A DNA stretch of 64,000 nt from positions 496,001-560,000 of the forward strand of contig NC_087083.1 of assembly GCF_026151205.1 (NCBI RefSeq), in the 5' to 3' direction. Source of the DNA: Bolinopsis microptera. Its lineage: Eukaryota; Ctenophora; Tentaculata; Lobata; Bolinopsidae. A model generated the notes under the pieces. The model did not search any database and was not told the origin of the DNA. It saw only the letters and a program-made list of their open reading frames with translations. Shown here in pieces: positions 1 to 64,000 of this stretch; positions within the stretch are counted from its first letter, which is position 1; every line of letters begins with the position of its first letter. The translations under genes were made by a program, and so were the position numbers.

Positions 1-196
1 CCCTCCCTCCCTCCCCCTCCCCCTTCCTCCCTCCCTCCAGCTCCCTCCAGCTTCCTCCCTCCCTCCCTCCCTCCCTCCCTCCCTCCCTCCCTCCCTCCCT
101 CCCTCCCTCCCTCCCTCCCTCCCTCCCTCCCTCCCTCCCTCCCTCCCTCCCTCCCTCCCTCCCTCCCTCCCTCCCTCCCTCCCTCCCTCCCTCCCT
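1..196. repeat. (CCCT)n microsatellite
   Basis: Almost pure CCCT tetranucleotide repeat, slightly irregular over the first 60 bases. It is not the animal telomere repeat (TTAGGG) and ends abruptly at ordinary AT-rich DNA. Confidence 0.97.
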
Positions 197-1571
197 AATA
201 GCTCGGTACTACATTCATAAAACGATTGTGGCTGAAGTCTGCCTGGGTCCAGGAGCGCGGTAATACTAATAGTTTCAATTGTTGGTATAATTGTGGGTTG
301 AGAATATGCAATGTTCGTATTCCTTCCCTAACTACAAGTAGATGCAGAACTATAATAGGTTTAATTGCAAAAGTATGTCATATTCTGTTGGTTGGGATCG
401 AATTGAAAACAAGTTGAGTAAATACCTAATAATTGCAACACAGATAGCAGTCTACTGAAGTTTCGATTACTGGTATTGGTAATTGTTGCTAGTGATCTAG
501 TCTTATGGGAAGTGGGAACCTGTGCATGCCGCATGGTAGAGCAAAACGAGGATATCCGAGACATGGTAGCTATTTCTCTAATCTCTATACTACGGGATAA
601 ACTCTGAAGAAGAACTTATAATGTCGATGCGGGACATGTGAATGCATGAAAAGGTTTATCTGACTTAGATCAGACCTAGTAATATTTATGGGTTGCGAGC
701 TTGTTCCCCTGCTTGTGACGGACTTCTAGTCTGACTCTAGATAATAGAGTCGCGGAAATAGTAAGAACCACGTTGTTGACCTTGAGGTCAACAACGTGGT
801 TCTTACTAATAATTGATCAATTAGATCTCAATCTGATAAAGATATAGGATCTGATCCTCTTAATTGCTTCTTCATCGTTTATCAGGGAGTGGCATAGGCT
901 GATGCGACCACCCCTGTTTAAGCTGGCAATGTCTAGCTTCGGTAGATGAATTGTGTTGTCCATCTGAGGGGTATAGTTGTACTATATACTTGGAGGACTT
1001 CGCCGCTTCGACGCGCCGCGCGAACTAGCATTCTTGCTTAGCATCGTCGATCGTTGACATCGTCAATCAAAGTTGTACTTGTTGGTCAGCTTTTTGGTCA
1101 CATACTCGTTTGATAGATGAGTCATGTTATAAACATGTAGCTTTAAGTTATGATGCTTATAAATTTTATTGTTCCGAAAAGAAACCAATATTTCTTAATA
1201 TACATATTTTTAGACTTACTCGCCTTAACCAAACTCTTGAGTCTTGAATAACCTTTATTGATTTACATTTTAACATACATGATTACCTACTAGTGATTAA
1301 TCGTATTTAATTCATTATTGTTTATAATTACTATAATAATACGTTTTATTTGATCAGTACGAACAGAGGTACAGCACAAACCCATATAGTTATACATTGA
1401 CTGCAGCGATTGTATAGTTCTTTTATAGATTTCTTTTTTGCATTATTTTTGTAGTACTTACAACAATTTTGTTTTTACGTTAAAATTATTAACTTGATTA
1501 TAGTGGAAATTGGTGGATGTGCCCGAAAATTTTAACGCTAATACTTTACTACAATTACAGAGACCAGAAGG
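197..1571. other. Intergenic DNA upstream of the EF-hand gene
   Basis: AT-rich sequence in which I see no convincing exon. Its only clear structure is the near-perfect hairpin at 759-808. The promoter and 5' UTR of the EF-hand gene presumably lie in the right part, but no core promoter element is unambiguous. Confidence 0.6.
759..808. repeat. Perfect 24-bp inverted repeat with a 2-nt loop
   Basis: The left arm is 759-782 and the right arm 785-808, exact reverse complements separated by TG. Arm core: AACCACGTTGTTGACCT. No longer terminal repeat or target duplication is visible around it, so it is not obviously a transposon end. It could form a cruciform or a very stable RNA hairpin. Confidence 0.95.
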
Positions 1572-3144
1572 ATGTCGGGATTGTCAAGGAAAAACTTGAC
1601 AAAAGTATTTCAGTCTTTCGATACTGATAATAATGGGTTCATCTCAGTCCAGGAATTAGGTGAGTTAATCAGACAATTACTAATTAATTAAATAATGTAA
1701 GGTAAATTGTTTTAGGGCAGTCTAACTCCAAAGAATGTTGATAGTTGGATAATATCCGGTCATGATAATAATAACATACTCCAACATTTGATATTTCTAA
1801 ATAATGTGTTTACGTAATATAAGTCATGTGATAGTTGAGTGATTAATCAATAATCATGATCCTTTTTATAACTTTATAACACATCAACTTTTAAAACTTT
1901 CAATTGTAGTTAATTGTACCACACCTTGAAAGTTGATTTCACTTTTTATTTCTGTCAGTATTATTGACAAATATTGATTCACTTTCACTTTCACTTTCAC
2001 TTACAGGGAACTGTTTGCGTAAGTTGGGTCACCAGGTCACCAGTCAGGAGGTGGAACAACTCATTAATACCTCAGACATTGACTCGGACGGTAAAATGAA
2101 CCTTGACGAGTTCATTTCCATGGTACGATACAATTATAATTACATAGAATAATTATAGTCCTCATATTTTGTTTGATCCTGAGCTCATGATAGTCGGCGC
2201 CTTGCACGAGTGATTTTTCTTGACCACCAGAAATATCCATACTTACAGCTTTTAATCACTTCAGAATAGCATAACCTTATTTTCTTACTGTTTTTATTAT
2301 AATATAAATGAAGTATAATTAATTAAATATGTTGTCCATATCAGGTAAGAGCTGAAGCCGCACAGCAGAAGAGGATGTTGACATGAGAAAGGCGTTTTCA
2401 ATGTTCGACAAGTAAGCAACACTGGGTACCAACACTGTTGGTAACACTGGGTAACCAACACTGTGTACCAACACTGTTGGTAACACTGTTGGTAAAACTG
2501 TTGGTAAAACTGTTGGTAACACTGTTGGTAAAACTGTTGGTAACACTGTTGGTAACACTGTTGGTAACACTGTTGGTAACACCCTTGGTAACACTGTCGG
2601 TAACACTGTTGGTAACACCTAGTAAAAATTAACACCTATATATCTTCACCTTTAGTAGTGACTATAACTGTTAGAAAATCCATAATTCATTATCGATAGT
2701 TTTATTATTAAGTACTCTGTACTGTAAGTGTTAACATTTGCTAATGCACGTGACCATTTCACTAATGCACGTGCCCAGAAACGGAGATGGTACGATAACT
2801 AGAGACGAGCTACGAGAAGTTCTGAATCAACTGGGAGAAAGTCCGACTGAAAGTGACCTTACCACAATGTACCAGTAAGTTGCACACGTGCCAAAACGCA
2901 CAGTGCACGTGCAGACACGCACTTTTACAGTGTGATGCGCACCTTTAATACAGTGAACTTTATTGCTAATATCTCCCATGACCTTTAAAGTATTTAAAAA
3001 TTTTAACGAGAATCAGGTATTAACGACAAAATAACATGCTGTCCAAATACTGATTTATCCGCATTCCACAGGGATGCAGATAAAGATGGGGATGATAAGA
3101 TAACATTTGAGGAGTTCAAACACATGATCGAGATGGTGGAATAG
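1572..3144 (+). CDS. Calmodulin-like EF-hand calcium-binding protein, 5 exons, one frameshift
   Basis: Exons are 1572-1659, 2007-2122, 2345-2411, 2779-2874 and 3072-3144, all with GT-AG borders. They encode about 146 aa of calmodulin/troponin-C type with four EF-hands. Loops 1 to 3 read DTDNNGFISVQE, DIDSDGKMNLDE and DKNGDGTITRDE. Loop 4 reads DKDGDDKITFEE, with Asp where the usual Gly is at position 6. The start is MSGLSRKNLTKVFQSFD, where calmodulin family members begin helix A. Exon 3 begins in the frame of exon 2 (VRAEAAQQK) and ends in another frame (DVDMRKAFSMFDK), so one base is missing near 2370-2373 and the literal frame meets TGA. Total coding length is 440 nt, one short of a multiple of three. 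A possible AATAAA lies at 3291. The protein presumably acts as a cytosolic calcium sensor. Assembly error and recent pseudogene are both possible. Confidence 0.82.
1977..2004 (+). repeat. (TTTCAC)n tract forming the acceptor of EF-hand exon 2
   Basis: Four to five TTTCAC units end directly at the acceptor TTACAG|GG (exon start 2007). The microsatellite serves as the pyrimidine-rich tract of this splice site, so its length may affect splicing. Confidence 0.75.
2418..2625 (+). repeat. 12-bp minisatellite (AACACTGTTGGT) in EF-hand intron 3
   Basis: About 16 imperfect copies of AACACTGTTGGT start a few bases after the exon 3 donor (2412). Units differ by single substitutions (GGGTACC, AAAACTG). 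Open frames across it on both strands are repeat artefacts. Confidence 0.9.
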
Positions 3145-4845
3145 ACGGTGGTGTAGATGGAGATTATAAAGGACACGGTATATGAGGAGAAGTAGAGGAC
3201 GCACTGCACATTTGTTCCGGCAGAATTGTTGAGTCCCGAGTCAGTACACAATTTGCCGAATAATTTCTGCATTTTCATTTGCACATTTGAAATAAAAATC
3301 AGAAAGTGCGGACTGCGGGATCGCACAATTTTAAATTTTACTGCACTTAAATGTGGCACAGAAAACAGTTATTTATGTTTAAACTTATCAAATTTAACTT
3401 TTTTTTCTTTTTTTTTTATCTAGACACTTATTTTACTTCGGTGTATTCCAACAGCCACAATGTTACACAAGTGCAACCAGCCAATTACAGGAAGCCGAAG
3501 GATCTTTTTGGCCAGTGACGGTTAAGGTAGTGTGTACCATACTTTCATTCGTCCGAGACTTTGCTGCAATGTGCAGCTCCTCATTTAACCCTCACACCCG
3601 ATTTCTCGAGTATTCGGCTGAGTAGACCGGGGGGCTGCATAGACCACTCATGATCCTTAGCTGAACGTCGACGACGCTCACCCCACGACCAGGCAGTCAG
3701 TGGGTTTCGAACTCGCAACCTAACGATTGTAAGACAGGCGTTCTAACCAACTGCGCTACCTGGCCGTTACTTAAATAAGTAAATTAATTTAAATAAAATT
3801 AGAAGTAACTATCGTGAAGTAATATCATGAATGCATGAACGTGATGCTAAGCTGTCGATAATTTCATTATGTAATAATCTGTTACGAAGTACGAATCGTT
3901 ATTATCACTACTTATTTTATTCATACTACATAAACATGACACCAGGGTATATGCCTATGGTGCCCTGACCATTTTAACCATAATAACCTCAATAGAATTA
4001 ATCTGATACATCAAATCCTACGTCTTTCTTTTTAACTAAAGTATCTAGAACTATAAAGTCGTAAAATTTGAAAGGAGATCGATTTGGTACAACCAGTGAT
4101 CATTTAGCATGAAATTTACATTATTATTATATCTGTACTTACCTTTATTATGCCTACATATTATATTGTGTGGTTTCTGCTTCTTTTTAGTTTAATGTTG
4201 TTTACAATAAATATTTTCTAATTTTGTCTTTGCCTTATGATGAGTTATACTTTTGATCATTTTTACACATTCGCTAACATCACTCACAGTCAGCCGCTCT
4301 GACATGGTTAACCACCTTCCTTGTGTTGTTGGTTAATCATATGAGCCGTGAGCGCGATATAAATACCTCATTTCATTTCAAGTATAATACGCAGTATTCT
4401 GTTGAAAGCGTTATTTGTTATTCTGCTGTAAGACTTATTGTAATAATTACTATATGGTGTATATTATTTACCATAATGTTAACTTTAAACGATATTATAT
4501 TTACTGTAAACGATATTATATCTAGTTTCATTGTATGTATAATTACTATATTCACTGTATACGATACTGTTTAGTTTTTATTGTGTACGATATAAGCAAC
4601 CTTCAAATTAAACCAACCTTTGGTACACCGATTCTTAATTTAACTAAAAAATACTCAAATATACCGGATCTTCAAAATATTCAAACCAGTATACATCAGA
4701 CCTAAAACTGAATAAATTAAATTAAAAGAAAGGTCAAAATAACCCTTTAAAAAAGCTCAACACCACATAAAAATAACGGATATTTGGTTAGTCATCCTTG
4801 CTGTAAAAATGAAAGGTTCTATTCCGTCATGTTAATCTTCCTCTT
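3145..4845. other. Convergent intergenic region between the EF-hand gene and NOP53
   Basis: This holds the 3' UTR of the EF-hand gene on the left and the 3' end of NOP53 on the right. A minus-strand AATAAA (plus TTTATT) near 4575 is a candidate NOP53 poly(A) signal. A tRNA-derived SINE occupies about 3560-3767. The rest is AT-rich with no supported gene. Confidence 0.6.
3560..3767 (-). mobile_element. tRNA-derived SINE
   Basis: Read on the minus strand from 3767, the sequence has a tRNA head with A box TAGCGCAGTTGG, an anticodon-loop-like segment CTTACAA and B box GAGTTCGAAACC. A tRNA-unrelated body of about 130 bases follows, containing a purine/pyrimidine-rich GTCGTCGACG stretch. The D-loop and T-loop match RNA polymerase III promoter consensus, but there is no proper acceptor-stem partner. 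It is therefore a SINE copy and not a functional tRNA. Confidence 0.75.
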
Positions 4846-7800
4846 CTATTCCGTCATGTTAATCTTCCTCTTCTTCCTTTTCATTTTAACCAACTCGTCC
4901 ATTTCTTCGGGCAGTTTCTTCCTCCATTTCTCCACCTTTTTCAGCTTGTACTTACGGTGTGGCGCTACTTTCTTTCTGATCTCCAGCATGTTTCTCTTCT
5001 GGAAACTAGTAAATCTGAGGATGAGTGTTTTAGAGGGTGGATAGTTAAGGGGAGGGGAGGGGGGGGGGGGGGGGGGGGGGAGGGGGGCCGGGGGGGGGGG
5101 GGGGGATGGGGCAGGCAAACGTTAAGTCATAAGTGCAGAGAACTTTATGGGAACCTGAATCATTTATAAAATACAAATATGATATAGAATTAAATGAGAC
5201 ATTAGATTTAGAACAATTAATAATTAATTAACAGCTACTTAGCGATTACTTAAAAATTAATTAACAATCAATAAAAAATAACTAACAATTAATTAACTTA
5301 AAAAGTGCAGTCTGTCTACCTGTCCTGAACGTTGTTTGCAGGAGTAACTAGTTGTCGAAGAGAAGAACTAACTTCCTCAGGTAGCAGGAACTCTGGCTCC
5401 GCGCCCTGGGAGAGTGGAACAATTAGTAAACAATTAGTAAAACAATTAGTAAACAATTAATGAAACAATTAGTAAAACAATTAGTAAACAGATCATGTTA
5501 GATTTGGAGTTCCTCAGTGGAACGTTAAGGGTCGTTCACATATCGTCACCTACAAATAGAAAGGGCCTATGTCGACATAGGCCCTTTTAAAAAACTATAC
5601 CAGCACGAAAATCTGTGGAACCATACCTACCATATCCCCAAATATAAAGTCAATTGGGTGAAAATTGAATATCTTCAATTTTTTAAATGGGCCTATATTA
5701 ACATAGTCCTTTTTCAATAAACTGACCTGCTACTGATATTGATAAAATAAAAGGGCCCATGTCGACATATGCCCTAACAAATTGTTGGAATGTGATGTTT
5801 TTGATGATGTTTTTGAAAAGAAGAAAGGGCCTAAGTCAACATATGCCCTAACAAATTGTTAGAATGTGATGTTTTTGAAAAGTAGAAAAGGCCTAAACTC
5901 AACATATGCCCTAACAAATTGTTGGAATGTGATGTTCAAAGAAATAAATTTGAAAGTTAAAAGGACCTATGTACACATACGCCCTGTACCGATTCTCACA
6001 TGTAAGATGTTTCAATTAATTAAGAGGGGCTTATGTATCGAATGATGTTTTAAATAGGCCTATATCAAAATTAAAACAATTACCCCAATTAATTGAAAAG
6101 CTTCAGGGACATTTTCAGAGTGTAGGCCAGTCATTCTTTCCATTTAGGATACAAAGAAATCAAATGTCTAATGCCTATCCTAAAGTTAATTTAATAAATT
6201 TTAAAATAGGTTTTCATGCATTATCTCAAAACGACTTTTTTCGAAATAAGCCCTTTCTATTTGTAGGTGACGATATTACGTAATCATTTTTTGGAACATT
6301 TTTACCCCCCCCCCCCCCCCATTCGCAATCAGCTTTAAACATAGCTATTGTGTCAAAATTACACTAGCGTAATCATTTGGAAACCTCCCTCAGCTGATTA
6401 CGTAATATGTGAACGACCCCTTAACACAGATCATGTTAGATTTGGAGTTCCTCAAGGGTTTATATTGCTATATTGGGGCCGTTGATATTTATCGTATTCA
6501 TAGATGATAAGCCTGAGGTGGTCAGCTATGGTACAAAAGATGAATCATGAGAGGGTCGGGGTGGAAGTTAAGGATTAAACGAAGAAGAGTTGCTAAGTGG
6601 GATTTGAAGGGTCTTTAAGTGAATCAAGGGGTTCCTTGGTATAATGATTCAATCTTGGGAGGAATATTAACTAATCCCCATTACCAGGCTGAAATTATCG
6701 TCATATTAACCAGTTTCTAAAAAGTGAGCCTCTTATAATTAGGGATTGTTCACATATATAAGGTTATCAATGAGGGATGGGATTTCTAAATGGTTATGCC
6801 AGTGTAATTTGAAGATAACGTAATATTATGTGAAAAACCCTAAAGTAGTCTGGAAAGATCAAATTAACCAGGGAAAAAAACACTTACTATAAACTTGCCG
6901 GGTCCGTATTTCCCAGGTCTAGTCTCATTTATGGTTTTCTTAGCTTGTCTCTCCAACGTCTGCTCCTCCCTCTCGTTCTCCTCTTTTCTTATCTCCTTTT
7001 TGAGTGCTTTGATTCTGTTGATTTGGTGAAGATACTGCTTGGTTTCCTTAGCTGCCGCTGCTTCTTCCGTCTGGGTAAATTATTATTTTATTATTTGTTA
7101 TTATTTTTTATATTATATCATGCATTGATTGGTCTAAGGTCTTTGAGACATAGATTTTTTTACTATTACAACTTTTAGTTCTAATTCTAAACTTTAGAAC
7201 AAGATCTCCCGAGTAAACGTATTGCTTTGTTATTTTAATTCTATTAGATACTTTAAACCTGCCATTTGGGAGTCAATGCTGACCTTCCTTCGATAAAATA
7301 GATTAAATTTGACTGACCTTTAATTTCTCGGCTTTTTCTTTGTTTCGTTGAGAGCGAGTTTTTCTAATGTAGACACCACTTTTACACACGTCCTCTTCGT
7401 TAACTTCCGGCTCACTTTCACTTTCATGTTCGACTTCCTTCAGCCCGATACTCATTTCTTTAATGTAATCCTCCTGAAATTAGTATTCCTTCAGCCCGAT
7501 ACTCATTTCTTTAATGTAATCCTCCTGAAATTAGTATTTCTTCCTTCAGCCCGATACTCATTTCTTTAATGTAATCCTCCTGAAATTAGTATTTCTTCAG
7601 CCCGATACTCATTTCTTTAATGTAATCCTCCTGAAATTAGTATTTCTTCGAAAATGTACCAACAAACTAGCGATAAAATTGTATCGAGAATTTGAATTTA
7701 GAATATGTGCATAGTTCCTCACTTCTAAAAACCTGATAATACTGATGGTATGAATGTTTAAAAACCTTGATTTGAATACTTTCAACACTAAACTATCTAG

Positions 7801-10800
7801 CAAATAATTTGAGATAAAAAAGTTGCAGCTCTTCAATCTTCATTTTATGAAGCTGTTAAAGATCCAAAATAAGACAAATACTGTTTCAAACAACTTTATG
7901 TGAGGAAAGGGGGATATATGCTCCAGCACGTTATGAACTTTTAAGACAGTTTTTGTAATGCTAATATTATATTATTAGATATTATTCATATCTTCTCAAT
8001 ATCTAAAATATCATACATCAAATAAAATATTATTTCTAGATATTATTGGTCTTTCATTTGGTCGATAGGAGAAAAAAAATTACCTAAATTTACCTCAGTT
8101 GCTAGGGGACTGATTGCGGTTGCTATGGTGGTCATGGTAACGTAAAAACTTGAGAAGTCACCATTAAACCTTAGAACTACCTATAACTTTTTACAGGATA
8201 AAGTTTAGACAAATGGAATAAAAGTTATCCAAAAATAAGATCCTCGTCAGACTTTTGTAACACCCTGTACCTCGGTAATTTGAATAGGAGGAGCAGCATC
8301 ACGTGTTGCTTTCGCTTTCTCTTTCTCTCTCTTCTCCTCCACGTCAAGTGCCGATTGTAGCAAGTCCTGGAGAAGACATTTTAAGTTAGTGCTCATTAGA
8401 ATGATACTTTTATCTTATTCGATATATCTTTGACAGTTGGTAATTTTGATGTTGTAAAATCAAAAATGCAATATTTTTCCGTTCACTCTTTTGCAAAAAG
8501 GAAATAGCGGAAGGTTACGAATGGTGGTTTTTGCAGAAAAAGAGGGATTCTGTAGCTATTGACCTAGAAATATAAAATACCTGATTAGTGATTATCAGTA
8601 AACTAGAAATGTAAAATACCTGATGATCAGTGAAGGTAGGGTTGTAGGAAGATCCCGGATGTGGCACTTCCACAGCACTCAGTTTGGTGTCTGATCCTTT
8701 GTAGAAAGCTGGTGGCAGGAATGGGGGTGGTAAACAGGGGTCTAACCTGGGGAGAGCAATTAGTGAAACAATTAGTAAAACAATTAGTGAAATAATTAGT
8801 GAGACAGTTACTAAAACAATTAGGGATCGCTCACAATTCACATAGGGGTCATTCACATAATATTACGTAATCGCTTTTTGGACAATTTTTACCCCCCCCC
8901 CCCCCTCTTTAATCAGTTTTACACATAGCTATTGTGTCAAAATTACACTAGCGTAATCATTTGGAAACCCCCCCCCCCCCCTCAGCTGATTACGTAATAT
9001 GTGAACGACCCCATATTAACATAATATTACATCTAGGGAAGGGGGTCTGAAAAAATTCACACAAATGTGTAAAGCAAGGTTGTTAAATACGTATTAGGAG
9101 GGAATACGTATTGGAATACGAATACGTATTAATCCTCGAAAATTGACGTATTACGAAAAGGTGTGTCGTGCGCGCAAAAAAATTGTTTGCTTATCGGATT
9201 ATCCATGAAATTTGATTACAAATTTAAGTTATCATGTATAACTGCACTCCTTTAATGCATGATCAATGATGAGGGTGGCGCGCAGCTGTAATGTTTAATT
9301 TTGACAAATGACAAATCAGCGTATTACGGCGTATTATGGCGTATTCGTGGACGTATTTAACAATCCATAGAAATTACCGTATTACGGCGTATTACGACGT
9401 ATTCTTTATTGGAACCGAATACGTCGTATTATTTCACGAAAATTTGACGTATTTAACAACCTTGGTGTAAAGTGGCCTACGGAGGGGTACCCTCTGGTTC
9501 CATGGGCAAAATTTCACTCAAATTTTTCACTCAAATAAATTTTTTCCCGAATTTTTGGCTCTCTCTTTTCGATTTACTGAAATATTTGAGCTAAACTAAT
9601 TTGTGACCGTGCTCACGTATTAAATTTTTCTCACTCAAACAATATAGTCGCTGCGGGCGGTCTTAATCGAGATTATAATTGCATTTTGTTGTCCCGAATC
9701 CAAGTTTCTGTTTGTGTTTTTGTATCCTAATTAAAACTCGAGTGGCTGTAGTCCTGATCCTGCCCGACACCACCAATACGCGTATCGATTACTGTGTGCA
9801 ATGGAACAGGTCACCCGTATAATTTTATATCGCAAACAAATTTTTTCACTGTATCATTTTCCCATGGAACTAAAGGGTTACCAAAGGGTAAACAAAAGGT
9901 CCCTTACTAAAAATATACACAATATATTAATTAATTAAATATTTAATTGCTGATAACACTCACTCCTTGGTAATTTTCTTCTCAATACTGGCGCCCCAAA
10001 TATCGTACACACAACCACTCTTCTTGTTGTCGGAGTTGGTTACCATGGAAACATCTTGCTGCGGCTTCTTCTTCTTTTTCTTCTTACTTGGACCAAGCCG
10101 TCCTACGACAGGAGCAACTCTCGTGTCAATCTGAATGGAAGTCCTGTCATAAAGATTAATAATTCATTTGTTTGCCAATAATTCATTCCGTCATTGGTAC
10201 AGTAAAATTAATTTTTTAGTTGAACCGTCCATTTTTCGTGGAATAAAAACAGGGGCTTCAAAAATCGACAAAAACATTATTCCCTAAATCAATTCATTTT
10301 TGATGACGGAAACGTTGTTGCTCTTCATTTATTCGTAGCTGCTTAACTATTATCGACAAATGAGCTCAACCAATTCTTAAAACATATTATCCTCTGGTAT
10401 TAAAGTGTCCTGGTTCCCACAAGCTAATATTGTAGTTGTACCAATCATCCTCCCCACCCGGATAAACAGAAACACTCCTGATCATCCCGTCTGATTTATA
10501 TAGAGTCCCGTCTTACCCGGTTCTATCCGACCTTCTAGAAGGAATCACCATCTTCCTACAAACTGCCTGGCTAGTTACATCTTATCACTTCTACCTACAA
10601 GTACAATATCTGACCAAACGAGGTGTAACATTCCCCTAAATGCTGTCTGGATCGCTTTGCCCCTTCCTGCAAACAGGAACTCGATGTTCCACTTTCAATC
10701 TCCACTCGTTAACATACTACTCGTTACATACTAACTGGTATTAATACTACACATCTGTAATCTAACAAATAAAACCCGTTTACATCAAATTGATAATAAA

Positions 10801-13800
10801 TGTATTTTTAAACTCATGCCGGTTAACGGTAATAAAAAATTAAGATAAAATAAAACTCGTCAAGTTTCATCACCTGATTATACTGCTAGACTAAAGCTGA
10901 TTGGTTTCAACTCTTGCAACTTTGCCAAATTGTGCGACTTTACAAACAAAAGTTGAACTTTTGGATATAACGTGAATTCATTTTTAATGAGAATTGCAGA
11001 TTGTGATGTCCACTGCATGATGTTCGACTGATTATGTAGAGAAATAAAGATGAAATAAACTTGAACTAGGCAATCTGTACGGCATTTCTCCTTGAATGCT
11101 TGAAATTAAACAATTTTACAGAGATGATAAATTTATTTTTCATAATTTATTTATTTCAGAGGGGGACTAGAAATTAGGATGACTGCTCGAATAATTAAAG
11201 TTCATAGCCACATAAAAAATAATCTAATATGCCCTCTCGGTGCGTTTAATTAATATTGCAATTGAATTCGCAGTGCACAAGGGAAGTAGAACCACCCTTC
11301 TATGAAGCTATTTAAACCAAGCTCAATGCCACTTTAGTATCACTCTGAGGCACTGAGCTGGTCACGTTTTCTGCGCTCCACAGCATCTTCCGTCGGAATG
11401 TTGCTATACTGGGCCATATACTGTACTATCTAAGAGGGGGTTACTGTATACTATACTAGCCTCTTCTTTCACGTGATATCGGGATTTTAACGATAGCTTT
11501 ACATGATTTTTAAAGGACATGCACTACTGTATAGGAAAGTATGTTTAATAGAGCAATAGGTTTGGTAGTATTCCTCTGGCACATTTAGCATGTTAATTAA
11601 TCATAAGACACTTAATAAACATAGCTTTAATCGTTGAACGCAATATCGTTTATTTATAGATTAATTGTGTTACTTAGGTAATACAAAAAATTGAATATTT
11701 AATTGTGCTACTTAGCAGTAATGTTGGTTATTCTACTAGCTTGCCTTCTTGGCGCTACCACAGCAGGTAATTCACTATAAAAGTTTGCATCGTTAAAACA
11801 TAACAAAATATTGCATTCGAATTTGTAGAATATTATCTATACAAGCATTAGTAAAGATGCAAATTTTGTCCACTTAGTTGAGCTTCAAAGAACTTATATC
11901 GTCTAAATTTCAGCTCCAACACTGGAACAGTGCCCACGTATCATGGCGGCAGCAGGGTTGAGTCCCAACTTTGCTCCCATGGTAACACACAGCATCCATT
12001 GTCTCACCGTGGAGGATATCCGTTTATATTTCAAACCCAACGCAACAGAAGATAACGGTATCCCAACCGGTAATAAATCATTCTTATCCCTTCTTGTGGT
12101 GTTAGGAACTTGTCGATTCAATATTTTCGACATTTTTACCACGTGTTGGACGACAAAAATGTGAAATATCTTTGACATGTTCGTCGTCTTGAGGGGTCGT
12201 TCACATCTTATAACCTTTGGGACAATTTGTACACCCCCTTCCCTCCGTAATCAGTTTTACAAATAGGTATTGCGTCAAAATTACACTAGCGTAATCATTT
12301 ATACCCCCCCCCCCCCCTCAGTGATTACGTAATATGTGAACGACCCCTTAAAGAAGCAGCATCATTAATGTTCAAAATGTTCATTATTATTTCAAATTGT
12401 TAAAATTGTAAGAACATTTACTCAATTCATGGCATTTGCTTGTTTCAGTGAACTTAGATGCTAGGAGCAGAGAGAGAATTCTTCCCAACGCACCTCTGAT
12501 CGGATATGATGACGCCTTCAAAACTAAGGCTCTAAAGAGTTTCGACTTGGTAAGTGATTTTGCACGAGAAAGAAAAATAATAATAGTGTGCTGTTTATAA
12601 ACATTAAATTAATACAATTGTATAAATACAATGTTTAATAGTAAATTTTACTATTTCACTATCTCGATGTATTGTATAACCCTCAAAGAATGATTTTTTG
12701 AGGATCGGCTGAATCGTGATAATTGACGAATCGTGAAATTATATCATAATTTCACGCGAATTGTGATCCCTATCAAAATGTACGACGTACGTCCTAAATT
12801 TGGTTTACTGCGTTTCTTGAAACATATGGGGCACTTATAATTACCCCCCTAATTACTTAATTAATTATAATTATCTTAGGTGATGAGGAACATGAATAGA
12901 ACCTGGTGGGGTATCCCGAAATACAGCGTCTTGGAGAAGGTAGCTCACGCACTGCACATGGCAGAGGCTTGGGAAAATGCTATGGGGGAGTACAAGATGA
13001 TTGAGAGACTGTTGGACCCAGAATCCGATCTCTGTTCTTGTGTCAAAGGTTTTAGACCCCCTTCCCGAGCAGGAAAATCATGCTTTGCAATATTAACCAT
13101 CGAAACCTTTTAATCCCATTTTACTGATATACTGAAGTCTGATATATGCTCGGTATATAAGCAACATTTGACAGAGCATCTTGTGGAGTGAGCTATGTTT
13201 CCAGCCTTGGCGAACGCGGTGAATGTCCTTGCTGTACGGCAGTGTTAAACAAGGAACTAAAACCAAGCGGTTCCGTTCAGGCCCTTCACAATTTTTTTCT
13301 GTCTGGTTCTAATATACCGTTACAATAATGACTTTAATATATATATCTCCAATTATTTTTGTTCAATGCTTATGCAATATATTTTGATCAGATATCGAGA
13401 ATAACGGAATCATCAACCATCTAAACCTCATCGCTTTCAAGATAAGATACCCTGGGATTACCTCTGGAAATAAAAATATCACAAATCAGTGTGAGTATTA
13501 AGAATAACCACACGGTGGTGGTCATCTTATTATGCATGCACCATCTGACTGTAATTTATGTAAGGAAAACATTTGATTTAACTCTTACCATTTATTTAAG
13601 ATAACGTAGAACCCGTTTCAGATTTGGCTCCAGCATATCCGACCGACCCCGCTATCGAAGGTAAGCAACAACAAAATCAGCTCAAAAAGCTGTGATTTTT
13701 TGGCAAAAATCGAGAATTAAGCATATAGGCACAAGGCCGTACATGATTATATAAACAAATCGATTAACTTCATGTTTACCAGATGCGCACGTAAGAGAGA

Positions 13801-16712
13801 AGCGAAGCTACAACAGCGGCGTAATAATTTATTCAGTAGGGGGCCCCCCTGATCCTCCAGGGCAGACGCAGACGGCGCGTAGATCCTTGAGTTTTGACGA
13901 TATTGACTTCGATCTCTCGGATATAGAGGTAGAAACATCTTAATAGGTAGTTGAATACCATATGATTTCAGTTTAAACAAATTTTATAAGGGTTTATAAT
14001 CAGGGTGGTACATAGGGATTATTTTGATGTAGTTCAAGGGTTTGAGGAATTAATCCATGAGAATGACCACAAAGGCTAATAATAAAATTATCCGAAATTT
14101 CAGATTAATTCATGACCATATCGAGACCATCTGGTTGTGCAGCTCAAATTTTCAGAGTTTTTGCCAGCTTTTAATTCGCCGCTAACAGAATAATACTGAA
14201 ACAAATATTTAATAAAACGAATATTTATTTATTTTTAATGACTGATACTTTCCAGCTGCTTACGGACGTAGCGGAGAAACTGGTTGACAATCAACAGCCG
14301 ATGGGATATCAGATCGACAGTGCCGAACATTGGGAATACTGGAGGAACATGCTGAAACTACCACAAGATGAATCTTACTACTATGATCTCGCTATGTTCA
14401 TGTTCTGCAAGCTCAACCAACCAGAAAGATGAACAGAAAGATGAACAGTATACATATAACGTGATGATTCACGATGATAATTTGAAAGTCGAGTCTATTA
14501 TTCGTACTTTTATTTGACCTTGTATTTATCATTTTTATACTTTCAACGTTTAAAATTATCCTCTTTTAACAGTCCCAACTAAACTAGTTGGTCTAGTTAA
14601 ACTAGACTAACTAGTGACTGATAAAAGCATTTTAATTTTTTGGGCGATAAAAGGTTTACATTGTACTACAATATTATATTTTGCATTGATATAGGTTTCT
14701 TACTTATACTCCTAACCGAAGTCTATTAAATAAAGCCATCAACATATCGAAACATGTATCCAGTATAAATAGTAAATACAGGAAACAAACTCGAGTAAAT
14801 TGCAAATTATACATGCCCATTACCCCATGCCCATTACCCCTTTTACTTCCGCAGTAAAATATAAAAAACAAACTTAAAGAAATTAAAAATCTAACCTGTA
14901 GTTCAGTGTGGCATTTCATTGATGCCAACTTTGACTTGGACGTCTCGAATATGTCGGACTTGTCTATGAAGAATAAATCTTTGTTCTTCTTATCCGTTGG
15001 AGCACCTCTGTGGAAATGTTTAAATGTGTCACTATGGTTATGTTGAGAGTTGTCAGTACTCATACGTTGGGTCTTATACAACTACCGTGTTTTATTTGAG
15101 AGTTTTTGCTTTGCAGATGGAATACTGTTCGAGGATTCCGTCGCCAAAATTTGAGAATTTGGTTTTTAGGGCCACACCCAGTCAACATCGAATTGCTTAT
15201 ACTCGTATTTGCAAACATGCTAGAAAATTCATTGTAACATATTGCAATAGATACAGGGTGGGCCAAAAGTCAGTACCCATACGTTGGCCTTAATAGCTCC
15301 GCCGTGTTTTATATTTGAGAGCTGCTGCTTTGCAGATGGCATACTGTATTTACTGGTTCGAGGATTCCGTCGTCAAAATTTGAAAATTCGAATATTTTAG
15401 ACCACGCCCATTCAATATTAAAACACCTATATTGTTTTCTCTGAACATGCTGATCGCCTAATTTTTTCAGAGACGGTAGATTATCAAATGTTGCATATGA
15501 TCTGAAAACATGAGGCAAAACGGATTAGAAATGACGAAGTTATCAAGCATTTTCTGTATCTCGTTAACAAAATTGACTGGGTGATTATGTGACACCGTGA
15601 CACGACACCTTAATTGGGCACCCTTAACAATTCCCATAATGTTTAACGGGGTAGTTAACGGGGGACCTTATCACGTGATTGGGTAAACCAATCACCTGAT
15701 CACACGTAATGAATAAACTCGTTATGCTTCATATCTCGGTCATCTGAGAAGCTACAGTTCTAATTCTTTCAGGACAAACGTAATTCGAATGGCCAAACAC
15801 AATTCAATAACATTTAGCTTGATCCGACTATCCAAACTATCAAATAAATGTGAAAATGAACCTCCATTTGAAAAAAATGAACGCGAATATTTTTCGAGTT
15901 GACAAATTCCTCGAACCAGTGGTGGTACTAAGTCATACCAGAAAGAAGTATTTAAATTGGGCACTCAGTGGCTGAGCTATAAAGGCCAACGTATGGGTAC
16001 TGACTTTTGGCCCACCCTGTATATATATATATAATAGACTAAATCCGGAATTTGATCTGACAAGATGGCGCCAAATTGATTATCTCGTTAGCAAAATTGA
16101 TTGGGTAATCATGTGATTGCGTGCTACGACACCGTAATTGGGCTTTCTGCACGATTCCCATGGCCATAGTGCAACCCAATCACATGATCACACGTAATGA
16201 ATAACCTCGTTAATCTTCACATCTCAGTCATCTGAGAAGCTAGCACTCTCATTTTTTCAGGACAAACGTAATTTAAATGTCCAAACACAATTCAATAAAA
16301 TTTGGCTCGATCCGACTATCCAAACTATCAAATAAATGCGAAAACGTATGGGTACTGACTTTTGCCCCTCCCCCCTCTGTACAATATTTCATGATAATTA
16401 AATACATACGTCCTGCCCCAACCCTAATGGGGGGAACAATGTGCTAGAGCACAACGCCCTGGCTAGACGACAGAGAGAGGCAATTAACATCACCAACCCC
16501 AACTCTAAAGGGGCTCTGGGGGCACAACGACAGTTACCACAAGAATAGCAACAAACATCACCAAAATAAACCCCTCACCCTGTCCGCTCTTCCCGCAGCT
16601 TTGCTTCTAGAAACTTCTCCACATCCTGTATCTCGGTGTTCTTCCTCCATGATTTCTTGTTCTTTTTGCTCACCCTTTTCCGTTTGTTCCGGATCTGCTC
16701 GGTGCTGACCAT
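4846..16712 (-). CDS. NOP53: NOP53 ribosome biogenesis factor (GLTSCR2 family), 9 exons, 409 aa
   Basis: Nucleolar protein of 60S subunit maturation; in yeast it recruits the exosome cofactor Mtr4 to pre-ribosomes. Coding exons from the start are 16579-16712, 14896-15007, 9964-10130, 8620-8746, 8271-8366, 7318-7473, 6888-7070, 5320-5405 and 4846-5014. All have GT-AG borders, phases agree and the sum is exactly 1,230 nt. Family signatures are [20 protein letters not shown] near the N-terminus, [26 protein letters not shown], a Lys/Glu-rich helical middle, and a basic C-terminus with [13 protein letters not shown] and [12 protein letters not shown]. The human protein is about 70 residues longer. 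The second intron (10,131-14,895) contains a whole gene on the opposite strand. CSTF3 lies about 660 bp upstream on the same strand. Confidence 0.93.
5042..5105. repeat. Poly-G tract
   Basis: G homopolymer runs broken by A and CC just upstream (transcript sense) of the acceptor of the last NOP53 exon. On the minus strand it supplies a C-rich pyrimidine tract ending at CTCATCCTCAG. Exact length is probably unreliable in any assembly. Confidence 0.9.
5529..6420. mobile_element. GTTCACATA foldback element carrying a second inverted-repeat element
   Basis: The outer ends are GGGTCGTTCACATAT (5529) and its complement ending 6420, flanked by TTAA-like bases. The inner element, 5540-6276, has exact 26-bp terminal repeats (core CACCTACAAATAGAAAGGG). 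It contains several short hairpins around GGGCCTATGTCGACATAGGC and repeats of TGCCCTAACAAATTGTT. The right arm of the outer family survives at 6270-6420 with its poly-C core. No coding capacity is seen. It lies in the NOP53 intron between exons 5320-5405 and 6888-7070. Confidence 0.82.
6740..6833. mobile_element. Diverged GTTCACATA foldback copy
   Basis: Begins GGGATTGTTCACATATA and ends CGTAATATTATGTG...ACCC, matching both ends of the family seen intact at 8845-9012, but the poly-G core is lost. Confidence 0.55.
7433..7650 (-). repeat. Four tandem copies of a NOP53 exon acceptor edge
   Basis: A 51-55-bp unit covers the first bases of NOP53 exon 7318-7473 plus its acceptor TTTCAG|GAGGATTAC. 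The authentic exon start is 7473, and extra acceptor copies start at about 7524, 7579 and 7630. Use of the nearest extra acceptor would add 51 nt but hits TAA (GAATACTAA), so it would be non-productive. Confidence 0.9.
8845..9012. mobile_element. Foldback element, GTTCACATA family
   Basis: 168 bp with ends GGGGTCATTCACATAATATT and the complement of GGGGTCGTTCACATATTACG. Two C-homopolymer tracts flank a conserved centre (ACACATAGCTATTGTGTC) that is itself palindromic. Non-coding MITE-like element in a NOP53 intron. Confidence 0.85.
9075..9464. mobile_element. Non-autonomous hAT-like element with 8-bp target duplication
   Basis: Terminal inverted repeats CAAGGTTGTTAAATACGT at 9075 and at the right end 9464. 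It is flanked on both sides by the direct repeat GTGTAAAG (9067-9074 and 9465-9472). The interior is rich in ACGTATT repeats and non-coding. An 8-bp target duplication with C/TA-type ends is the hAT superfamily signature. Confidence 0.9.
9486..9882. mobile_element. Second inverted-repeat element next to the hAT-like copy
   Basis: Left end GGTACCCTCTGGTTCCATGG and right end, read on the minus strand, GGTAACCCTTTAGTTCCATG are near-identical inverted repeats of about 26 bp bounding 397 bp. No open reading frame and no clear target duplication. MITE-like, superfamily unassigned. Confidence 0.7.
11721..14432 (+). CDS. Secreted protein of unknown function, 8 exons, 310 aa, nested in NOP53 intron
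   Basis: Exons are 11721-11766, 11914-12069, 12449-12549, 12880-13048, 13392-13490, 13622-13660, 13783-13928 and 14256-14432. GT-AG borders and phases agree and the sum is 933 nt. The first exon is almost exactly a signal peptide, [15 protein letters not shown], with cleavage expected around the first intron. The mature part has few cysteines (around QCPR, HCLTV, LCSCV and the C-terminal MFCKL), so it is not a typical disulfide-rich domain. Visible segments include [31 protein letters not shown] and an acidic [14 protein letters not shown]-glycosylation sequons occur at NAT, NRT and NIT. I do not recognise the family. The gene lies wholly in a NOP53 intron on the opposite strand. A candidate AATAAA lies near 14,728. 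The alternation of coding exons and phases argues strongly that it is real. Confidence 0.8.
12193..12347. mobile_element. Foldback element, GTTCACATA family
   Basis: Begins GGGGTCGTTCACATCTTAT, ends GTGAACGACCCC, with the same central TACACTAGCGTAATCATTT and one poly-C tract. It sits in the second intron of the nested secreted-protein gene. Confidence 0.82.
15053..16383. mobile_element. Cluster of CAGGGTGGGCC mariner-like MITE copies
   Basis: The middle copy, 15254-16019, is complete: terminal repeats CAGGGTGGGCCAAAAGTCAG in inverted orientation at both ends, flanked by TA on each side. A left partial copy (about 15,053-15,250) and a right partial copy (about 16,022-16,383) share internal segments such as TTTGCAGATGG and ATCCGACTATCCAAACTATC. 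TA duplication and the GGG-rich ends fit the Tc1/mariner group. It is non-coding and in the first NOP53 intron. Confidence 0.82.
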
Positions 16713-17374
16713 CGCTATTGTGATAAACTAGGATCAGTATAATTCTGGGTCAGTTTTAGTAACCCAAGGCCAATTTAGTTCAGGCGTGATCGATCAAATT
16801 ATAAATCTGGTGAGAATATAACCTACAAATAAAATGTTATATTAGGATGCATTGAAACTATCGGACTACGATGAATGGGGACTTGCCACCCCATGGCAAC
16901 ATTAAAATATATTGACTCTGTTACATCGTTTCCTGTTAACATACAACTATATACCGTTCCTTAGTATCCCTTTGTTCTGATTGGATACCGGATAATGTAT
17001 AATTTACAAATTACTTTGGATTGGGAATTTAGTAAAACATCAAGAATCAATAAATTATAGTCAAGATTTGTAATAAATACAGTTAAAACTTTGGCAGAGG
17101 TGGACAAAAAATGTTGGATATTTCCAAGAAATGCTGAAAATGATAAATCCTTGTTGGAAGACATTTCGTTTGATCAAGCTGATTAGAATAATAAAAATAA
17201 GGTTCAACACAATTTGACTAACATAAGCGTCGAGCCACTTATAAACTGGTGACACAGTTCAAACATGACACTAAAAACAGTATTTACTATTATTTAACCT
17301 GTCAAGCAAGATTTATAAATTGAGCAGTCCCTATGGGACACAACAATCTTTATATGAAAGTCACGTGAAAGGTC
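16713..17374. other. Spacer between CSTF3 and NOP53 (same strand)
   Basis: About 660 bp holding the CSTF3 3' UTR and the NOP53 promoter/5' UTR. AT-rich with no supported ORF and no obvious TATA box at a convincing position. Confidence 0.5.
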
Positions 17375-20300
17375 TCAAATTGTAGCTGTGTCGTGTCGGC
17401 GCTGCTGTCTCATTCTGTACAGATCGAAGGCGGGCGGGGCCACAGCGCGCGTGGGGCCCTCTTCTGCTTCCTCGTCGAGATGGCGCTTTTTGGCACGGTC
17501 TCCGCGGTCCGAACTGGACATGTACTGGTCTACGTCCATGTTCTCTGAAGCTGTGAATAGAAGTGTGTTGTTATCAAGAACTTGATAAGAGAATTAAAAT
17601 ATGACCAAGTTGCTTCTTTGCATTAGAATTAATAGCTATGTTGTAACAACTAACAATGCAACTCGTTAAATGCGAATAAAGACAATTAAATGTTTGATTT
17701 AAAGTGTATTATCTACCTGCCATCCGCTCGAGCATCAAGTCAAATGATTGTGGGCACTTTTCGGCTATAATCTTAACCAGCTTGTCGATTGCCACAAAGG
17801 GTCCCTAAGGTTTTGGTAAATTGTTAGGGTCTAACAAATTATGCCCATTATGTAGGCAAGTGAATAAATTATGTCAGGAAATTTAAGCAAGGATGGAGGA
17901 GGGTCAATTACTTACTGTACTTGATTAGGTCTCCTCAATCACTCGAGTGGCCTGCACCAATGAACTCCCGTTTGTGACGTATCATCTCCCTCCAAAGTTT
18001 GCGGTCAATAGCCATCTCGCTCGCTCCTTCTAGGTCTATGTCATTGTTTCCTGTAAACGCTGCAGCATCTTCCAGCAAACATTTCCTCCAGTTCTTTCTT
18101 GGACGGCCCCTAGATCTTCTCCCATGGGCAGGGGTCCAGTTAAGCAGGTACTTAGGAAGCCTAGTGTCTGGCATTCTGGTGACATGGCCAAACCAACGCA
18201 GGCGGTTTGCTCCTATGTACGTCTCTACTGGATTTATCTTTGCACGCTCCAGCACTTCAGTGTTTCTAACCCGATCGAGCCATCTTATCCTAAGTATTCT
18301 CCTCAAGCAACGCTGATGGAACACCTCAAAGCGATGTAGCTGCTTTTTGGTTGTGTTCCAAACCTCACTACCATATAACAATATTGTCAAAACCGCTGCC
18401 TTATAAATCCTGATCTTTGTATAAGACTGGATGTTGCGGTTTTTCCATATATTACTCAGTTGATTGAAGGCTCCGGAAGCTTTCTGAATCCTAGCTGACA
18501 GCTCACGGTCGATAGTACCGTCGCTGGAAATAATTGTACCCAAGTACGTAAAGTCACTAACTTGCTGCACTGGCGTGTCTTCAACAGTGATGTTCACTGT
18601 GGCTTCTTTCGTGTATGGCCGTTGAGAGGTTGCTTTACCAATGACCATAGCCTCAGTCTTTTTACCATTGATTCTAAGACCTCCCTGGGCACCATACATA
18701 CACAAAAGGTCAGTTGTTTCTTGAAGACCTTCCTCGCTGTTATCCAGTACAGCCATGTCATCTGCATAATCTGTATCTAACACAGTGATATCCTCAACAA
18801 GCGGACTGATAGATCTTTGAAGAACCGCTCCGTGGGACACCACTTTGTTGCTTTCTGTTCTCTCAGCAGCCACATTGAGGCAGACATTAAAAAGTGGGGG
18901 ACCCTGAATGTCTCCTTGGTCACTGCCTGAACTTACTTCAAACCATTCTGATAGTTCACCATTGTGTCTAACAGCACTAACAGTTCCATTAAAGAATGCC
19001 TGTATTATTCGAATGTATTTACATGGCAGGCCATAATGACTGAAAGCTTTCCAAATATAATTCCTGTCGATGGAATCAAAAGCTGCCTTGAAGTCCACAA
19101 AATTTACATACAGGGGGAGATTATATTCAATGCAGTTATGTATAATAGTGCGGAGTGAACAAATCTGATCAATGCATGATCTGTTCTTTCTAAACCCACA
19201 CTGATTGTCTCGTAGCAAACTTTCTAAACCGTCACTCATGCGTTGTAATATGATGATTTGATACAGTTTAGATGCTGTAGATCTTAGAGTGATCCCCCTA
19301 TTATTGGAGCAATGAGAGGTATCACCCTTCTTTGGTACAATTATCACGATGCCTTTCAACCAGTCGTCAAGCACTGCTTCTGAATTCCAAACTTTAGAGA
19401 ACAATTTCTCCATCCTATCCACAAGACCACTTGCCCCATACTTTAACTGCTCATTAGATATTTCGTCGATCCCAGCACTTTTGTGGTTCTTCAATTTTTT
19501 GAGACAGTTTAAAATCTCAAGTCTAGTGGGGGGACCATCACCATCACCAAGATAAGGAAAGCATGGAACCACTTCAAGATGGTCCAGGTCAGACAGATCC
19601 GCATTCGTGGGAAGAGGGTTTAATAGCTCCGAAAAATGTTCTCCCCATCTCTCTCTCTCTGAGCAGAAGGATCAGCAATCAACTTCCCGGATTTGTCTCT
19701 TACAGCAGTTGATTTTCGATTCTTCTTACCGGACAGTGTTTTTATCCGTTGCCAGACTTCCCTTTGCCGGCCATGGACAGCAGTTGTTTCCAGATCTGCT
19801 GCAACTCTAAGAGCCCAATTCTCGTCGTCTTTCCTGCAGCTCTTTTTGACAAGTTTGTTGGCCCGAGAATACTCGCTCCTGTTGTTGTTGTCACTAGGCG
19901 CCATCTGTTTAATCTTACTGCGTTCTGCAATAAGGGTTTTTGTCTCCTGAGACAAATGCTGCTGCTTTCTGCGCCGGGGGCGCTCACCCAGTACCTCCAT
20001 AGACACAGGAGGGTCAATTGGGCTGTTATTTTATATTCATATGAGTATTTTGTCGTCAAGAAGAATGACTGCACTAAAAAGTACAACCTCTATCGTACAA
20101 AGAAGTGGTTCAACGAAACGCGGTAAATTGCAATCACGCCATGCGACTTGGCGCTGAACTCTAAAACGCGCGCCCGTAATAAGTCCGTGTGACAAATGCG
20201 AACAGCGGAAAAAGTGCAAATAATTGTGATTCGCGCCTTCCAGTTTTGCCCTGAAAAGATAAATTGGCACACTGCCGAAGTTGTGACTTTTTGTGCAGGG

Positions 20301-23300
20301 GGTGAAACGAAAAAAGTAAGGTAACTGGTAAGTACGAAGTTAAGCATTAACAAAACAGACAAATTTCATCAAAATCAAGTCGAAGAAACGGCTTAACATA
20401 TGGCATACCCCATTGACAAATATTTAAACACATTCTAGCAGGTATTAAATACTAGAATTTAAATATTGGAGTGTAACGTAGGAACTCACGTGAAAGCAAT
20501 GAGGCGGAGGCATGTGGGTGAGAAGGTCTGAAGCTGCAGCTGGAACGGGGTATCCGTAGATCTGGCTGGCCCTGATACCTGTAATGATATGATGTCTAAA
20601 CTTTCTCTAGTTACTTCGAATCTGTTAAATAAATTAGAATCTGTTTAGATTGTTAACTTTTTTTAATTGTTAAGTAAAAAAGGACTCCATTTGTTAGTAG
20701 AAAATATATCTCAAATTACACATTTTGGTGGTAATAACTCTGAAACACTTACTGGAAGAAGGAAGAGGAGCGTAAGGGACCATGTGACTAACATCTGGTC
20801 TCGCTACTCCCCCTGATCCCTTAGCGGGCTGCTCTCTGTTGTTAATGTTAGTTTGGGCGGTGGTCAGAAGGTTCCTGTTGGCAGAGAGGTCTTGTTCCAC
20901 CTGTTGTTAGTTTGTTGTTAGTTTGTTGTTAGTTTGTTGTTAGTTTGTTGTTAGTTTGTTGTTAGTTTGTTGTTAGTTTGTTGTTAGTTTGTTGTTAGTT
21001 TGTTGTTAGTTTGTTGTTAGTTTGTTGTTAGTTTGTTGTTAGTTTGTTGTTAGTTTGTTGTTAGTTTGTTGTTAGTTTGTTGTTAGTTTGTTGTTAGTTT
21101 GTTGTTAGTTTGTTGTTAGTTTGTTGTTAGTTTGTTGTTAGTTTGTTGTTAGTTTGTTGTTAGTTTGTTGTTAGTTTGTTGTTAGTTTGTTGTCAGTTTG
21201 TTGTTAATTCGTTGTAAGTGTAAATTAACAAATATACCTGGTAGTCCATGGCTCTAAGTTCCTGAGCAGTGCAGGGGTACAGGTCCAGGTACTTGTACCT
21301 GTCCACTAGCAGTGATGTTTCCTTCATCTTACACTCCTGTGGGGTGATAATTAATTAGTATTTAATTGGATAATGAGGGCGAGCTTAGTTAGGATGATAA
21401 AGTTGATAATTTGACAATGAGCTGATAAAATCGGTAAGGAATCGGTGGAGGATGTTTAGAAAAAATACTAGTGTAATTTCAACACATTAGCTATCTATAA
21501 AGTGGCTAACAGGGAAGGTGTTGCTGTCTAATAGGCTCAAAATTGCTTATATAATAATGATACGTGAACCATCCCATGCTAGTGAGTTAAATCAAATCAG
21601 GATTGAAAAATATGCCGCAAATGTTAAAACTTACAGTTTCAAAAGCAGTTGACCTCCGTTTCTCCACCTTCATAAGGGATGCCAGATCACCTACATTGCT
21701 TTCAAAGGAGAGGAACTCGTGCCATATGGGCCAACTGTTGTCCTTGTCTAGTGAGGTTAGTACCCGCTCAAATAGCACACGTGTTGTGTTGTCGTCTGGG
21801 GTGTAGTTAATTTAGTGGCATTTAGTGGCATTTAGTGACATTAATTTAGTGACATTTAGTGACATTAAAATTGGGACTAGTGGTTTAATTATTGTTGGTA
21901 CATAATTTAACTTTTAAATGTGTCGTTAGAAAAGTTGCTATTAATAATCAAGGTTAAATTGTAAGGCCGACTGTAGACCAGTTGAGTTCATTTCCAAATT
22001 CGGAATTTAGCCAATAAATAAAATACAGGAACCTTACCATTTTGGTGAGACAAGTGGTTCAGGTATTTCAGGATGTAGGATGTGTTTTTTGGGAACTTCT
22101 GTAAGGGGTAAATGTTGCTATTTTTCCAATAAAACAAAAATAAAATGTTTACAAAAGCCAAAGAGGCTAATTTTTGATAATATAATTGGTGATGATGATC
22201 AATTAAATTATTTCTTCTTTATCATCCTTACCTTAAGTCCAAGCTCAAATATCTTCAGTGCAATATCTTTGGACTGAAAGAGAAATCAGTTACAAAAAGC
22301 ACCGAGGGTTCGTGAAAACTGCTTTATTTGCTGCAAAATATTTTACTGGAATCTTGTACTTACCACGAAGTGTTCAAAGCGATTTCCAAGGTTGAGGGAG
22401 CGGACCTTTCTCCGACAGATAGCGATTTGTTTTTCAGAACATTCTTTCATTCACCAATCTACTCACTAATCTACATACCAGTCACAGTACATACCAGTCA
22501 CACTACATACCAGTTACGCTACATACCAGCCACACTACATACCAGTCACACTACATACCAGTCACACTACATACCAGCCACACTACATACCAGTCACACT
22601 ACATACCAGCCACACTACATACCAGTCACACTACATACCAGCCACACTACATACCAGTCACACTACATACCAGTCACACTACATACCAGCCACACTACAT
22701 ACCAGTCACACTACATACCAGTCACACTACATACTAGTCACACTACATACCAGTCACACTACATACCAGTCACACTACATACCAGCCACACTACATACCA
22801 GTCACACTACATACCAGTCACACTATATACCAGTCACACTACATACCAGTCACACTACATACCAGCCACACTACATACCAGTCACACTACATACCAGCCA
22901 CACTACATACCAGTCACACTACATACCAGCCACACTACATACCAGTCACACTACATACCAGTCACACTACATACCAGCCACACTACATACCAGTCACACT
23001 ACATACCAGTCACACTACATACCAGTCACACTACATACCAGTCACACTACATACCAGTCACACTACATACCAGTCACACTCACACAAACGACCTCTTTTT
23101 TTGGATCAGAGTAATTGATGTAGGTCTTGGATCAGCGCAAAATGTTACATTTTACAAGGACATTGCATGATAAAGTACGGGTAGAAAGTTAACACTAATG
23201 CTGGCAAAACTTTTACTCACATTGTATTTGTACGCACTCAAACTACCGTTCAAATTATAGGTTGGGCAATGTCTTCAGGGCCGAATAGAGAATGCTGATA

Positions 23301-26300
23301 ATGTCTAAATTATTTGTTGTAGCAGATGTAATATACAGTGTTAATGGTGATCCTCTCTGTAGTTTATTTTAACATAAAATGTATGATAGAAGTATGGATC
23401 AAACTGTTTCAAGGTTTTCTTTTATCTAAAAAAGTTATCTTGTTTTTGACACAATAAATTGACGCGAGAAGCATTAATGTGACACAGAAGATTTTTGCAA
23501 AGTAACAATTTCTTACAGCATGTATCTGAATTAGTAGCTCCGCATCTCAAAAATCACAATAGCAATGATTAATTGTTCCAGAAATACGCGTTTGAACTGA
23601 ATACATGATCAATCTCAGTTTAACGGAAAGCCCAGAATGCCCAGAATTGCCTCTCTCCACTGATCAACAGTCAGTAGCTTGAACTGAACAAGTCGTTTTA
23701 TCGTCATTATTAGCAGCCAGACGAGAAAAAGTCCAGGTCAATTTGAAGAGATAAATTTGCAGATTTAAAGCAGTAACTTTATAAAACAGGAGAAATTGTA
23801 TACAAAAAAAAAAAATTTCCAACTTGATACTATGATTAGGTCATTGTCATACTATGATAAGTCATTGTCAAGAATAGCAATAACAATAGCAACTAAATAG
23901 CAATTAAAATAAGATAGCAATGGTTCAAGCAGGTATTGCAGTGTATCTATATCAGGGTCTCATGTACAGGTCTAACTCCCGAAGCCCTCCATAATTGTAT
24001 TGTCCATAATATGATCATCCGGATGGTTTCATCAATAAAGGGCGTGAGAGCCTCTGACATTATACTGATGGAAGCTATGGTTCCAAATCCAAAGATATCA
24101 GACGAGTATAACAGGGTTCATCCATGCAGCCGAATGTGAGCACAGAAGCCGAAAGTGAGCACAGAAGCCGAAAGTTCGCAGATTTATAATTTATACAGTA
24201 CAGTATCATGAGATCATGTAGCAGAAGCAAAACCGATAATTTTTTAGTTGAATACAAGCAAGAAATCAATAAATTGGACACTTGAAGCAGTAAATTGGAC
24301 ACATATACTATTCTATCCGACACTGGAAGCAATAAGTTGGACACTTGAAGCAATAAGTTGGACACTTGAAGCAATAAGTTGGACACTTGAAGCAATAAGT
24401 TGGACACACTAAACAGTAATTGGACACGTGAAGCAAGAATTGGTTATTTTTGGGCATTTCATTCAGTAATTGTACCATGATACGATTACAAATTATCTTT
24501 CATAAATACTAACATTTTTTTCCGAAAATATAAAAATCAAAAGCCTAACATGGTTACAAGTGCCATGGCAACAGCACCAAAATACGCAATGACGTCACAA
24601 ACGTATTATGACGTCATTGATACGTTATGACGTCAGATGTTACTCGTAACAGGTTTTGAACGCACTGTCACACTGGATTTACTACAAAGTCAAATAACTT
24701 CTGAGGCATTTTGTTGTTATGAATGAGAAATCTGTAGACGTTTTATTTCAGTAACATCTGTAGCTTTTAATTTAAAATCGATTTAGTTAACAAGCGATTA
24801 AGTTAACAAATTTGTTTCATTATTTAAGAAATAAAATACCTTGGATGTGTAATACTCCATCAAGGCACCAGCTACGTAAACCTGAGATATTGGACCGTCA
24901 ATTATAATCAACTATAATTATGAATCATAATTGATCATAATTGATCATAATTAATCATAATTTCCGACCCCACATCTTATCATCAATCAAATAGTGTGCT
25001 TTATTAACGTTTTGACCACTAAAAATACATAGGATAATCTTTTAACATTTAATATCTTAACTTTTGAAATAAAAACTATCGCCGGGAAAAGAAGGAATAC
25101 AAATTTGAGAAAATATTAACTCACGTAGTAATAACTAGTCACGTGACAAAATAGTAACTCACGTGATAAGTACTCTTCTTGTCCTCCCGCGCTCTCTTGA
25201 AGACAGCACGCGCTGCGGAGATACCCTCAGCTCTGCGCGCAAACTTCATGTACTGCACAAACACCTGTGGCGGAGTTATAAATAATAATATATAATATAA
25301 TAAATATATGAGAGTATTTTTCCCAACATTGACCGGCGAACTGATAGCTACTTCAGAAGCAATGAAACTACAATCTTCTAGATAAAATGAGTCATAGTAC
25401 TTTCAGCCGGAGCCATCATAAGTGACATAAATCTAAAAGATAGTATGGTTAGTTTCTAAATATAAACTCAAACTCTGAAAAGGAAACTGCCGTGAAATAT
25501 GAAACATCAATAAAAGGACCAATTATTTAAAAAAATAATTTATGGAAAGCCCCTCAGGCAAAATAAAAATCAATTATGCAATAAAGGAATCTTAAAAGGG
25601 TTTGTACTATTCATTCCTGAGGGGCGGAGGGAATTTAAGGCATGTATATATCGGTGCTCCTTAACATCTAAACTACTAGGACTTGAATTTTCTAGGATAC
25701 ACACTGAAACACTATTGTTAAAATTTTCCTTCTGAGTCAGTCCATGCTCTATATGGAGGTGGAGTCCTACGCAGTTTGAATCATCATCCGTGTCAACCTT
25801 TTGCCCACTGATGATCTTGTAGAATGCTCTTCTGTGTTCGCCAAACCTTACCCGTAGCATTCTGGTGGATTTGCCTACGTATGGTTTCTCACACAGTTTA
25901 CATCTGATCAAATATATGATGTTGTAAGTGATGCATGTACCTGGTGCTGGTTTTACCCGTTTCCCATTGATGCTGATTTGTGTAGCACTATCAATAGACT
26001 CACACGTTGCACAGTTCTTCTTTCTACACGGCCTTGTTTGACCATGCTTATTCCCCAGAGCTATTTCTTTCACCTTAACCAACCGGCTTTTGAGGTTGCT
26101 TCCTGTTTTCTTGACAAATTGGAAGAACTTTTTGCCATTCTTCTTTTCTTCAAGGGTGTTACTCTGTTGTTTTGAGTCACTCAGGTTACAAAAACTTCTG
26201 GTCTTCTTTAAGTTCTCCTCATACTTTTTCACTGTGGTGACAATGTCAGAGTCACTTCCGTAGGTTGAGACAACCCTTATTGGTAGGATCTCTGGCTTCA

Positions 26301-29300
26301 GTGTGTTGTCCTTGGGAGGTCTTCGTTCAAGGTTTCTTTCTGAGTTGAGAACTTTTTTGCTAATGTTGTTCACCATTTTTGAGGGATAAGCAGCTGCCTT
26401 GAATGCTTGGCTTAATTCACTCAATCTGGTTTCCAGTCGTTCTTGCGAGTTGATTATTCTCCTGAGTCTGATACACTGGCTGTAAACTATTCCACTATAA
26501 ATGTGGTTTGGATGTGCACTGCTAAAATGTAGATAGCTCCTTGAATCGGTTTCCTTGATATGGAGGTCAGTTTGTAAGTTTCCCTCAGGGTCGAAACAAA
26601 ACTCGATATCTAGAAAAGCCACAGGCGTGCCAACTTCCTTCCATTGGGATTCGTCAATGAGTAGCCCATATTCTTTCAAGGATTTGTTTACATCGGAAAT
26701 CCACTGGTCAAATTTCCTTTCAGTGCTGTAGAAGAAACCTGCACCATATAATTAATAATATAATATATTAATAAATATATTGTAATATAATAGAATATAC
26801 AGGGTGGGCCAAAAGTCAGTACCCATACGTTGGCCTTAATAGCTCCACCGTGTTGTATATTTGAGAGCTGTTGCTTTGCAGATGGCATACTGTACTTACT
26901 GGTTCGAGGATTCCGTCGTCAAAATTTGAAAATTCGAATATTTTAGACCACGCCCATTCAATATTAAAACACCTATATTGTTTTCTCTGAACATGCTGAA
27001 CGCCTAATTTTTTCAGAGCTTGATCCGACTATCCAAACTATCAAATAAATGTGAAAATGAACTTCCATTTGAAAAAAATGAACGCAAACATTTTTCGAGT
27101 TGACAAATTCCTCGAACCAGTGGTGGTACTAAGTCATACCAGAACGAAGTATTTAAATTGGGCACTCAGTGACTGAGCTATAAAGACCAACGTATGGGTA
27201 CTGACTTTTGGCCCACCCTGTATTATAATGATACAATAAAATAAATTGTTTGTTCTTGGCGGGGGATTTGTTTAAAACATATATAAGAGATACGAAAAGT
27301 TTGTTTTAGCAGGAGCTTTCAAAATACATGTGTAAATCGTCTTCAGCTGTTTGTTCTCGATTAATTTTGATTTATTGGAGAACTTTACTAACTTATCATA
27401 TCTTTATTAGGTACTGATGATGAAAGAAAATATTCTACCAATGTTGTAAATATTTTATTTGAATTTTACGGTAACAGTTATTCGTTGTCTGATTGCAGGA
27501 AATATTGATTCTTGATTTCAATAAACTGTACTTAGATGAAAAATAATCAAGTTGAGTAAGTAGGATTATATAATGTTAAGTAAGACAACAATTCGTATTT
27601 AATTAATGATATTCATCTTATAACATGAATAATGAACATTACCGATGATATTATTATAAACAATTAATATAGTCAGGACTTCGCTCATTAGCATGCTCGA
27701 GTTACATATCAAAGTGTGATAAGATATGGAGCTGGAATTCTTTCTTGGAACGCTGGAGAAATCAAAGCCTTGGACGTCAAGACCCGGAAACTAATGAGGA
27801 TAAATGGAGCTCATCATCCCCAAGGAGATGTTGATCGGCTATACGTCAGCCGTCAACTTGGTGGCCGTGGGCTCCATAGTATAGAGGAAGTCGTAAAGAG
27901 AGAGGAGAATGCACTCACCACCTATGTGATGAAGAGTAGAGACCCGGAACTGATTGCTCTAAAGGACTACTTTGTAAAAGACAAGATACTCTTAGGTGAA
28001 GAGATAGACAAAGATACTGACCGAACACAACGCGAGGAAATACGCAAGGAGAAGTGGACAACTAAAGTGATGCACGGACAGTTTCCAAGGCAGATGACGG
28101 GTATAGCAGATCCGATAACCTCTTGGAACTGGCTCACTCAACAAGACTTGAAGAAGGAGACAGAAGGATTGTTGATAGCAGCCCAAGACCAAGCACTTAG
28201 GACTAACTATGTTAAGAATAAGATTGACAAAACACCTGGCTCTTCTCCACTCTGCAGACTCTGCAGAAATCATTATGAGACAATAGATCACATACTGAAT
28301 GGGTGCCCAAAACTTTCACAGACAGAATATAAGTGTCGGCATGACAAAGTAGCTGCCGCATTGCACTGGAGTCTGTGCAAGGAATACGGCTTCTCACGCA
28401 GTAAAAAGTGGTACGAACACCGAGCAGAGAAGGTGTTGGAGAACGAAAAAGTCAAGCTATTGTGGGACTTTCACATCCAGTCAGACCACGTTATCGAGCA
28501 CTGCAGACCGGATCTTCTCCTGGTAGACAAGGTAACCAACGCAGCAACCATCATCGACGTTGCAGTCCCAGGAGATACCCGGATCTTGGATAGAGAGCAA
28601 GATAAGATACTAGCTTATCAAGACCTAAAAAGAGAGATTAAGAAGAACTGGAGTTTACGAAAGGTTACAATTGTCCCAGTGGTGGTAGGCGCTTTAGGAA
28701 CTGTCACCATAAACTTTCGTAAGCACCTCGATGCAGTCCACTGCAATCTGAGCATCTCTAATCTTCAGAAGACAGCTCTGCTTGGATCAGCCAGAATTCT
28801 CAGGATGGTCTTGGACATCTAATTGAGTGTTTAATACACCGTAGCTCTTCTTTCAGTTTTAGTTTATTCTGTATAACTGTATTATATACTTTTTGCCTGG
28901 TCCTCCTTTATCTCTTCCCTTGCTCCGCAAGTCCTGTCTCTTGTTTATACAACTTGTAACTCATATCAATGTACATATCGGAAAGTTATTGTATTTATTT
29001 AGTATATAATACTGTATTGAAATTACTCCCAGATTTGTGTAAAGATTATTTTCGTCTGGACTTTGTGATATACAATTGTTACAGTTATTTCTCTTGTTTC
29101 TCTTCCCTTGCTCTGCAAGCCCTGTTTCTTGTATACAAATTGTGTTTAGTATTTCGTATATTCTTGTAATTATTGTGATAATTTGTGATTCAGTTTTCAG
29201 TATTAGTATTATAGGTGTTTGCTGAATTGCTGTATTATACATTCTGTGTCCAGCTCTTATGTGTCCCATCTCTTGCCCTGCAAGCCCTGTTTCTTGTTTA

Positions 29301-32300
29301 TACAACATATTATAACTATGTAATAAACATTTTTTGTAGTGTAGGATTGTTTGAATTTCTATTTGTTAATTCATATAATATACACTTTATGATTGTTTCG
29401 CCCATTTTTCTTCCCTTGCATTGCAAGCCCTGTCTCTTGTAAAAACATCCACTTTTGTAGATACACACAGTCTCTACGTCTTTATCCTCTGGTCCCTAGG
29501 GTCAGCTGACTCCGGGCCAGAGGAAAATTACCGATTGCCAAGGTTTGATGCCTAGGCAGTCGAGACCTCTTATTGAGACCCGATATAATAATAGGATTAT
29601 GGCCACATAGCCATCTCGACAAAACTTGAAACCCAACTGCACTCTACGCTATTGCAGTTCGCACAATATTTTCAAATATTTTCAATATAACTGAAAGCAT
29701 ACCAAAGTAGGATCCGCAACAGTAGCCACCAAATCCCTGTAAATCTCATGACATTCCTTAGTCTTCATACGGGATTCCTCGTAGTCTGCAAAAGCAAAGT
29801 GAAGAAGGAGGTTGTTTTTGAGTAGACCTGTTGTTGCTTTCTCGTAAAGTGACGCTACCTCGTCCCTCCAGTGTTGGGCAGCCTGGTGTGGAAGGGAGTT
29901 ATAATTTAATTAAATTTATAATTTAGTAATGTTAATTATTATATTATCTAATATTGATGGGTTTCTTTGTTGATTTGAAACTTTCACAAATACAACATTT
30001 ACAATACCGCAATCATGATAAATTGAAATTGTAGAGCCACATATTGCAGGTTATCATTACGTCACCACAACACCACGTGACGTCACCACAACACGTGACG
30101 TCACAACACCACGTGACGTCACCACAACACGTGACGTCACAACACCACGTGACGTCACCACAACACGTGACGTCACAACACCACGTGACGTCACCACACC
30201 ACGTGACGTCACCACAACACGTGACGTCACAACACCACGTGACGTCACCACAACACGTGACGTCACAACATTACCTGAGTATCGCCCTTCTCGTGCACCA
30301 GATTAGCACTGCGCTCCAGAAACAGCGCCGCCTCGTACCAAATATCAGGGTGGTGACCCCACGTGAGCAATGCCTGCTCGTACGCGTACATCACCCGCTT
30401 CTTTATCAGACTGTTGTCGTCACTCCTCATGGGATTGTTCTTCTCCCAGGCTACGTATCTGTAGGGGTGGTATACAGAGATACAGGGACAAAAGAAAATC
30501 GCGATTATTTTGGCCAAAAATCGCGACACCGCGATTTTTACCGCGATTGATACCGCAACACATGCACAATTTGTCGCAAAAAATGGGGAAAATCGCGATT
30601 CTGTACATGCCGCGATTCCCTTTTGTCCCTGGTGGTATATTGATGCTTTTCATACAAACAAGTTAAAACGAATTCTTTATGTCGTGCATCCTGGGTTTGG
30701 ACAGGATATGCCCGCTTAAAATACTTCCATCGCGTTACATTACATAATTCTCAATGAATGTAATAGATTTGTAGTGTTGTAATTAGTTTAAAGTCATATA
30801 ATATGACTTTAAATAGTTAATGTTTCAAGTTAAAATCGCTGTGTGCTAGGGTAAGGCAAGTTTAACTGGTAACTTAAATCCAGTGATAATTAACATTTAT
30901 CTTGATTCCAGAAGTTCCAGCCTATACGTCAGACAGCTAAGTTTTAAATGGGAATATAACCAACGGGCTAACATGAGCTCAGACAAAACAACTACATTAT
31001 AATATATTATAATAGATTTAGTCACATGATTCGGGTTCTGTTCTCTGATTTGTCAGTTTTAGTCACGTGATACATGTTGATGATATCATACAGTTAAAAT
31101 AAGTGTGAACTTACTTTTTCCACATTTCAATCTGTTGCCGTTCCTCTGCACTGTTTTGGGGAGGTACAGCAGGAGCGCCGCGCGTCAGCCCACGTGTTGT
31201 GGCTTCGTAGTCCTTTGCTACTCGCCGTGCGTTCTGATAATCTCTACTTCGTTCTTCTAGCAGCTTCTTGGCTATGATTTCGTTCACATTCTGAGGACAA
31301 CATTATGTTTAATGGTACAGGGACTAAATGAAAGAATCAATGGTTTCCGAGTTAAGTACAAATTAAGGCCTGTTAAAGTACGGTTAAGATCCCTTAACAG
31401 TTAACACCCCCTGGACGCGAGCAGGTGTTCACGCGCATTTTGAAAATGTCGCAACACTCGCCACTGTTCGTAGATGTTGTCGGCCCGAGATCTCTGCTGT
31501 GTTCTGATTGGTCAGAGCTCGAACACGTAGATATCTGCTGTGTTCTGATTGGTCAGAGCTCGAACACGACGTGGATATCTGCTGTGTTCTGATTGGTCAG
31601 AGCTCGAACACGAAGAGTACTGCTTATTACTTTATTAGATATATGTGCGAACTATAGCAAGGTAAAACATAATAGACCTCTTTGACAACCAATATTAACC
31701 ACCAATATCTCAATATTTTTACTAAAGTCTGAGACAATCCTCCCTTAACTTCTTCAAATGCTAAAAACAATTGTATTCTCAGGTAATCAGTTCAGTCCCA
31801 ACTTTCTCACTAACTACTTGGTCACGTGGTCACTTGGTCACGTGGTGATGTTAAGTCACGTGTTCTTTAGTCACGTGGTGTTTAGGCAAATAGGCACGTG
31901 ACTCACGTGATATATATATGCTCTGGTAAAAGATGTTCAAGATGACATCGAAAAAGACGAGAAAAATGATATTCTGGTAAAAGATGTTCAACATGAGATC
32001 GAACAAAACGAGAAAACTGATAATCTGGTAGAAGATGTTCAAGACGTCCAAGATAATATTGAACAGGTAAACTGACTTAAACATCAACGTGTTTGCAACG
32101 ATCATATTTATAAACTGCTTATTTAAAGATTTTTTAGCGTAAAACTTATTTTCAGCTCTACTCAACGAATCATGAAAATGCTGTTAATAATGTTTTCCAG
32201 CAAATTAGATCTTGCAAGGTGACCTAATTATAATTGGGGGTAGAAACACAAAAAGGTTTATCCCTCCATCAATAGGAGGACCCTTCAAAATGGGCTGCTG

Positions 32301-35055
32301 GGTTTTTTCTAAAAGTAGGCTGGATTTTCTTCAAAAGTTTCAAAATATTTGGAATGGCCGCATTCGAGTTTTGCGGAGCAGAAGGTGCCCCTAACTCCTC
32401 TTCAAAGTAAAGAGACACTGCTTAACTTAAACGGGGAACTGGTGCCCCTAACTCCTCTTTAAAGTACATAGACTTTAACTCAAACGGTACACCCAACTTA
32501 CCATATCTCTGTTTCTTAATGTCCACTGGTTTTGTAACAATACAAATGACCATAATGTGGGTTCTGAATGATGTGTTTAATTCTGTTTTAGCTTTTTAGG
32601 AGGATGGTTGCCATGGTTTAGGAGGATGGTTGCCATGGTTGGTTTATTGAGGAGTTTGTTGAGATGCAATAAAGCAATAAAAAAGAAAACCTCAATGCCT
32701 TTCCACTGAGACGAGCAGCACGATGCTACATGAATATTGAATAACCAACAGTTCAGATATAACAGAATCGCTTGTAAACCCCTTGGCAAATAATTGTTAA
32801 CGGGATTAATAATCGATTATGCCAATAAAAGTAGCCGTGTTAAGGCGCTGAGATTTCTTTGCTCTATTATTGGTTGGATAAGAGCACGGAGTCGGTTGCT
32901 GTGTTGTGATTGGTCAAAGCTCCAACACGTGGTTGATTCTTACAATTAGAAGCTTCGATAATACAACTGCTTATTATTATTCATGTGCGAACTATAGCAA
33001 GGTAAAAAAGAATCTAGTTATATTTTGACCGCACCAATATTAACCAATATCTCAATATCTTATAAAGATGCTAGAACAAATATTCTTTAACATCTTGAAA
33101 TGCAAATACTTACAAAAACAAAGGTATTCTCTTGTCAGAAAATGAATTCAGGCAGTCCCAACTTTCTCATTGGTTTGATAACGACAGTTAATATATTGTG
33201 ATAGGTCGAGATTCGGTCACGTGGTCATGTTTAGTCACGTGGTCATGTTAAGTCACGTGATGTATCCTGGTTACAGCAGCGCAGGATTGAAACTTTTTCT
33301 AACTAGCTCTGCTCAGTTCCTCAGTTCTAAATTTCGGTTCCTTTGATAATGTTGAGTAAGCCGAGAGATAAAGATTAACACTTATTCTCCTTCTCAACAG
33401 TGGAGACAGTAAGCTTAGACAAGCATATCCAGGCAAGGTCAGATAACATTATGTACAGGGTGTCCCATATAAAGGCTACTAATTGTACCCAGTGACTACC
33501 CATTCGAGATCTGTGTCGCCAAAAGTTTAAAATTCGATTGATGGAGGCCACGTTCTATCTTGACAATCAAGATTGAATTGCTTAGCGAACAAGTTAGATA
33601 TCCCATTTTTACATATTATTTACACTATATAATTATACTGCTTAAAATAAACTGATTGTTCCTTCTGACCTGCTCGAAAGTGCTGTAATCTCTCCACAGC
33701 TGTTCAACATTACTCAGCGGCATCATCACGGCTCTCTGGTATACCCGCCGTATTGCCATTATCTTCTGGTTCTCAGCGTACGATCCTGCTGCTTCTCCGT
33801 CCTGTAATTGGTGAGTTTTAGTCACGTGATTCCGGTTCTGTGCTCTGATTGACCAGTTTTAATCACGTGATACAGTGATATTACTATACCTTGATGAAGT
33901 TGACGTAGTCGGACCAGATGTTCCCGGAAGCGACGTCAATCCCTACTTTATCCAGCGCAAACTCGTAAGCTTTCATCATTTTCTCTCTGTTGAATATTTA
34001 ATTATGTAACTAACAAAAACGTGTAATCAATTCAATAAAATTTTCCATATTTAGTTATTGAACGAAATGAAGAACCAAGATTTAAGACTGATTCGACAAA
34101 AAAATTTAAATTTCTGTTCAGCGAAATTTACCAAAAAGGAAAAAGGTTAATTAATAACATAATCTGAAATACACTACTTGCTAACTGGTATGATGTACCA
34201 CGTGACAAACCTGAAATTTGGTAGTCCCCGTTTTGTCTCCTTCACATAAGTCAGATAAAACTTCCACAGGTCAAGGTTCAGTACTTTCAAGAGACATCGC
34301 TGAAATAACGACTCTACCCGCTCGAAATTCTTGCATTTCAACTCCTGAAAATCACACAATCTCATTTATTTCGAATCTCATATTATTGTTGAAGATTGCC
34401 TCCTCCGTCATCATGAATAACAGAGACATTACTGATTAGTTAATTAGTTAATTAGTTAATAAGTCAATTATTTAATTAGTTAATTAGTTAATAAATAACA
34501 GGAGGTAATGTAATGTAAATGTAATGTAATGTAAATTACCTCCTCGATGTACAACTTCCAGAATCTTCCGCACGTGGGGTAGGTCTCCATTAGTCTCTCG
34601 TATATCTTTCTAGAGACGTCTATATGTTTCTCCTGGTGAGTTAATACACATTGTAAATCATGTTAAAAGTAATTTAAACCGATGTATTCGTTGACTATTC
34701 CAATCATGGGAAATAGAAGAAATGCTGAATATAATAATACTAAATAGATTATAGACTAGACCTAGACTCATCTGAGAAACAGACCGTGGTTTTTAAACTG
34801 TTATCAGTCATCAACTGTTCCGCCAATCATATTCTATTAACAGATCATGCAAATAATTATAATCCAATTACATAATTAATCAGCTAATCACTAAATAATC
34901 ACCTGAGCGTCCTTGATGAGAACATTCCAGCTCTCCATATGAAACGGGTGAACTTTAAGTTTAGCTTCTGCTTTCTGTAACTTGTCCCCTTTTTCTAACA
35001 TCATCTCTGGGAGATGGTCTGTCTTCATTGCGTCAATGTACTTGGGGTCAGCCAT
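17375..35055 (-). CDS. CSTF3: CSTF3 / CstF-77 (suppressor of forked, Rna14), 18 exons, 718 aa
   Basis: Scaffold subunit of the cleavage stimulation factor, which binds CstF-64 and CPSF during pre-mRNA 3'-end cleavage in the nucleus. Coding exons from the start: 34903-35055, 34540-34632, 34211-34344, 33890-33986, 33670-33801, 31115-31290, 30275-30458, 29703-29882, 25163-25264, 24840-24881, 22232-22273, 22038-22098, 21635-21795, 21238-21336, 20753-20900, 20490-20578, 17717-17804 and 17375-17550. All phases agree, giving 2,157 nt; the human protein is 717 aa. HAT repeats are evident, e.g. [70 protein letters not shown] and [20 protein letters not shown]. The proline-rich hinge and the C-terminal [12 protein letters not shown] (CstF-64-binding end) are present. 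Introns hold a LINE, a Penelope-like element, an RLE-type LINE and several MITEs. The start codon segment is tandemly amplified upstream. Confidence 0.96.
17935..20006 (-). mobile_element. APE-type LINE fragment with reverse transcriptase, 5'-truncated
   Basis: Reading leftward from 20,006, an upstream segment (to 19,620) with helical Lys/Arg-rich sequence is followed by a 545-codon reverse transcriptase ORF ending at 17,935. RT motifs are [10 protein letters not shown] (motif A), [15 protein letters not shown] (motif B, diverged) and [10 protein letters not shown] (catalytic YADD). The C-terminus has [17 protein letters not shown] and [13 protein letters not shown], a pattern widespread in invertebrate RTE-like and related LINEs, though I cannot fix the clade. 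The two parts are one frame interrupted by an extra GA in a GA run at about 19,648-19,660. No endonuclease domain is visible upstream, so the copy is truncated and dead. It lies in the CSTF3 intron between exons 20490-20578 and 17717-17804, in the gene's sense orientation. Confidence 0.9.
20901..21215 (-). repeat. 11-bp minisatellite abutting a CSTF3 acceptor
   Basis: About 28 copies of GTTAGTTTGTT. On the minus strand each unit reads AACAAACTAAC and the array ends exactly at CTAACAACAG|GTGGAA, the acceptor of exon 20753-20900. CTAAC is a strong branch-point match, so the array is a ladder of branch-point-like motifs. Confidence 0.92.
22470..23085. repeat. 16-bp minisatellite in a CSTF3 intron
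   Basis: About 38 copies of ACATACCAGTCACACT with occasional GCC for GTC. Because 16 is not a multiple of 3, a plus-strand frame cycles [16 protein letters not shown] and stays open for 280 codons. It lies between CSTF3 exons 22232-22273 and 24840-24881. Confidence 0.95.
24275..24440. repeat. 21-bp minisatellite in a CSTF3 intron
   Basis: Six to seven copies of ACTTGAAGCAATAAGTTGGAC with decay at both ends, in the same intron as the 16-bp array. Confidence 0.9.
24588..24638. promoter_or_regulatory. Three TGACGTCA (CRE-like) motifs
   Basis: ATGACGTCAC, ATGACGTCAT and ATGACGTCAG within about 50 bp of a CSTF3 intron. The 8-bp palindrome is the full CREB/ATF consensus. Whether it is bound here is unknown. 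Confidence 0.4.
25570..26747 (-). mobile_element. Penelope-like retroelement, 3' part with GIY-YIG endonuclease
   Basis: One open frame of about 390 codons read leftward, entering without a start at about 26,747 ([20 protein letters not shown]). It holds the C-terminal end of the reverse transcriptase ([18 protein letters not shown]), a linker with CRKKNCATC, then the endonuclease: [18 protein letters not shown] (the GIY-YIG equivalent), [13 protein letters not shown] and a downstream histidine/glutamate region LHLHIEHGL. This order is diagnostic of Penelope-like elements. The 5' two-thirds including the RT catalytic core is missing. It lies in the CSTF3 intron between exons 29703-29882 and 25163-25264, sense to the gene. 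Confidence 0.88.
26800..27220. mobile_element. Complete CAGGGTGGGCC mariner-like MITE
   Basis: 421 bp with inverted ends CAGGGTGGGCCAAAAGTCAG and flanking TA duplications (26798-26799 and 27221-27222). It shares most of its sequence with 15254-16019 but has an internal deletion. It sits between the Penelope-like and RLE-type LINE fragments. Confidence 0.87.
27715..29600 (+). mobile_element. RLE-type (R2/R4-like) LINE, C-terminal fragment plus 3' UTR
   Basis: An open frame at 27715-28822 (about 368 aa) lacks a proper start. It covers the end of the RT region ([19 protein letters not shown]), a zinc knuckle [18 protein letters not shown] (CX2CX8HX4C), and a restriction-like endonuclease with CRPDLLLV followed by [10 protein letters not shown], matching the (K/R)PD...D active-site pattern. 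These define site-specific or RLE-type non-LTR elements. The 3' UTR carries four dispersed copies of a TTGCTCTGCAAGCCCTGT-like motif (about 28,920, 29,107, 29,276 and 29,416). It ends near 29,600 with ATAATAATAGGATT. The insertion is antisense to CSTF3. The RT catalytic core is missing. Confidence 0.87.
30055..30270. repeat. CRE/E-box tandem array beside a CSTF3 donor
   Basis: Eleven copies of CACGTGACGTCAC separated by ACAAC or CAACAC. Each copy fuses an E-box (CACGTG) to a full CRE palindrome (TGACGTCA). The array ends 4-5 bp from the donor of exon 30275-30458 (low edge 30275). Confidence 0.95.
30475..30631. mobile_element. 157-bp hAT-like MITE inserted just upstream of a CSTF3 acceptor
   Basis: Flanked by the exact 8-bp direct repeat GTGGTATA (30467-30474 and 30632-30639). 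Inverted ends contain CAGGGACAAAAG; the left end has 8 additional bases (CAGAGATA). The interior is rich in AATCGCGATT-type palindromes. The acceptor AG of exon 30275-30458 lies at 30459-30460 (transcript sense), only a few bases away. Confidence 0.87.
31470..31865. repeat. 39-bp tandem repeat and left copy of a dispersed duplication
   Basis: Three tandem units of about 39 bp (CTGCTGTGTTCTGATTGGTC) are followed by a segment (GTGCGAACTATAGCAAGGTA, then ACCAATATCTCAATAT). The segment recurs in the same orientation at about 32,880-33,250. Both copies lie in one CSTF3 intron. Confidence 0.8.
32880..33250. repeat. Right copy of the intronic duplication
   Basis: Matches 31,500-31,865 across GCTGTGTTGTGATTGGTCAA, GTGCGAACTATAGCAAGGTA, ACCAATATCTCAATAT and a CACGTG-rich right end. 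Divergence is substantial, so it is an old duplication or two members of one repeat family. Confidence 0.75.
33458..33610. mobile_element. Fragment of a second mariner-like MITE family
   Basis: Starts TACAGGGTGTCCCATATAAA, a typical mariner-like end, and shares internal organisation (GAGATCTGTGTCGCCAAAAG) with the CAGGGTGGGCC family. No right end is visible. Confidence 0.5.
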
Positions 35056-36345
35056 TTTTAGTTACCTATAAATCATATAAAGTTAATTACTTGGGGTCAG
35101 CCATTTTTAGTTACCTATAAATTATATAAAGTTAATTACTTGGGGTCAGCCATTTTTAGTTACCTATAAATTATATAAAGTTAATTACTTGGGGTCAGCC
35201 ATTTTTAGTTGCCTATAAATTATATAAAGTTAATTACTTGGGGTCAGCCATTTTTAGTTACCTATAAATCATATAAAGTTAATTACTTTGGGTCAGCCAT
35301 TTTTAGTTACCTATAAATTATAAAGTTAATTACTTGGGGTCAGCCATTTTAAGTTAACTATAAATTATATAAAGTTAATTACTTGGGGTCAGCCATTTTT
35401 AGTTACCTATAAATCATATAAAGTTAATTACTTGGGGTCAGCCATTTTTAGTTACCTATAAATCATATAAAGTTAATTACTTGTGGTCAGCCATTTTTAG
35501 TAACCTATAAATTATATAAAGTTAATTACTTGGGGTCAGCCATTTTTAGTTACCTATAAATTATATAAAGTTAATTACTTGGGGTCAGCCATTTTTAGTT
35601 ACCTATAAATTATATAAAGTTAATTACTTGTGGTCAGCCATTTTTAGTTACCTATAAATTATATAAAGTTAATTACTTGGGGTCAGCCATTTTTAGTTAC
35701 CTATAAATCATATAAAGTTAATTACTTGGGGTCAGCCATTTTTAGTTACCTATAAATCATATAAAGTTAATTACTTGGGGTCAGCCATTTTTAGTTACCT
35801 ATAAATTATATAAAGTTAATTACTTGGGGTCAGCCATTTTTAGTTACCTATAAATCATATAAAGTTAATTACTTGGGGTCAGCCATTTTTAGTTACCTAT
35901 AAATTATATAAAGTTAATTACTTGGGGTCAGCCATTTTTAGTTACCTATAAATTATATAAAGTTAATTACTTGGGGTCAGCCATTTTTAGTTACCTATAA
36001 ATCATATAAAGTTAATTACTTGGGGTCAGCCATTTTTAGTTACCTATAAATTATATAAAGTTAATTACTTGGGGTCAGCCATTTTTAGTTACCTATAAAT
36101 TATATAAAGTTAATTACTTGGGGTCAGCCATTTTTAGTTACCTATAAATCATATAAAGTTAATTACTTGGGGTCAGCCATTTTTAGTTACCTATAAATTA
36201 TATAAAGTTAATTACTTGGGGTCAGCCATTTTTAGTTACCTATAAATTATATAAAGTTTACTACTTGGGGTCAGCCATTTTTAGTTACCTATAAATTATA
36301 TAAAGTTAATTACTTGGGGCCAGCCATTTTTAGTTACCTATAAAT
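35056..36345 (-). repeat. 49-bp array copying the CSTF3 start-codon segment (26 extra copies)
   Basis: Each unit, read on the minus strand, contains TTTATAG|GTAACTAAAA followed by ATGGCTGACCCCAAGTAA. The first five codons equal those of CSTF3 (MADPK), then a stop. The authentic copy (start codon 35053-35055) continues into [13 protein letters not shown]. The other 26 copies are therefore identical mini-ORFs of five codons. Units differ by rare substitutions (GTGG, GGGCC). Each also carries an AG|GTAA junction. Confidence 0.96.
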
Positions 36346-37116
36346 TATATCAAAACTATTAAGTAAAGTTTTCAGTAAACTCTTCTAGGAATAGAAGACT
36401 TTATTTTATTAAGATTTCTTAGTTAATTACACCGGATAATCCATTTACTTTTAAGATATTATACTTGTTGTGGGAGAATTTGTATACTTTACTAGATAAG
36501 ATAAGTAATAAATGTTAAAATTTATTTATCTATTTATTTATAAGTGGTATTATATATGGTAGTGACCACAGATTTTCATTTAATTTCCATGGGATTTGAA
36601 TGCAAATAATTCGAAAAGAGGTTACATTATAATATAAAAACATCAAATTTAATTACATACAATTTGCATCGAAAAGAAATTCAAAATATTTAAACAAATC
36701 GTACCGAAACGAAATCAAGACAGCGACAAAATGTGTAACGTATACATTTCAATCAATGACATTTGATCACGTTGATTACTGAACTTACATTTTTGTATTC
36801 ACATAATTAATTTTTTCGAACAAAGATATCTTCAATTTCAACAATTATCCAGAAGACATTATTGTCTTGAGTACAATAATAATAAGTTTTGAAGAACCCG
36901 CAAGTCACAACACCGTACATAGAAAAATTGTAGTTCCAAAATCATTTCAACAGTTAATAAATTGTGATTGTTCAGTTTTTACTGACACATTCCAGAACCA
37001 GATCCACATAATTCAAAACATTCCACATCCCTGCTAACTGTCCAGCAGTTTTAAATCACACAACACAAACCCCAAACAGCTCCAAGTTACAAACCAATAA
37101 GACCACTGAAACACAG
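36346..37116. other. Spacer between VPS11 and the CSTF3 repeat array
   Basis: AT-rich, with no supported ORF. It contains the VPS11 3' UTR (minus-strand AATAAA candidates near 36,517-36,538 and 36,403) and presumably the CSTF3 promoter. Confidence 0.5.
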
Positions 37117-40100
37117 CTACGATATAAACTGAATAGGACTCCTCGCCACAGAATCACTCCCGAACGGGTTATCATCGTCAGCAAAGGGGTTATTGGACTC
37201 CTCAACCGGGTCATCAGCAGCGAAGGGATTCTGGTCGGAGGGGTTGTTGGTGCTGGTAACCGGGGTTGCAGCGAAGGGGTTGTTAGACTCAGGTTCAGCG
37301 AAGGGATTATCCTGGGGTATCAGCTGCAATTAAACAACAATTTTAAGTAACAACTATAAGAATCAATTAAGCAAGTTTAGCAACTTGTAACTAATCATAA
37401 CCAACTTATTAATCATCAACTTACTAATTAATTACCAACTACCAGAGCAGCTCACCTGCGAAGGAGGAGAGTTATCAAACACAATGGCCTCCCTGGTAAC
37501 AGCACTAGATCTAGCCCTGCCTCCCCCCTGGTAGGACTGTTGTAACCCTGGTAACCCTGGTAACCCTGGTAACCCTGGTAATCCTGGTGTTACTTGAGGT
37601 CTGGAACGGGTTACTTGCAGCTTTGATTTCTTTTCCCCGTCAATTACCACAGGCTTGTTGTACACTCCTGGGATGGGAAATGTGGCGATTAATTAGCGAT
37701 TAATTAGAAGTAATTGTATCATTGTAGTGAGATTATCAACGAACAAACATTTTATCTAAATTGAAATATCAGATTTAAAGATTTAAAGCATAAATAACGT
37801 TTCAATCTTACACCCTTGGGCCATGACACTGTATTATACACAGTACACACGTGCACATGACACTGTATACACAGTACACACGTGCACATGACACTGTATA
37901 CACAGTACACACGTGCACATGACACTGTATATACAGTACACACGTGCACATGACACTGTATACACAGTACACACGTGCACATGACACTGTATATACAGTA
38001 CACACGTGCACATGACACTGTATATACAGTACACACGTGCACATGACACTGTATACACAGTACACACGTGCACATGACACTGTATATACAGTACACACGT
38101 GCACATGACACTGTATACACAGTACACACGTGCACATGACACTGTATATACAGTACACACGTGCACATGACACTGTATATACAGTACACACGTGCACATG
38201 ACACTGTATATACAGTACACACGTGCACATGACACTGTATATACACAGTACACACTTGCACATGACACTGTATAGTGTATACACAGTACACACGTGCACA
38301 CGTGCACACGTGCAATATACTTGACACGTGCACAGATCACAAAGAATATACCCATAGGCCATAATATTATAATAAATAACCCGCATACCTTTAGCAAAGA
38401 AGTCAGCTACAGCAGTAAAGGGGTCAGGGGCGTTTTCAACACTTCTAAAGAACTGTTGATCCAGGTTTTCTATCTGTAAAGATAAAATTCTCCTTAATTC
38501 ATTTTGTATTAAAAAATCTCCTTTTAAGATCGTTCTTCAAGCAAATATGGTAAATATGGCTCTTAGAGACTTTAGATCCTGGAAGCTGATTAGCCACGGT
38601 CACGTGTCAGATTAGCCACGGTCACGTGTCAGATTAGCCACGGTCACGTGCTAGATTAGCCACTGTCACGTGTCAGATTAGCCACTGTCACGTGTCAGAT
38701 TAGCCAGTGTCACGTGTCAGATTAGCCAGTGTCACGTGTCAGATTAGCCAGTGTCACGTGTCAGATTAGCCACGGTCACGTATCAAATAAGAGCATTTTT
38801 TCAACCAGCACCCGATCTAACAACCTTAACCAAACAATAATATAAGGCTCATACTTGATAGTGATAAAATGGAAATAATTTCTAGAATGTTCAAGAGCGA
38901 TATTTGTGAACTCCGAGCTACGTGTAATGTTACAGGTTTTAATATCTTTTAAGTTTAAACTTAAATTTAAAAACAGGTATTATCCTCTCACACCCAGGGC
39001 AGGTAAAACAATATGTAAAAACCTGATCAAGAGATTTAAGGTGTTCGAGAGTTTGTCTGTTATCGTGGGAGCAAATAGGACAATCTTCCTCCAGATCAGC
39101 TAACTCTTCGAAGCACTGAAAAAAATCATTCGGAGTTATAATAGATGTGATATTTTCTCGTGATTTTTTCCGAAAATTATGACGTAAATCATCCGGAAGG
39201 TAAAATATAATAAATTATAATATTATAATAAATTGATCATTCCAGTTTATGAGTTCATCAATCTTTCCCTAGGGTTTTCGGAGTAAAAAGGAATTGATTA
39301 ACATACATTTAAAATCTCACAGTATCAAGTACCTAAAAGAACTTTGAATATTATACTATTATATTATGTATTATGTAATGTAATAGATTGATAAAATTAA
39401 AGAATAGCTCCAACTGGGATTTGAACTTGTAACCCCGGCTAAAAATCTAGCGGGCAAGTCGACTGCCCTAAAATGTGCCTCTATCTTCGTCAAAATACGA
39501 CAAAAACCCTCACACTCCTGAGCCTCAACCAGTTCCAAGCCCGTTCCAATGCAATCATAATATTTTTGCAACATCTTTAAAAGTTGTCCTTTCTTTGTGT
39601 GACATGAAAGCTAAATGACGTAATTTTAAAAGGTTGAGCAATGCTCTGCCTTATTCATTGTCTATAGACTATGCTCCGTTTAAGATTTCTCATATTTTTA
39701 CTTGTCTTTTTTATTCTTATAAAAATAGTGATTCTATGCGGCCCCTCTATGACTCGCTGCTTCAACTCCGGCAGCTTTTTTTTGCACTATAAATCGAAAA
39801 AGTATTTAAGTATTTAAAGTGTTTAAGAAAAGTATTCAAGTAAAGTATTTAAGTAAAGTATTTAAGTAAAGTATTTAACGTAGTTGAAATAAAACAGTGT
39901 GACAATTGTTTGCGATGGAGAGCACCAGACGTTGAATATAAATTATATTATTTTTTCTTGGTGCTCAAACGTTGGGCTTATTTCGTAGATTGCAACTTTG
40001 CAATGGTGAAAATTGGCTAAATTTTAAATTTTGGAAATTCCATTGCATTTGCCATAATGATAATTTTCCCATCGCAATTGCAAATTCTCCAAATCCCCCT

Positions 40101-43100
40101 CTCTTATATTCATTGAACGGTCTTGAATAAGTATCTGATTGAATTATTTTCATTACTTGTTATCTTTACTGGTTCGAAGAATATATCGAATTAAATAATA
40201 ACTGAATTGTTTTTTAGAGTGAAGATTAATTTTCGCATTTTTAGATATTATCTTACTTATAATTCAAAGAACTATGTCTGTCTGTATGTCTGTATGTACG
40301 ACCGCCCACGTGCAAAAATTGTTGGGACGGCATTGGGGGGGGGGGGGGGGGGGGTTTCCGAATGATTACGCTAGTGTATTTTTGACACAATAGCTATGTG
40401 TAAAACTGTCAACTGATTACGGAGGGGGGGGGGGGGGGGGGGGCATTAGAATAGAAAATGCAAACGTTCTTGGAATTAATTCCTAATCCAATTTTTTGTC
40501 AGATTTATGGATGTCGACAACAAACAAAGAAATCATGTTCAGAGGCTATACGATCTGGTTGTTGCAATTAATCATTCTCACTCCTGCTGTTACCGTTGCT
40601 TCAGGTAAAAACTCAAAACTGATACAGGGTGGGCCAAAAGTCAGTACAGTGCAAACGTTGGCATTAATAGCTCAGTCACTGAGTGCCCAATTGAAATAAT
40701 TCTTTCTGGTATTACTACCACCACTGGTTCGAGGAATTTGTCAAATCGAATAATATTCTTGTTCATTTTTTTCAAATGAAGGTTCGTATTCATTTGATAG
40801 TTTGGACTTTTGGATAGTCGGATCGAGCTAAAATTTATTGGATTGAGTTTGGCCACTCGAATTACTTTTGTCCTGAAAAAATGAGTTGTAGCTTCTCAGA
40901 TGACCGAGATACGGAGCAGAACGAGTTTATTCATTACGTGTGATCAGGCGATTGGCTTATCTAATCACGTGATAAGGTCACCCTGTTAACCAACCCATTA
41001 AGAAGGGGGATGTTCACCCTGATTTTTTTGTGAAACTTGGTTTCGAGATAGCAGTTGACCAACAAACTAGGACCGGTGACCGAACTTTTGAGGAGGTCCT
41101 GTGGGGCAGCCACACCCATATAATATTAGGTCCAAATTAGGCCCAATTTAGCCAAATACCCTGAACATGCCCAAAACGCAAATTTTATGTGCTCTACTTG
41201 TGTCTTGTAGCTAGTGGTCCCCTGAACCCATATTTGGGCATTCGCACCAAATTTGATCGATTTTGGCCTATAAATTGGTCAAATATCAATATTTTTGAAT
41301 GAAACCAACTGAATAATAATAATATGCATATTATATGGAAGGTAAGCTTATACTACACATTCTCTATGATTATCAGCTCAGTATCTACCTAACTGTGGAT
41401 TCTGTATTCAAATAATCGCAAAAAATTAACATATGATAACACTAGAAACGAATTTGCTTTTGGACACCAATGCGCACAATAAATTTTGGGAAAGGTGACT
41501 GAGGGGTTGACAGCTGATATTAGCTTAATTTCTTCGAAGTATTTCCCTGTTGATTTGATACAGCTAATCTTAAACACAAAAATAACGCCATTTTCCAGTT
41601 TTAGCAATTTTGACCATAACAATTTACTGATAACTGAACCAAACAGTGCAGTATCACCCAACTTTTTCCATTTTCAGGGAACAGCCAGGCTTGCGAAATC
41701 AAGGAAACAAATGGTTTTCTCCAAAGTGTATGCACTAAGTTTCACTCTTATGCTGCGTACAAATGTCCCTATTCGAATGAAATGTACTGGATTATCGATA
41801 AATTAAGTTTCGCTCGGTCGAATATGTTCAATGCAACGTGTAGCAATGACCCATTCGGATACCAGGTACCAAAATTAATTTAATTTAATTTAATTTAATT
41901 TAATTTAATTTAATTTAATTCAATTTAATTTAATTTAATTTAATTTAATTTTATTTAATTTAATTTTATTTTATTTAATTTTATTTAATTTTATTTAATT
42001 TTTTACTATTCACATTTAAACATACTCATGTGTACGAAATTGTATATCATGATCAGAATTTTTTTAAATGCACCCCTTTTTCCAAAAATGTCTCGGCTAC
42101 AATTTATTTCCATTTTCAGGTTTGCGGTTCCTCTCCTGATCGGATAGTTTTTTCTGGTGATACTTCTGTCTGCGGATCCCACATTTGTAAGACAGAATCA
42201 ACTATTGTAGCTATACCTGAAGGAGAAATATGTTCTGGACAGGTAAATTGCTCTAACATTCCCGACCTGGGAAAGATAGGATGTGCAGTGGTGGAACAAG
42301 AAGAACATTCCACATTGAAAATCTGTAACAATATCTGTGAAATGGAAAACTGTGAGGATGAGAGCAAGTGTAACGGCTACAACTACGGATTCTGGTGTCC
42401 GAGGAACTTACATATGAATACTAGCAAATATTTGGAAATCTCGCAAATTTGTGACGAAACCCAAGATTGCATGAATGCAGTTCAATTACAATTCTATGGT
42501 GAAGAAGAACTCTGTCAGATGGCGATCAAGAAAAACTTTCCCTACTGTACCAACGTTAGAGGAAAAGTTCTGATTGTGCGACCCATATTTAATTTCACCC
42601 GATGTGCTGCCTTCAAGTATGACCACACAGCCAGCATCCCGTTCTGGTTTCAAAAGTTTTGATTACAAGATGAGTACGACTGATTCTGGGCTGTTCGTAA
42701 ATCCGTATTGCTTAAATTACATGGACCAAACTAACTGCAGTGACCCGGACAAAGTAGCTGTGAGGTGCCATATCCCAGGGTATGGTTTCAGTACTGTCTC
42801 CAAAATGAAAGTATGCGGTGGAATGGAGACAGGACTCTGCAAGAATAAGATGGACTTGCAGTGTATCGAGAAGTCAGTGGATTGTTACTGCCACAAACAC
42901 CAGTTATGTGATGGAGTGGAGGACTGCGGGGATGGCAGTGACGAAGATACAGCAGAGTGTATCTCAATGACCGAGGAGAGGTGCTATAGGAACTACAGAC
43001 ACGAAGAAGCGTTACGTATTCCCATTGAATGGCTTACCGACGGTACGGAAGACTGTCTTGATGGCATTGATGAGAACGCTACACATTGGCCTGCGTGTGG

Positions 43101-46100
43101 TTTCCATGCAACAAAACGTTTTGCTACAAAGAAGAATCCAGACTGTCAAGATGTCTTTTTATGCCGATCATACGAAAGTGTGGGATTCATAAAGCTGCCT
43201 GAACTATGTGATGGCCTCGAGACATGCGGAAATGAAAATAACATATGCACAATGAGTAGAGGCAAAGCAAGAGTCTCTACAACGGTTAACACGGCGGGGC
43301 CCTATAAAATTATTTCTCATTGCGTCAAAGGCCTGCATGACATTGAGCACCAGCAAAGTTCTTGCATATCCGAAGATTTTAACGTGTTTAATGAAACTAT
43401 TTATGGAGTCTACAGCAGGATGCAAGTAATTTACCCAGATATGCTGTATAATTGTAACCATCTATATGGAGAAATGTACGTTTATTTGAGCTGTCTTGGG
43501 AAATGTACGCATTCAACAAAATGCCCCATCAAAAGTTCAATTAAGTACAATGATTGCAAAAACCAGCATAACGACAGAGTCTATACATTGGTCAATAACC
43601 ATCACCTCACTTTCCTCGTTAGAAAATCAGGAAAATACACCAATGATTATTTCCCTTGCGCCAACAATCTGTGCGTGGAGTATTCTAAAGTCTGTGACTT
43701 GGTTGACAATTGCGGGGATAGTTCGGATGAGCTGAACTGCGGAAACCATTTCGAATGTGGTGGTGTGTTCATTCCAGTAACTCAAAAATGTGACGGCACT
43801 GCGAACTGCGAAGATTGGTCGGACGAGTGTAACGAACAGTGTGGTAAGCAGGTGATAAACGGATTACCTCAAAAAATTACCGCTTTTGGAATTGGTTTCC
43901 TAGCGACCGTTTTTAATCTTGTTGTTGTAATTGAAAATGGGGCGGATTTGAAGCAATGCAAATCTCGCACAATGCTGGCAAACAAGATAATGATAATGGT
44001 TATAAGTATTGGAGACTTCCTAACCGGACAGTATCTATTTTCATTAGCGATTGTGGACTATAAGTTTGGTGCAGACTTCTGCAAAGGTCAGTTGAAGTGG
44101 CTGAGTAGTAAATATTGTTCAATTTTGGGGGTCATCAGCACTATTGGAAGTCAGATCTCTGTCGTTTCGTTAGCCATTCTCAGTATTAGTCGAGTTTGCG
44201 GTATTCAAAACAGTATGGTGAGATCAAATTCGAGAATGAGCTTTAAAAACATTCTCGTTCAGTTTGTGGTGATGATATTTCCTGTGATTATTATGACCTC
44301 ATTAATTGCCCTTGCACCCTTGTTTCCATTTTTCGAAGACTTATTCGTAAATGGATTGACCTACGACACTGAGATAAAGCTATTTATCGAACAAGCTGGT
44401 AAGGATATGCATTTTGATGTAATACAGCGATACTATGGCAGGGCAAAGATGCAGCCATTAAAGTGGTCAATTATCGTGAGTCTTATGAGGACTATGTTTT
44501 CAAATGATTATGGAAATTTGGATGGAAAAGTAGGAAGGGTTGATTTCTATGGTAACGATGGAGTGTGTCTCTTCAAATATTTTGTTCACAAGAGTGATCC
44601 TCAAAGACGATTCAGTTTGACAATTTTATCAATTAACATTCTTTGTTTTGCCATAGTTACTATTTCATACATTTTCATAAACGTTAAAACAATTAAGAAT
44701 TCCAGCATTCTGACAAAGGGAAAGACTCCAACGTCCAAAATAGTCCGAAAAAGGAACCAAAAACTACAGCGAAAGATAGCTGCTATCATCGGTACAAACT
44801 TTGTTTGCTGGATACCATTCGTGATTGTGAGCATTCTTCACTACTTTGGTGTTATCGACGCGTCAGAACAGTACAGCCTCTTTTCTATTGTCATACTGCC
44901 AATAAACTCAGTTATCAATCCTTTTATATACAGCACCATATTAAACAAATACATGGCCAAATTTAACCCAGCTAGGATATTTCATGAGCGGGCGGAAATT
45001 GCTCCCATTCCCATCGATCGTATTCCCTCTTATCGATTGGGTCCTTCTGATCCGGATCCCTCCGATCCCCCTCCTTTAGATCCCTCTCCCGCTGATCCCT
45101 CTCCGTTCGATCAATGTCCATCCGACCCCTCTCCGTCCGATCTCTCTAATCCCTCTCCATCTGATCCCTTTCCTTCCGATCCATCTCCTTCTGATCCCTC
45201 TCCTTCTGATCACTCTCCTTCTGATCATTCTCCTTCTAATCACTCTCCTTCTGATCCCTCTTCTTCTGATCCCTCTCCTTCTGATCCCTCTCCATCCGAT
45301 CCCTCTCCCTCCGATCCCTCTCCATATGATCCCTTTCCTTCCGATCCATCTCCTTCTGATCACTCTCCTTCTGATCATTCTCCTTCTGATCACTCTCCAT
45401 CTGATCACTCTCCATCTGATCCCTCTCCTTCCGATCCCTATCCTTCCAATCTCTCTCCTTCTGATCACTCTCCTTCCGATACATCTCCTTCCAATCTCTC
45501 TCCTTCTGATCACTCTCCTTCCGATACATCTCCTTCCAATCTCTCTCCTTCTGATCACTCCCCTTCTGATCACTCTCCTTCTGATCCCTTTCCTTCTGAT
45601 CACTCTCCTTCTGATCATTTTCCTTCTGATCACTATCCTTCTGATCATTCTCCTTCTGATCACTCTTCTTCTGATCCCTTTCCTTCTGATCATTCTCCTT
45701 TTGATCACTCTCCTTCTGATCACTCTCCTTCCGATACATCTCCTTCCAATCTCTCTCCTTCTGATCACTCTCCTTCTGATCTCTTTCCTTCTGATCACTC
45801 TCCTTCTGATCCCTTTCCTTCTGATCACTCTCCTTCTGATCATTCTCCTTCTGATCACTCTCCTTCTGATAATTCTCCTTCTGATCACTCTTCTTCTGAT
45901 CCCTTTCCTTCTGATCACTCTCCTTCTGACCACTCTCCTTCTGATCACTCTCCTTCTGATCACTCTCCTTCTGATCACTCTTCTTCTGATCACTCTCCTT
46001 CCAATCTCTCTCCTTCTGATCACTCTCCTTCTGATTACTCTCCTTCTGATCACTCTCCTTCTGATTACTCTCCTTCTGATCATTCTCCTTCTGATCACTC

Positions 46101-49100
46101 TCCTTCTGATCACTCTCCTTCTGATCCCTTTCCTTCTGATCATTCTCCTTCTGATCACTCTCCTTCTGATTCCTTTCCTTCTGATCACTCTCCTTCCGAT
46201 CACTGTCCCTCTGATCACTCTACACCTGATCAGTAATTTTCTAATTACTATCCCTCTGACCCCAGTAATAGTTACAGTTTACACTCTTTTAAATGACTTT
46301 TCTCTTTAGAGAACGACTACACATGGGCAATGATTTTATATTGCACGTGGGCGGTCATACAAACAGAGAGAATCAGTCGAATTATAATATATATTTAATA
46401 TTACTTGTTCAAATATAAATAGGTCAGTGGTCAGGGTCGGGTGGTCACATAGAATGATGCGAACTTGTTATTCTATTACTTTATTTATTTTAATGTCCAT
46501 TTATCATTTCATCTAAAATGTACTCTTTCAGATGTGTGTCCACTGTTATGATTTTTGCTTGTTGGGATATATTATTTACAATAAAATGTTGTGTTAATAT
46601 TGAAGTTTCATCGCGTTCATTTTTGGTAATACCAATTGGAATTCCGCGTTTTTTTCTATTTTGGTTAAATTTTGTTAGTGATAAAAAACCGCTTTGGAAC
46701 GGAACGACTTTTATTTAAAGACATTTTAAGAGATAGTAGAATTCATGATTGTGACATATTAATATGTTGATGTTTGTGATATTCAAACTTCCCAGAATTT
46801 GTGATTATTGGAGTGTTATTTTACATTTAAATGTTGCCACTAGGAAATGAATACACATTTGCCATTCTAAGATCTATCAACGACAGGCCCATGAACAAGT
46901 ATTCCTAATTGGTGGGAGAATAAATGGAATTTCGAATCTCTAATACGATAAATTAAACCAAATCTTAACCTGCGTTACCAGCACTAACTGGTCCAAGATA
47001 TGTATATTATCAAAAAAACACGTACTTACGTAAATTACTTAAACGACCGGATTGCAAAATGGTTAAATTCATTTCCGATCTGAATACCTTAATGGGGAAT
47101 ATTTAACTACTAGTCAGGAACAAATATGGGATATATTATGAGAAAGGTTTGATCACATAGAAAGTAAGTTGTCAGTAATTAAAACACGTTGAAAGTAAGT
47201 TGTCTGTTATTAAAACTGACTATGCGAGAAGACGGACTCACCGATTCATGTTATTGTGAAATGCATTTTTAAACTTTCACCGAGGTCGTTGTTGCACTTA
47301 ACTGTCTGTACAGATGCTTAATTGAGCATTTTAATGGCGTATTAAGATTTTTTACTTAAGTTTATTATGATAGTAACTGATACTCAGTATTAACTAATTA
47401 GCTAATTAACTAATTATAACAGTATAGAATTAAATTATACACAGCTATACATTGAACTTTATAATAAGTTAGTTAATAAATCACCTTCACTGTGAAGGAC
47501 TAAGCTGGTCGGAGTTTCATTAAGTTTAATTAAGTAAGTCAGAGTTTAATAAAGCCCATTAAATCATTAACTTCAAATTAAATCATTAACTCTAAATTAA
47601 ATCATTAACTCTAAATCCCCTTGGAGATCTGATCAAAAGTGATATGATCACCAGAGATCCGGTATTTGGTAGCCGTGCCAGTGTTCACTGTTCACCACAC
47701 CATTGAAAGGGGCTAGTGGTTAATTATTCAAGCTTAATCAAGATTTGTTACTTATTAAGTTAAGGAGTTTAATCGACTTTTCGACTTTCAATGATGATAG
47801 TTAGTAATTCCTTATTTGGTTACCGCCAGTGTTGACCACACCACTGAATAGGGCCACTTAACAATTCGGTGCCCCAGTAATTGTCTCGTAGCGACCAAAA
47901 GCCAAACGTTCACCGCACCATCCGGTAGTACGGTTAGTAACACTCTCTAGTGGCAACCCCTGTTACTTTGTCGTAAGTACCCTGGTAAAGGCTTGGTCTG
48001 TATACTTGGTATTTCTGGTATGCTTGGTATTTCTGGTATGCCTGGCATGGTATTTCTGGCACCTTGGCCTTGGTAGGGTTATTGTATTGTCACAAATTCG
48101 TATACTGTAATAGCTCATACAGTAAAACCCCGAATTACAGTACCCCAAATTTACCCTATAGTAAATCAGGGTTTTACTGCAGTAATGCAATCAGAGCATT
48201 TTTCATTTAGCAAGGTTTTGGATGAGAATAGCTCGCCTTGGTTATTTTTAAAAGCTCGAACCAATTAGCAAAAAATAATTCCAATTATGGGACTTTTATA
48301 CGATTATAAAATAACTAATTATTTATAATGTAAAATTAAATAAATCTTTTAACCCAAGATAAACACATACAAAATATCTGGGCTCCCAATTAGCCTGCGC
48401 CCAATTAGCTCTCATTATCTAGGACACGAGGTTTTATGATCACAAAAATACCGTTTAAACACCAAATTAGTAATTATGAAAGTTTAGTTCAGTCTTTTGG
48501 TGATTTTTATTTTTATACTGTGTTGATCATGTAAGGTCGAGCGTGATTTCGTTACAGATGGCACGTATTATTTCGTTACATATGCTGGTGTAATAGCGTG
48601 CACGTGCAAGGTTAATTGGTACGACATTTTTATCGATTTTGTTTTTTCTAACCTTAACTTTTGTACCGTTAGTGCCCGCAGTTTAGTTAAGGCTGGAACA
48701 GATCTAACAATATGTTCTAATTTCTCTTCACAGATTATTGTAGTAGCATTATAAATTGTGATCGTTTTTTGTGATTATGTCGTTTTTAGACTGTTTTACA
48801 TATTATTAGTCAGCTGTATCTCTGGTTAGTACTTTATTATGGATATTTTTAATGCACAGCAATTATTTTTTATCGCTTTTTAATCATTGTTCGTGATTAC
48901 GTTCTGTTTAGTCTGTTTTGCCTTTACATAATAATTATCTGTATATTCGGTTGGGATGGGTGTTTTAAATGCGATTAAATCTGACTATCACGTGGCCACG
49001 TGACCACAGCTACAGACTTACTAAGTTTCTAGTCTACTTTATAACTCGAATATTTCAGTTTTTCTGTCTGACCACCCACGTGCAAATTTGGTGAGGATTA

Positions 49101-52100
49101 AGAAGTAATGGTGAGGATTGAATAGTAATGAGGGTGGAAACGCGCAACTACAAAAAAAATCATTAGCTTCCTCCCTGTGACCACAGGCTTTTTTGATAGC
49201 TTTCTGCTTAAGTGCTCTTACCATTGTGACTATATCCAAAAGTTAACACACGATTTTTTAAGCGGAGTGCTGGATTGCAAGCGGAGGGCTGGGTTGCAAA
49301 GGTAGACTGATGTATATGTCAAGGAAGACGGTGTCTTTCTTTTTAAGGAAGCATTCATAAAATTAATTCTTTGTTCTATTATTGATTTATTGTTCATAGA
49401 TAATAGGCGTACAAGCATTGATAATTAGATTAATATTCTTTGATCATTTGATCTTCATTTGCTAATTTTGTCAGAGTGTTGCATCCATTTTAATTTTGTA
49501 TCCTTTTCATTAATCGCTAAGTTCTATAGATTTCGAATTGATGCTTCTTGGTGCGGTAATATTTTGCAAATAGTGCAGTTTTTCACCTGCCTAAAACTTG
49601 TTTATGTGCGGTAAATTTGGCGACAAAAAACACAGCAATTAAATAGAACAATTCGCAAAATTTGCAGCCTTTAGGTACACTCGATCTCAGGTTGGCTTAT
49701 TGGACAGCGTAGTATGTAACGTTGCCTTACACGATTGTTGAGTTACTAAAACAAATAACCAACAAGGTCTTACATTGAGATTCCTGACAATTCAAGATGT
49801 ACAAATCTAGAATTACGGTCCTAATAATAGAAGATTTAACAATTAAACGGGCAAGGGCTCACTAGTTGAGAAGGTTGTGAGCATAATAATATTATATCAG
49901 AGAAGTACAACAGATTAAAATTTCCAACACATTGTCCAAATTCAAACGCATTATAATATTATGTACATTGTACAAGCTTAAGTGACTAAAGTGACTAAAG
50001 TGACTCAATTTCAATCTGTTGAGGGATTGCAATCCAGTATGACAAGTTCGTTTGTACCAAGATTCACCCTCGATTGTTTTTTGTTAATCAAAATTACTGA
50101 TAGTATTGAAAGTCGATGCATTATCAACTTGCCATCTGATAATAATAATAATGAAATTTCTGGGAATATTTTCAGCGAGGAATATCATTGTTCTTTGTTA
50201 TACGTTTGGTTCCAGATCATGGAGTTTTGCCCTGAAATTTAAACACATTCTGAATACCACACGATTTTAGAAGTTTTAGGTTATAAAGTCAATTTTGAGT
50301 TATTAACAAAAGTCACTTGGGGGTCTTTCAGAGACAACCTCTTTATGTTTAAGTATCATGTACATACTGTATAGTGTATAATAGGGGTCGTTCACATATT
50401 ACGAAATCAGCCGAGGGGGGAGGAAGGGGGGTTTCCAAATGATTACGCTAGTGTAATTTTGACACAATAGCTATGTGTAAAACTGATTACGGAGGGTGGT
50501 GGGGGGGGGGTTAAAAATTCTCCGAAAAGTGATTGCGTAACAACGGTCCCATATTGGTAAATATTGTTAAAACAGGCGCGAATAACCTTTACCTGCAGAT
50601 ATTTTGACAACATGACAACATGTCAGTATTAATGCTTTTCATACAAAGTTACAACAAAGTCAGTATGTTTTTAACATTAAAATTGTCTATGATATTACAA
50701 AGTTACAAATTTTGTCCTCACAAGGTTACCTGTTTCCAATAGTGAATTAGCCGTGTGTTTAGTGTGTTTTACTTTTTAGTATCAGCCATTTCTAGTCATT
50801 TCCTACTACACAACCAGGGGATTATAATCCTTGGACGAGTTGCACTTTTCACGTTTGCCTTGTCAGAGAAACTTTATAAAAGCAAGGCAATTATAATTGT
50901 TGGAGGAGTTGTGTGTTTATTTGTCAGCCAATCAAGGAACTTGTTTATAAGTTAGGGATAATTTATTAATTCATGTAATTTATTAATTTATATGAATGCC
51001 ACTCCATGGGGTGCAGGTGGCAAGTCCCCATACATCGTGGTCCGGTAGTTTCATTGCGTCTTAATATAAGACTTATTGACAATGTCAGATGACAATATCA
51101 TCTGCTAAAACCAGTGTGAGTTTAACTCGACGCACCAATAACGTCGAACACAAAATTTAGACATGACAATTATAGATTATTCTTAATCATGCTTGCTGCA
51201 TGATGACTTCATGATAAAATTTAAACATGTCCTTTTAATATTTTAATATAGTTATCGGTGTTTAATAGTGAATTAGACAATATTTAATATAATTACAAAT
51301 GGCATCGTCTTCCTTACAAAGTTACAGTGATAGTCATTTCCTGTCAACGCGTTGTGTAACCTAGTTTAGTCAATGTTTTACTTTAAAATGGAACCAGATT
51401 TTTAAACTTCTCATTACACAAATATATTATACAGATTCTGTTTATTTTTGTGAGTATTGAGTTTCTCCACTGACACTTGACGTCATTAAACTGTCACGTG
51501 ACACTTTTGAATCTTGTTATGCAAAGCTGACTTCTCATCTGACCCCCCTTATTGTCTCACAGGAACCATGAACACATCTGACGTCATCATCAGAGCACTC
51601 CCCCCTCGCTCGGACCTCTACAATCCCCACATTAAATCCTACCCAGACTACCCTGGTATGGCAACACCCTTTACACCTCTCGACTTCTCACTCGGGTCCC
51701 TTCTCTTTCTCTGTGCTCTGGTCGGTATCCCTGGTAACATCTTCGGACTCTTCTACTTCACCTTTAAGACGCGCAGAGACAGGGTTACCTTGCTTTACAT
51801 TGTTATCTGCGGTGTGGACACTATGACATCCTTCAGCCACCTCCCGGTAGCTATAGCGCTGTTCCGAGGTAGAAAACCAGGGGTTTTTAACAACCATCTC
51901 TTCTGCGCTCTCTGGGAGTCCCTCTACACAATCCTCCAGAAGACCTCTATATTCCTAGTCCTCCTCCTCAGTGTATCCCGTACCATAGCAATAGTGAAAC
52001 CCTTCTATAAAATCCGGATTATCACCGTCATGTGCAGTTTGTTGGCGTACGTGTTTATCTTAATCCTGATACCGGTGGTTCAGTACGTGGTAATCCCACT

Positions 52101-55100
52101 CCGGGGCGAGTTCAAGTACTCGTGGGATGGTGCTTACTGTTACTATAACTTTGAGATGAAGTTCGAGCATGCTGTTAATCTGGTTATGGTGGGGCTGCCT
52201 CCTATTCTTACTTTTATCTCCTTTTTAGTGTCTATTATCAGGCTGACAGCGGATAGGAAGAAGGTAGGACCAGGAGCAAAGGCGAAAGAAACCCAGAAGT
52301 GGAAGTATCGAGCGAGTGTTACGATAGTGCTGTTTACCACCTTGTTCTTAGTGTGTAATCTCCCCCTTTTCATCAACATGCTGCACAATATGACGACACG
52401 TTTCTTTGGGGTGGACTACCCAGGGGTATACTTCGGTACACGGTTCATGTACTGGTATTCTTGGCATGTGGCCAAGATGGAGAGTGTGGTGGTGAATGCG
52501 GCTCTCAATCCTGTGCTGTATTTCTGGAGGATGAACAAGTTTAGGGTGTGGTGTGTGGATGTGGTTATATGTAGGGGTTTGAGGAAGGAGGAGGAGGGGA
52601 ACAAACCTGGTTTTACTCAGGTACAGAGCTCGACGGTGTTTATGCCGGAGAAAGTGGAGTTAGAAAAAGTGTTGGAAAATGTTGAGAGTTAGCATGTGGT
52701 CAAATTATCGGTTGAAGTGTTGTCGATTAAGCCAGTTTTATAGACGAGCTAGAGCTGTCAGTTATTATTGATCGTATTATTTTGGGATAAATCATAAATA
52801 TAAAATGTTTTAAATGGTCCTTAAAACTTTAAAAACAAGTTATTTCGTTCCTAATCTCGCTTTAATGACTTGAATGTACATCTACATGTTGAAGCGTGTA
52901 ACAATATTAGAACTTGCTTACGACTGTAGACTTAAGACTGTATAAATAGTATTTATGAAGTCTCTATGTTTATAGGGATATTGAATAATGAATATTAATG
53001 AATAAAATTCATCGAAAAAAGGACTTGTTTTGAAATTTGATACAAACTTGAGTTAAAACTTTATTAACCCATGTTCCATAACAGCTAATGGTTCATTTTG
53101 TTACTCAAAAATATATAACTTATAAGATGTGATTTAGACAAGCTGTTTTGCTAAACATTATTAGATAATTATATAATAATGTATAATAATAACGTGCAGT
53201 TTTCAACCCTTTTTATAACCCTAAAAGCCTAAACTAAAATCTGTAATTGACTCAATCTTGAAAAATATTATCAAAACGTCATAAACATTGGGTTTTATTT
53301 TTCTTATCTTTTAACTTCAACAAACAAGATAAATATACTTGATCCCTGATAAAGATAAAACCATTCCCCCCGCCCCCCCCCCCCCCCCTCTCCCCCGGGC
53401 CTCCACCCCCGCAACAGACCTATTAAATCTAAGAATGCACCAGTTGTACCTGCTGATGCCCCCCCGGCCCCCCCCCCCCCCCCCGGCCCCACCCCCTTTA
53501 GTTTAACACATACCTGCTGATGCCCCCCTCCCCCACCCCCTTTATTTAAACACATACCTGCTGATGCCCCCCCCCCCCCCCGGCCCCACCCCCTTTACTT
53601 AAACACATACCTGCTGATGCCAGGAATGTTTACAGAGGAGATGAACAGCAGGTAGGTTCAGTTTCTTCACACACTGAGTACACTTGTTTGTTTGGAAGAT
53701 TACTGGTTCTGTCTTTAGCTTCTTTATCTCTTCCCGCATTTTCTGGGCAGATGAGAAAAATATATGAGCTATAAAATTATACCTGTAGTGCACAAATAAT
53801 CGGTGGTTTAAAAAAAGTTGTCAATGAGATCAGCAGATCAGCCACACAATCCAATCATTACCGAACCACTTTTTGTCGATTTTACGGTCGAAAATACGTC
53901 TCCCAGTTCCCACTCTGGTTAATTACTAATCACCTTGATTATTAATTACTAATTGCTATTTAAATTACTAATTACTCACAGTAGCTTCCTCAGAATATTT
54001 CTTGATCAGGATCTCATTCTCATTTGTCTGCTCTTCCTCTATCTGTATGTGTCGTGTTATGTAGTTCATCAGCACTGATATGGGAGTTTTAGCGTTCTCT
54101 GATAAAGCTTTTACCACCTGCAAAAAGGGAAATATTGGTTATTTTTAGCTCATATTATATTACTACATACTCTATTAACAGTTTTTGACTGATTTGAATG
54201 TCCTGCACAGCAGATCGAAGCAAATTATTTACTATTTTTATTGTATTGCTGTGTAAATTTGATTCTAATTATAATTCTAATTTTAATATCTGGGTATTTT
54301 AGATTTAGGAAAAATAACATTTTCTAATTTAGTTATTATGCTTTTACTACCTGCGAAATAATAATAAATAGCAACAAAGCCAATCCTCAGTATTAAAAAA
54401 TCGAAAGCGAAACCGTTAATCGATGAAACACTACATACATTGTTTAATGTATTATATTATGTAATCAATTAGCAATCAATTAGCAATCAATTAGCGAACC
54501 ATTAGAGGAGGAAGAAGGTTCTTCTGTTCGATGTACTGTAGGATCTCAGCCACGTGTTCTCTACTCTCCTCGTCCTCCCGAACTGCAAAATACCTGAACA
54601 AAACAATTAATAAATTGGGAAAATTAATTAATTAATTAAATTAATTAATTAATTAAATACGGTGAAATGTCAGTCACCCTTATCTCCTCGTCCTCCCGAA
54701 CTGCAAAATACCTGGACAAAACAACAAAACTTAAAAACGTACACCTTATAATAATAACATTGTTTGATACATATTTAGCCTCACAAAAACAGTTGCAAGC
54801 AATCTCAACGAGAAAAAAGTTATCACATTCAGAAATGTCAAAGAAATTGACAAAAATTGTTTTGCGGATAATCTTGCTGAGGAATTGGTTACTGTAATGG
54901 ATCCTGAGGGTCTATCACAAGCTGAAATGCCGTCATTTGAAAGCCGCATCAGCCTATACAACTCTAAGTGCCTAACTGTGCTGAATAACCATGCTCCTCT
55001 CCTCACAAAGGAAATCAAAGAACGTAAGTCTGCCCCTTGGTTCGATGGTGAATATAAAGCACTTAGAAGCCAAAGAAGAAAAGCCGAGACAAAGTGGAAA

Positions 55101-58100
55101 ATCTCCGGATCTTTAACTGACAAGAAACACTATGAATCAATCAGAGAGCAGTGCACAGAACTCTCAGACAGGAAGAAACATGAGTTTTTCAAAGTCGAAT
55201 TCATAAAGCATTCCTATTCTTCTAAGAGTCTTTTTAGATTTATGGACACCTTTCTTGATCGGGATAAAAGCATTGTGTTGCCTTCGTCGGAGTCTCTCAA
55301 GGACACAGTCGAAAACTTTAACGTATATTTTCAGGAGAAAATAAAGGCAATACGTAATAACTTTGATCATGTGGAGTCTGACGATCAAACGCCCTCTTAC
55401 TGCGGAGAAAAACTAGCTGAGTTCTCTCCAACTACTCTAGAAGAACTAGAGGAGATAATCAAGGCATCTGAGATCAAGTCTTCTTCAATTGACCCTCTAC
55501 CTGCAAACATCTTTAAAGAAAACCTTGAGGTTCTACTACCCGTCTTAGTTGACATAGTAAATGCTTCATTATCTTCTGGCAGTATTGATGGCGCTAAACT
55601 AGCTCATATCACACCCCTGATCAAGGGCCAGGGATTAGATAGTGATAATCTCAAGAATTACAGACCAATATCTAACCTTAGTTTTGTAGGCAAGTTGATA
55701 GAAAGAGTAGTGCTCAGGCGTCTAAATGAACATCTAGAAAACAACAACCTGAACATCCCACAGCAGTCTGGATACAAATCAAAACACAGCACCGAGACTC
55801 TGCTTGTGAGAGTTGTTAACGATCTACTCATTGCATCTACAGAAAGCAAGGCAACTGTTGTTCTTCTCCTAGATCTCAGTGCAGCTTTTGATACAGTTGA
55901 CCACTGCAAACTTCTGAACATCCTCAGAAATGAGTTGGGAATAACAGGGACAGCTTGGAAATGGTTCAGCAGCTTCCTCACAGGTAGATGTCAAACGATT
56001 AAAGTTGGAAATGAGGAATCTTATGAGATAGTGATTAAGTTTGGAGTCCCACAGGGCTCTGTGCTGGGTCCGGTCCTGTTCAACATCTACATTCGCTCTT
56101 TGTACTCAGCAGCACATGATTTGAACTTCTCCATCCAGGGTTACGCCGACGATCATCAGCTGTATAAAAGTTTTAAGCCAAACGAGGAGCCCACCGTCCT
56201 TATCAACAATGTTCCCAAATGCTTCCAAGAAATTAATGACTGGATGAAAAAACATTATCTACAGCTCAATGCAGGAAAAACTGAGATTCTTGTTTTTGGG
56301 ACACCGCTTGTTCTCCAGCAGCTGTCTATAGGGGGCGTGTTTGTTAACTCTGAGACGTGTGTAAGGCTGTCACCTGTTGCAAAGAACCTCGGATTTCGTC
56401 TCGACTCTCAACTAAACTTTGGTGAGCAAATCAAGCAACTTAAAACATCGTGTTTTCTGAAACTAAGAGACCTTGCTAAGATGAAAACATTCCTCACAAC
56501 CAAACAGATGGGAACACTGACTCAAGCAATTGTAATCTCATCGCTTGACTACTGCAATGCGCTTTACTATGGTTGTAGTCAAGCCTCAATTACGCAGCTG
56601 CAGAACATTCAGAACCGAGCATGCCGTCTGGTTTTTGGATTAAAGAAGAGAGACTCAGTCGAGGAGAAGCTCAAATCCCTTCATTGGCTCAAGGTGAAGG
56701 AAAGGATTGAGTTTAAGTTATGTTTACTGATTTTCAAAGTAGTCAATGGTGTTGCTCCTGTATATCTGTGTGATCTAGTAACATTTGTTAGTTCGAGTAG
56801 CAGAAGAACTTCCTCCTTACACCTACCTGTCGGATCTACAAGATCGCACCCAAGAGCGTTTCAGACTGTTGCTCCGAAAATCTGGAACCAACTACCAATT
56901 GAAATTAAGACTTGTTCTGATGTTGATCTGTTCAAAACATTATTAAAAACTCACCTGTTTAAGAAAAGTTATGGCATGAGCGATTAATTGACAATATAAC
57001 TTTATGTTATTTGCTTAAACTGTTTAGGATGCAACCTAATGTCATGATCTTTTTGAACTTATTAGCTATTAGACTGTTAGCTCGCTTCATAAGCATGTCA
57101 TCTTCGTTCCAAAACTTTTTATGTCCTATGCATACAATCCTTGATAGTTATCTTGATCTAGTATCTTTGTTTCACACAATAGAGCATAAGTTTTGTGGTT
57201 TATCCACTGGGCTTAGAGTTTGTGTTTAAGCTACCAAATTTTATTATTATTATTATATTCCTCGAACAGGTGATCAAAGCAAGTCATGTCAGAATTTATT
57301 ATTTCAATAGGGCACTCAGTGACTGAAAAATAAGCCCCAACGTGTGTGTACTGACTTTTGCTCTTTAGGCTGCCAATCTTTTAACCTAGACGTAAATACC
57401 GCTGGTATTACCAACCTGTGATAGTCACGTTGACAATTAACTAATTAACTAAATAACTAATTAGCTATAGACAGCTGGTATTACTATATTACTAACCTGA
57501 GAGCTTGTACCCAGAGTGATGCCTCCTCAGTACCAAGCCTCCAACACAGGTCCATTATACTCCTGCAATAAGAGTGGGTAGAGAAGACAAAAACAGGAGA
57601 AGTAAATTTAAAGCTTTAAAGACATATAATAAATAAATAATATATAAATATAATCCGATATAATACGGTTCAATCTAATAAAAGAACATTTAAAGATGGC
57701 CAACAGGGCTCCTATTCTCAATATTTCGGTATGGTTATAGCTCAGATCATCACAAAAACTGTAATACCTCGTGGTAAAAAACCAAGAAAGTGACTATCAC
57801 GAAACTATCACGTGACTGAAGTATACACTAACTGAAGTATCACGAAACTAACTTATACTCGTTGTCCTCACAGTAACAATCCAATACGTGTTGGTAAAGA
57901 CCACGCTTCTCACAGAGTATAACAATACCAGGTTGGAGTCTGTACAGCTGCATTAGGAGCAGGGCGTGGTCAGGGTCATACCTGGTGATTAGCGGGCAAT
58001 TAGTGTGCAATTAGTGAGCAATTAGTTGCAGATTAGCGAGCAATTAGTTGCCGATTAGTGACCAATTACTGACTTTTTACCCCATTAAGCTATTAAGTGT

Positions 58101-61100
58101 AGACAGGTAATCGACTGTTTGGCCATCTCTTTTTTTAATAGTCAGCAATTACCGAATTAACTCATCGACCAATTAACTAATCGACCAATCAACTAATTAA
58201 CTAATTAACCTTAATTAACTAATTACCTAGCAGTGTCGTTCTGCAGCATCTCCACTACCTGTTCTGTTCTCTTCTCCCTACACTCTTCCTTCTGGGAATC
58301 TCTTAAGTACAGCTCCAGCAGCGCATTATAAACTGAGGAAATTGGGAAAATTAATTAACTAATTAATTAATTAATACAGTGAAATGTCACTCACCGGACC
58401 AGCCTACTCGGAACCAGTCAACTATCGGACCATTAAACTTCCAGAAATTTTCAAAAGGTGCCGAAAATTTGATTCCAGGGTGCTGCCGGATTAATATCCA
58501 ACGTCTTAAAAACTGTTATTCTAGTTGAAGCAACTCGGACCAATAAAGTCCCGAATTTAATGTCTTTCGGACCAAATTATTCCAGTAGTGCGATATAAAC
58601 TAAGGAAATTGGGGATCACTATAATAGTTTATTGCAGTATTGGAATTTGGATATTATAATATTTTAAATGTTACGCAGTTATGCTTCAATTTCAGCCCAG
58701 TTTCTGATTATCAGCCCACTTGCTGAATATCAGTGTAATATTCACTAATAAAGTAATGCATAGCATAATATAACAAAACATTAATTAATAAGATCACCTT
58801 GAGAAGATGATTCAGGTTGTCTATCCACGATAGCTTCGAGAAACAGTATCAGACAGTCATTCCTGCAGGAGGATGGAATGTTACTGTTAGCTACAAAATA
58901 CCACAGGGCACCTTAAAGTCAACCTCACTCTACCTAACCATTTTACATCAACATATTTTATCCTCATTTCATTCCACTAGTCAACCTTTCTTCACCTCGC
59001 TTTACCTCACTTTACCTCACTAAATAACCTCATTTAACCTCACCTGTTAACAAAGAGAGGTATGAACTCCTCTGGTGGAGGTGGATCCTCAGTCTCCCCA
59101 CACAGCTGTACTAGTTAACCTCTCTTTACCTCACTTTACCTCACTAATTAACCTCTTTTAACCTCACCTGTTGACAAAGAGAGGTATGAACTCCTCTGGT
59201 GAAGGTGGATCCTCAGTCTCCCCACACAGCTGTACTAGTTAACCTCTCTTTACCTCACTTTACCTCACTAATTAACCTCTTAACCTCACCTGTTAACAAA
59301 GAGAGGTATGAACTCCTCTGGTGGGGGTGGATCCTCAGTCTCCCCACACAGCTGTACTAGTTAACCTCTCTTTACCTCACTTTACCTCACTAATTAACCT
59401 CTTGTAACCTCACCTGTTAACAAAGAGAGGTATGAACTCCTCTGGTGGAGGTGGATCCTCAGTCTCCCCACACAGCTGTACTAGTTAACCTCTCTTTACC
59501 TCACTTTACCTCACTAATTAACCTCTTTTAACCTCACCTGTTAACAAAGAGAGGTATGAACTCCTCTGGTGGAGGTGGATCCTCAGTCTCCCCACACAGC
59601 TGTACTAGTTAACCTCTCTTTACCTCACTTTACCTCACTAATTAACCTCTTTTAACCTCACCTGTTAACAAAGAGAGGTATGAACTCCTCTGGTGGAGGT
59701 GGATCCTCAGTCTCCCCACACAGCTGTATTAGAAACTCTGTCATGTCCTCAGGAAGGTGGTCCATCAGCTGGGAGGACAAGTTTACAACAATTAGTGAGG
59801 TTAAGTGAGGTTAAGTTGGTCAATCGGGATATTGTGCACACTGTGCAGCTAATCAGAGTGTAATCTTATTAAAATCAATTAAATCTGATTATTTAGAATC
59901 TAATCTAATGTAGGTACTAGATGTTAATTCTTTAATGCTAGATAACAGTTATTTTATCTATGCAAAAGATACTGATGTTCATTGCAATATGATTGATATC
60001 CCAAGTCAATCTAGCTTACTTACAGCCATCAAATAGATACTCAGCAAATTTTACTTTAACTTTTTAAACTTTTTAACTGTTTAATTTTAATTGCTTTTTT
60101 AACCTGTTTTCCGAAGTTCTTAACGTTTTCCTTCTTCTTATCCAGGCTAGGTAACTCATTAATGTAATCAAGTGCAGTTCTGTAGTCCTGCTTATCTTCT
60201 ATTTGTATGTGAACGTACCTGTCGGGTAAATAAGTGATTAGCTAATTGGATAATTGGATAATTGGATAATTGGATAATTGGATAATTGGGTAATTGAAGA
60301 ATTGGATAATTGAAGAATTGGCTGAGCAGATGATGATTGACGAATTATCATATTATAGATCGTTATGATACATTTCGGAAATTCTGTATGATTATTCAAT
60401 AAAATCTCGTTTTTCTCTTGAAAATGTCATTAGAACTTTACTTATAATGTTATATTAGAAACTGAAGACTAGTAATTATCTTACCAATCGTATTGGTTGA
60501 ACTTCTTGGCTAGGTAAGCAGCGTCATCAAAATAAGTAGCTTGTCTGCAAACCTTAGCAGGGTACAATATTACATTACTTACAATATTACATTACTTACA
60601 ATATTACATTACTTACAATATTACATTACTTACAATATTACATTACTTACAATATTACATTACTTACAATATTACATTACTTACAATATTACATTACTTA
60701 CAATATTACATTACTTAATTATTATAATATTGAATAGGTAAATTAACTATATAATTAACTGTATATTGTGCGCGGCAGAAATACAATTTTGAACATTTCA
60801 GTTCAGTTTATTTTATCCTCTCATAGAATTAATATAGAACAGGTTACAGGCCTAAGCTGCTGAATACTTTTTTTTAAAAGCTGAGCTGTATATCTGTGTT
60901 AAGAGATTAGCATATTTATTACCTTAGTTCGTTTAATTATGGCTCGTTAAAATTGGCAGTTTTTCGGAAATTCTGCCATATTTTTAGCCGTCATTATTTT
61001 TAGCCGTCACAATATTATCCGCCATAAATAAACGAACTAAGGTGACTATAATTAACTGAATTAACTGAATCCAACTCACCTTGATAGCAGTCTCCACATC

Positions 61101-61418
61101 CCCCCCCCCCCCCCCCCCCCCAATTAACTGAATCCAACTCACCTTGATAGCAGTCTCCACATCCCCCCCCCCCCCCCCCCCAATTAACTGAATCCAACTC
61201 ACCTTGATAGCAGTCTCCACATCCCCCCCCCCCCCCCCCCCCCCAATTAACTGAATCCATCTCACCTTGATAGCAGTCTCCACATCAAAGTTCAGTTCCC
61301 CCTCACTTCTAATAAACTGCTCTAACTTTTGCACATTCTTTAGTTTAGTGTAACAGTTTAGTAGCAGGGTTGTGTGATCTTGGTTCGCTACGTTTGCTTC
61401 GTGTAGTGCTTCTAGGTA
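37117..61418 (-). CDS. VPS11: VPS11, HOPS/CORVET core subunit, C-terminal 587 aa (15 exons); 5' part off the window
   Basis: Scaffold and RING-finger subunit of the HOPS and CORVET tethers for endosome-lysosome fusion. Exons from upstream: 61266-61418, 60485-60552, 60104-60218, 59662-59768, 58798-58862, 58227-58332, 57859-57981, 57497-57562, 54500-54593, 53980-54117, 53611-53742, 39023-39115, 38389-38473, 37456-37667 and 37117-37323; every phase agrees. Family landmarks are DHTTLLLNCYTKLK, FDVETAIK, SLWVQALRYFAVREDEESRE, and the C3H2C3 RING KCTQC...CKHSWHQQC...CPIC. The RING is split between CKHSWHQQ and CFEELADLEE by a 14.5-kb intron containing two plus-strand GPCR genes. PFTAVADFFAKGVYNK matches the usual C-terminus. 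A novel tail follows: a PGL run, then five NPF motifs (DNPFA, NNPFA, QNPFA, NNPFA, DNPFG). The N-terminal beta-propeller half lies beyond 64,000. Confidence 0.94.
37540..37592 (-). repeat. 12-bp coding repeat (PGL run) in VPS11
   Basis: Four to five CCTGGTAAC-type units encode PGLPGLPGLPGLPGL, the start of the tail added after the conserved VPS11 C-terminus. Confidence 0.85.
37820..38310. repeat. 31-bp palindrome-rich minisatellite in a VPS11 intron
   Basis: About 14 copies. Each unit joins ACTGTATATACAGT (or ACTGTATACACAGT), ACACGTGCAC and ATGACA. The unit combines two palindromes, and the array starts about 80 bp after the donor of exon 38389-38473. All three minus-strand frames stay open over it. 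Confidence 0.95.
38583..38785. repeat. 22-bp minisatellite with CACGTG in each unit
   Basis: Nine copies of AGATTAGCCACGGTCACGTGTC. It lies in the VPS11 intron upstream (transcript sense) of exon 38389-38473. Confidence 0.93.
39410..39500 (-). other. tRNA-like segment, probably a SINE relic
   Basis: The minus strand carries a B-box-like AAGTTCAAATCCCAG preceded by a possible anticodon arm (CTAGATTTTTAGCC) and GGGCAGTCGACTTGCCC. The cloverleaf is incomplete, so this looks like a decayed tRNA-derived repeat. Confidence 0.35.
40255..40316 (+). repeat. Left member of an inverted pair flanking the LDLa-GPCR gene
   Basis: TTATAATTC, GTCTGT repeats and GACCGCCCACGTGCAA. The exact 16-bp end recurs inverted at 46341-46356, and a diverged direct copy lies at 49,035-49,085. 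Confidence 0.7.
40329..40445. mobile_element. Partial GTTCACATA-family foldback copy
   Basis: Two long G tracts surround the conserved core CCGAATGATTACGCTAGTG and CAATAGCTATGTGTAAAACTG, but both outer ends are missing. Confidence 0.75.
40511..46236 (+). CDS. LDLa-repeat G-protein-coupled receptor with PSDHS-repeat tail, frameshifted
   Basis: Exons are 40511-40604, 41678-41865 and 42121-46236. Exon 1 encodes a signal peptide ending LLQLIILTPAVTVAS. The ectodomain is cysteine-rich with LDL-receptor class A modules: CHKHQLCDGVEDCGDGSDED, LPELCDGLETCG, VCDLVDNCGDSSDELNC and KCDGTANCEDWSDEC. A seven-helix region follows at about 43,880-44,950: TM1 near AFGIGFLATVFNLVVVI, TM3 end LAILSISRVCG (in place of DRY), TM6 VCWIPFVIVSIL with the CWxP motif, and TM7 NSVINPFIYS. 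This is a class A receptor of the LDLa-bearing type; the ligand is unknown. Frame 1 ends at TGA 42660-42662 and the other frame continues, so a single-base shift lies at about 42,600-42,670. From 45,013 the C-tail is about 400 residues of PSDHS-like repeats to the stop. It is nested in the VPS11 RING intron. AATAAA at 46580. Confidence 0.85.
40622..41000. mobile_element. Truncated CAGGGTGGGCC MITE in GPCR intron 1
   Basis: The left end TACAGGGTGGGCCAAAAGTC is followed by internal family segments in rearranged order (TCACTGAGTGCCCAATTGAA, TTTGGATAGTCGGATCGAGC). No right end was found. Confidence 0.7.
41875..42002. repeat. (TTTAA)n microsatellite in GPCR intron 2
   Basis: About 25 pentanucleotide units with TTTTA variants, filling half of the short intron 41866-42120. 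Confidence 0.95.
45130..46230 (+). repeat. 15-bp coding minisatellite (CCTTCTGATCACTCT)
   Basis: More than 70 units encode P-S-D-x-S/F with x mostly His or Pro. It forms the cytoplasmic tail of the LDLa-GPCR. Because the unit is a multiple of three, long frames are open on both strands; only the plus frame continues a real protein. Confidence 0.95.
46341..46390 (-). repeat. Right member of the inverted pair flanking the LDLa-GPCR gene
   Basis: TTGCACGTGGGCGGTC is the exact reverse complement of the end at 40300-40315. The continuation (ATACAAACAGAGAG...GAATTATAA) matches the GTCTGT/TATAATTC part of the left member. Confidence 0.7.
50384..50550. mobile_element. Foldback element, GTTCACATA family
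   Basis: Ends GGGGTCGTTCACATATTACG and, diverged, GTAACAACGGTCCC. The two G-rich tracts and central CACAATAGCTATGTGTAAAA are in the opposite orientation to 8845-9012. Confidence 0.83.
51568..52692 (+). CDS. Class A G-protein-coupled receptor, intronless coding region, 374 aa
   Basis: I place the start at ATG 51568 (MNTSDVII); the open frame begins earlier only through a non-ATG codon, and TTGTCTCACAG|GAACC just before it could be the acceptor of a 5' UTR intron. N-terminal sequon NTS. TM1 contains GIPGNIFGLFYF, TM3 ends VLLLSVSRTIAIVKPFY (SRT where DRY is usual), TM6 has LFLVCNLPLFINML and TM7 NAALNPVLYFWR (NPxxY type). Cysteines before TM3 (LFCALWE) and in extracellular loop 2 (GAYCYYN) would form the conserved disulfide. 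It resembles orphan rhodopsin-family receptors; the ligand is unknown. The gene is nested in the VPS11 RING intron, opposite strand, about 920 bp from exon 53611-53742. A candidate AATAAA lies at 53002. Confidence 0.92.
   Translation: MNTSDVIIRALPPRSDLYNPHIKSYPDYPGMATPFTPLDFSLGSLLFLCALVGIPGNIFGLFYFTFKTRRDRVTLLYIVICGVDTMTSFSHLPVAIALFRGRKPGVFNNHLFCALWESLYTILQKTSIFLVLLLSVSRTIAIVKPFYKIRIITVMCSLLAYVFILILIPVVQYVVIPLRGEFKYSWDGAYCYYNFEMKFEHAVNLVMVGLPPILTFISFLVSIIRLTADRKKVGPGAKAKETQKWKYRASVTIVLFTTLFLVCNLPLFINMLHNMTTRFFGVDYPGVYFGTRFMYWYSWHVAKMESVVVNAALNPVLYFWRMNKFRVWCVDVVICRGLRKEEEGNKPGFTQVQSSTVFMPEKVELEKVLENVES
52693..53358. other. GPCR 3' flank inside the VPS11 intron
   Basis: Probable 3' UTR to about 53,020, then AT-rich DNA with no supported gene. 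Confidence 0.5.
53365..53625 (-). repeat. Poly-C blocks with three extra copies of a VPS11 donor
   Basis: The authentic exon end is at 53611 (minus strand GGCATCAGCAG|GTATGTGTT). Three more copies of the exon end plus donor lie downstream in the intron at about 53,449, 53,513 and 53,558, each separated by G homopolymers (minus strand). The first and last bracket a GGCCCCACCCCCTTTA spacer. Confidence 0.9.
54660..54725 (-). repeat. Extra copy of the 5' edge of VPS11 exon 54500-54593
   Basis: TCCTCGTCCTCCCGAACTGC plus the acceptor GTCCAG|GTATTTTGCAG is repeated about 117 bp upstream (transcript sense) of the real acceptor. The copy directly borders the CR1-like insertion. Confidence 0.85.
54780..57257 (+). 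mobile_element. CR1-like LINE, 5'-truncated, near-complete reverse transcriptase
   Basis: Open frame 54885-56987 (700 codons), with coding sequence continuing upstream as VITFRNVKEIDKNCFADNLA, separated from earlier codons by a 1-nt deletion in an A run near 54,811. RT motifs are NLKNYRPISNLSFVGKLIE, LLLDLSAAFDTVDH (A), GVPQGSVLGPVLFNIYI (B) and GYADDHQLY (C, YADD). The C-terminus HWLKVKERIEFKLCLLIFK and PVYLCDLVTF is typical of CR1/L2-group elements. The endonuclease is almost wholly missing. The 3' end is a short ATT microsatellite (57,239-57,257). It lies antisense to VPS11 in the intron between exons 57497-57562 and 54500-54593. The long intact RT frame suggests fairly recent insertion. 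Confidence 0.92.
57258..57366. mobile_element. Right-end fragment of the CAGGGTGGGCC MITE family
   Basis: Contains CCTCGAACAGGTG, GGGCACTCAGTGACTGA and CCAACGTGTGTGTACTGACTTTTG, all in family order. The GGGCCCACC end has decayed. Confidence 0.6.
58375..58615. mobile_element. Possible pogo/Tigger-like relic
   Basis: CAGTGAAATGTCACTCACCGGACCAG with repeated CGGACCA motifs recalls pogo-type ends. No matching inverted end is clear. A related CAGTCACCC segment lies at 54,660. Confidence 0.35.
59041..59747 (-). repeat. 124-bp array: five extra partial copies of VPS11 exon 59662-59768
   Basis: Each unit carries, on the minus strand, a possible acceptor TAGTACAG, then 62 nt of the exon (CTGTGTGGGGAGACTGAGG to TTTGTTAACAG) and the real donor GTGAGG, followed by a GGTTAAA-rich spacer. 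The authentic full exon is the rightmost copy. Copy positions (GTTAAC start) are 59046, 59170, 59292, 59416, 59540 and 59664. Confidence 0.95.
60566..60720. repeat. 17-bp minisatellite upstream of a VPS11 exon
   Basis: Nine units of CAATATTACATTACTTA. On the minus strand each holds TTGTAAGTAATG, a good donor-like GTAAGT. It sits beside the acceptor of exon 60485-60552. Confidence 0.92.
61062..61290 (-). repeat. Three extra in-frame copies of a VPS11 exon end and donor
   Basis: Minus strand units read GATGTGGAGACTGCTATCAAG|GTGAGTTGG, separated by G homopolymers. The authentic donor (exon edge 61266) is GTGAGATGG. Extra exon edges fall at 61203, 61143 and 61080, spacings 63, 60 and 63 nt, so the frame stays open across all copies. 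Confidence 0.95.
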
Positions 61419-61630
61419 CTGGAGGAAGTAACTTTTGTTAATTAATAACTTTAATTTATTAATTAATTGTAATTTTGTCGAAAATTCGATTGGTCATAAT
61501 CGGATCTGCAGTCTGCACTAACATCATATAACAAGTTTTCATTAATAAGAACTTTTAACTGCGAGAAAAGCACCAAATGAGACGCCAGACCCAACTTTAT
61601 CAAACTAAAGGTATCTAACTTATTTACAAC

Positions 61631-64000
61631 TAAATGAGTGAGGTTATGTAGAAATTAATAAGAGATGGTGTACCTGTAGCTGTGTGAGGTTATGTAGAAA
61701 TTAATAAGAGATGGTGTACCTGTGTGAGGTTATGTAGAAATTAATAAGAGATAGTGTACCTGTGTGAGGTTATGTAGAAATTAATAAGAGATAGTGTACC
61801 TGTGTGAGGTTATGTAGAAATTAATAAGAGATAGTGTACCTGTGTGAGGTTATGTAGAAATTAATAAGAGATGGTATACCTGAATTAGGTTATGTAGAAA
61901 TTAATAAGAGATGGTGTACCTGAATTAGGTTATGTAGAAATTAATAAGAGATGGTGTACCTGAATTAGGTTATGTAGAAATTAATAAGAGATGGTCTACC
62001 TGAATTAGGTTATGTAGAAATTAATAAGAGATGGTGTACCTGAATTAGGTTATGTAGAAATTAATAAGAGATGGTCTACCTGAATTAGGTTATGTAGAAA
62101 TTAATAAGAGATGGTGTACCTGAATTAGGTTATGTAGAAATTAATAAGAGATGGTCTACCTGAATTAGGTTATGTAGAAATTAATAAGAGATGGTCTACC
62201 TGAATTAGGTTATGTAGAAATTAATAAGAGATGGTGTACCTGAATTAGGTTATGTAGAAATTAATAAGAGATGGTGTACCTGAGGTGAGTATGTAGAAAT
62301 TAATAAGAGATGGTCTACCTGAATTAGGTTATGTAGAAATTAATAAGAGATGGTGTACCTGAGGTGAGTATGTAGAAATTAATAAGAGATGGTCTACCTG
62401 AATTAGGTTATGTAGAAATTAATAAGAGATGGTCTACCTGAATTAGGTTATGTAGAAATTAATAAGAGATGGTGTACCTGAATTATGTTATGTAGAAATT
62501 AATAAGAGATGGTGTACCTGAATTAGGTTATGTAGAAATTAATAAGAGATGGTCTACCTGAATTAGGTTATGTAGAAATTAATAAGAGATGGTCTACCTG
62601 AGGTGAGTATGTAGAGATTAATAAGAGATGGTCTACCTGAATTAGGTTATGTAGAAATTAATAAGAGATGGTGTACCTGAATTAGGTTATGTAGAAATTA
62701 ATAAGAGATGGTGTACCTGAATTATGTTATGTAGAAATTAATAAGAGATGGTGTACCTGAATTAGGTTATGTAGAAATTAATAAGAGATGGTCTACCTGA
62801 ATTAGGTTATGTAGAAATTAATAAGAGATGGTATCCCTGAGGTGAGTATGTAGAGATTAATAAGAGATGGTCTACCTGAATTAGGTTATGTAGAAATTAA
62901 TAAGAGATGGTCTACCTGAATTAGGTTATGTAGAAATTAATAAGAGATGGTATCCCTGAGGTGAGTATGTAGAGATTAATAAGAGATGGTCTACCTGAAT
63001 TAGGTTATGTAGAAATTAATAAGAGATGGTCTACCTGAATTAGGTTATGTAGAAATTAATAAGAGATGGTCTACCTGAATTAGGTTATGTAGAAATTAAT
63101 AAGAGATGGTGTACCTGAGGTGAGTATGTAGAAATTAATAAGAGATGGTATCCCTGAGGTGAGTATGTAGAAATTAATAAGAGATGGTCTACCTGAATTA
63201 GGTTATGTAGAAATTAATAAGAGATGGTCTACCTGAATTAGGTTATGTAGAAATTAATAAGAGATGGTGTACCTGAGGTGAGTATGTAGAGATTAATAAG
63301 AGATGGTCTACCTGAATTAGGTTATGTAGAAATTAATAAGAGATGGTCTACCTGAATTAGGTTATGTAGAAATTAATAAGAGATGGTGTACCTGAATTAG
63401 GTTATGTAGAAATTAATAAGAGATGGTATCCCTGAGGTGAGTATGTAGAGATTAATAAGAGATGGTCTACCTGAATTAGGTTATGTAGAAATTAATAAGA
63501 GATGGTCTACCTGAATTAGGTTATGTAGAAATTAATAAGAGATGGTCTACCTGAATTAGGTTATGTAGAAATTAATAAGAGATGGTGTACCTGAGGTGAG
63601 TATGTAGAAATTAATAAGAGATGGTGTACCTGAGGTGAGTATGTAGAAATTAATAAGAGATGGTGTACCTGAATTAGGTTATGTAGAAATTAATAAGAGA
63701 TGGTCTACCTGAATTAGGTTATGTAGAAATTAATAAGAGATGGTCTACCTGAATTAGGTTATGTAGAAATTAATAAGAGATGGTCTACCTGAATTAGGTT
63801 ATGTAGAAATTAATAAGAGATGGTCTACCTGAATTAGGTTATGTAGAAATTAATAAGAGATGGTCTACCTGAATTAGGTTATGTAGAAATTAATAAGAGA
63901 TGGTCTACCTGAATTAGGTTATGTAGAAATTAATAAGAGATGGTGTACCTGAGGTGAGTATGTAGAAATTAATAAGAGATGGTCTACCTGAATTAGGTTA
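61631..64000 (-). repeat. 40-bp array of a VPS11 exon end, about 58 copies, running off the window
   Basis: Minus strand unit: TAATTTCTACATAACCTAATTCAG|GTAGACC. The first units near 61,690 retain CATAACCTCACACAG, coding HNLTQ, the expected residues just before YLEALHEANVAN of the next exon. The array therefore derives from the 3' end of the preceding VPS11 exon, whose body lies beyond the window. Variants of 39 bp (GAGGTGAG) are interspersed. Confidence 0.95.

Follow-up and report, generated by a model that had tools for sequence, protein, structure and literature searches.

Tandem arrays whose repeat unit spans an exon–intron boundary of the host gene, termed mirages, have been reported from a few lancelet genes (PMC3087553, PMC3902484), among them Adh3, the globins BflGb6 and BflGb9, TnC and PGBD5 of amphioxus. 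As described in these reports, the units are 10 to about 160 bp long, many contain AG/GT, and they homogenise within a cluster; regular splicing is reported to be undisturbed, haplotypes carry 6 versus 3 copies in BflGb6, and somatic instability is a reported feature of Adh3. Tandem duplication at splice-site-like sequence also underlies the AGGT model of intron gain (Rogers; Hellsten et al. 2011, cited in PMC4974935), in which an exonic AGGT segment is duplicated to give a new intron. Cases of proto-splice-site tandem duplication have been described in Drosophila (PMC2891723), and the RdRp gene of potato is reported to have gained an intron via a tandem duplication crossing an intron–exon boundary (PMC4974935).

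The window analysed here, a 64-kb stretch of contig C12 from the comb jelly Bolinopsis microptera, contains arrays that resemble amphioxus mirages: the tandem unit spans an exon–intron boundary of the host gene, donor as well as acceptor edges are affected, and array length differs between copies, here two copies of VPS11. They differ in belonging to another phylum (Ctenophora), in the presence of seven mirages in VPS11 alone, and in reaching about 129 or more copies. The amphioxus arrays are the closest precedent, which the first-pass annotation of this DNA did not name; arrays of this type are already known from there, and their occurrence in a ctenophore appears to be new.

Arrays at exon edges of VPS11, CSTF3 and NOP53

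Three genes carry the arrays: VPS11/Pep5, identified by its match to 7zu0 and by the annotated B. microptera NCBI protein P0001; CSTF3 (match to 6uro_E, E = 8.7e-155); and NOP53 (PF07767, E = 2.8e-32, four exons joined by hand). In the window 63 junctions were placed, with GT/AG in 63/63. The 36-mer at each junction was compared with the sequence around it up to 700 bp away, and a copy was called if it matched at 23/36 positions or more and scored higher than anything in the flanks of the other junctions used as controls. Such copies exist for 11/63 junctions and, by this control, are far from chance. Six of the 11 are sites named by the first-pass annotation (VPS11 V1d, V4d, V9a and V11d, CSTF3 C1a and NOP53 Nca; d for donor, a for acceptor); together with the V0 donor they make up the seven junction-derived arrays that it had proposed, all of which are genuine, with units that hold the host gene's exon edge. 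Beyond these, there are five weaker junction duplications, V6a, V10a, C9d, Nad and C7d, two of them borderline. V2d (21/36) and C10a (20/36) lie narrowly above the controls and are left out of the count. Both types of edge are duplicated: the 11 comprise 6 donors and 5 acceptors, to which the V0 donor is added; the CSTF3 acceptor is assigned by motif only.

The exons and arrays that follow all lie on the minus strand. Starting from V0 of VPS11, the donor mirage at 61641..64000 (TRF) consists of 59 copies of a 40-bp unit made of the last 15 nt of the exon, the donor and 25 nt of intron, and it continues past the window, where L004 holds 44 further copies that extend to roughly position 65768 in window numbering. 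No exon joined to this array was found inside the window or in the next 10 kb. Exon V0 (...RRIHNLTQ) lies 45 kb off, where it runs directly into 40-bp units (stretch C12:601501-602800), 26 of which, the exon's own end included, stand beside it at C12:601501-602544; because the exon is contiguous with the same units there, the 61.6–64 kb array is firmly assigned to the V0 donor. Exon V1 (YLEALHEANVAN...DVETAIK; 61266..61418, tblastn with P0001) has a donor mirage at 61059..61286, with 4 copies of GATGTGGAGACTGCTATCAAG|GTGAG... and poly-G fillers between them. At exon V4 (59662..59768, tblastn with P0001), the donor mirage (58994..59732; TRF, own-flank test) is a 124-bp unit present six times, formed by about 70 nt of exon end, the donor and intron, and the V11 donor mirage (53469..53621) holds GGCATCAGCAG|GTA... 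four times, interspersed with G-rich filler. The own-flank test places the acceptor duplications of VPS11 at V6 (58313..58613; 28/36 to a second, diverged copy that lies 267 nt upstream), at V9 (54564..54724; acceptor and exon start in two copies 118 nt apart, 32/36) and at V10 (54099..54368; 24/36 to an old copy that lies 233 nt upstream).

In CSTF3, the first coding exon C1 (34903..35065, tblastn) is accompanied by a start-exon mirage at 35039..36353, in which a 49-bp unit with an acceptor-like site, the start codon and MADPK (...TTTATAG|GTAACTAAAAATGGCTGACCCCAAG) is repeated about 27 times; the MADPK start is conserved in the related protein P0121. The donor of exon C9 has one extra copy 38 nt downstream (25105..25174; own-flank test, 26/36), and a borderline 18-bp array (30059..30278; TRF, 23/36) starts 3 nt inside exon C7 and spans its donor. 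In NOP53, the Nc acceptor mirage (7435..7649) repeats ATTTCAG|GAGGATTACATTAAAG... four times at a spacing of 51/55/51, and the exon Na donor has one extra, borderline copy 39 nt downstream (8563..8624; 24/36). Only a few nucleotides of exon are included in the Nad and C7d copies. Where copies meet, inspection by eye found CTA at V4, GAAG at NOP53 and G runs at V1 and V11, that is, few-base microhomology or G-run filler at the inspected joints.

The V6 and V9 acceptor copies have a spacer in common, GTGASTGACATTTCAC..., a feature that would fit the insertion of one dispersed introner-like element at several junctions. Such an element is extremely improbable as the source of the arrays, since each is built from its own host exon and the 16-mer core of the V6/V9 spacer, the only part tested, has 23 genome-wide matches (at most 1 mismatch) against 24 for its reversed control.

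The statement in the first-pass annotation that six of the seven arrays contain AG|GT is correct, the exception being NOP53 with CAG|GAG; its proposal that intron gain of the Rogers/Hellsten type is under way fares differently. AG|GT is present in 5/6 duplicated donors and 3/5 duplicated acceptors, as that proposal would have it, but its excess at duplicated junctions falls short of significance (8/11 versus 23/52 others, p = 0.11; 9/12 with V0d added, p = 0.11), and donors match AG|GT by consensus regardless. In all 11 cases and at V0, the duplicated segment spans or adjoins a junction that is already there. No segment consists of exon alone, and the arrays show no new intron. They share with the AGGT model a tandem duplication beside splice-site-like sequence, whereas neither the exonic segment nor the creation of an intron, both of which the model involves, is seen in Bolinopsis, and we regard that model as very unlikely to be at work here. 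The potato case differs in that a new intron arose there, while the Bolinopsis arrays have no visible new intron and go far beyond two copies. What is seen is the lengthening of introns already present.

Two copies of VPS11 on one contig

The window stretch 50381..61665 recurs at C12:798870-808866, within a second VPS11 copy, in aligned pieces that are 90–96% identical with indels between them. Exons were compared over the extent of P0001, which is without the C-terminal exons. Nearly all P0001 exons are matched at both places (59 matches) and V1–V11 are intact, and the idea of a partial pseudogene was rejected for the second copy; a 23-residue exon (P0001 144-166) is matched in the second copy only. 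Across V1–V11 there is 1 amino-acid difference between the copies, and the aligned stretches, mostly intron, are typically 5–6% apart.

Array length differs between the two copies, be they alleles or paralogues, in 3/7 arrays: the V0 donor has about 129 or more units in the window copy and 1 in the second, V4d has 6 and about 15, and V11d has 4 and 2. The counts are the same in 4/7 (V1d 4 vs 4; V6a, V9a and V10a each 2 vs 2). V4d units carry copy-specific variants and are homogenised within each VPS11 copy. The unequal counts therefore point to fast turnover of some arrays, and of the earlier suggestion that the process is ongoing, this much holds: exon edges have been made into minisatellites, some of them recently. 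Spacings in the V1d array are multiples of 3 in the window, as in a selected in-frame protein repeat, but this does not hold for the second copy, and the candidate was rejected.

Repeats that were collapsed or inflated during assembly, or haplotigs placed in duplicate, could produce such differences. Array copy numbers are prone to misassembly, and the VPS11 copies, given the divergence of their introns, could be haplotypes placed 250 kb apart. Nevertheless, array units differ in copy-specific ways, both VPS11 copies have junction duplications at the same sites, unrelated loci show junction duplications as well, and N gaps are absent from the window and from L004, L005, L042 and L043, so an assembly artefact seems improbable. 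Should the VPS11 copies be alleles, the case for real length polymorphism would be stronger, not weaker.

The annotated protein P0001, which agrees with the second copy at a diagnostic V8 residue, suggests that the exon-proximal splice site is the one used. It joins V1–V2, V4–V5, V5–V6, V8–V9 and V9–V10 without array-derived residues, and these five joins are all the between-exon junctions duplicated in the second copy. At V11, P0001 reads through the exon-proximal donor and ends HQQVCV, and so lends no support to use of that site there, a point against a neutral origin of the arrays.

Junction arrays and chance placement

Under a null in which each duplication is dropped at random in its own intron, the window has 8/31 junction-spanning events against 2.3 expected (P = 1.8e-4), or 9/32 against 2.5 with V0d included at a hand-estimated probability of 0.19 (P = 4.6e-5), P values that are optimistic because the window was selected for these arrays. 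The 31 events were hand-typed from the TRF and own-flank results, with the borderline C7d and Nad not scored as junction events. Across 187 kb of independent loci, 7/53 clusters lie at junctions against 3.1 expected (P = 0.029), an excess that is not significant without two doubtful matches among the 7 automated ones, L009, whose array sits in coding-like sequence, and L011, with sushi copies on the scale of exons, because 4 or more junction clusters have P = 0.38 under the same null. The independent loci hold 9 exon-edge arrays versus 0 in reversed sequence, in a comparison that includes L001 (fetched by donor pattern, with no match there), which the placement test excludes. Clear cases are L007, L008, L018 and L039, the L007 array at 6.3–7.3 kb having been spotted by eye and missed by the automated test. 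All independent-locus tests used an exon threshold of 11, looser than the checked threshold. L006–L018 came from round coordinates, and L022–L041 via the V6/V9 spacer 16-mer, which begins GTGA[G/C]T and is somewhat donor-like; ab initio exons in L006, L012, L015, L017 and L023 resemble TE or repeat ORFs by eye and were not used as cases.

A donor-PWM scan of 83 TRF units found 15 at threshold 5 against 9.2–9.8 expected, and 5 at the top threshold against 1.1–1.3, with 3/5 from the window. The share of strong donor 8-mers located in arrays, which reach up to 44 copies, is about 2.6 times that of reversed 8-mers (9/172 versus 6/291; not significant, p = 0.10), and one of the three motifs shows no excess (1/88 versus 1/98). 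Control clusters and the AGGTATGT list were tallied by eye, two donor lists were rechecked, and the AGGTAAGT and AGGTGAGT lists cover + strand places only.

The placement excess, in the window and in the independent loci, and the donor 8-mer ratio would both be expected if splice junctions were true hot spots of array generation or retention; R-loops, splicing-coupled breaks and selection that favours longer introns or spare splice sites are suggested routes. This enrichment is possible but rather doubtful, given the non-significant motif test and its one flat motif, the dependence of the independent excess on two doubtful matches and the choice of a window picked for arrays. Moreover, overlooked exons bias the expected number downward, and detection is favoured for exonic copies, which should lose their similarity less quickly than intronic ones. 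The first-pass annotation had called chance overlap of minisatellites with splice junctions implausible; an excess over the placement null is indeed seen, but the wording is too strong, as 2.5 of 32 would be expected anyway. Some junction arrays are to be expected wherever introns are short, tandem duplication is frequent and exons are purged of duplications, and they are possibly more frequent than geometry alone predicts.

Origin and reach of the arrays

We consider the arrays to be probably mirage minisatellites that arose by neutral duplication of segments straddling junctions. Short tandem duplications are frequent events in the Bolinopsis genome, and duplication of a junction segment would place an extra copy between the true junction and the remaining intron. 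With the exon-proximal site still in use, the mRNA would be unchanged and the duplication neutral; duplications within exons would be purged, leaving arrays to persist at exon edges and in introns, where unequal exchange or slippage could later expand, shrink and homogenise them. Counting against this explanation, junction arrays are more frequent than geometry predicts, with 9 vs 2.5 for the window and 7 vs 3.1 elsewhere. Window selection and slower decay of the exonic copy may account for part of the excess, and something may favour junctions. Overall, the window probably records splicing-tolerated, neutral tandem duplications of a known kind, which are dense and possibly above chance.

Dozens of tandem splice-site copies beside the true one, with counts that differ between two gene copies, make this a tractable site for testing intron growth and gain, and such arrays may mislead automatic gene annotation. 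Tentatively, and with rather less than even confidence, we suggest that mirages number in the thousands in Bolinopsis and arise at splice junctions at more than the neutral rate; the 4 cases judged clear in 187 kb, from loci not fetched for splice sites, extrapolate to about 5,700 genome-wide (95% CI roughly 1,500–14,500). If so, junction amplification would be a major process by which ctenophores, in parallel to lancelets, continue to gain intron length and spare splice sites. The density in this ctenophore suggests that, in general, junction minisatellites result where tandem duplication is frequent and splicing tolerates it.

Duplicated junctions in three genes

The window spans C12:496001-560000, in an assembly of 264.65 Mb whose 232 contigs include 13 large ones; C12 itself is 15,202,596 bp long. 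NOP53, CSTF3 and VPS11 all lie on the minus strand of the window, and a Bolinopsis microptera protein that NCBI names VPS11 homolog (P0001) was retrieved by protein search. Exons were placed by tblastn with approximate human protein queries combined with splice phase, yielding 63 junctions in the window, all GT/AG. When a 36-mer around each junction was compared with its own 700-bp flanks and, for control, with those of junctions 3 kb or more distant, 11 of the 63 had an own-flank copy of at least 23/36, above every control: the acceptor-like start of CSTF3 exon C1, the donors of VPS11 exons V4, V1 and V11, the acceptors of V9, V6 and V10, the acceptor of NOP53 exon Nc and the donor of Na, and the donors of CSTF3 exons C9 and C7. 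The Na and C7 duplications barely reach the exon, and two weaker cases that also exceed their own controls, the V2 donor (21/36) and the C10 acceptor (20/36), were left out of this count.

The CSTF3 array unit very likely repeats the true start of the protein, since P0121, a related protein of 714 amino acids, likewise opens with MADPK. The TTTATAG|GTAAC site in this array may serve as an acceptor in cis or in trans-splicing, or may be no acceptor at all. Elsewhere in the window, a 15-bp array (45080-46306) lacks stop codons in several frames, one of them a 409-residue frame at 45080-46306 on the plus strand, and adjoins a 1,220-residue ORF (42574-46233, +) that looks LDL-receptor-like by eye.

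Two VPS11 copies and the V0 donor array

C12 carries two nearly complete VPS11 copies in the same orientation, approximately 250 kb apart (C12:549.6-619.8 kb and C12:802.0-839.2 kb), with no N gaps in the stretches checked. Nearly all P0001 exons are matched at both places (59 matches), one exon of 23 residues in the second copy only; additional C-terminal exons of the window copy lie at 39.1 and 38.4 kb, and probably also at 37.3 kb. Exons V1–V11 are 97–100% identical, with one amino-acid difference seen, and the aligned stretches, mostly intron, are 90–96% identical and mostly 5–6% apart. The copies may be paralogues, or a duplicated haplotype placed apart in the assembly. Approximately 2.7 kb of the window's V8–V9 intron (54764-57487), retroelement-like by eye, is missing from the second copy; a GPCR-like single long ORF (by eye; 51511-52689, +), antisense in the 14-kb V11–V12 intron, lies in a stretch common to both; and a Helitron/PIF1 helicase-like ORF (by eye; L043:6202-7998) sits a few kilobases upstream of V0 in the second copy.

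The 40-bp array at 61.6-64 kb touches no exon inside the window or in the next 10 kb. In the second copy the V0 end, CATAACCTCACACAG|GTACACCATCT, is present once. The window's own V0 lies at C12:602.5 kb and runs directly into the same 40-bp units; the V0–V1 intron is therefore approximately 45 kb long, with the array at both ends (at least 26 units at the V0 side in the stretch fetched, including the exon's own end, and 103 at the V1 side). Exon sequence is kept in the units near V0 and in some at the far end, and most of the remainder carry one common changed form, which one analysis counted in 71 of the 77 units it anchored. This contiguity confirms the first-pass annotation's assignment of the array to VPS11 donor copies and, together with the own-flank test, its claim that host genes carry tandem copies of their own exon–intron boundaries.

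The V0 donor is present in approximately 129 or more copies in the window versus 1 in the second VPS11 copy, the V4 donor in 6 versus approximately 15, and the V11 donor in 4 versus 2; the V1 donor has 4 copies in each, and the V6, V9 and V10 acceptors 2 each in both. V4 units are homogenised within each VPS11 copy, by different variants. Three of the seven arrays have been altered within the typical 5–6% intron divergence, whether the copies are paralogues or haplotypes.

Junction overlap and chance

The null model for the three genes places each distinct local duplication at random within its own intron, arrays being collapsed, and the statistic is the number that contain a junction. In the window, 8 of 31 do so versus 2.3 expected (P=1.8e-4), from an event list entered by hand in which the V10 acceptor, Na donor and C7 donor were not scored as hits; adding the V0 donor, its placement probability set by hand, gives 9 of 32 versus 2.5 (P=4.6e-5).

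Because the window had been chosen for its arrays, other loci were tested, 13 at round coordinates and the remainder found via a V6/V9 spacer 16-mer, using a simple exon finder for which the window served as training set (at threshold 13 there, 27 of 45 exons had both ends right and 3 one end). At these loci it called 76 exons at threshold 13 and 63 at threshold 14, versus 17 and 5, respectively, in the reversed control; threshold 11 gave 9 exon-edge arrays versus 0 in that control. Leaving out locus L001, 7 of 53 clusters include an exon edge versus 3.1 by random placement (P=0.029). Two of these seven independent hits are doubtful, and without both the excess is not significant (P=0.38 for 4 or more under the same null). 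Clear by eye are donor arrays at L007 (approximately 1 kb), L008 and L018 and a fivefold acceptor array at L039; Pfam places L018 with Sushi above cut-off, matches L008 and L007 below cut-off only, and gives no match for L039. Among the first 100 places listed per 8-mer on contig C1, 9 of the 172 distinct sites of strong donor 8-mers fall within an array, versus 6 of 291 for reversed 8-mers (p=0.10). A 2–4-fold junction excess is possible and not secured, because the independent surplus loses significance without the two doubtful hits and the motif check gives p=0.10. The view in the first-pass annotation that chance overlap is implausible is too strong; the P values for the window are optimistic, given its selection for these arrays, and the significance elsewhere depends on the doubtful pair.

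Origin of the arrays

By eye, the joints inspected carry either microhomology (CTA at V4, GAAG at NOP53) or poly-G filler that the flanks lack (V1; the V11 joints are also G-rich). Poly-G fillers of approximately 20 nt separate the units at 61059-61286 (V1, where they are clearest) and 53469-53621 (V11), and are missing from the exon and the last unit's end. The joints are as would be expected of short tandem duplications via slippage or end-joining. A copy straddling a junction would survive because the exon-proximal site and the protein stay unaltered; duplications inside exons should not.

P0001 agrees with the second VPS11 copy at a diagnostic V8 residue and is free of array residues at the five junctions between its exons that are duplicated there. 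Its C-terminus, ...HSWHQQVCV, is a read-through of the V11 donor, which argues against regular use of that donor in the model. Neutral junction-straddling tandem duplication, with the extra copies tolerated by splicing, is probably the best explanation, our confidence being slightly reduced by this read-through. Intron gain through tandem duplication of exonic AGGT segments, as set out in PMC4974935, had been suggested to be ongoing here. AG|GT is not significantly enriched among the duplicated junctions of the 63 in the window, and no exonic segment converted to intron was seen, so the arrays do not support this model.

The Bolinopsis arrays are of the same kind as the mirages, junction-spanning minisatellites described in amphioxus (PMC3087553, PMC3902484), in another phylum and at high density. 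We found no earlier ctenophore report of such arrays in the open-access library searched; as far as that search shows, mirage-type minisatellites, a kind already known from amphioxus, are new in ctenophores.
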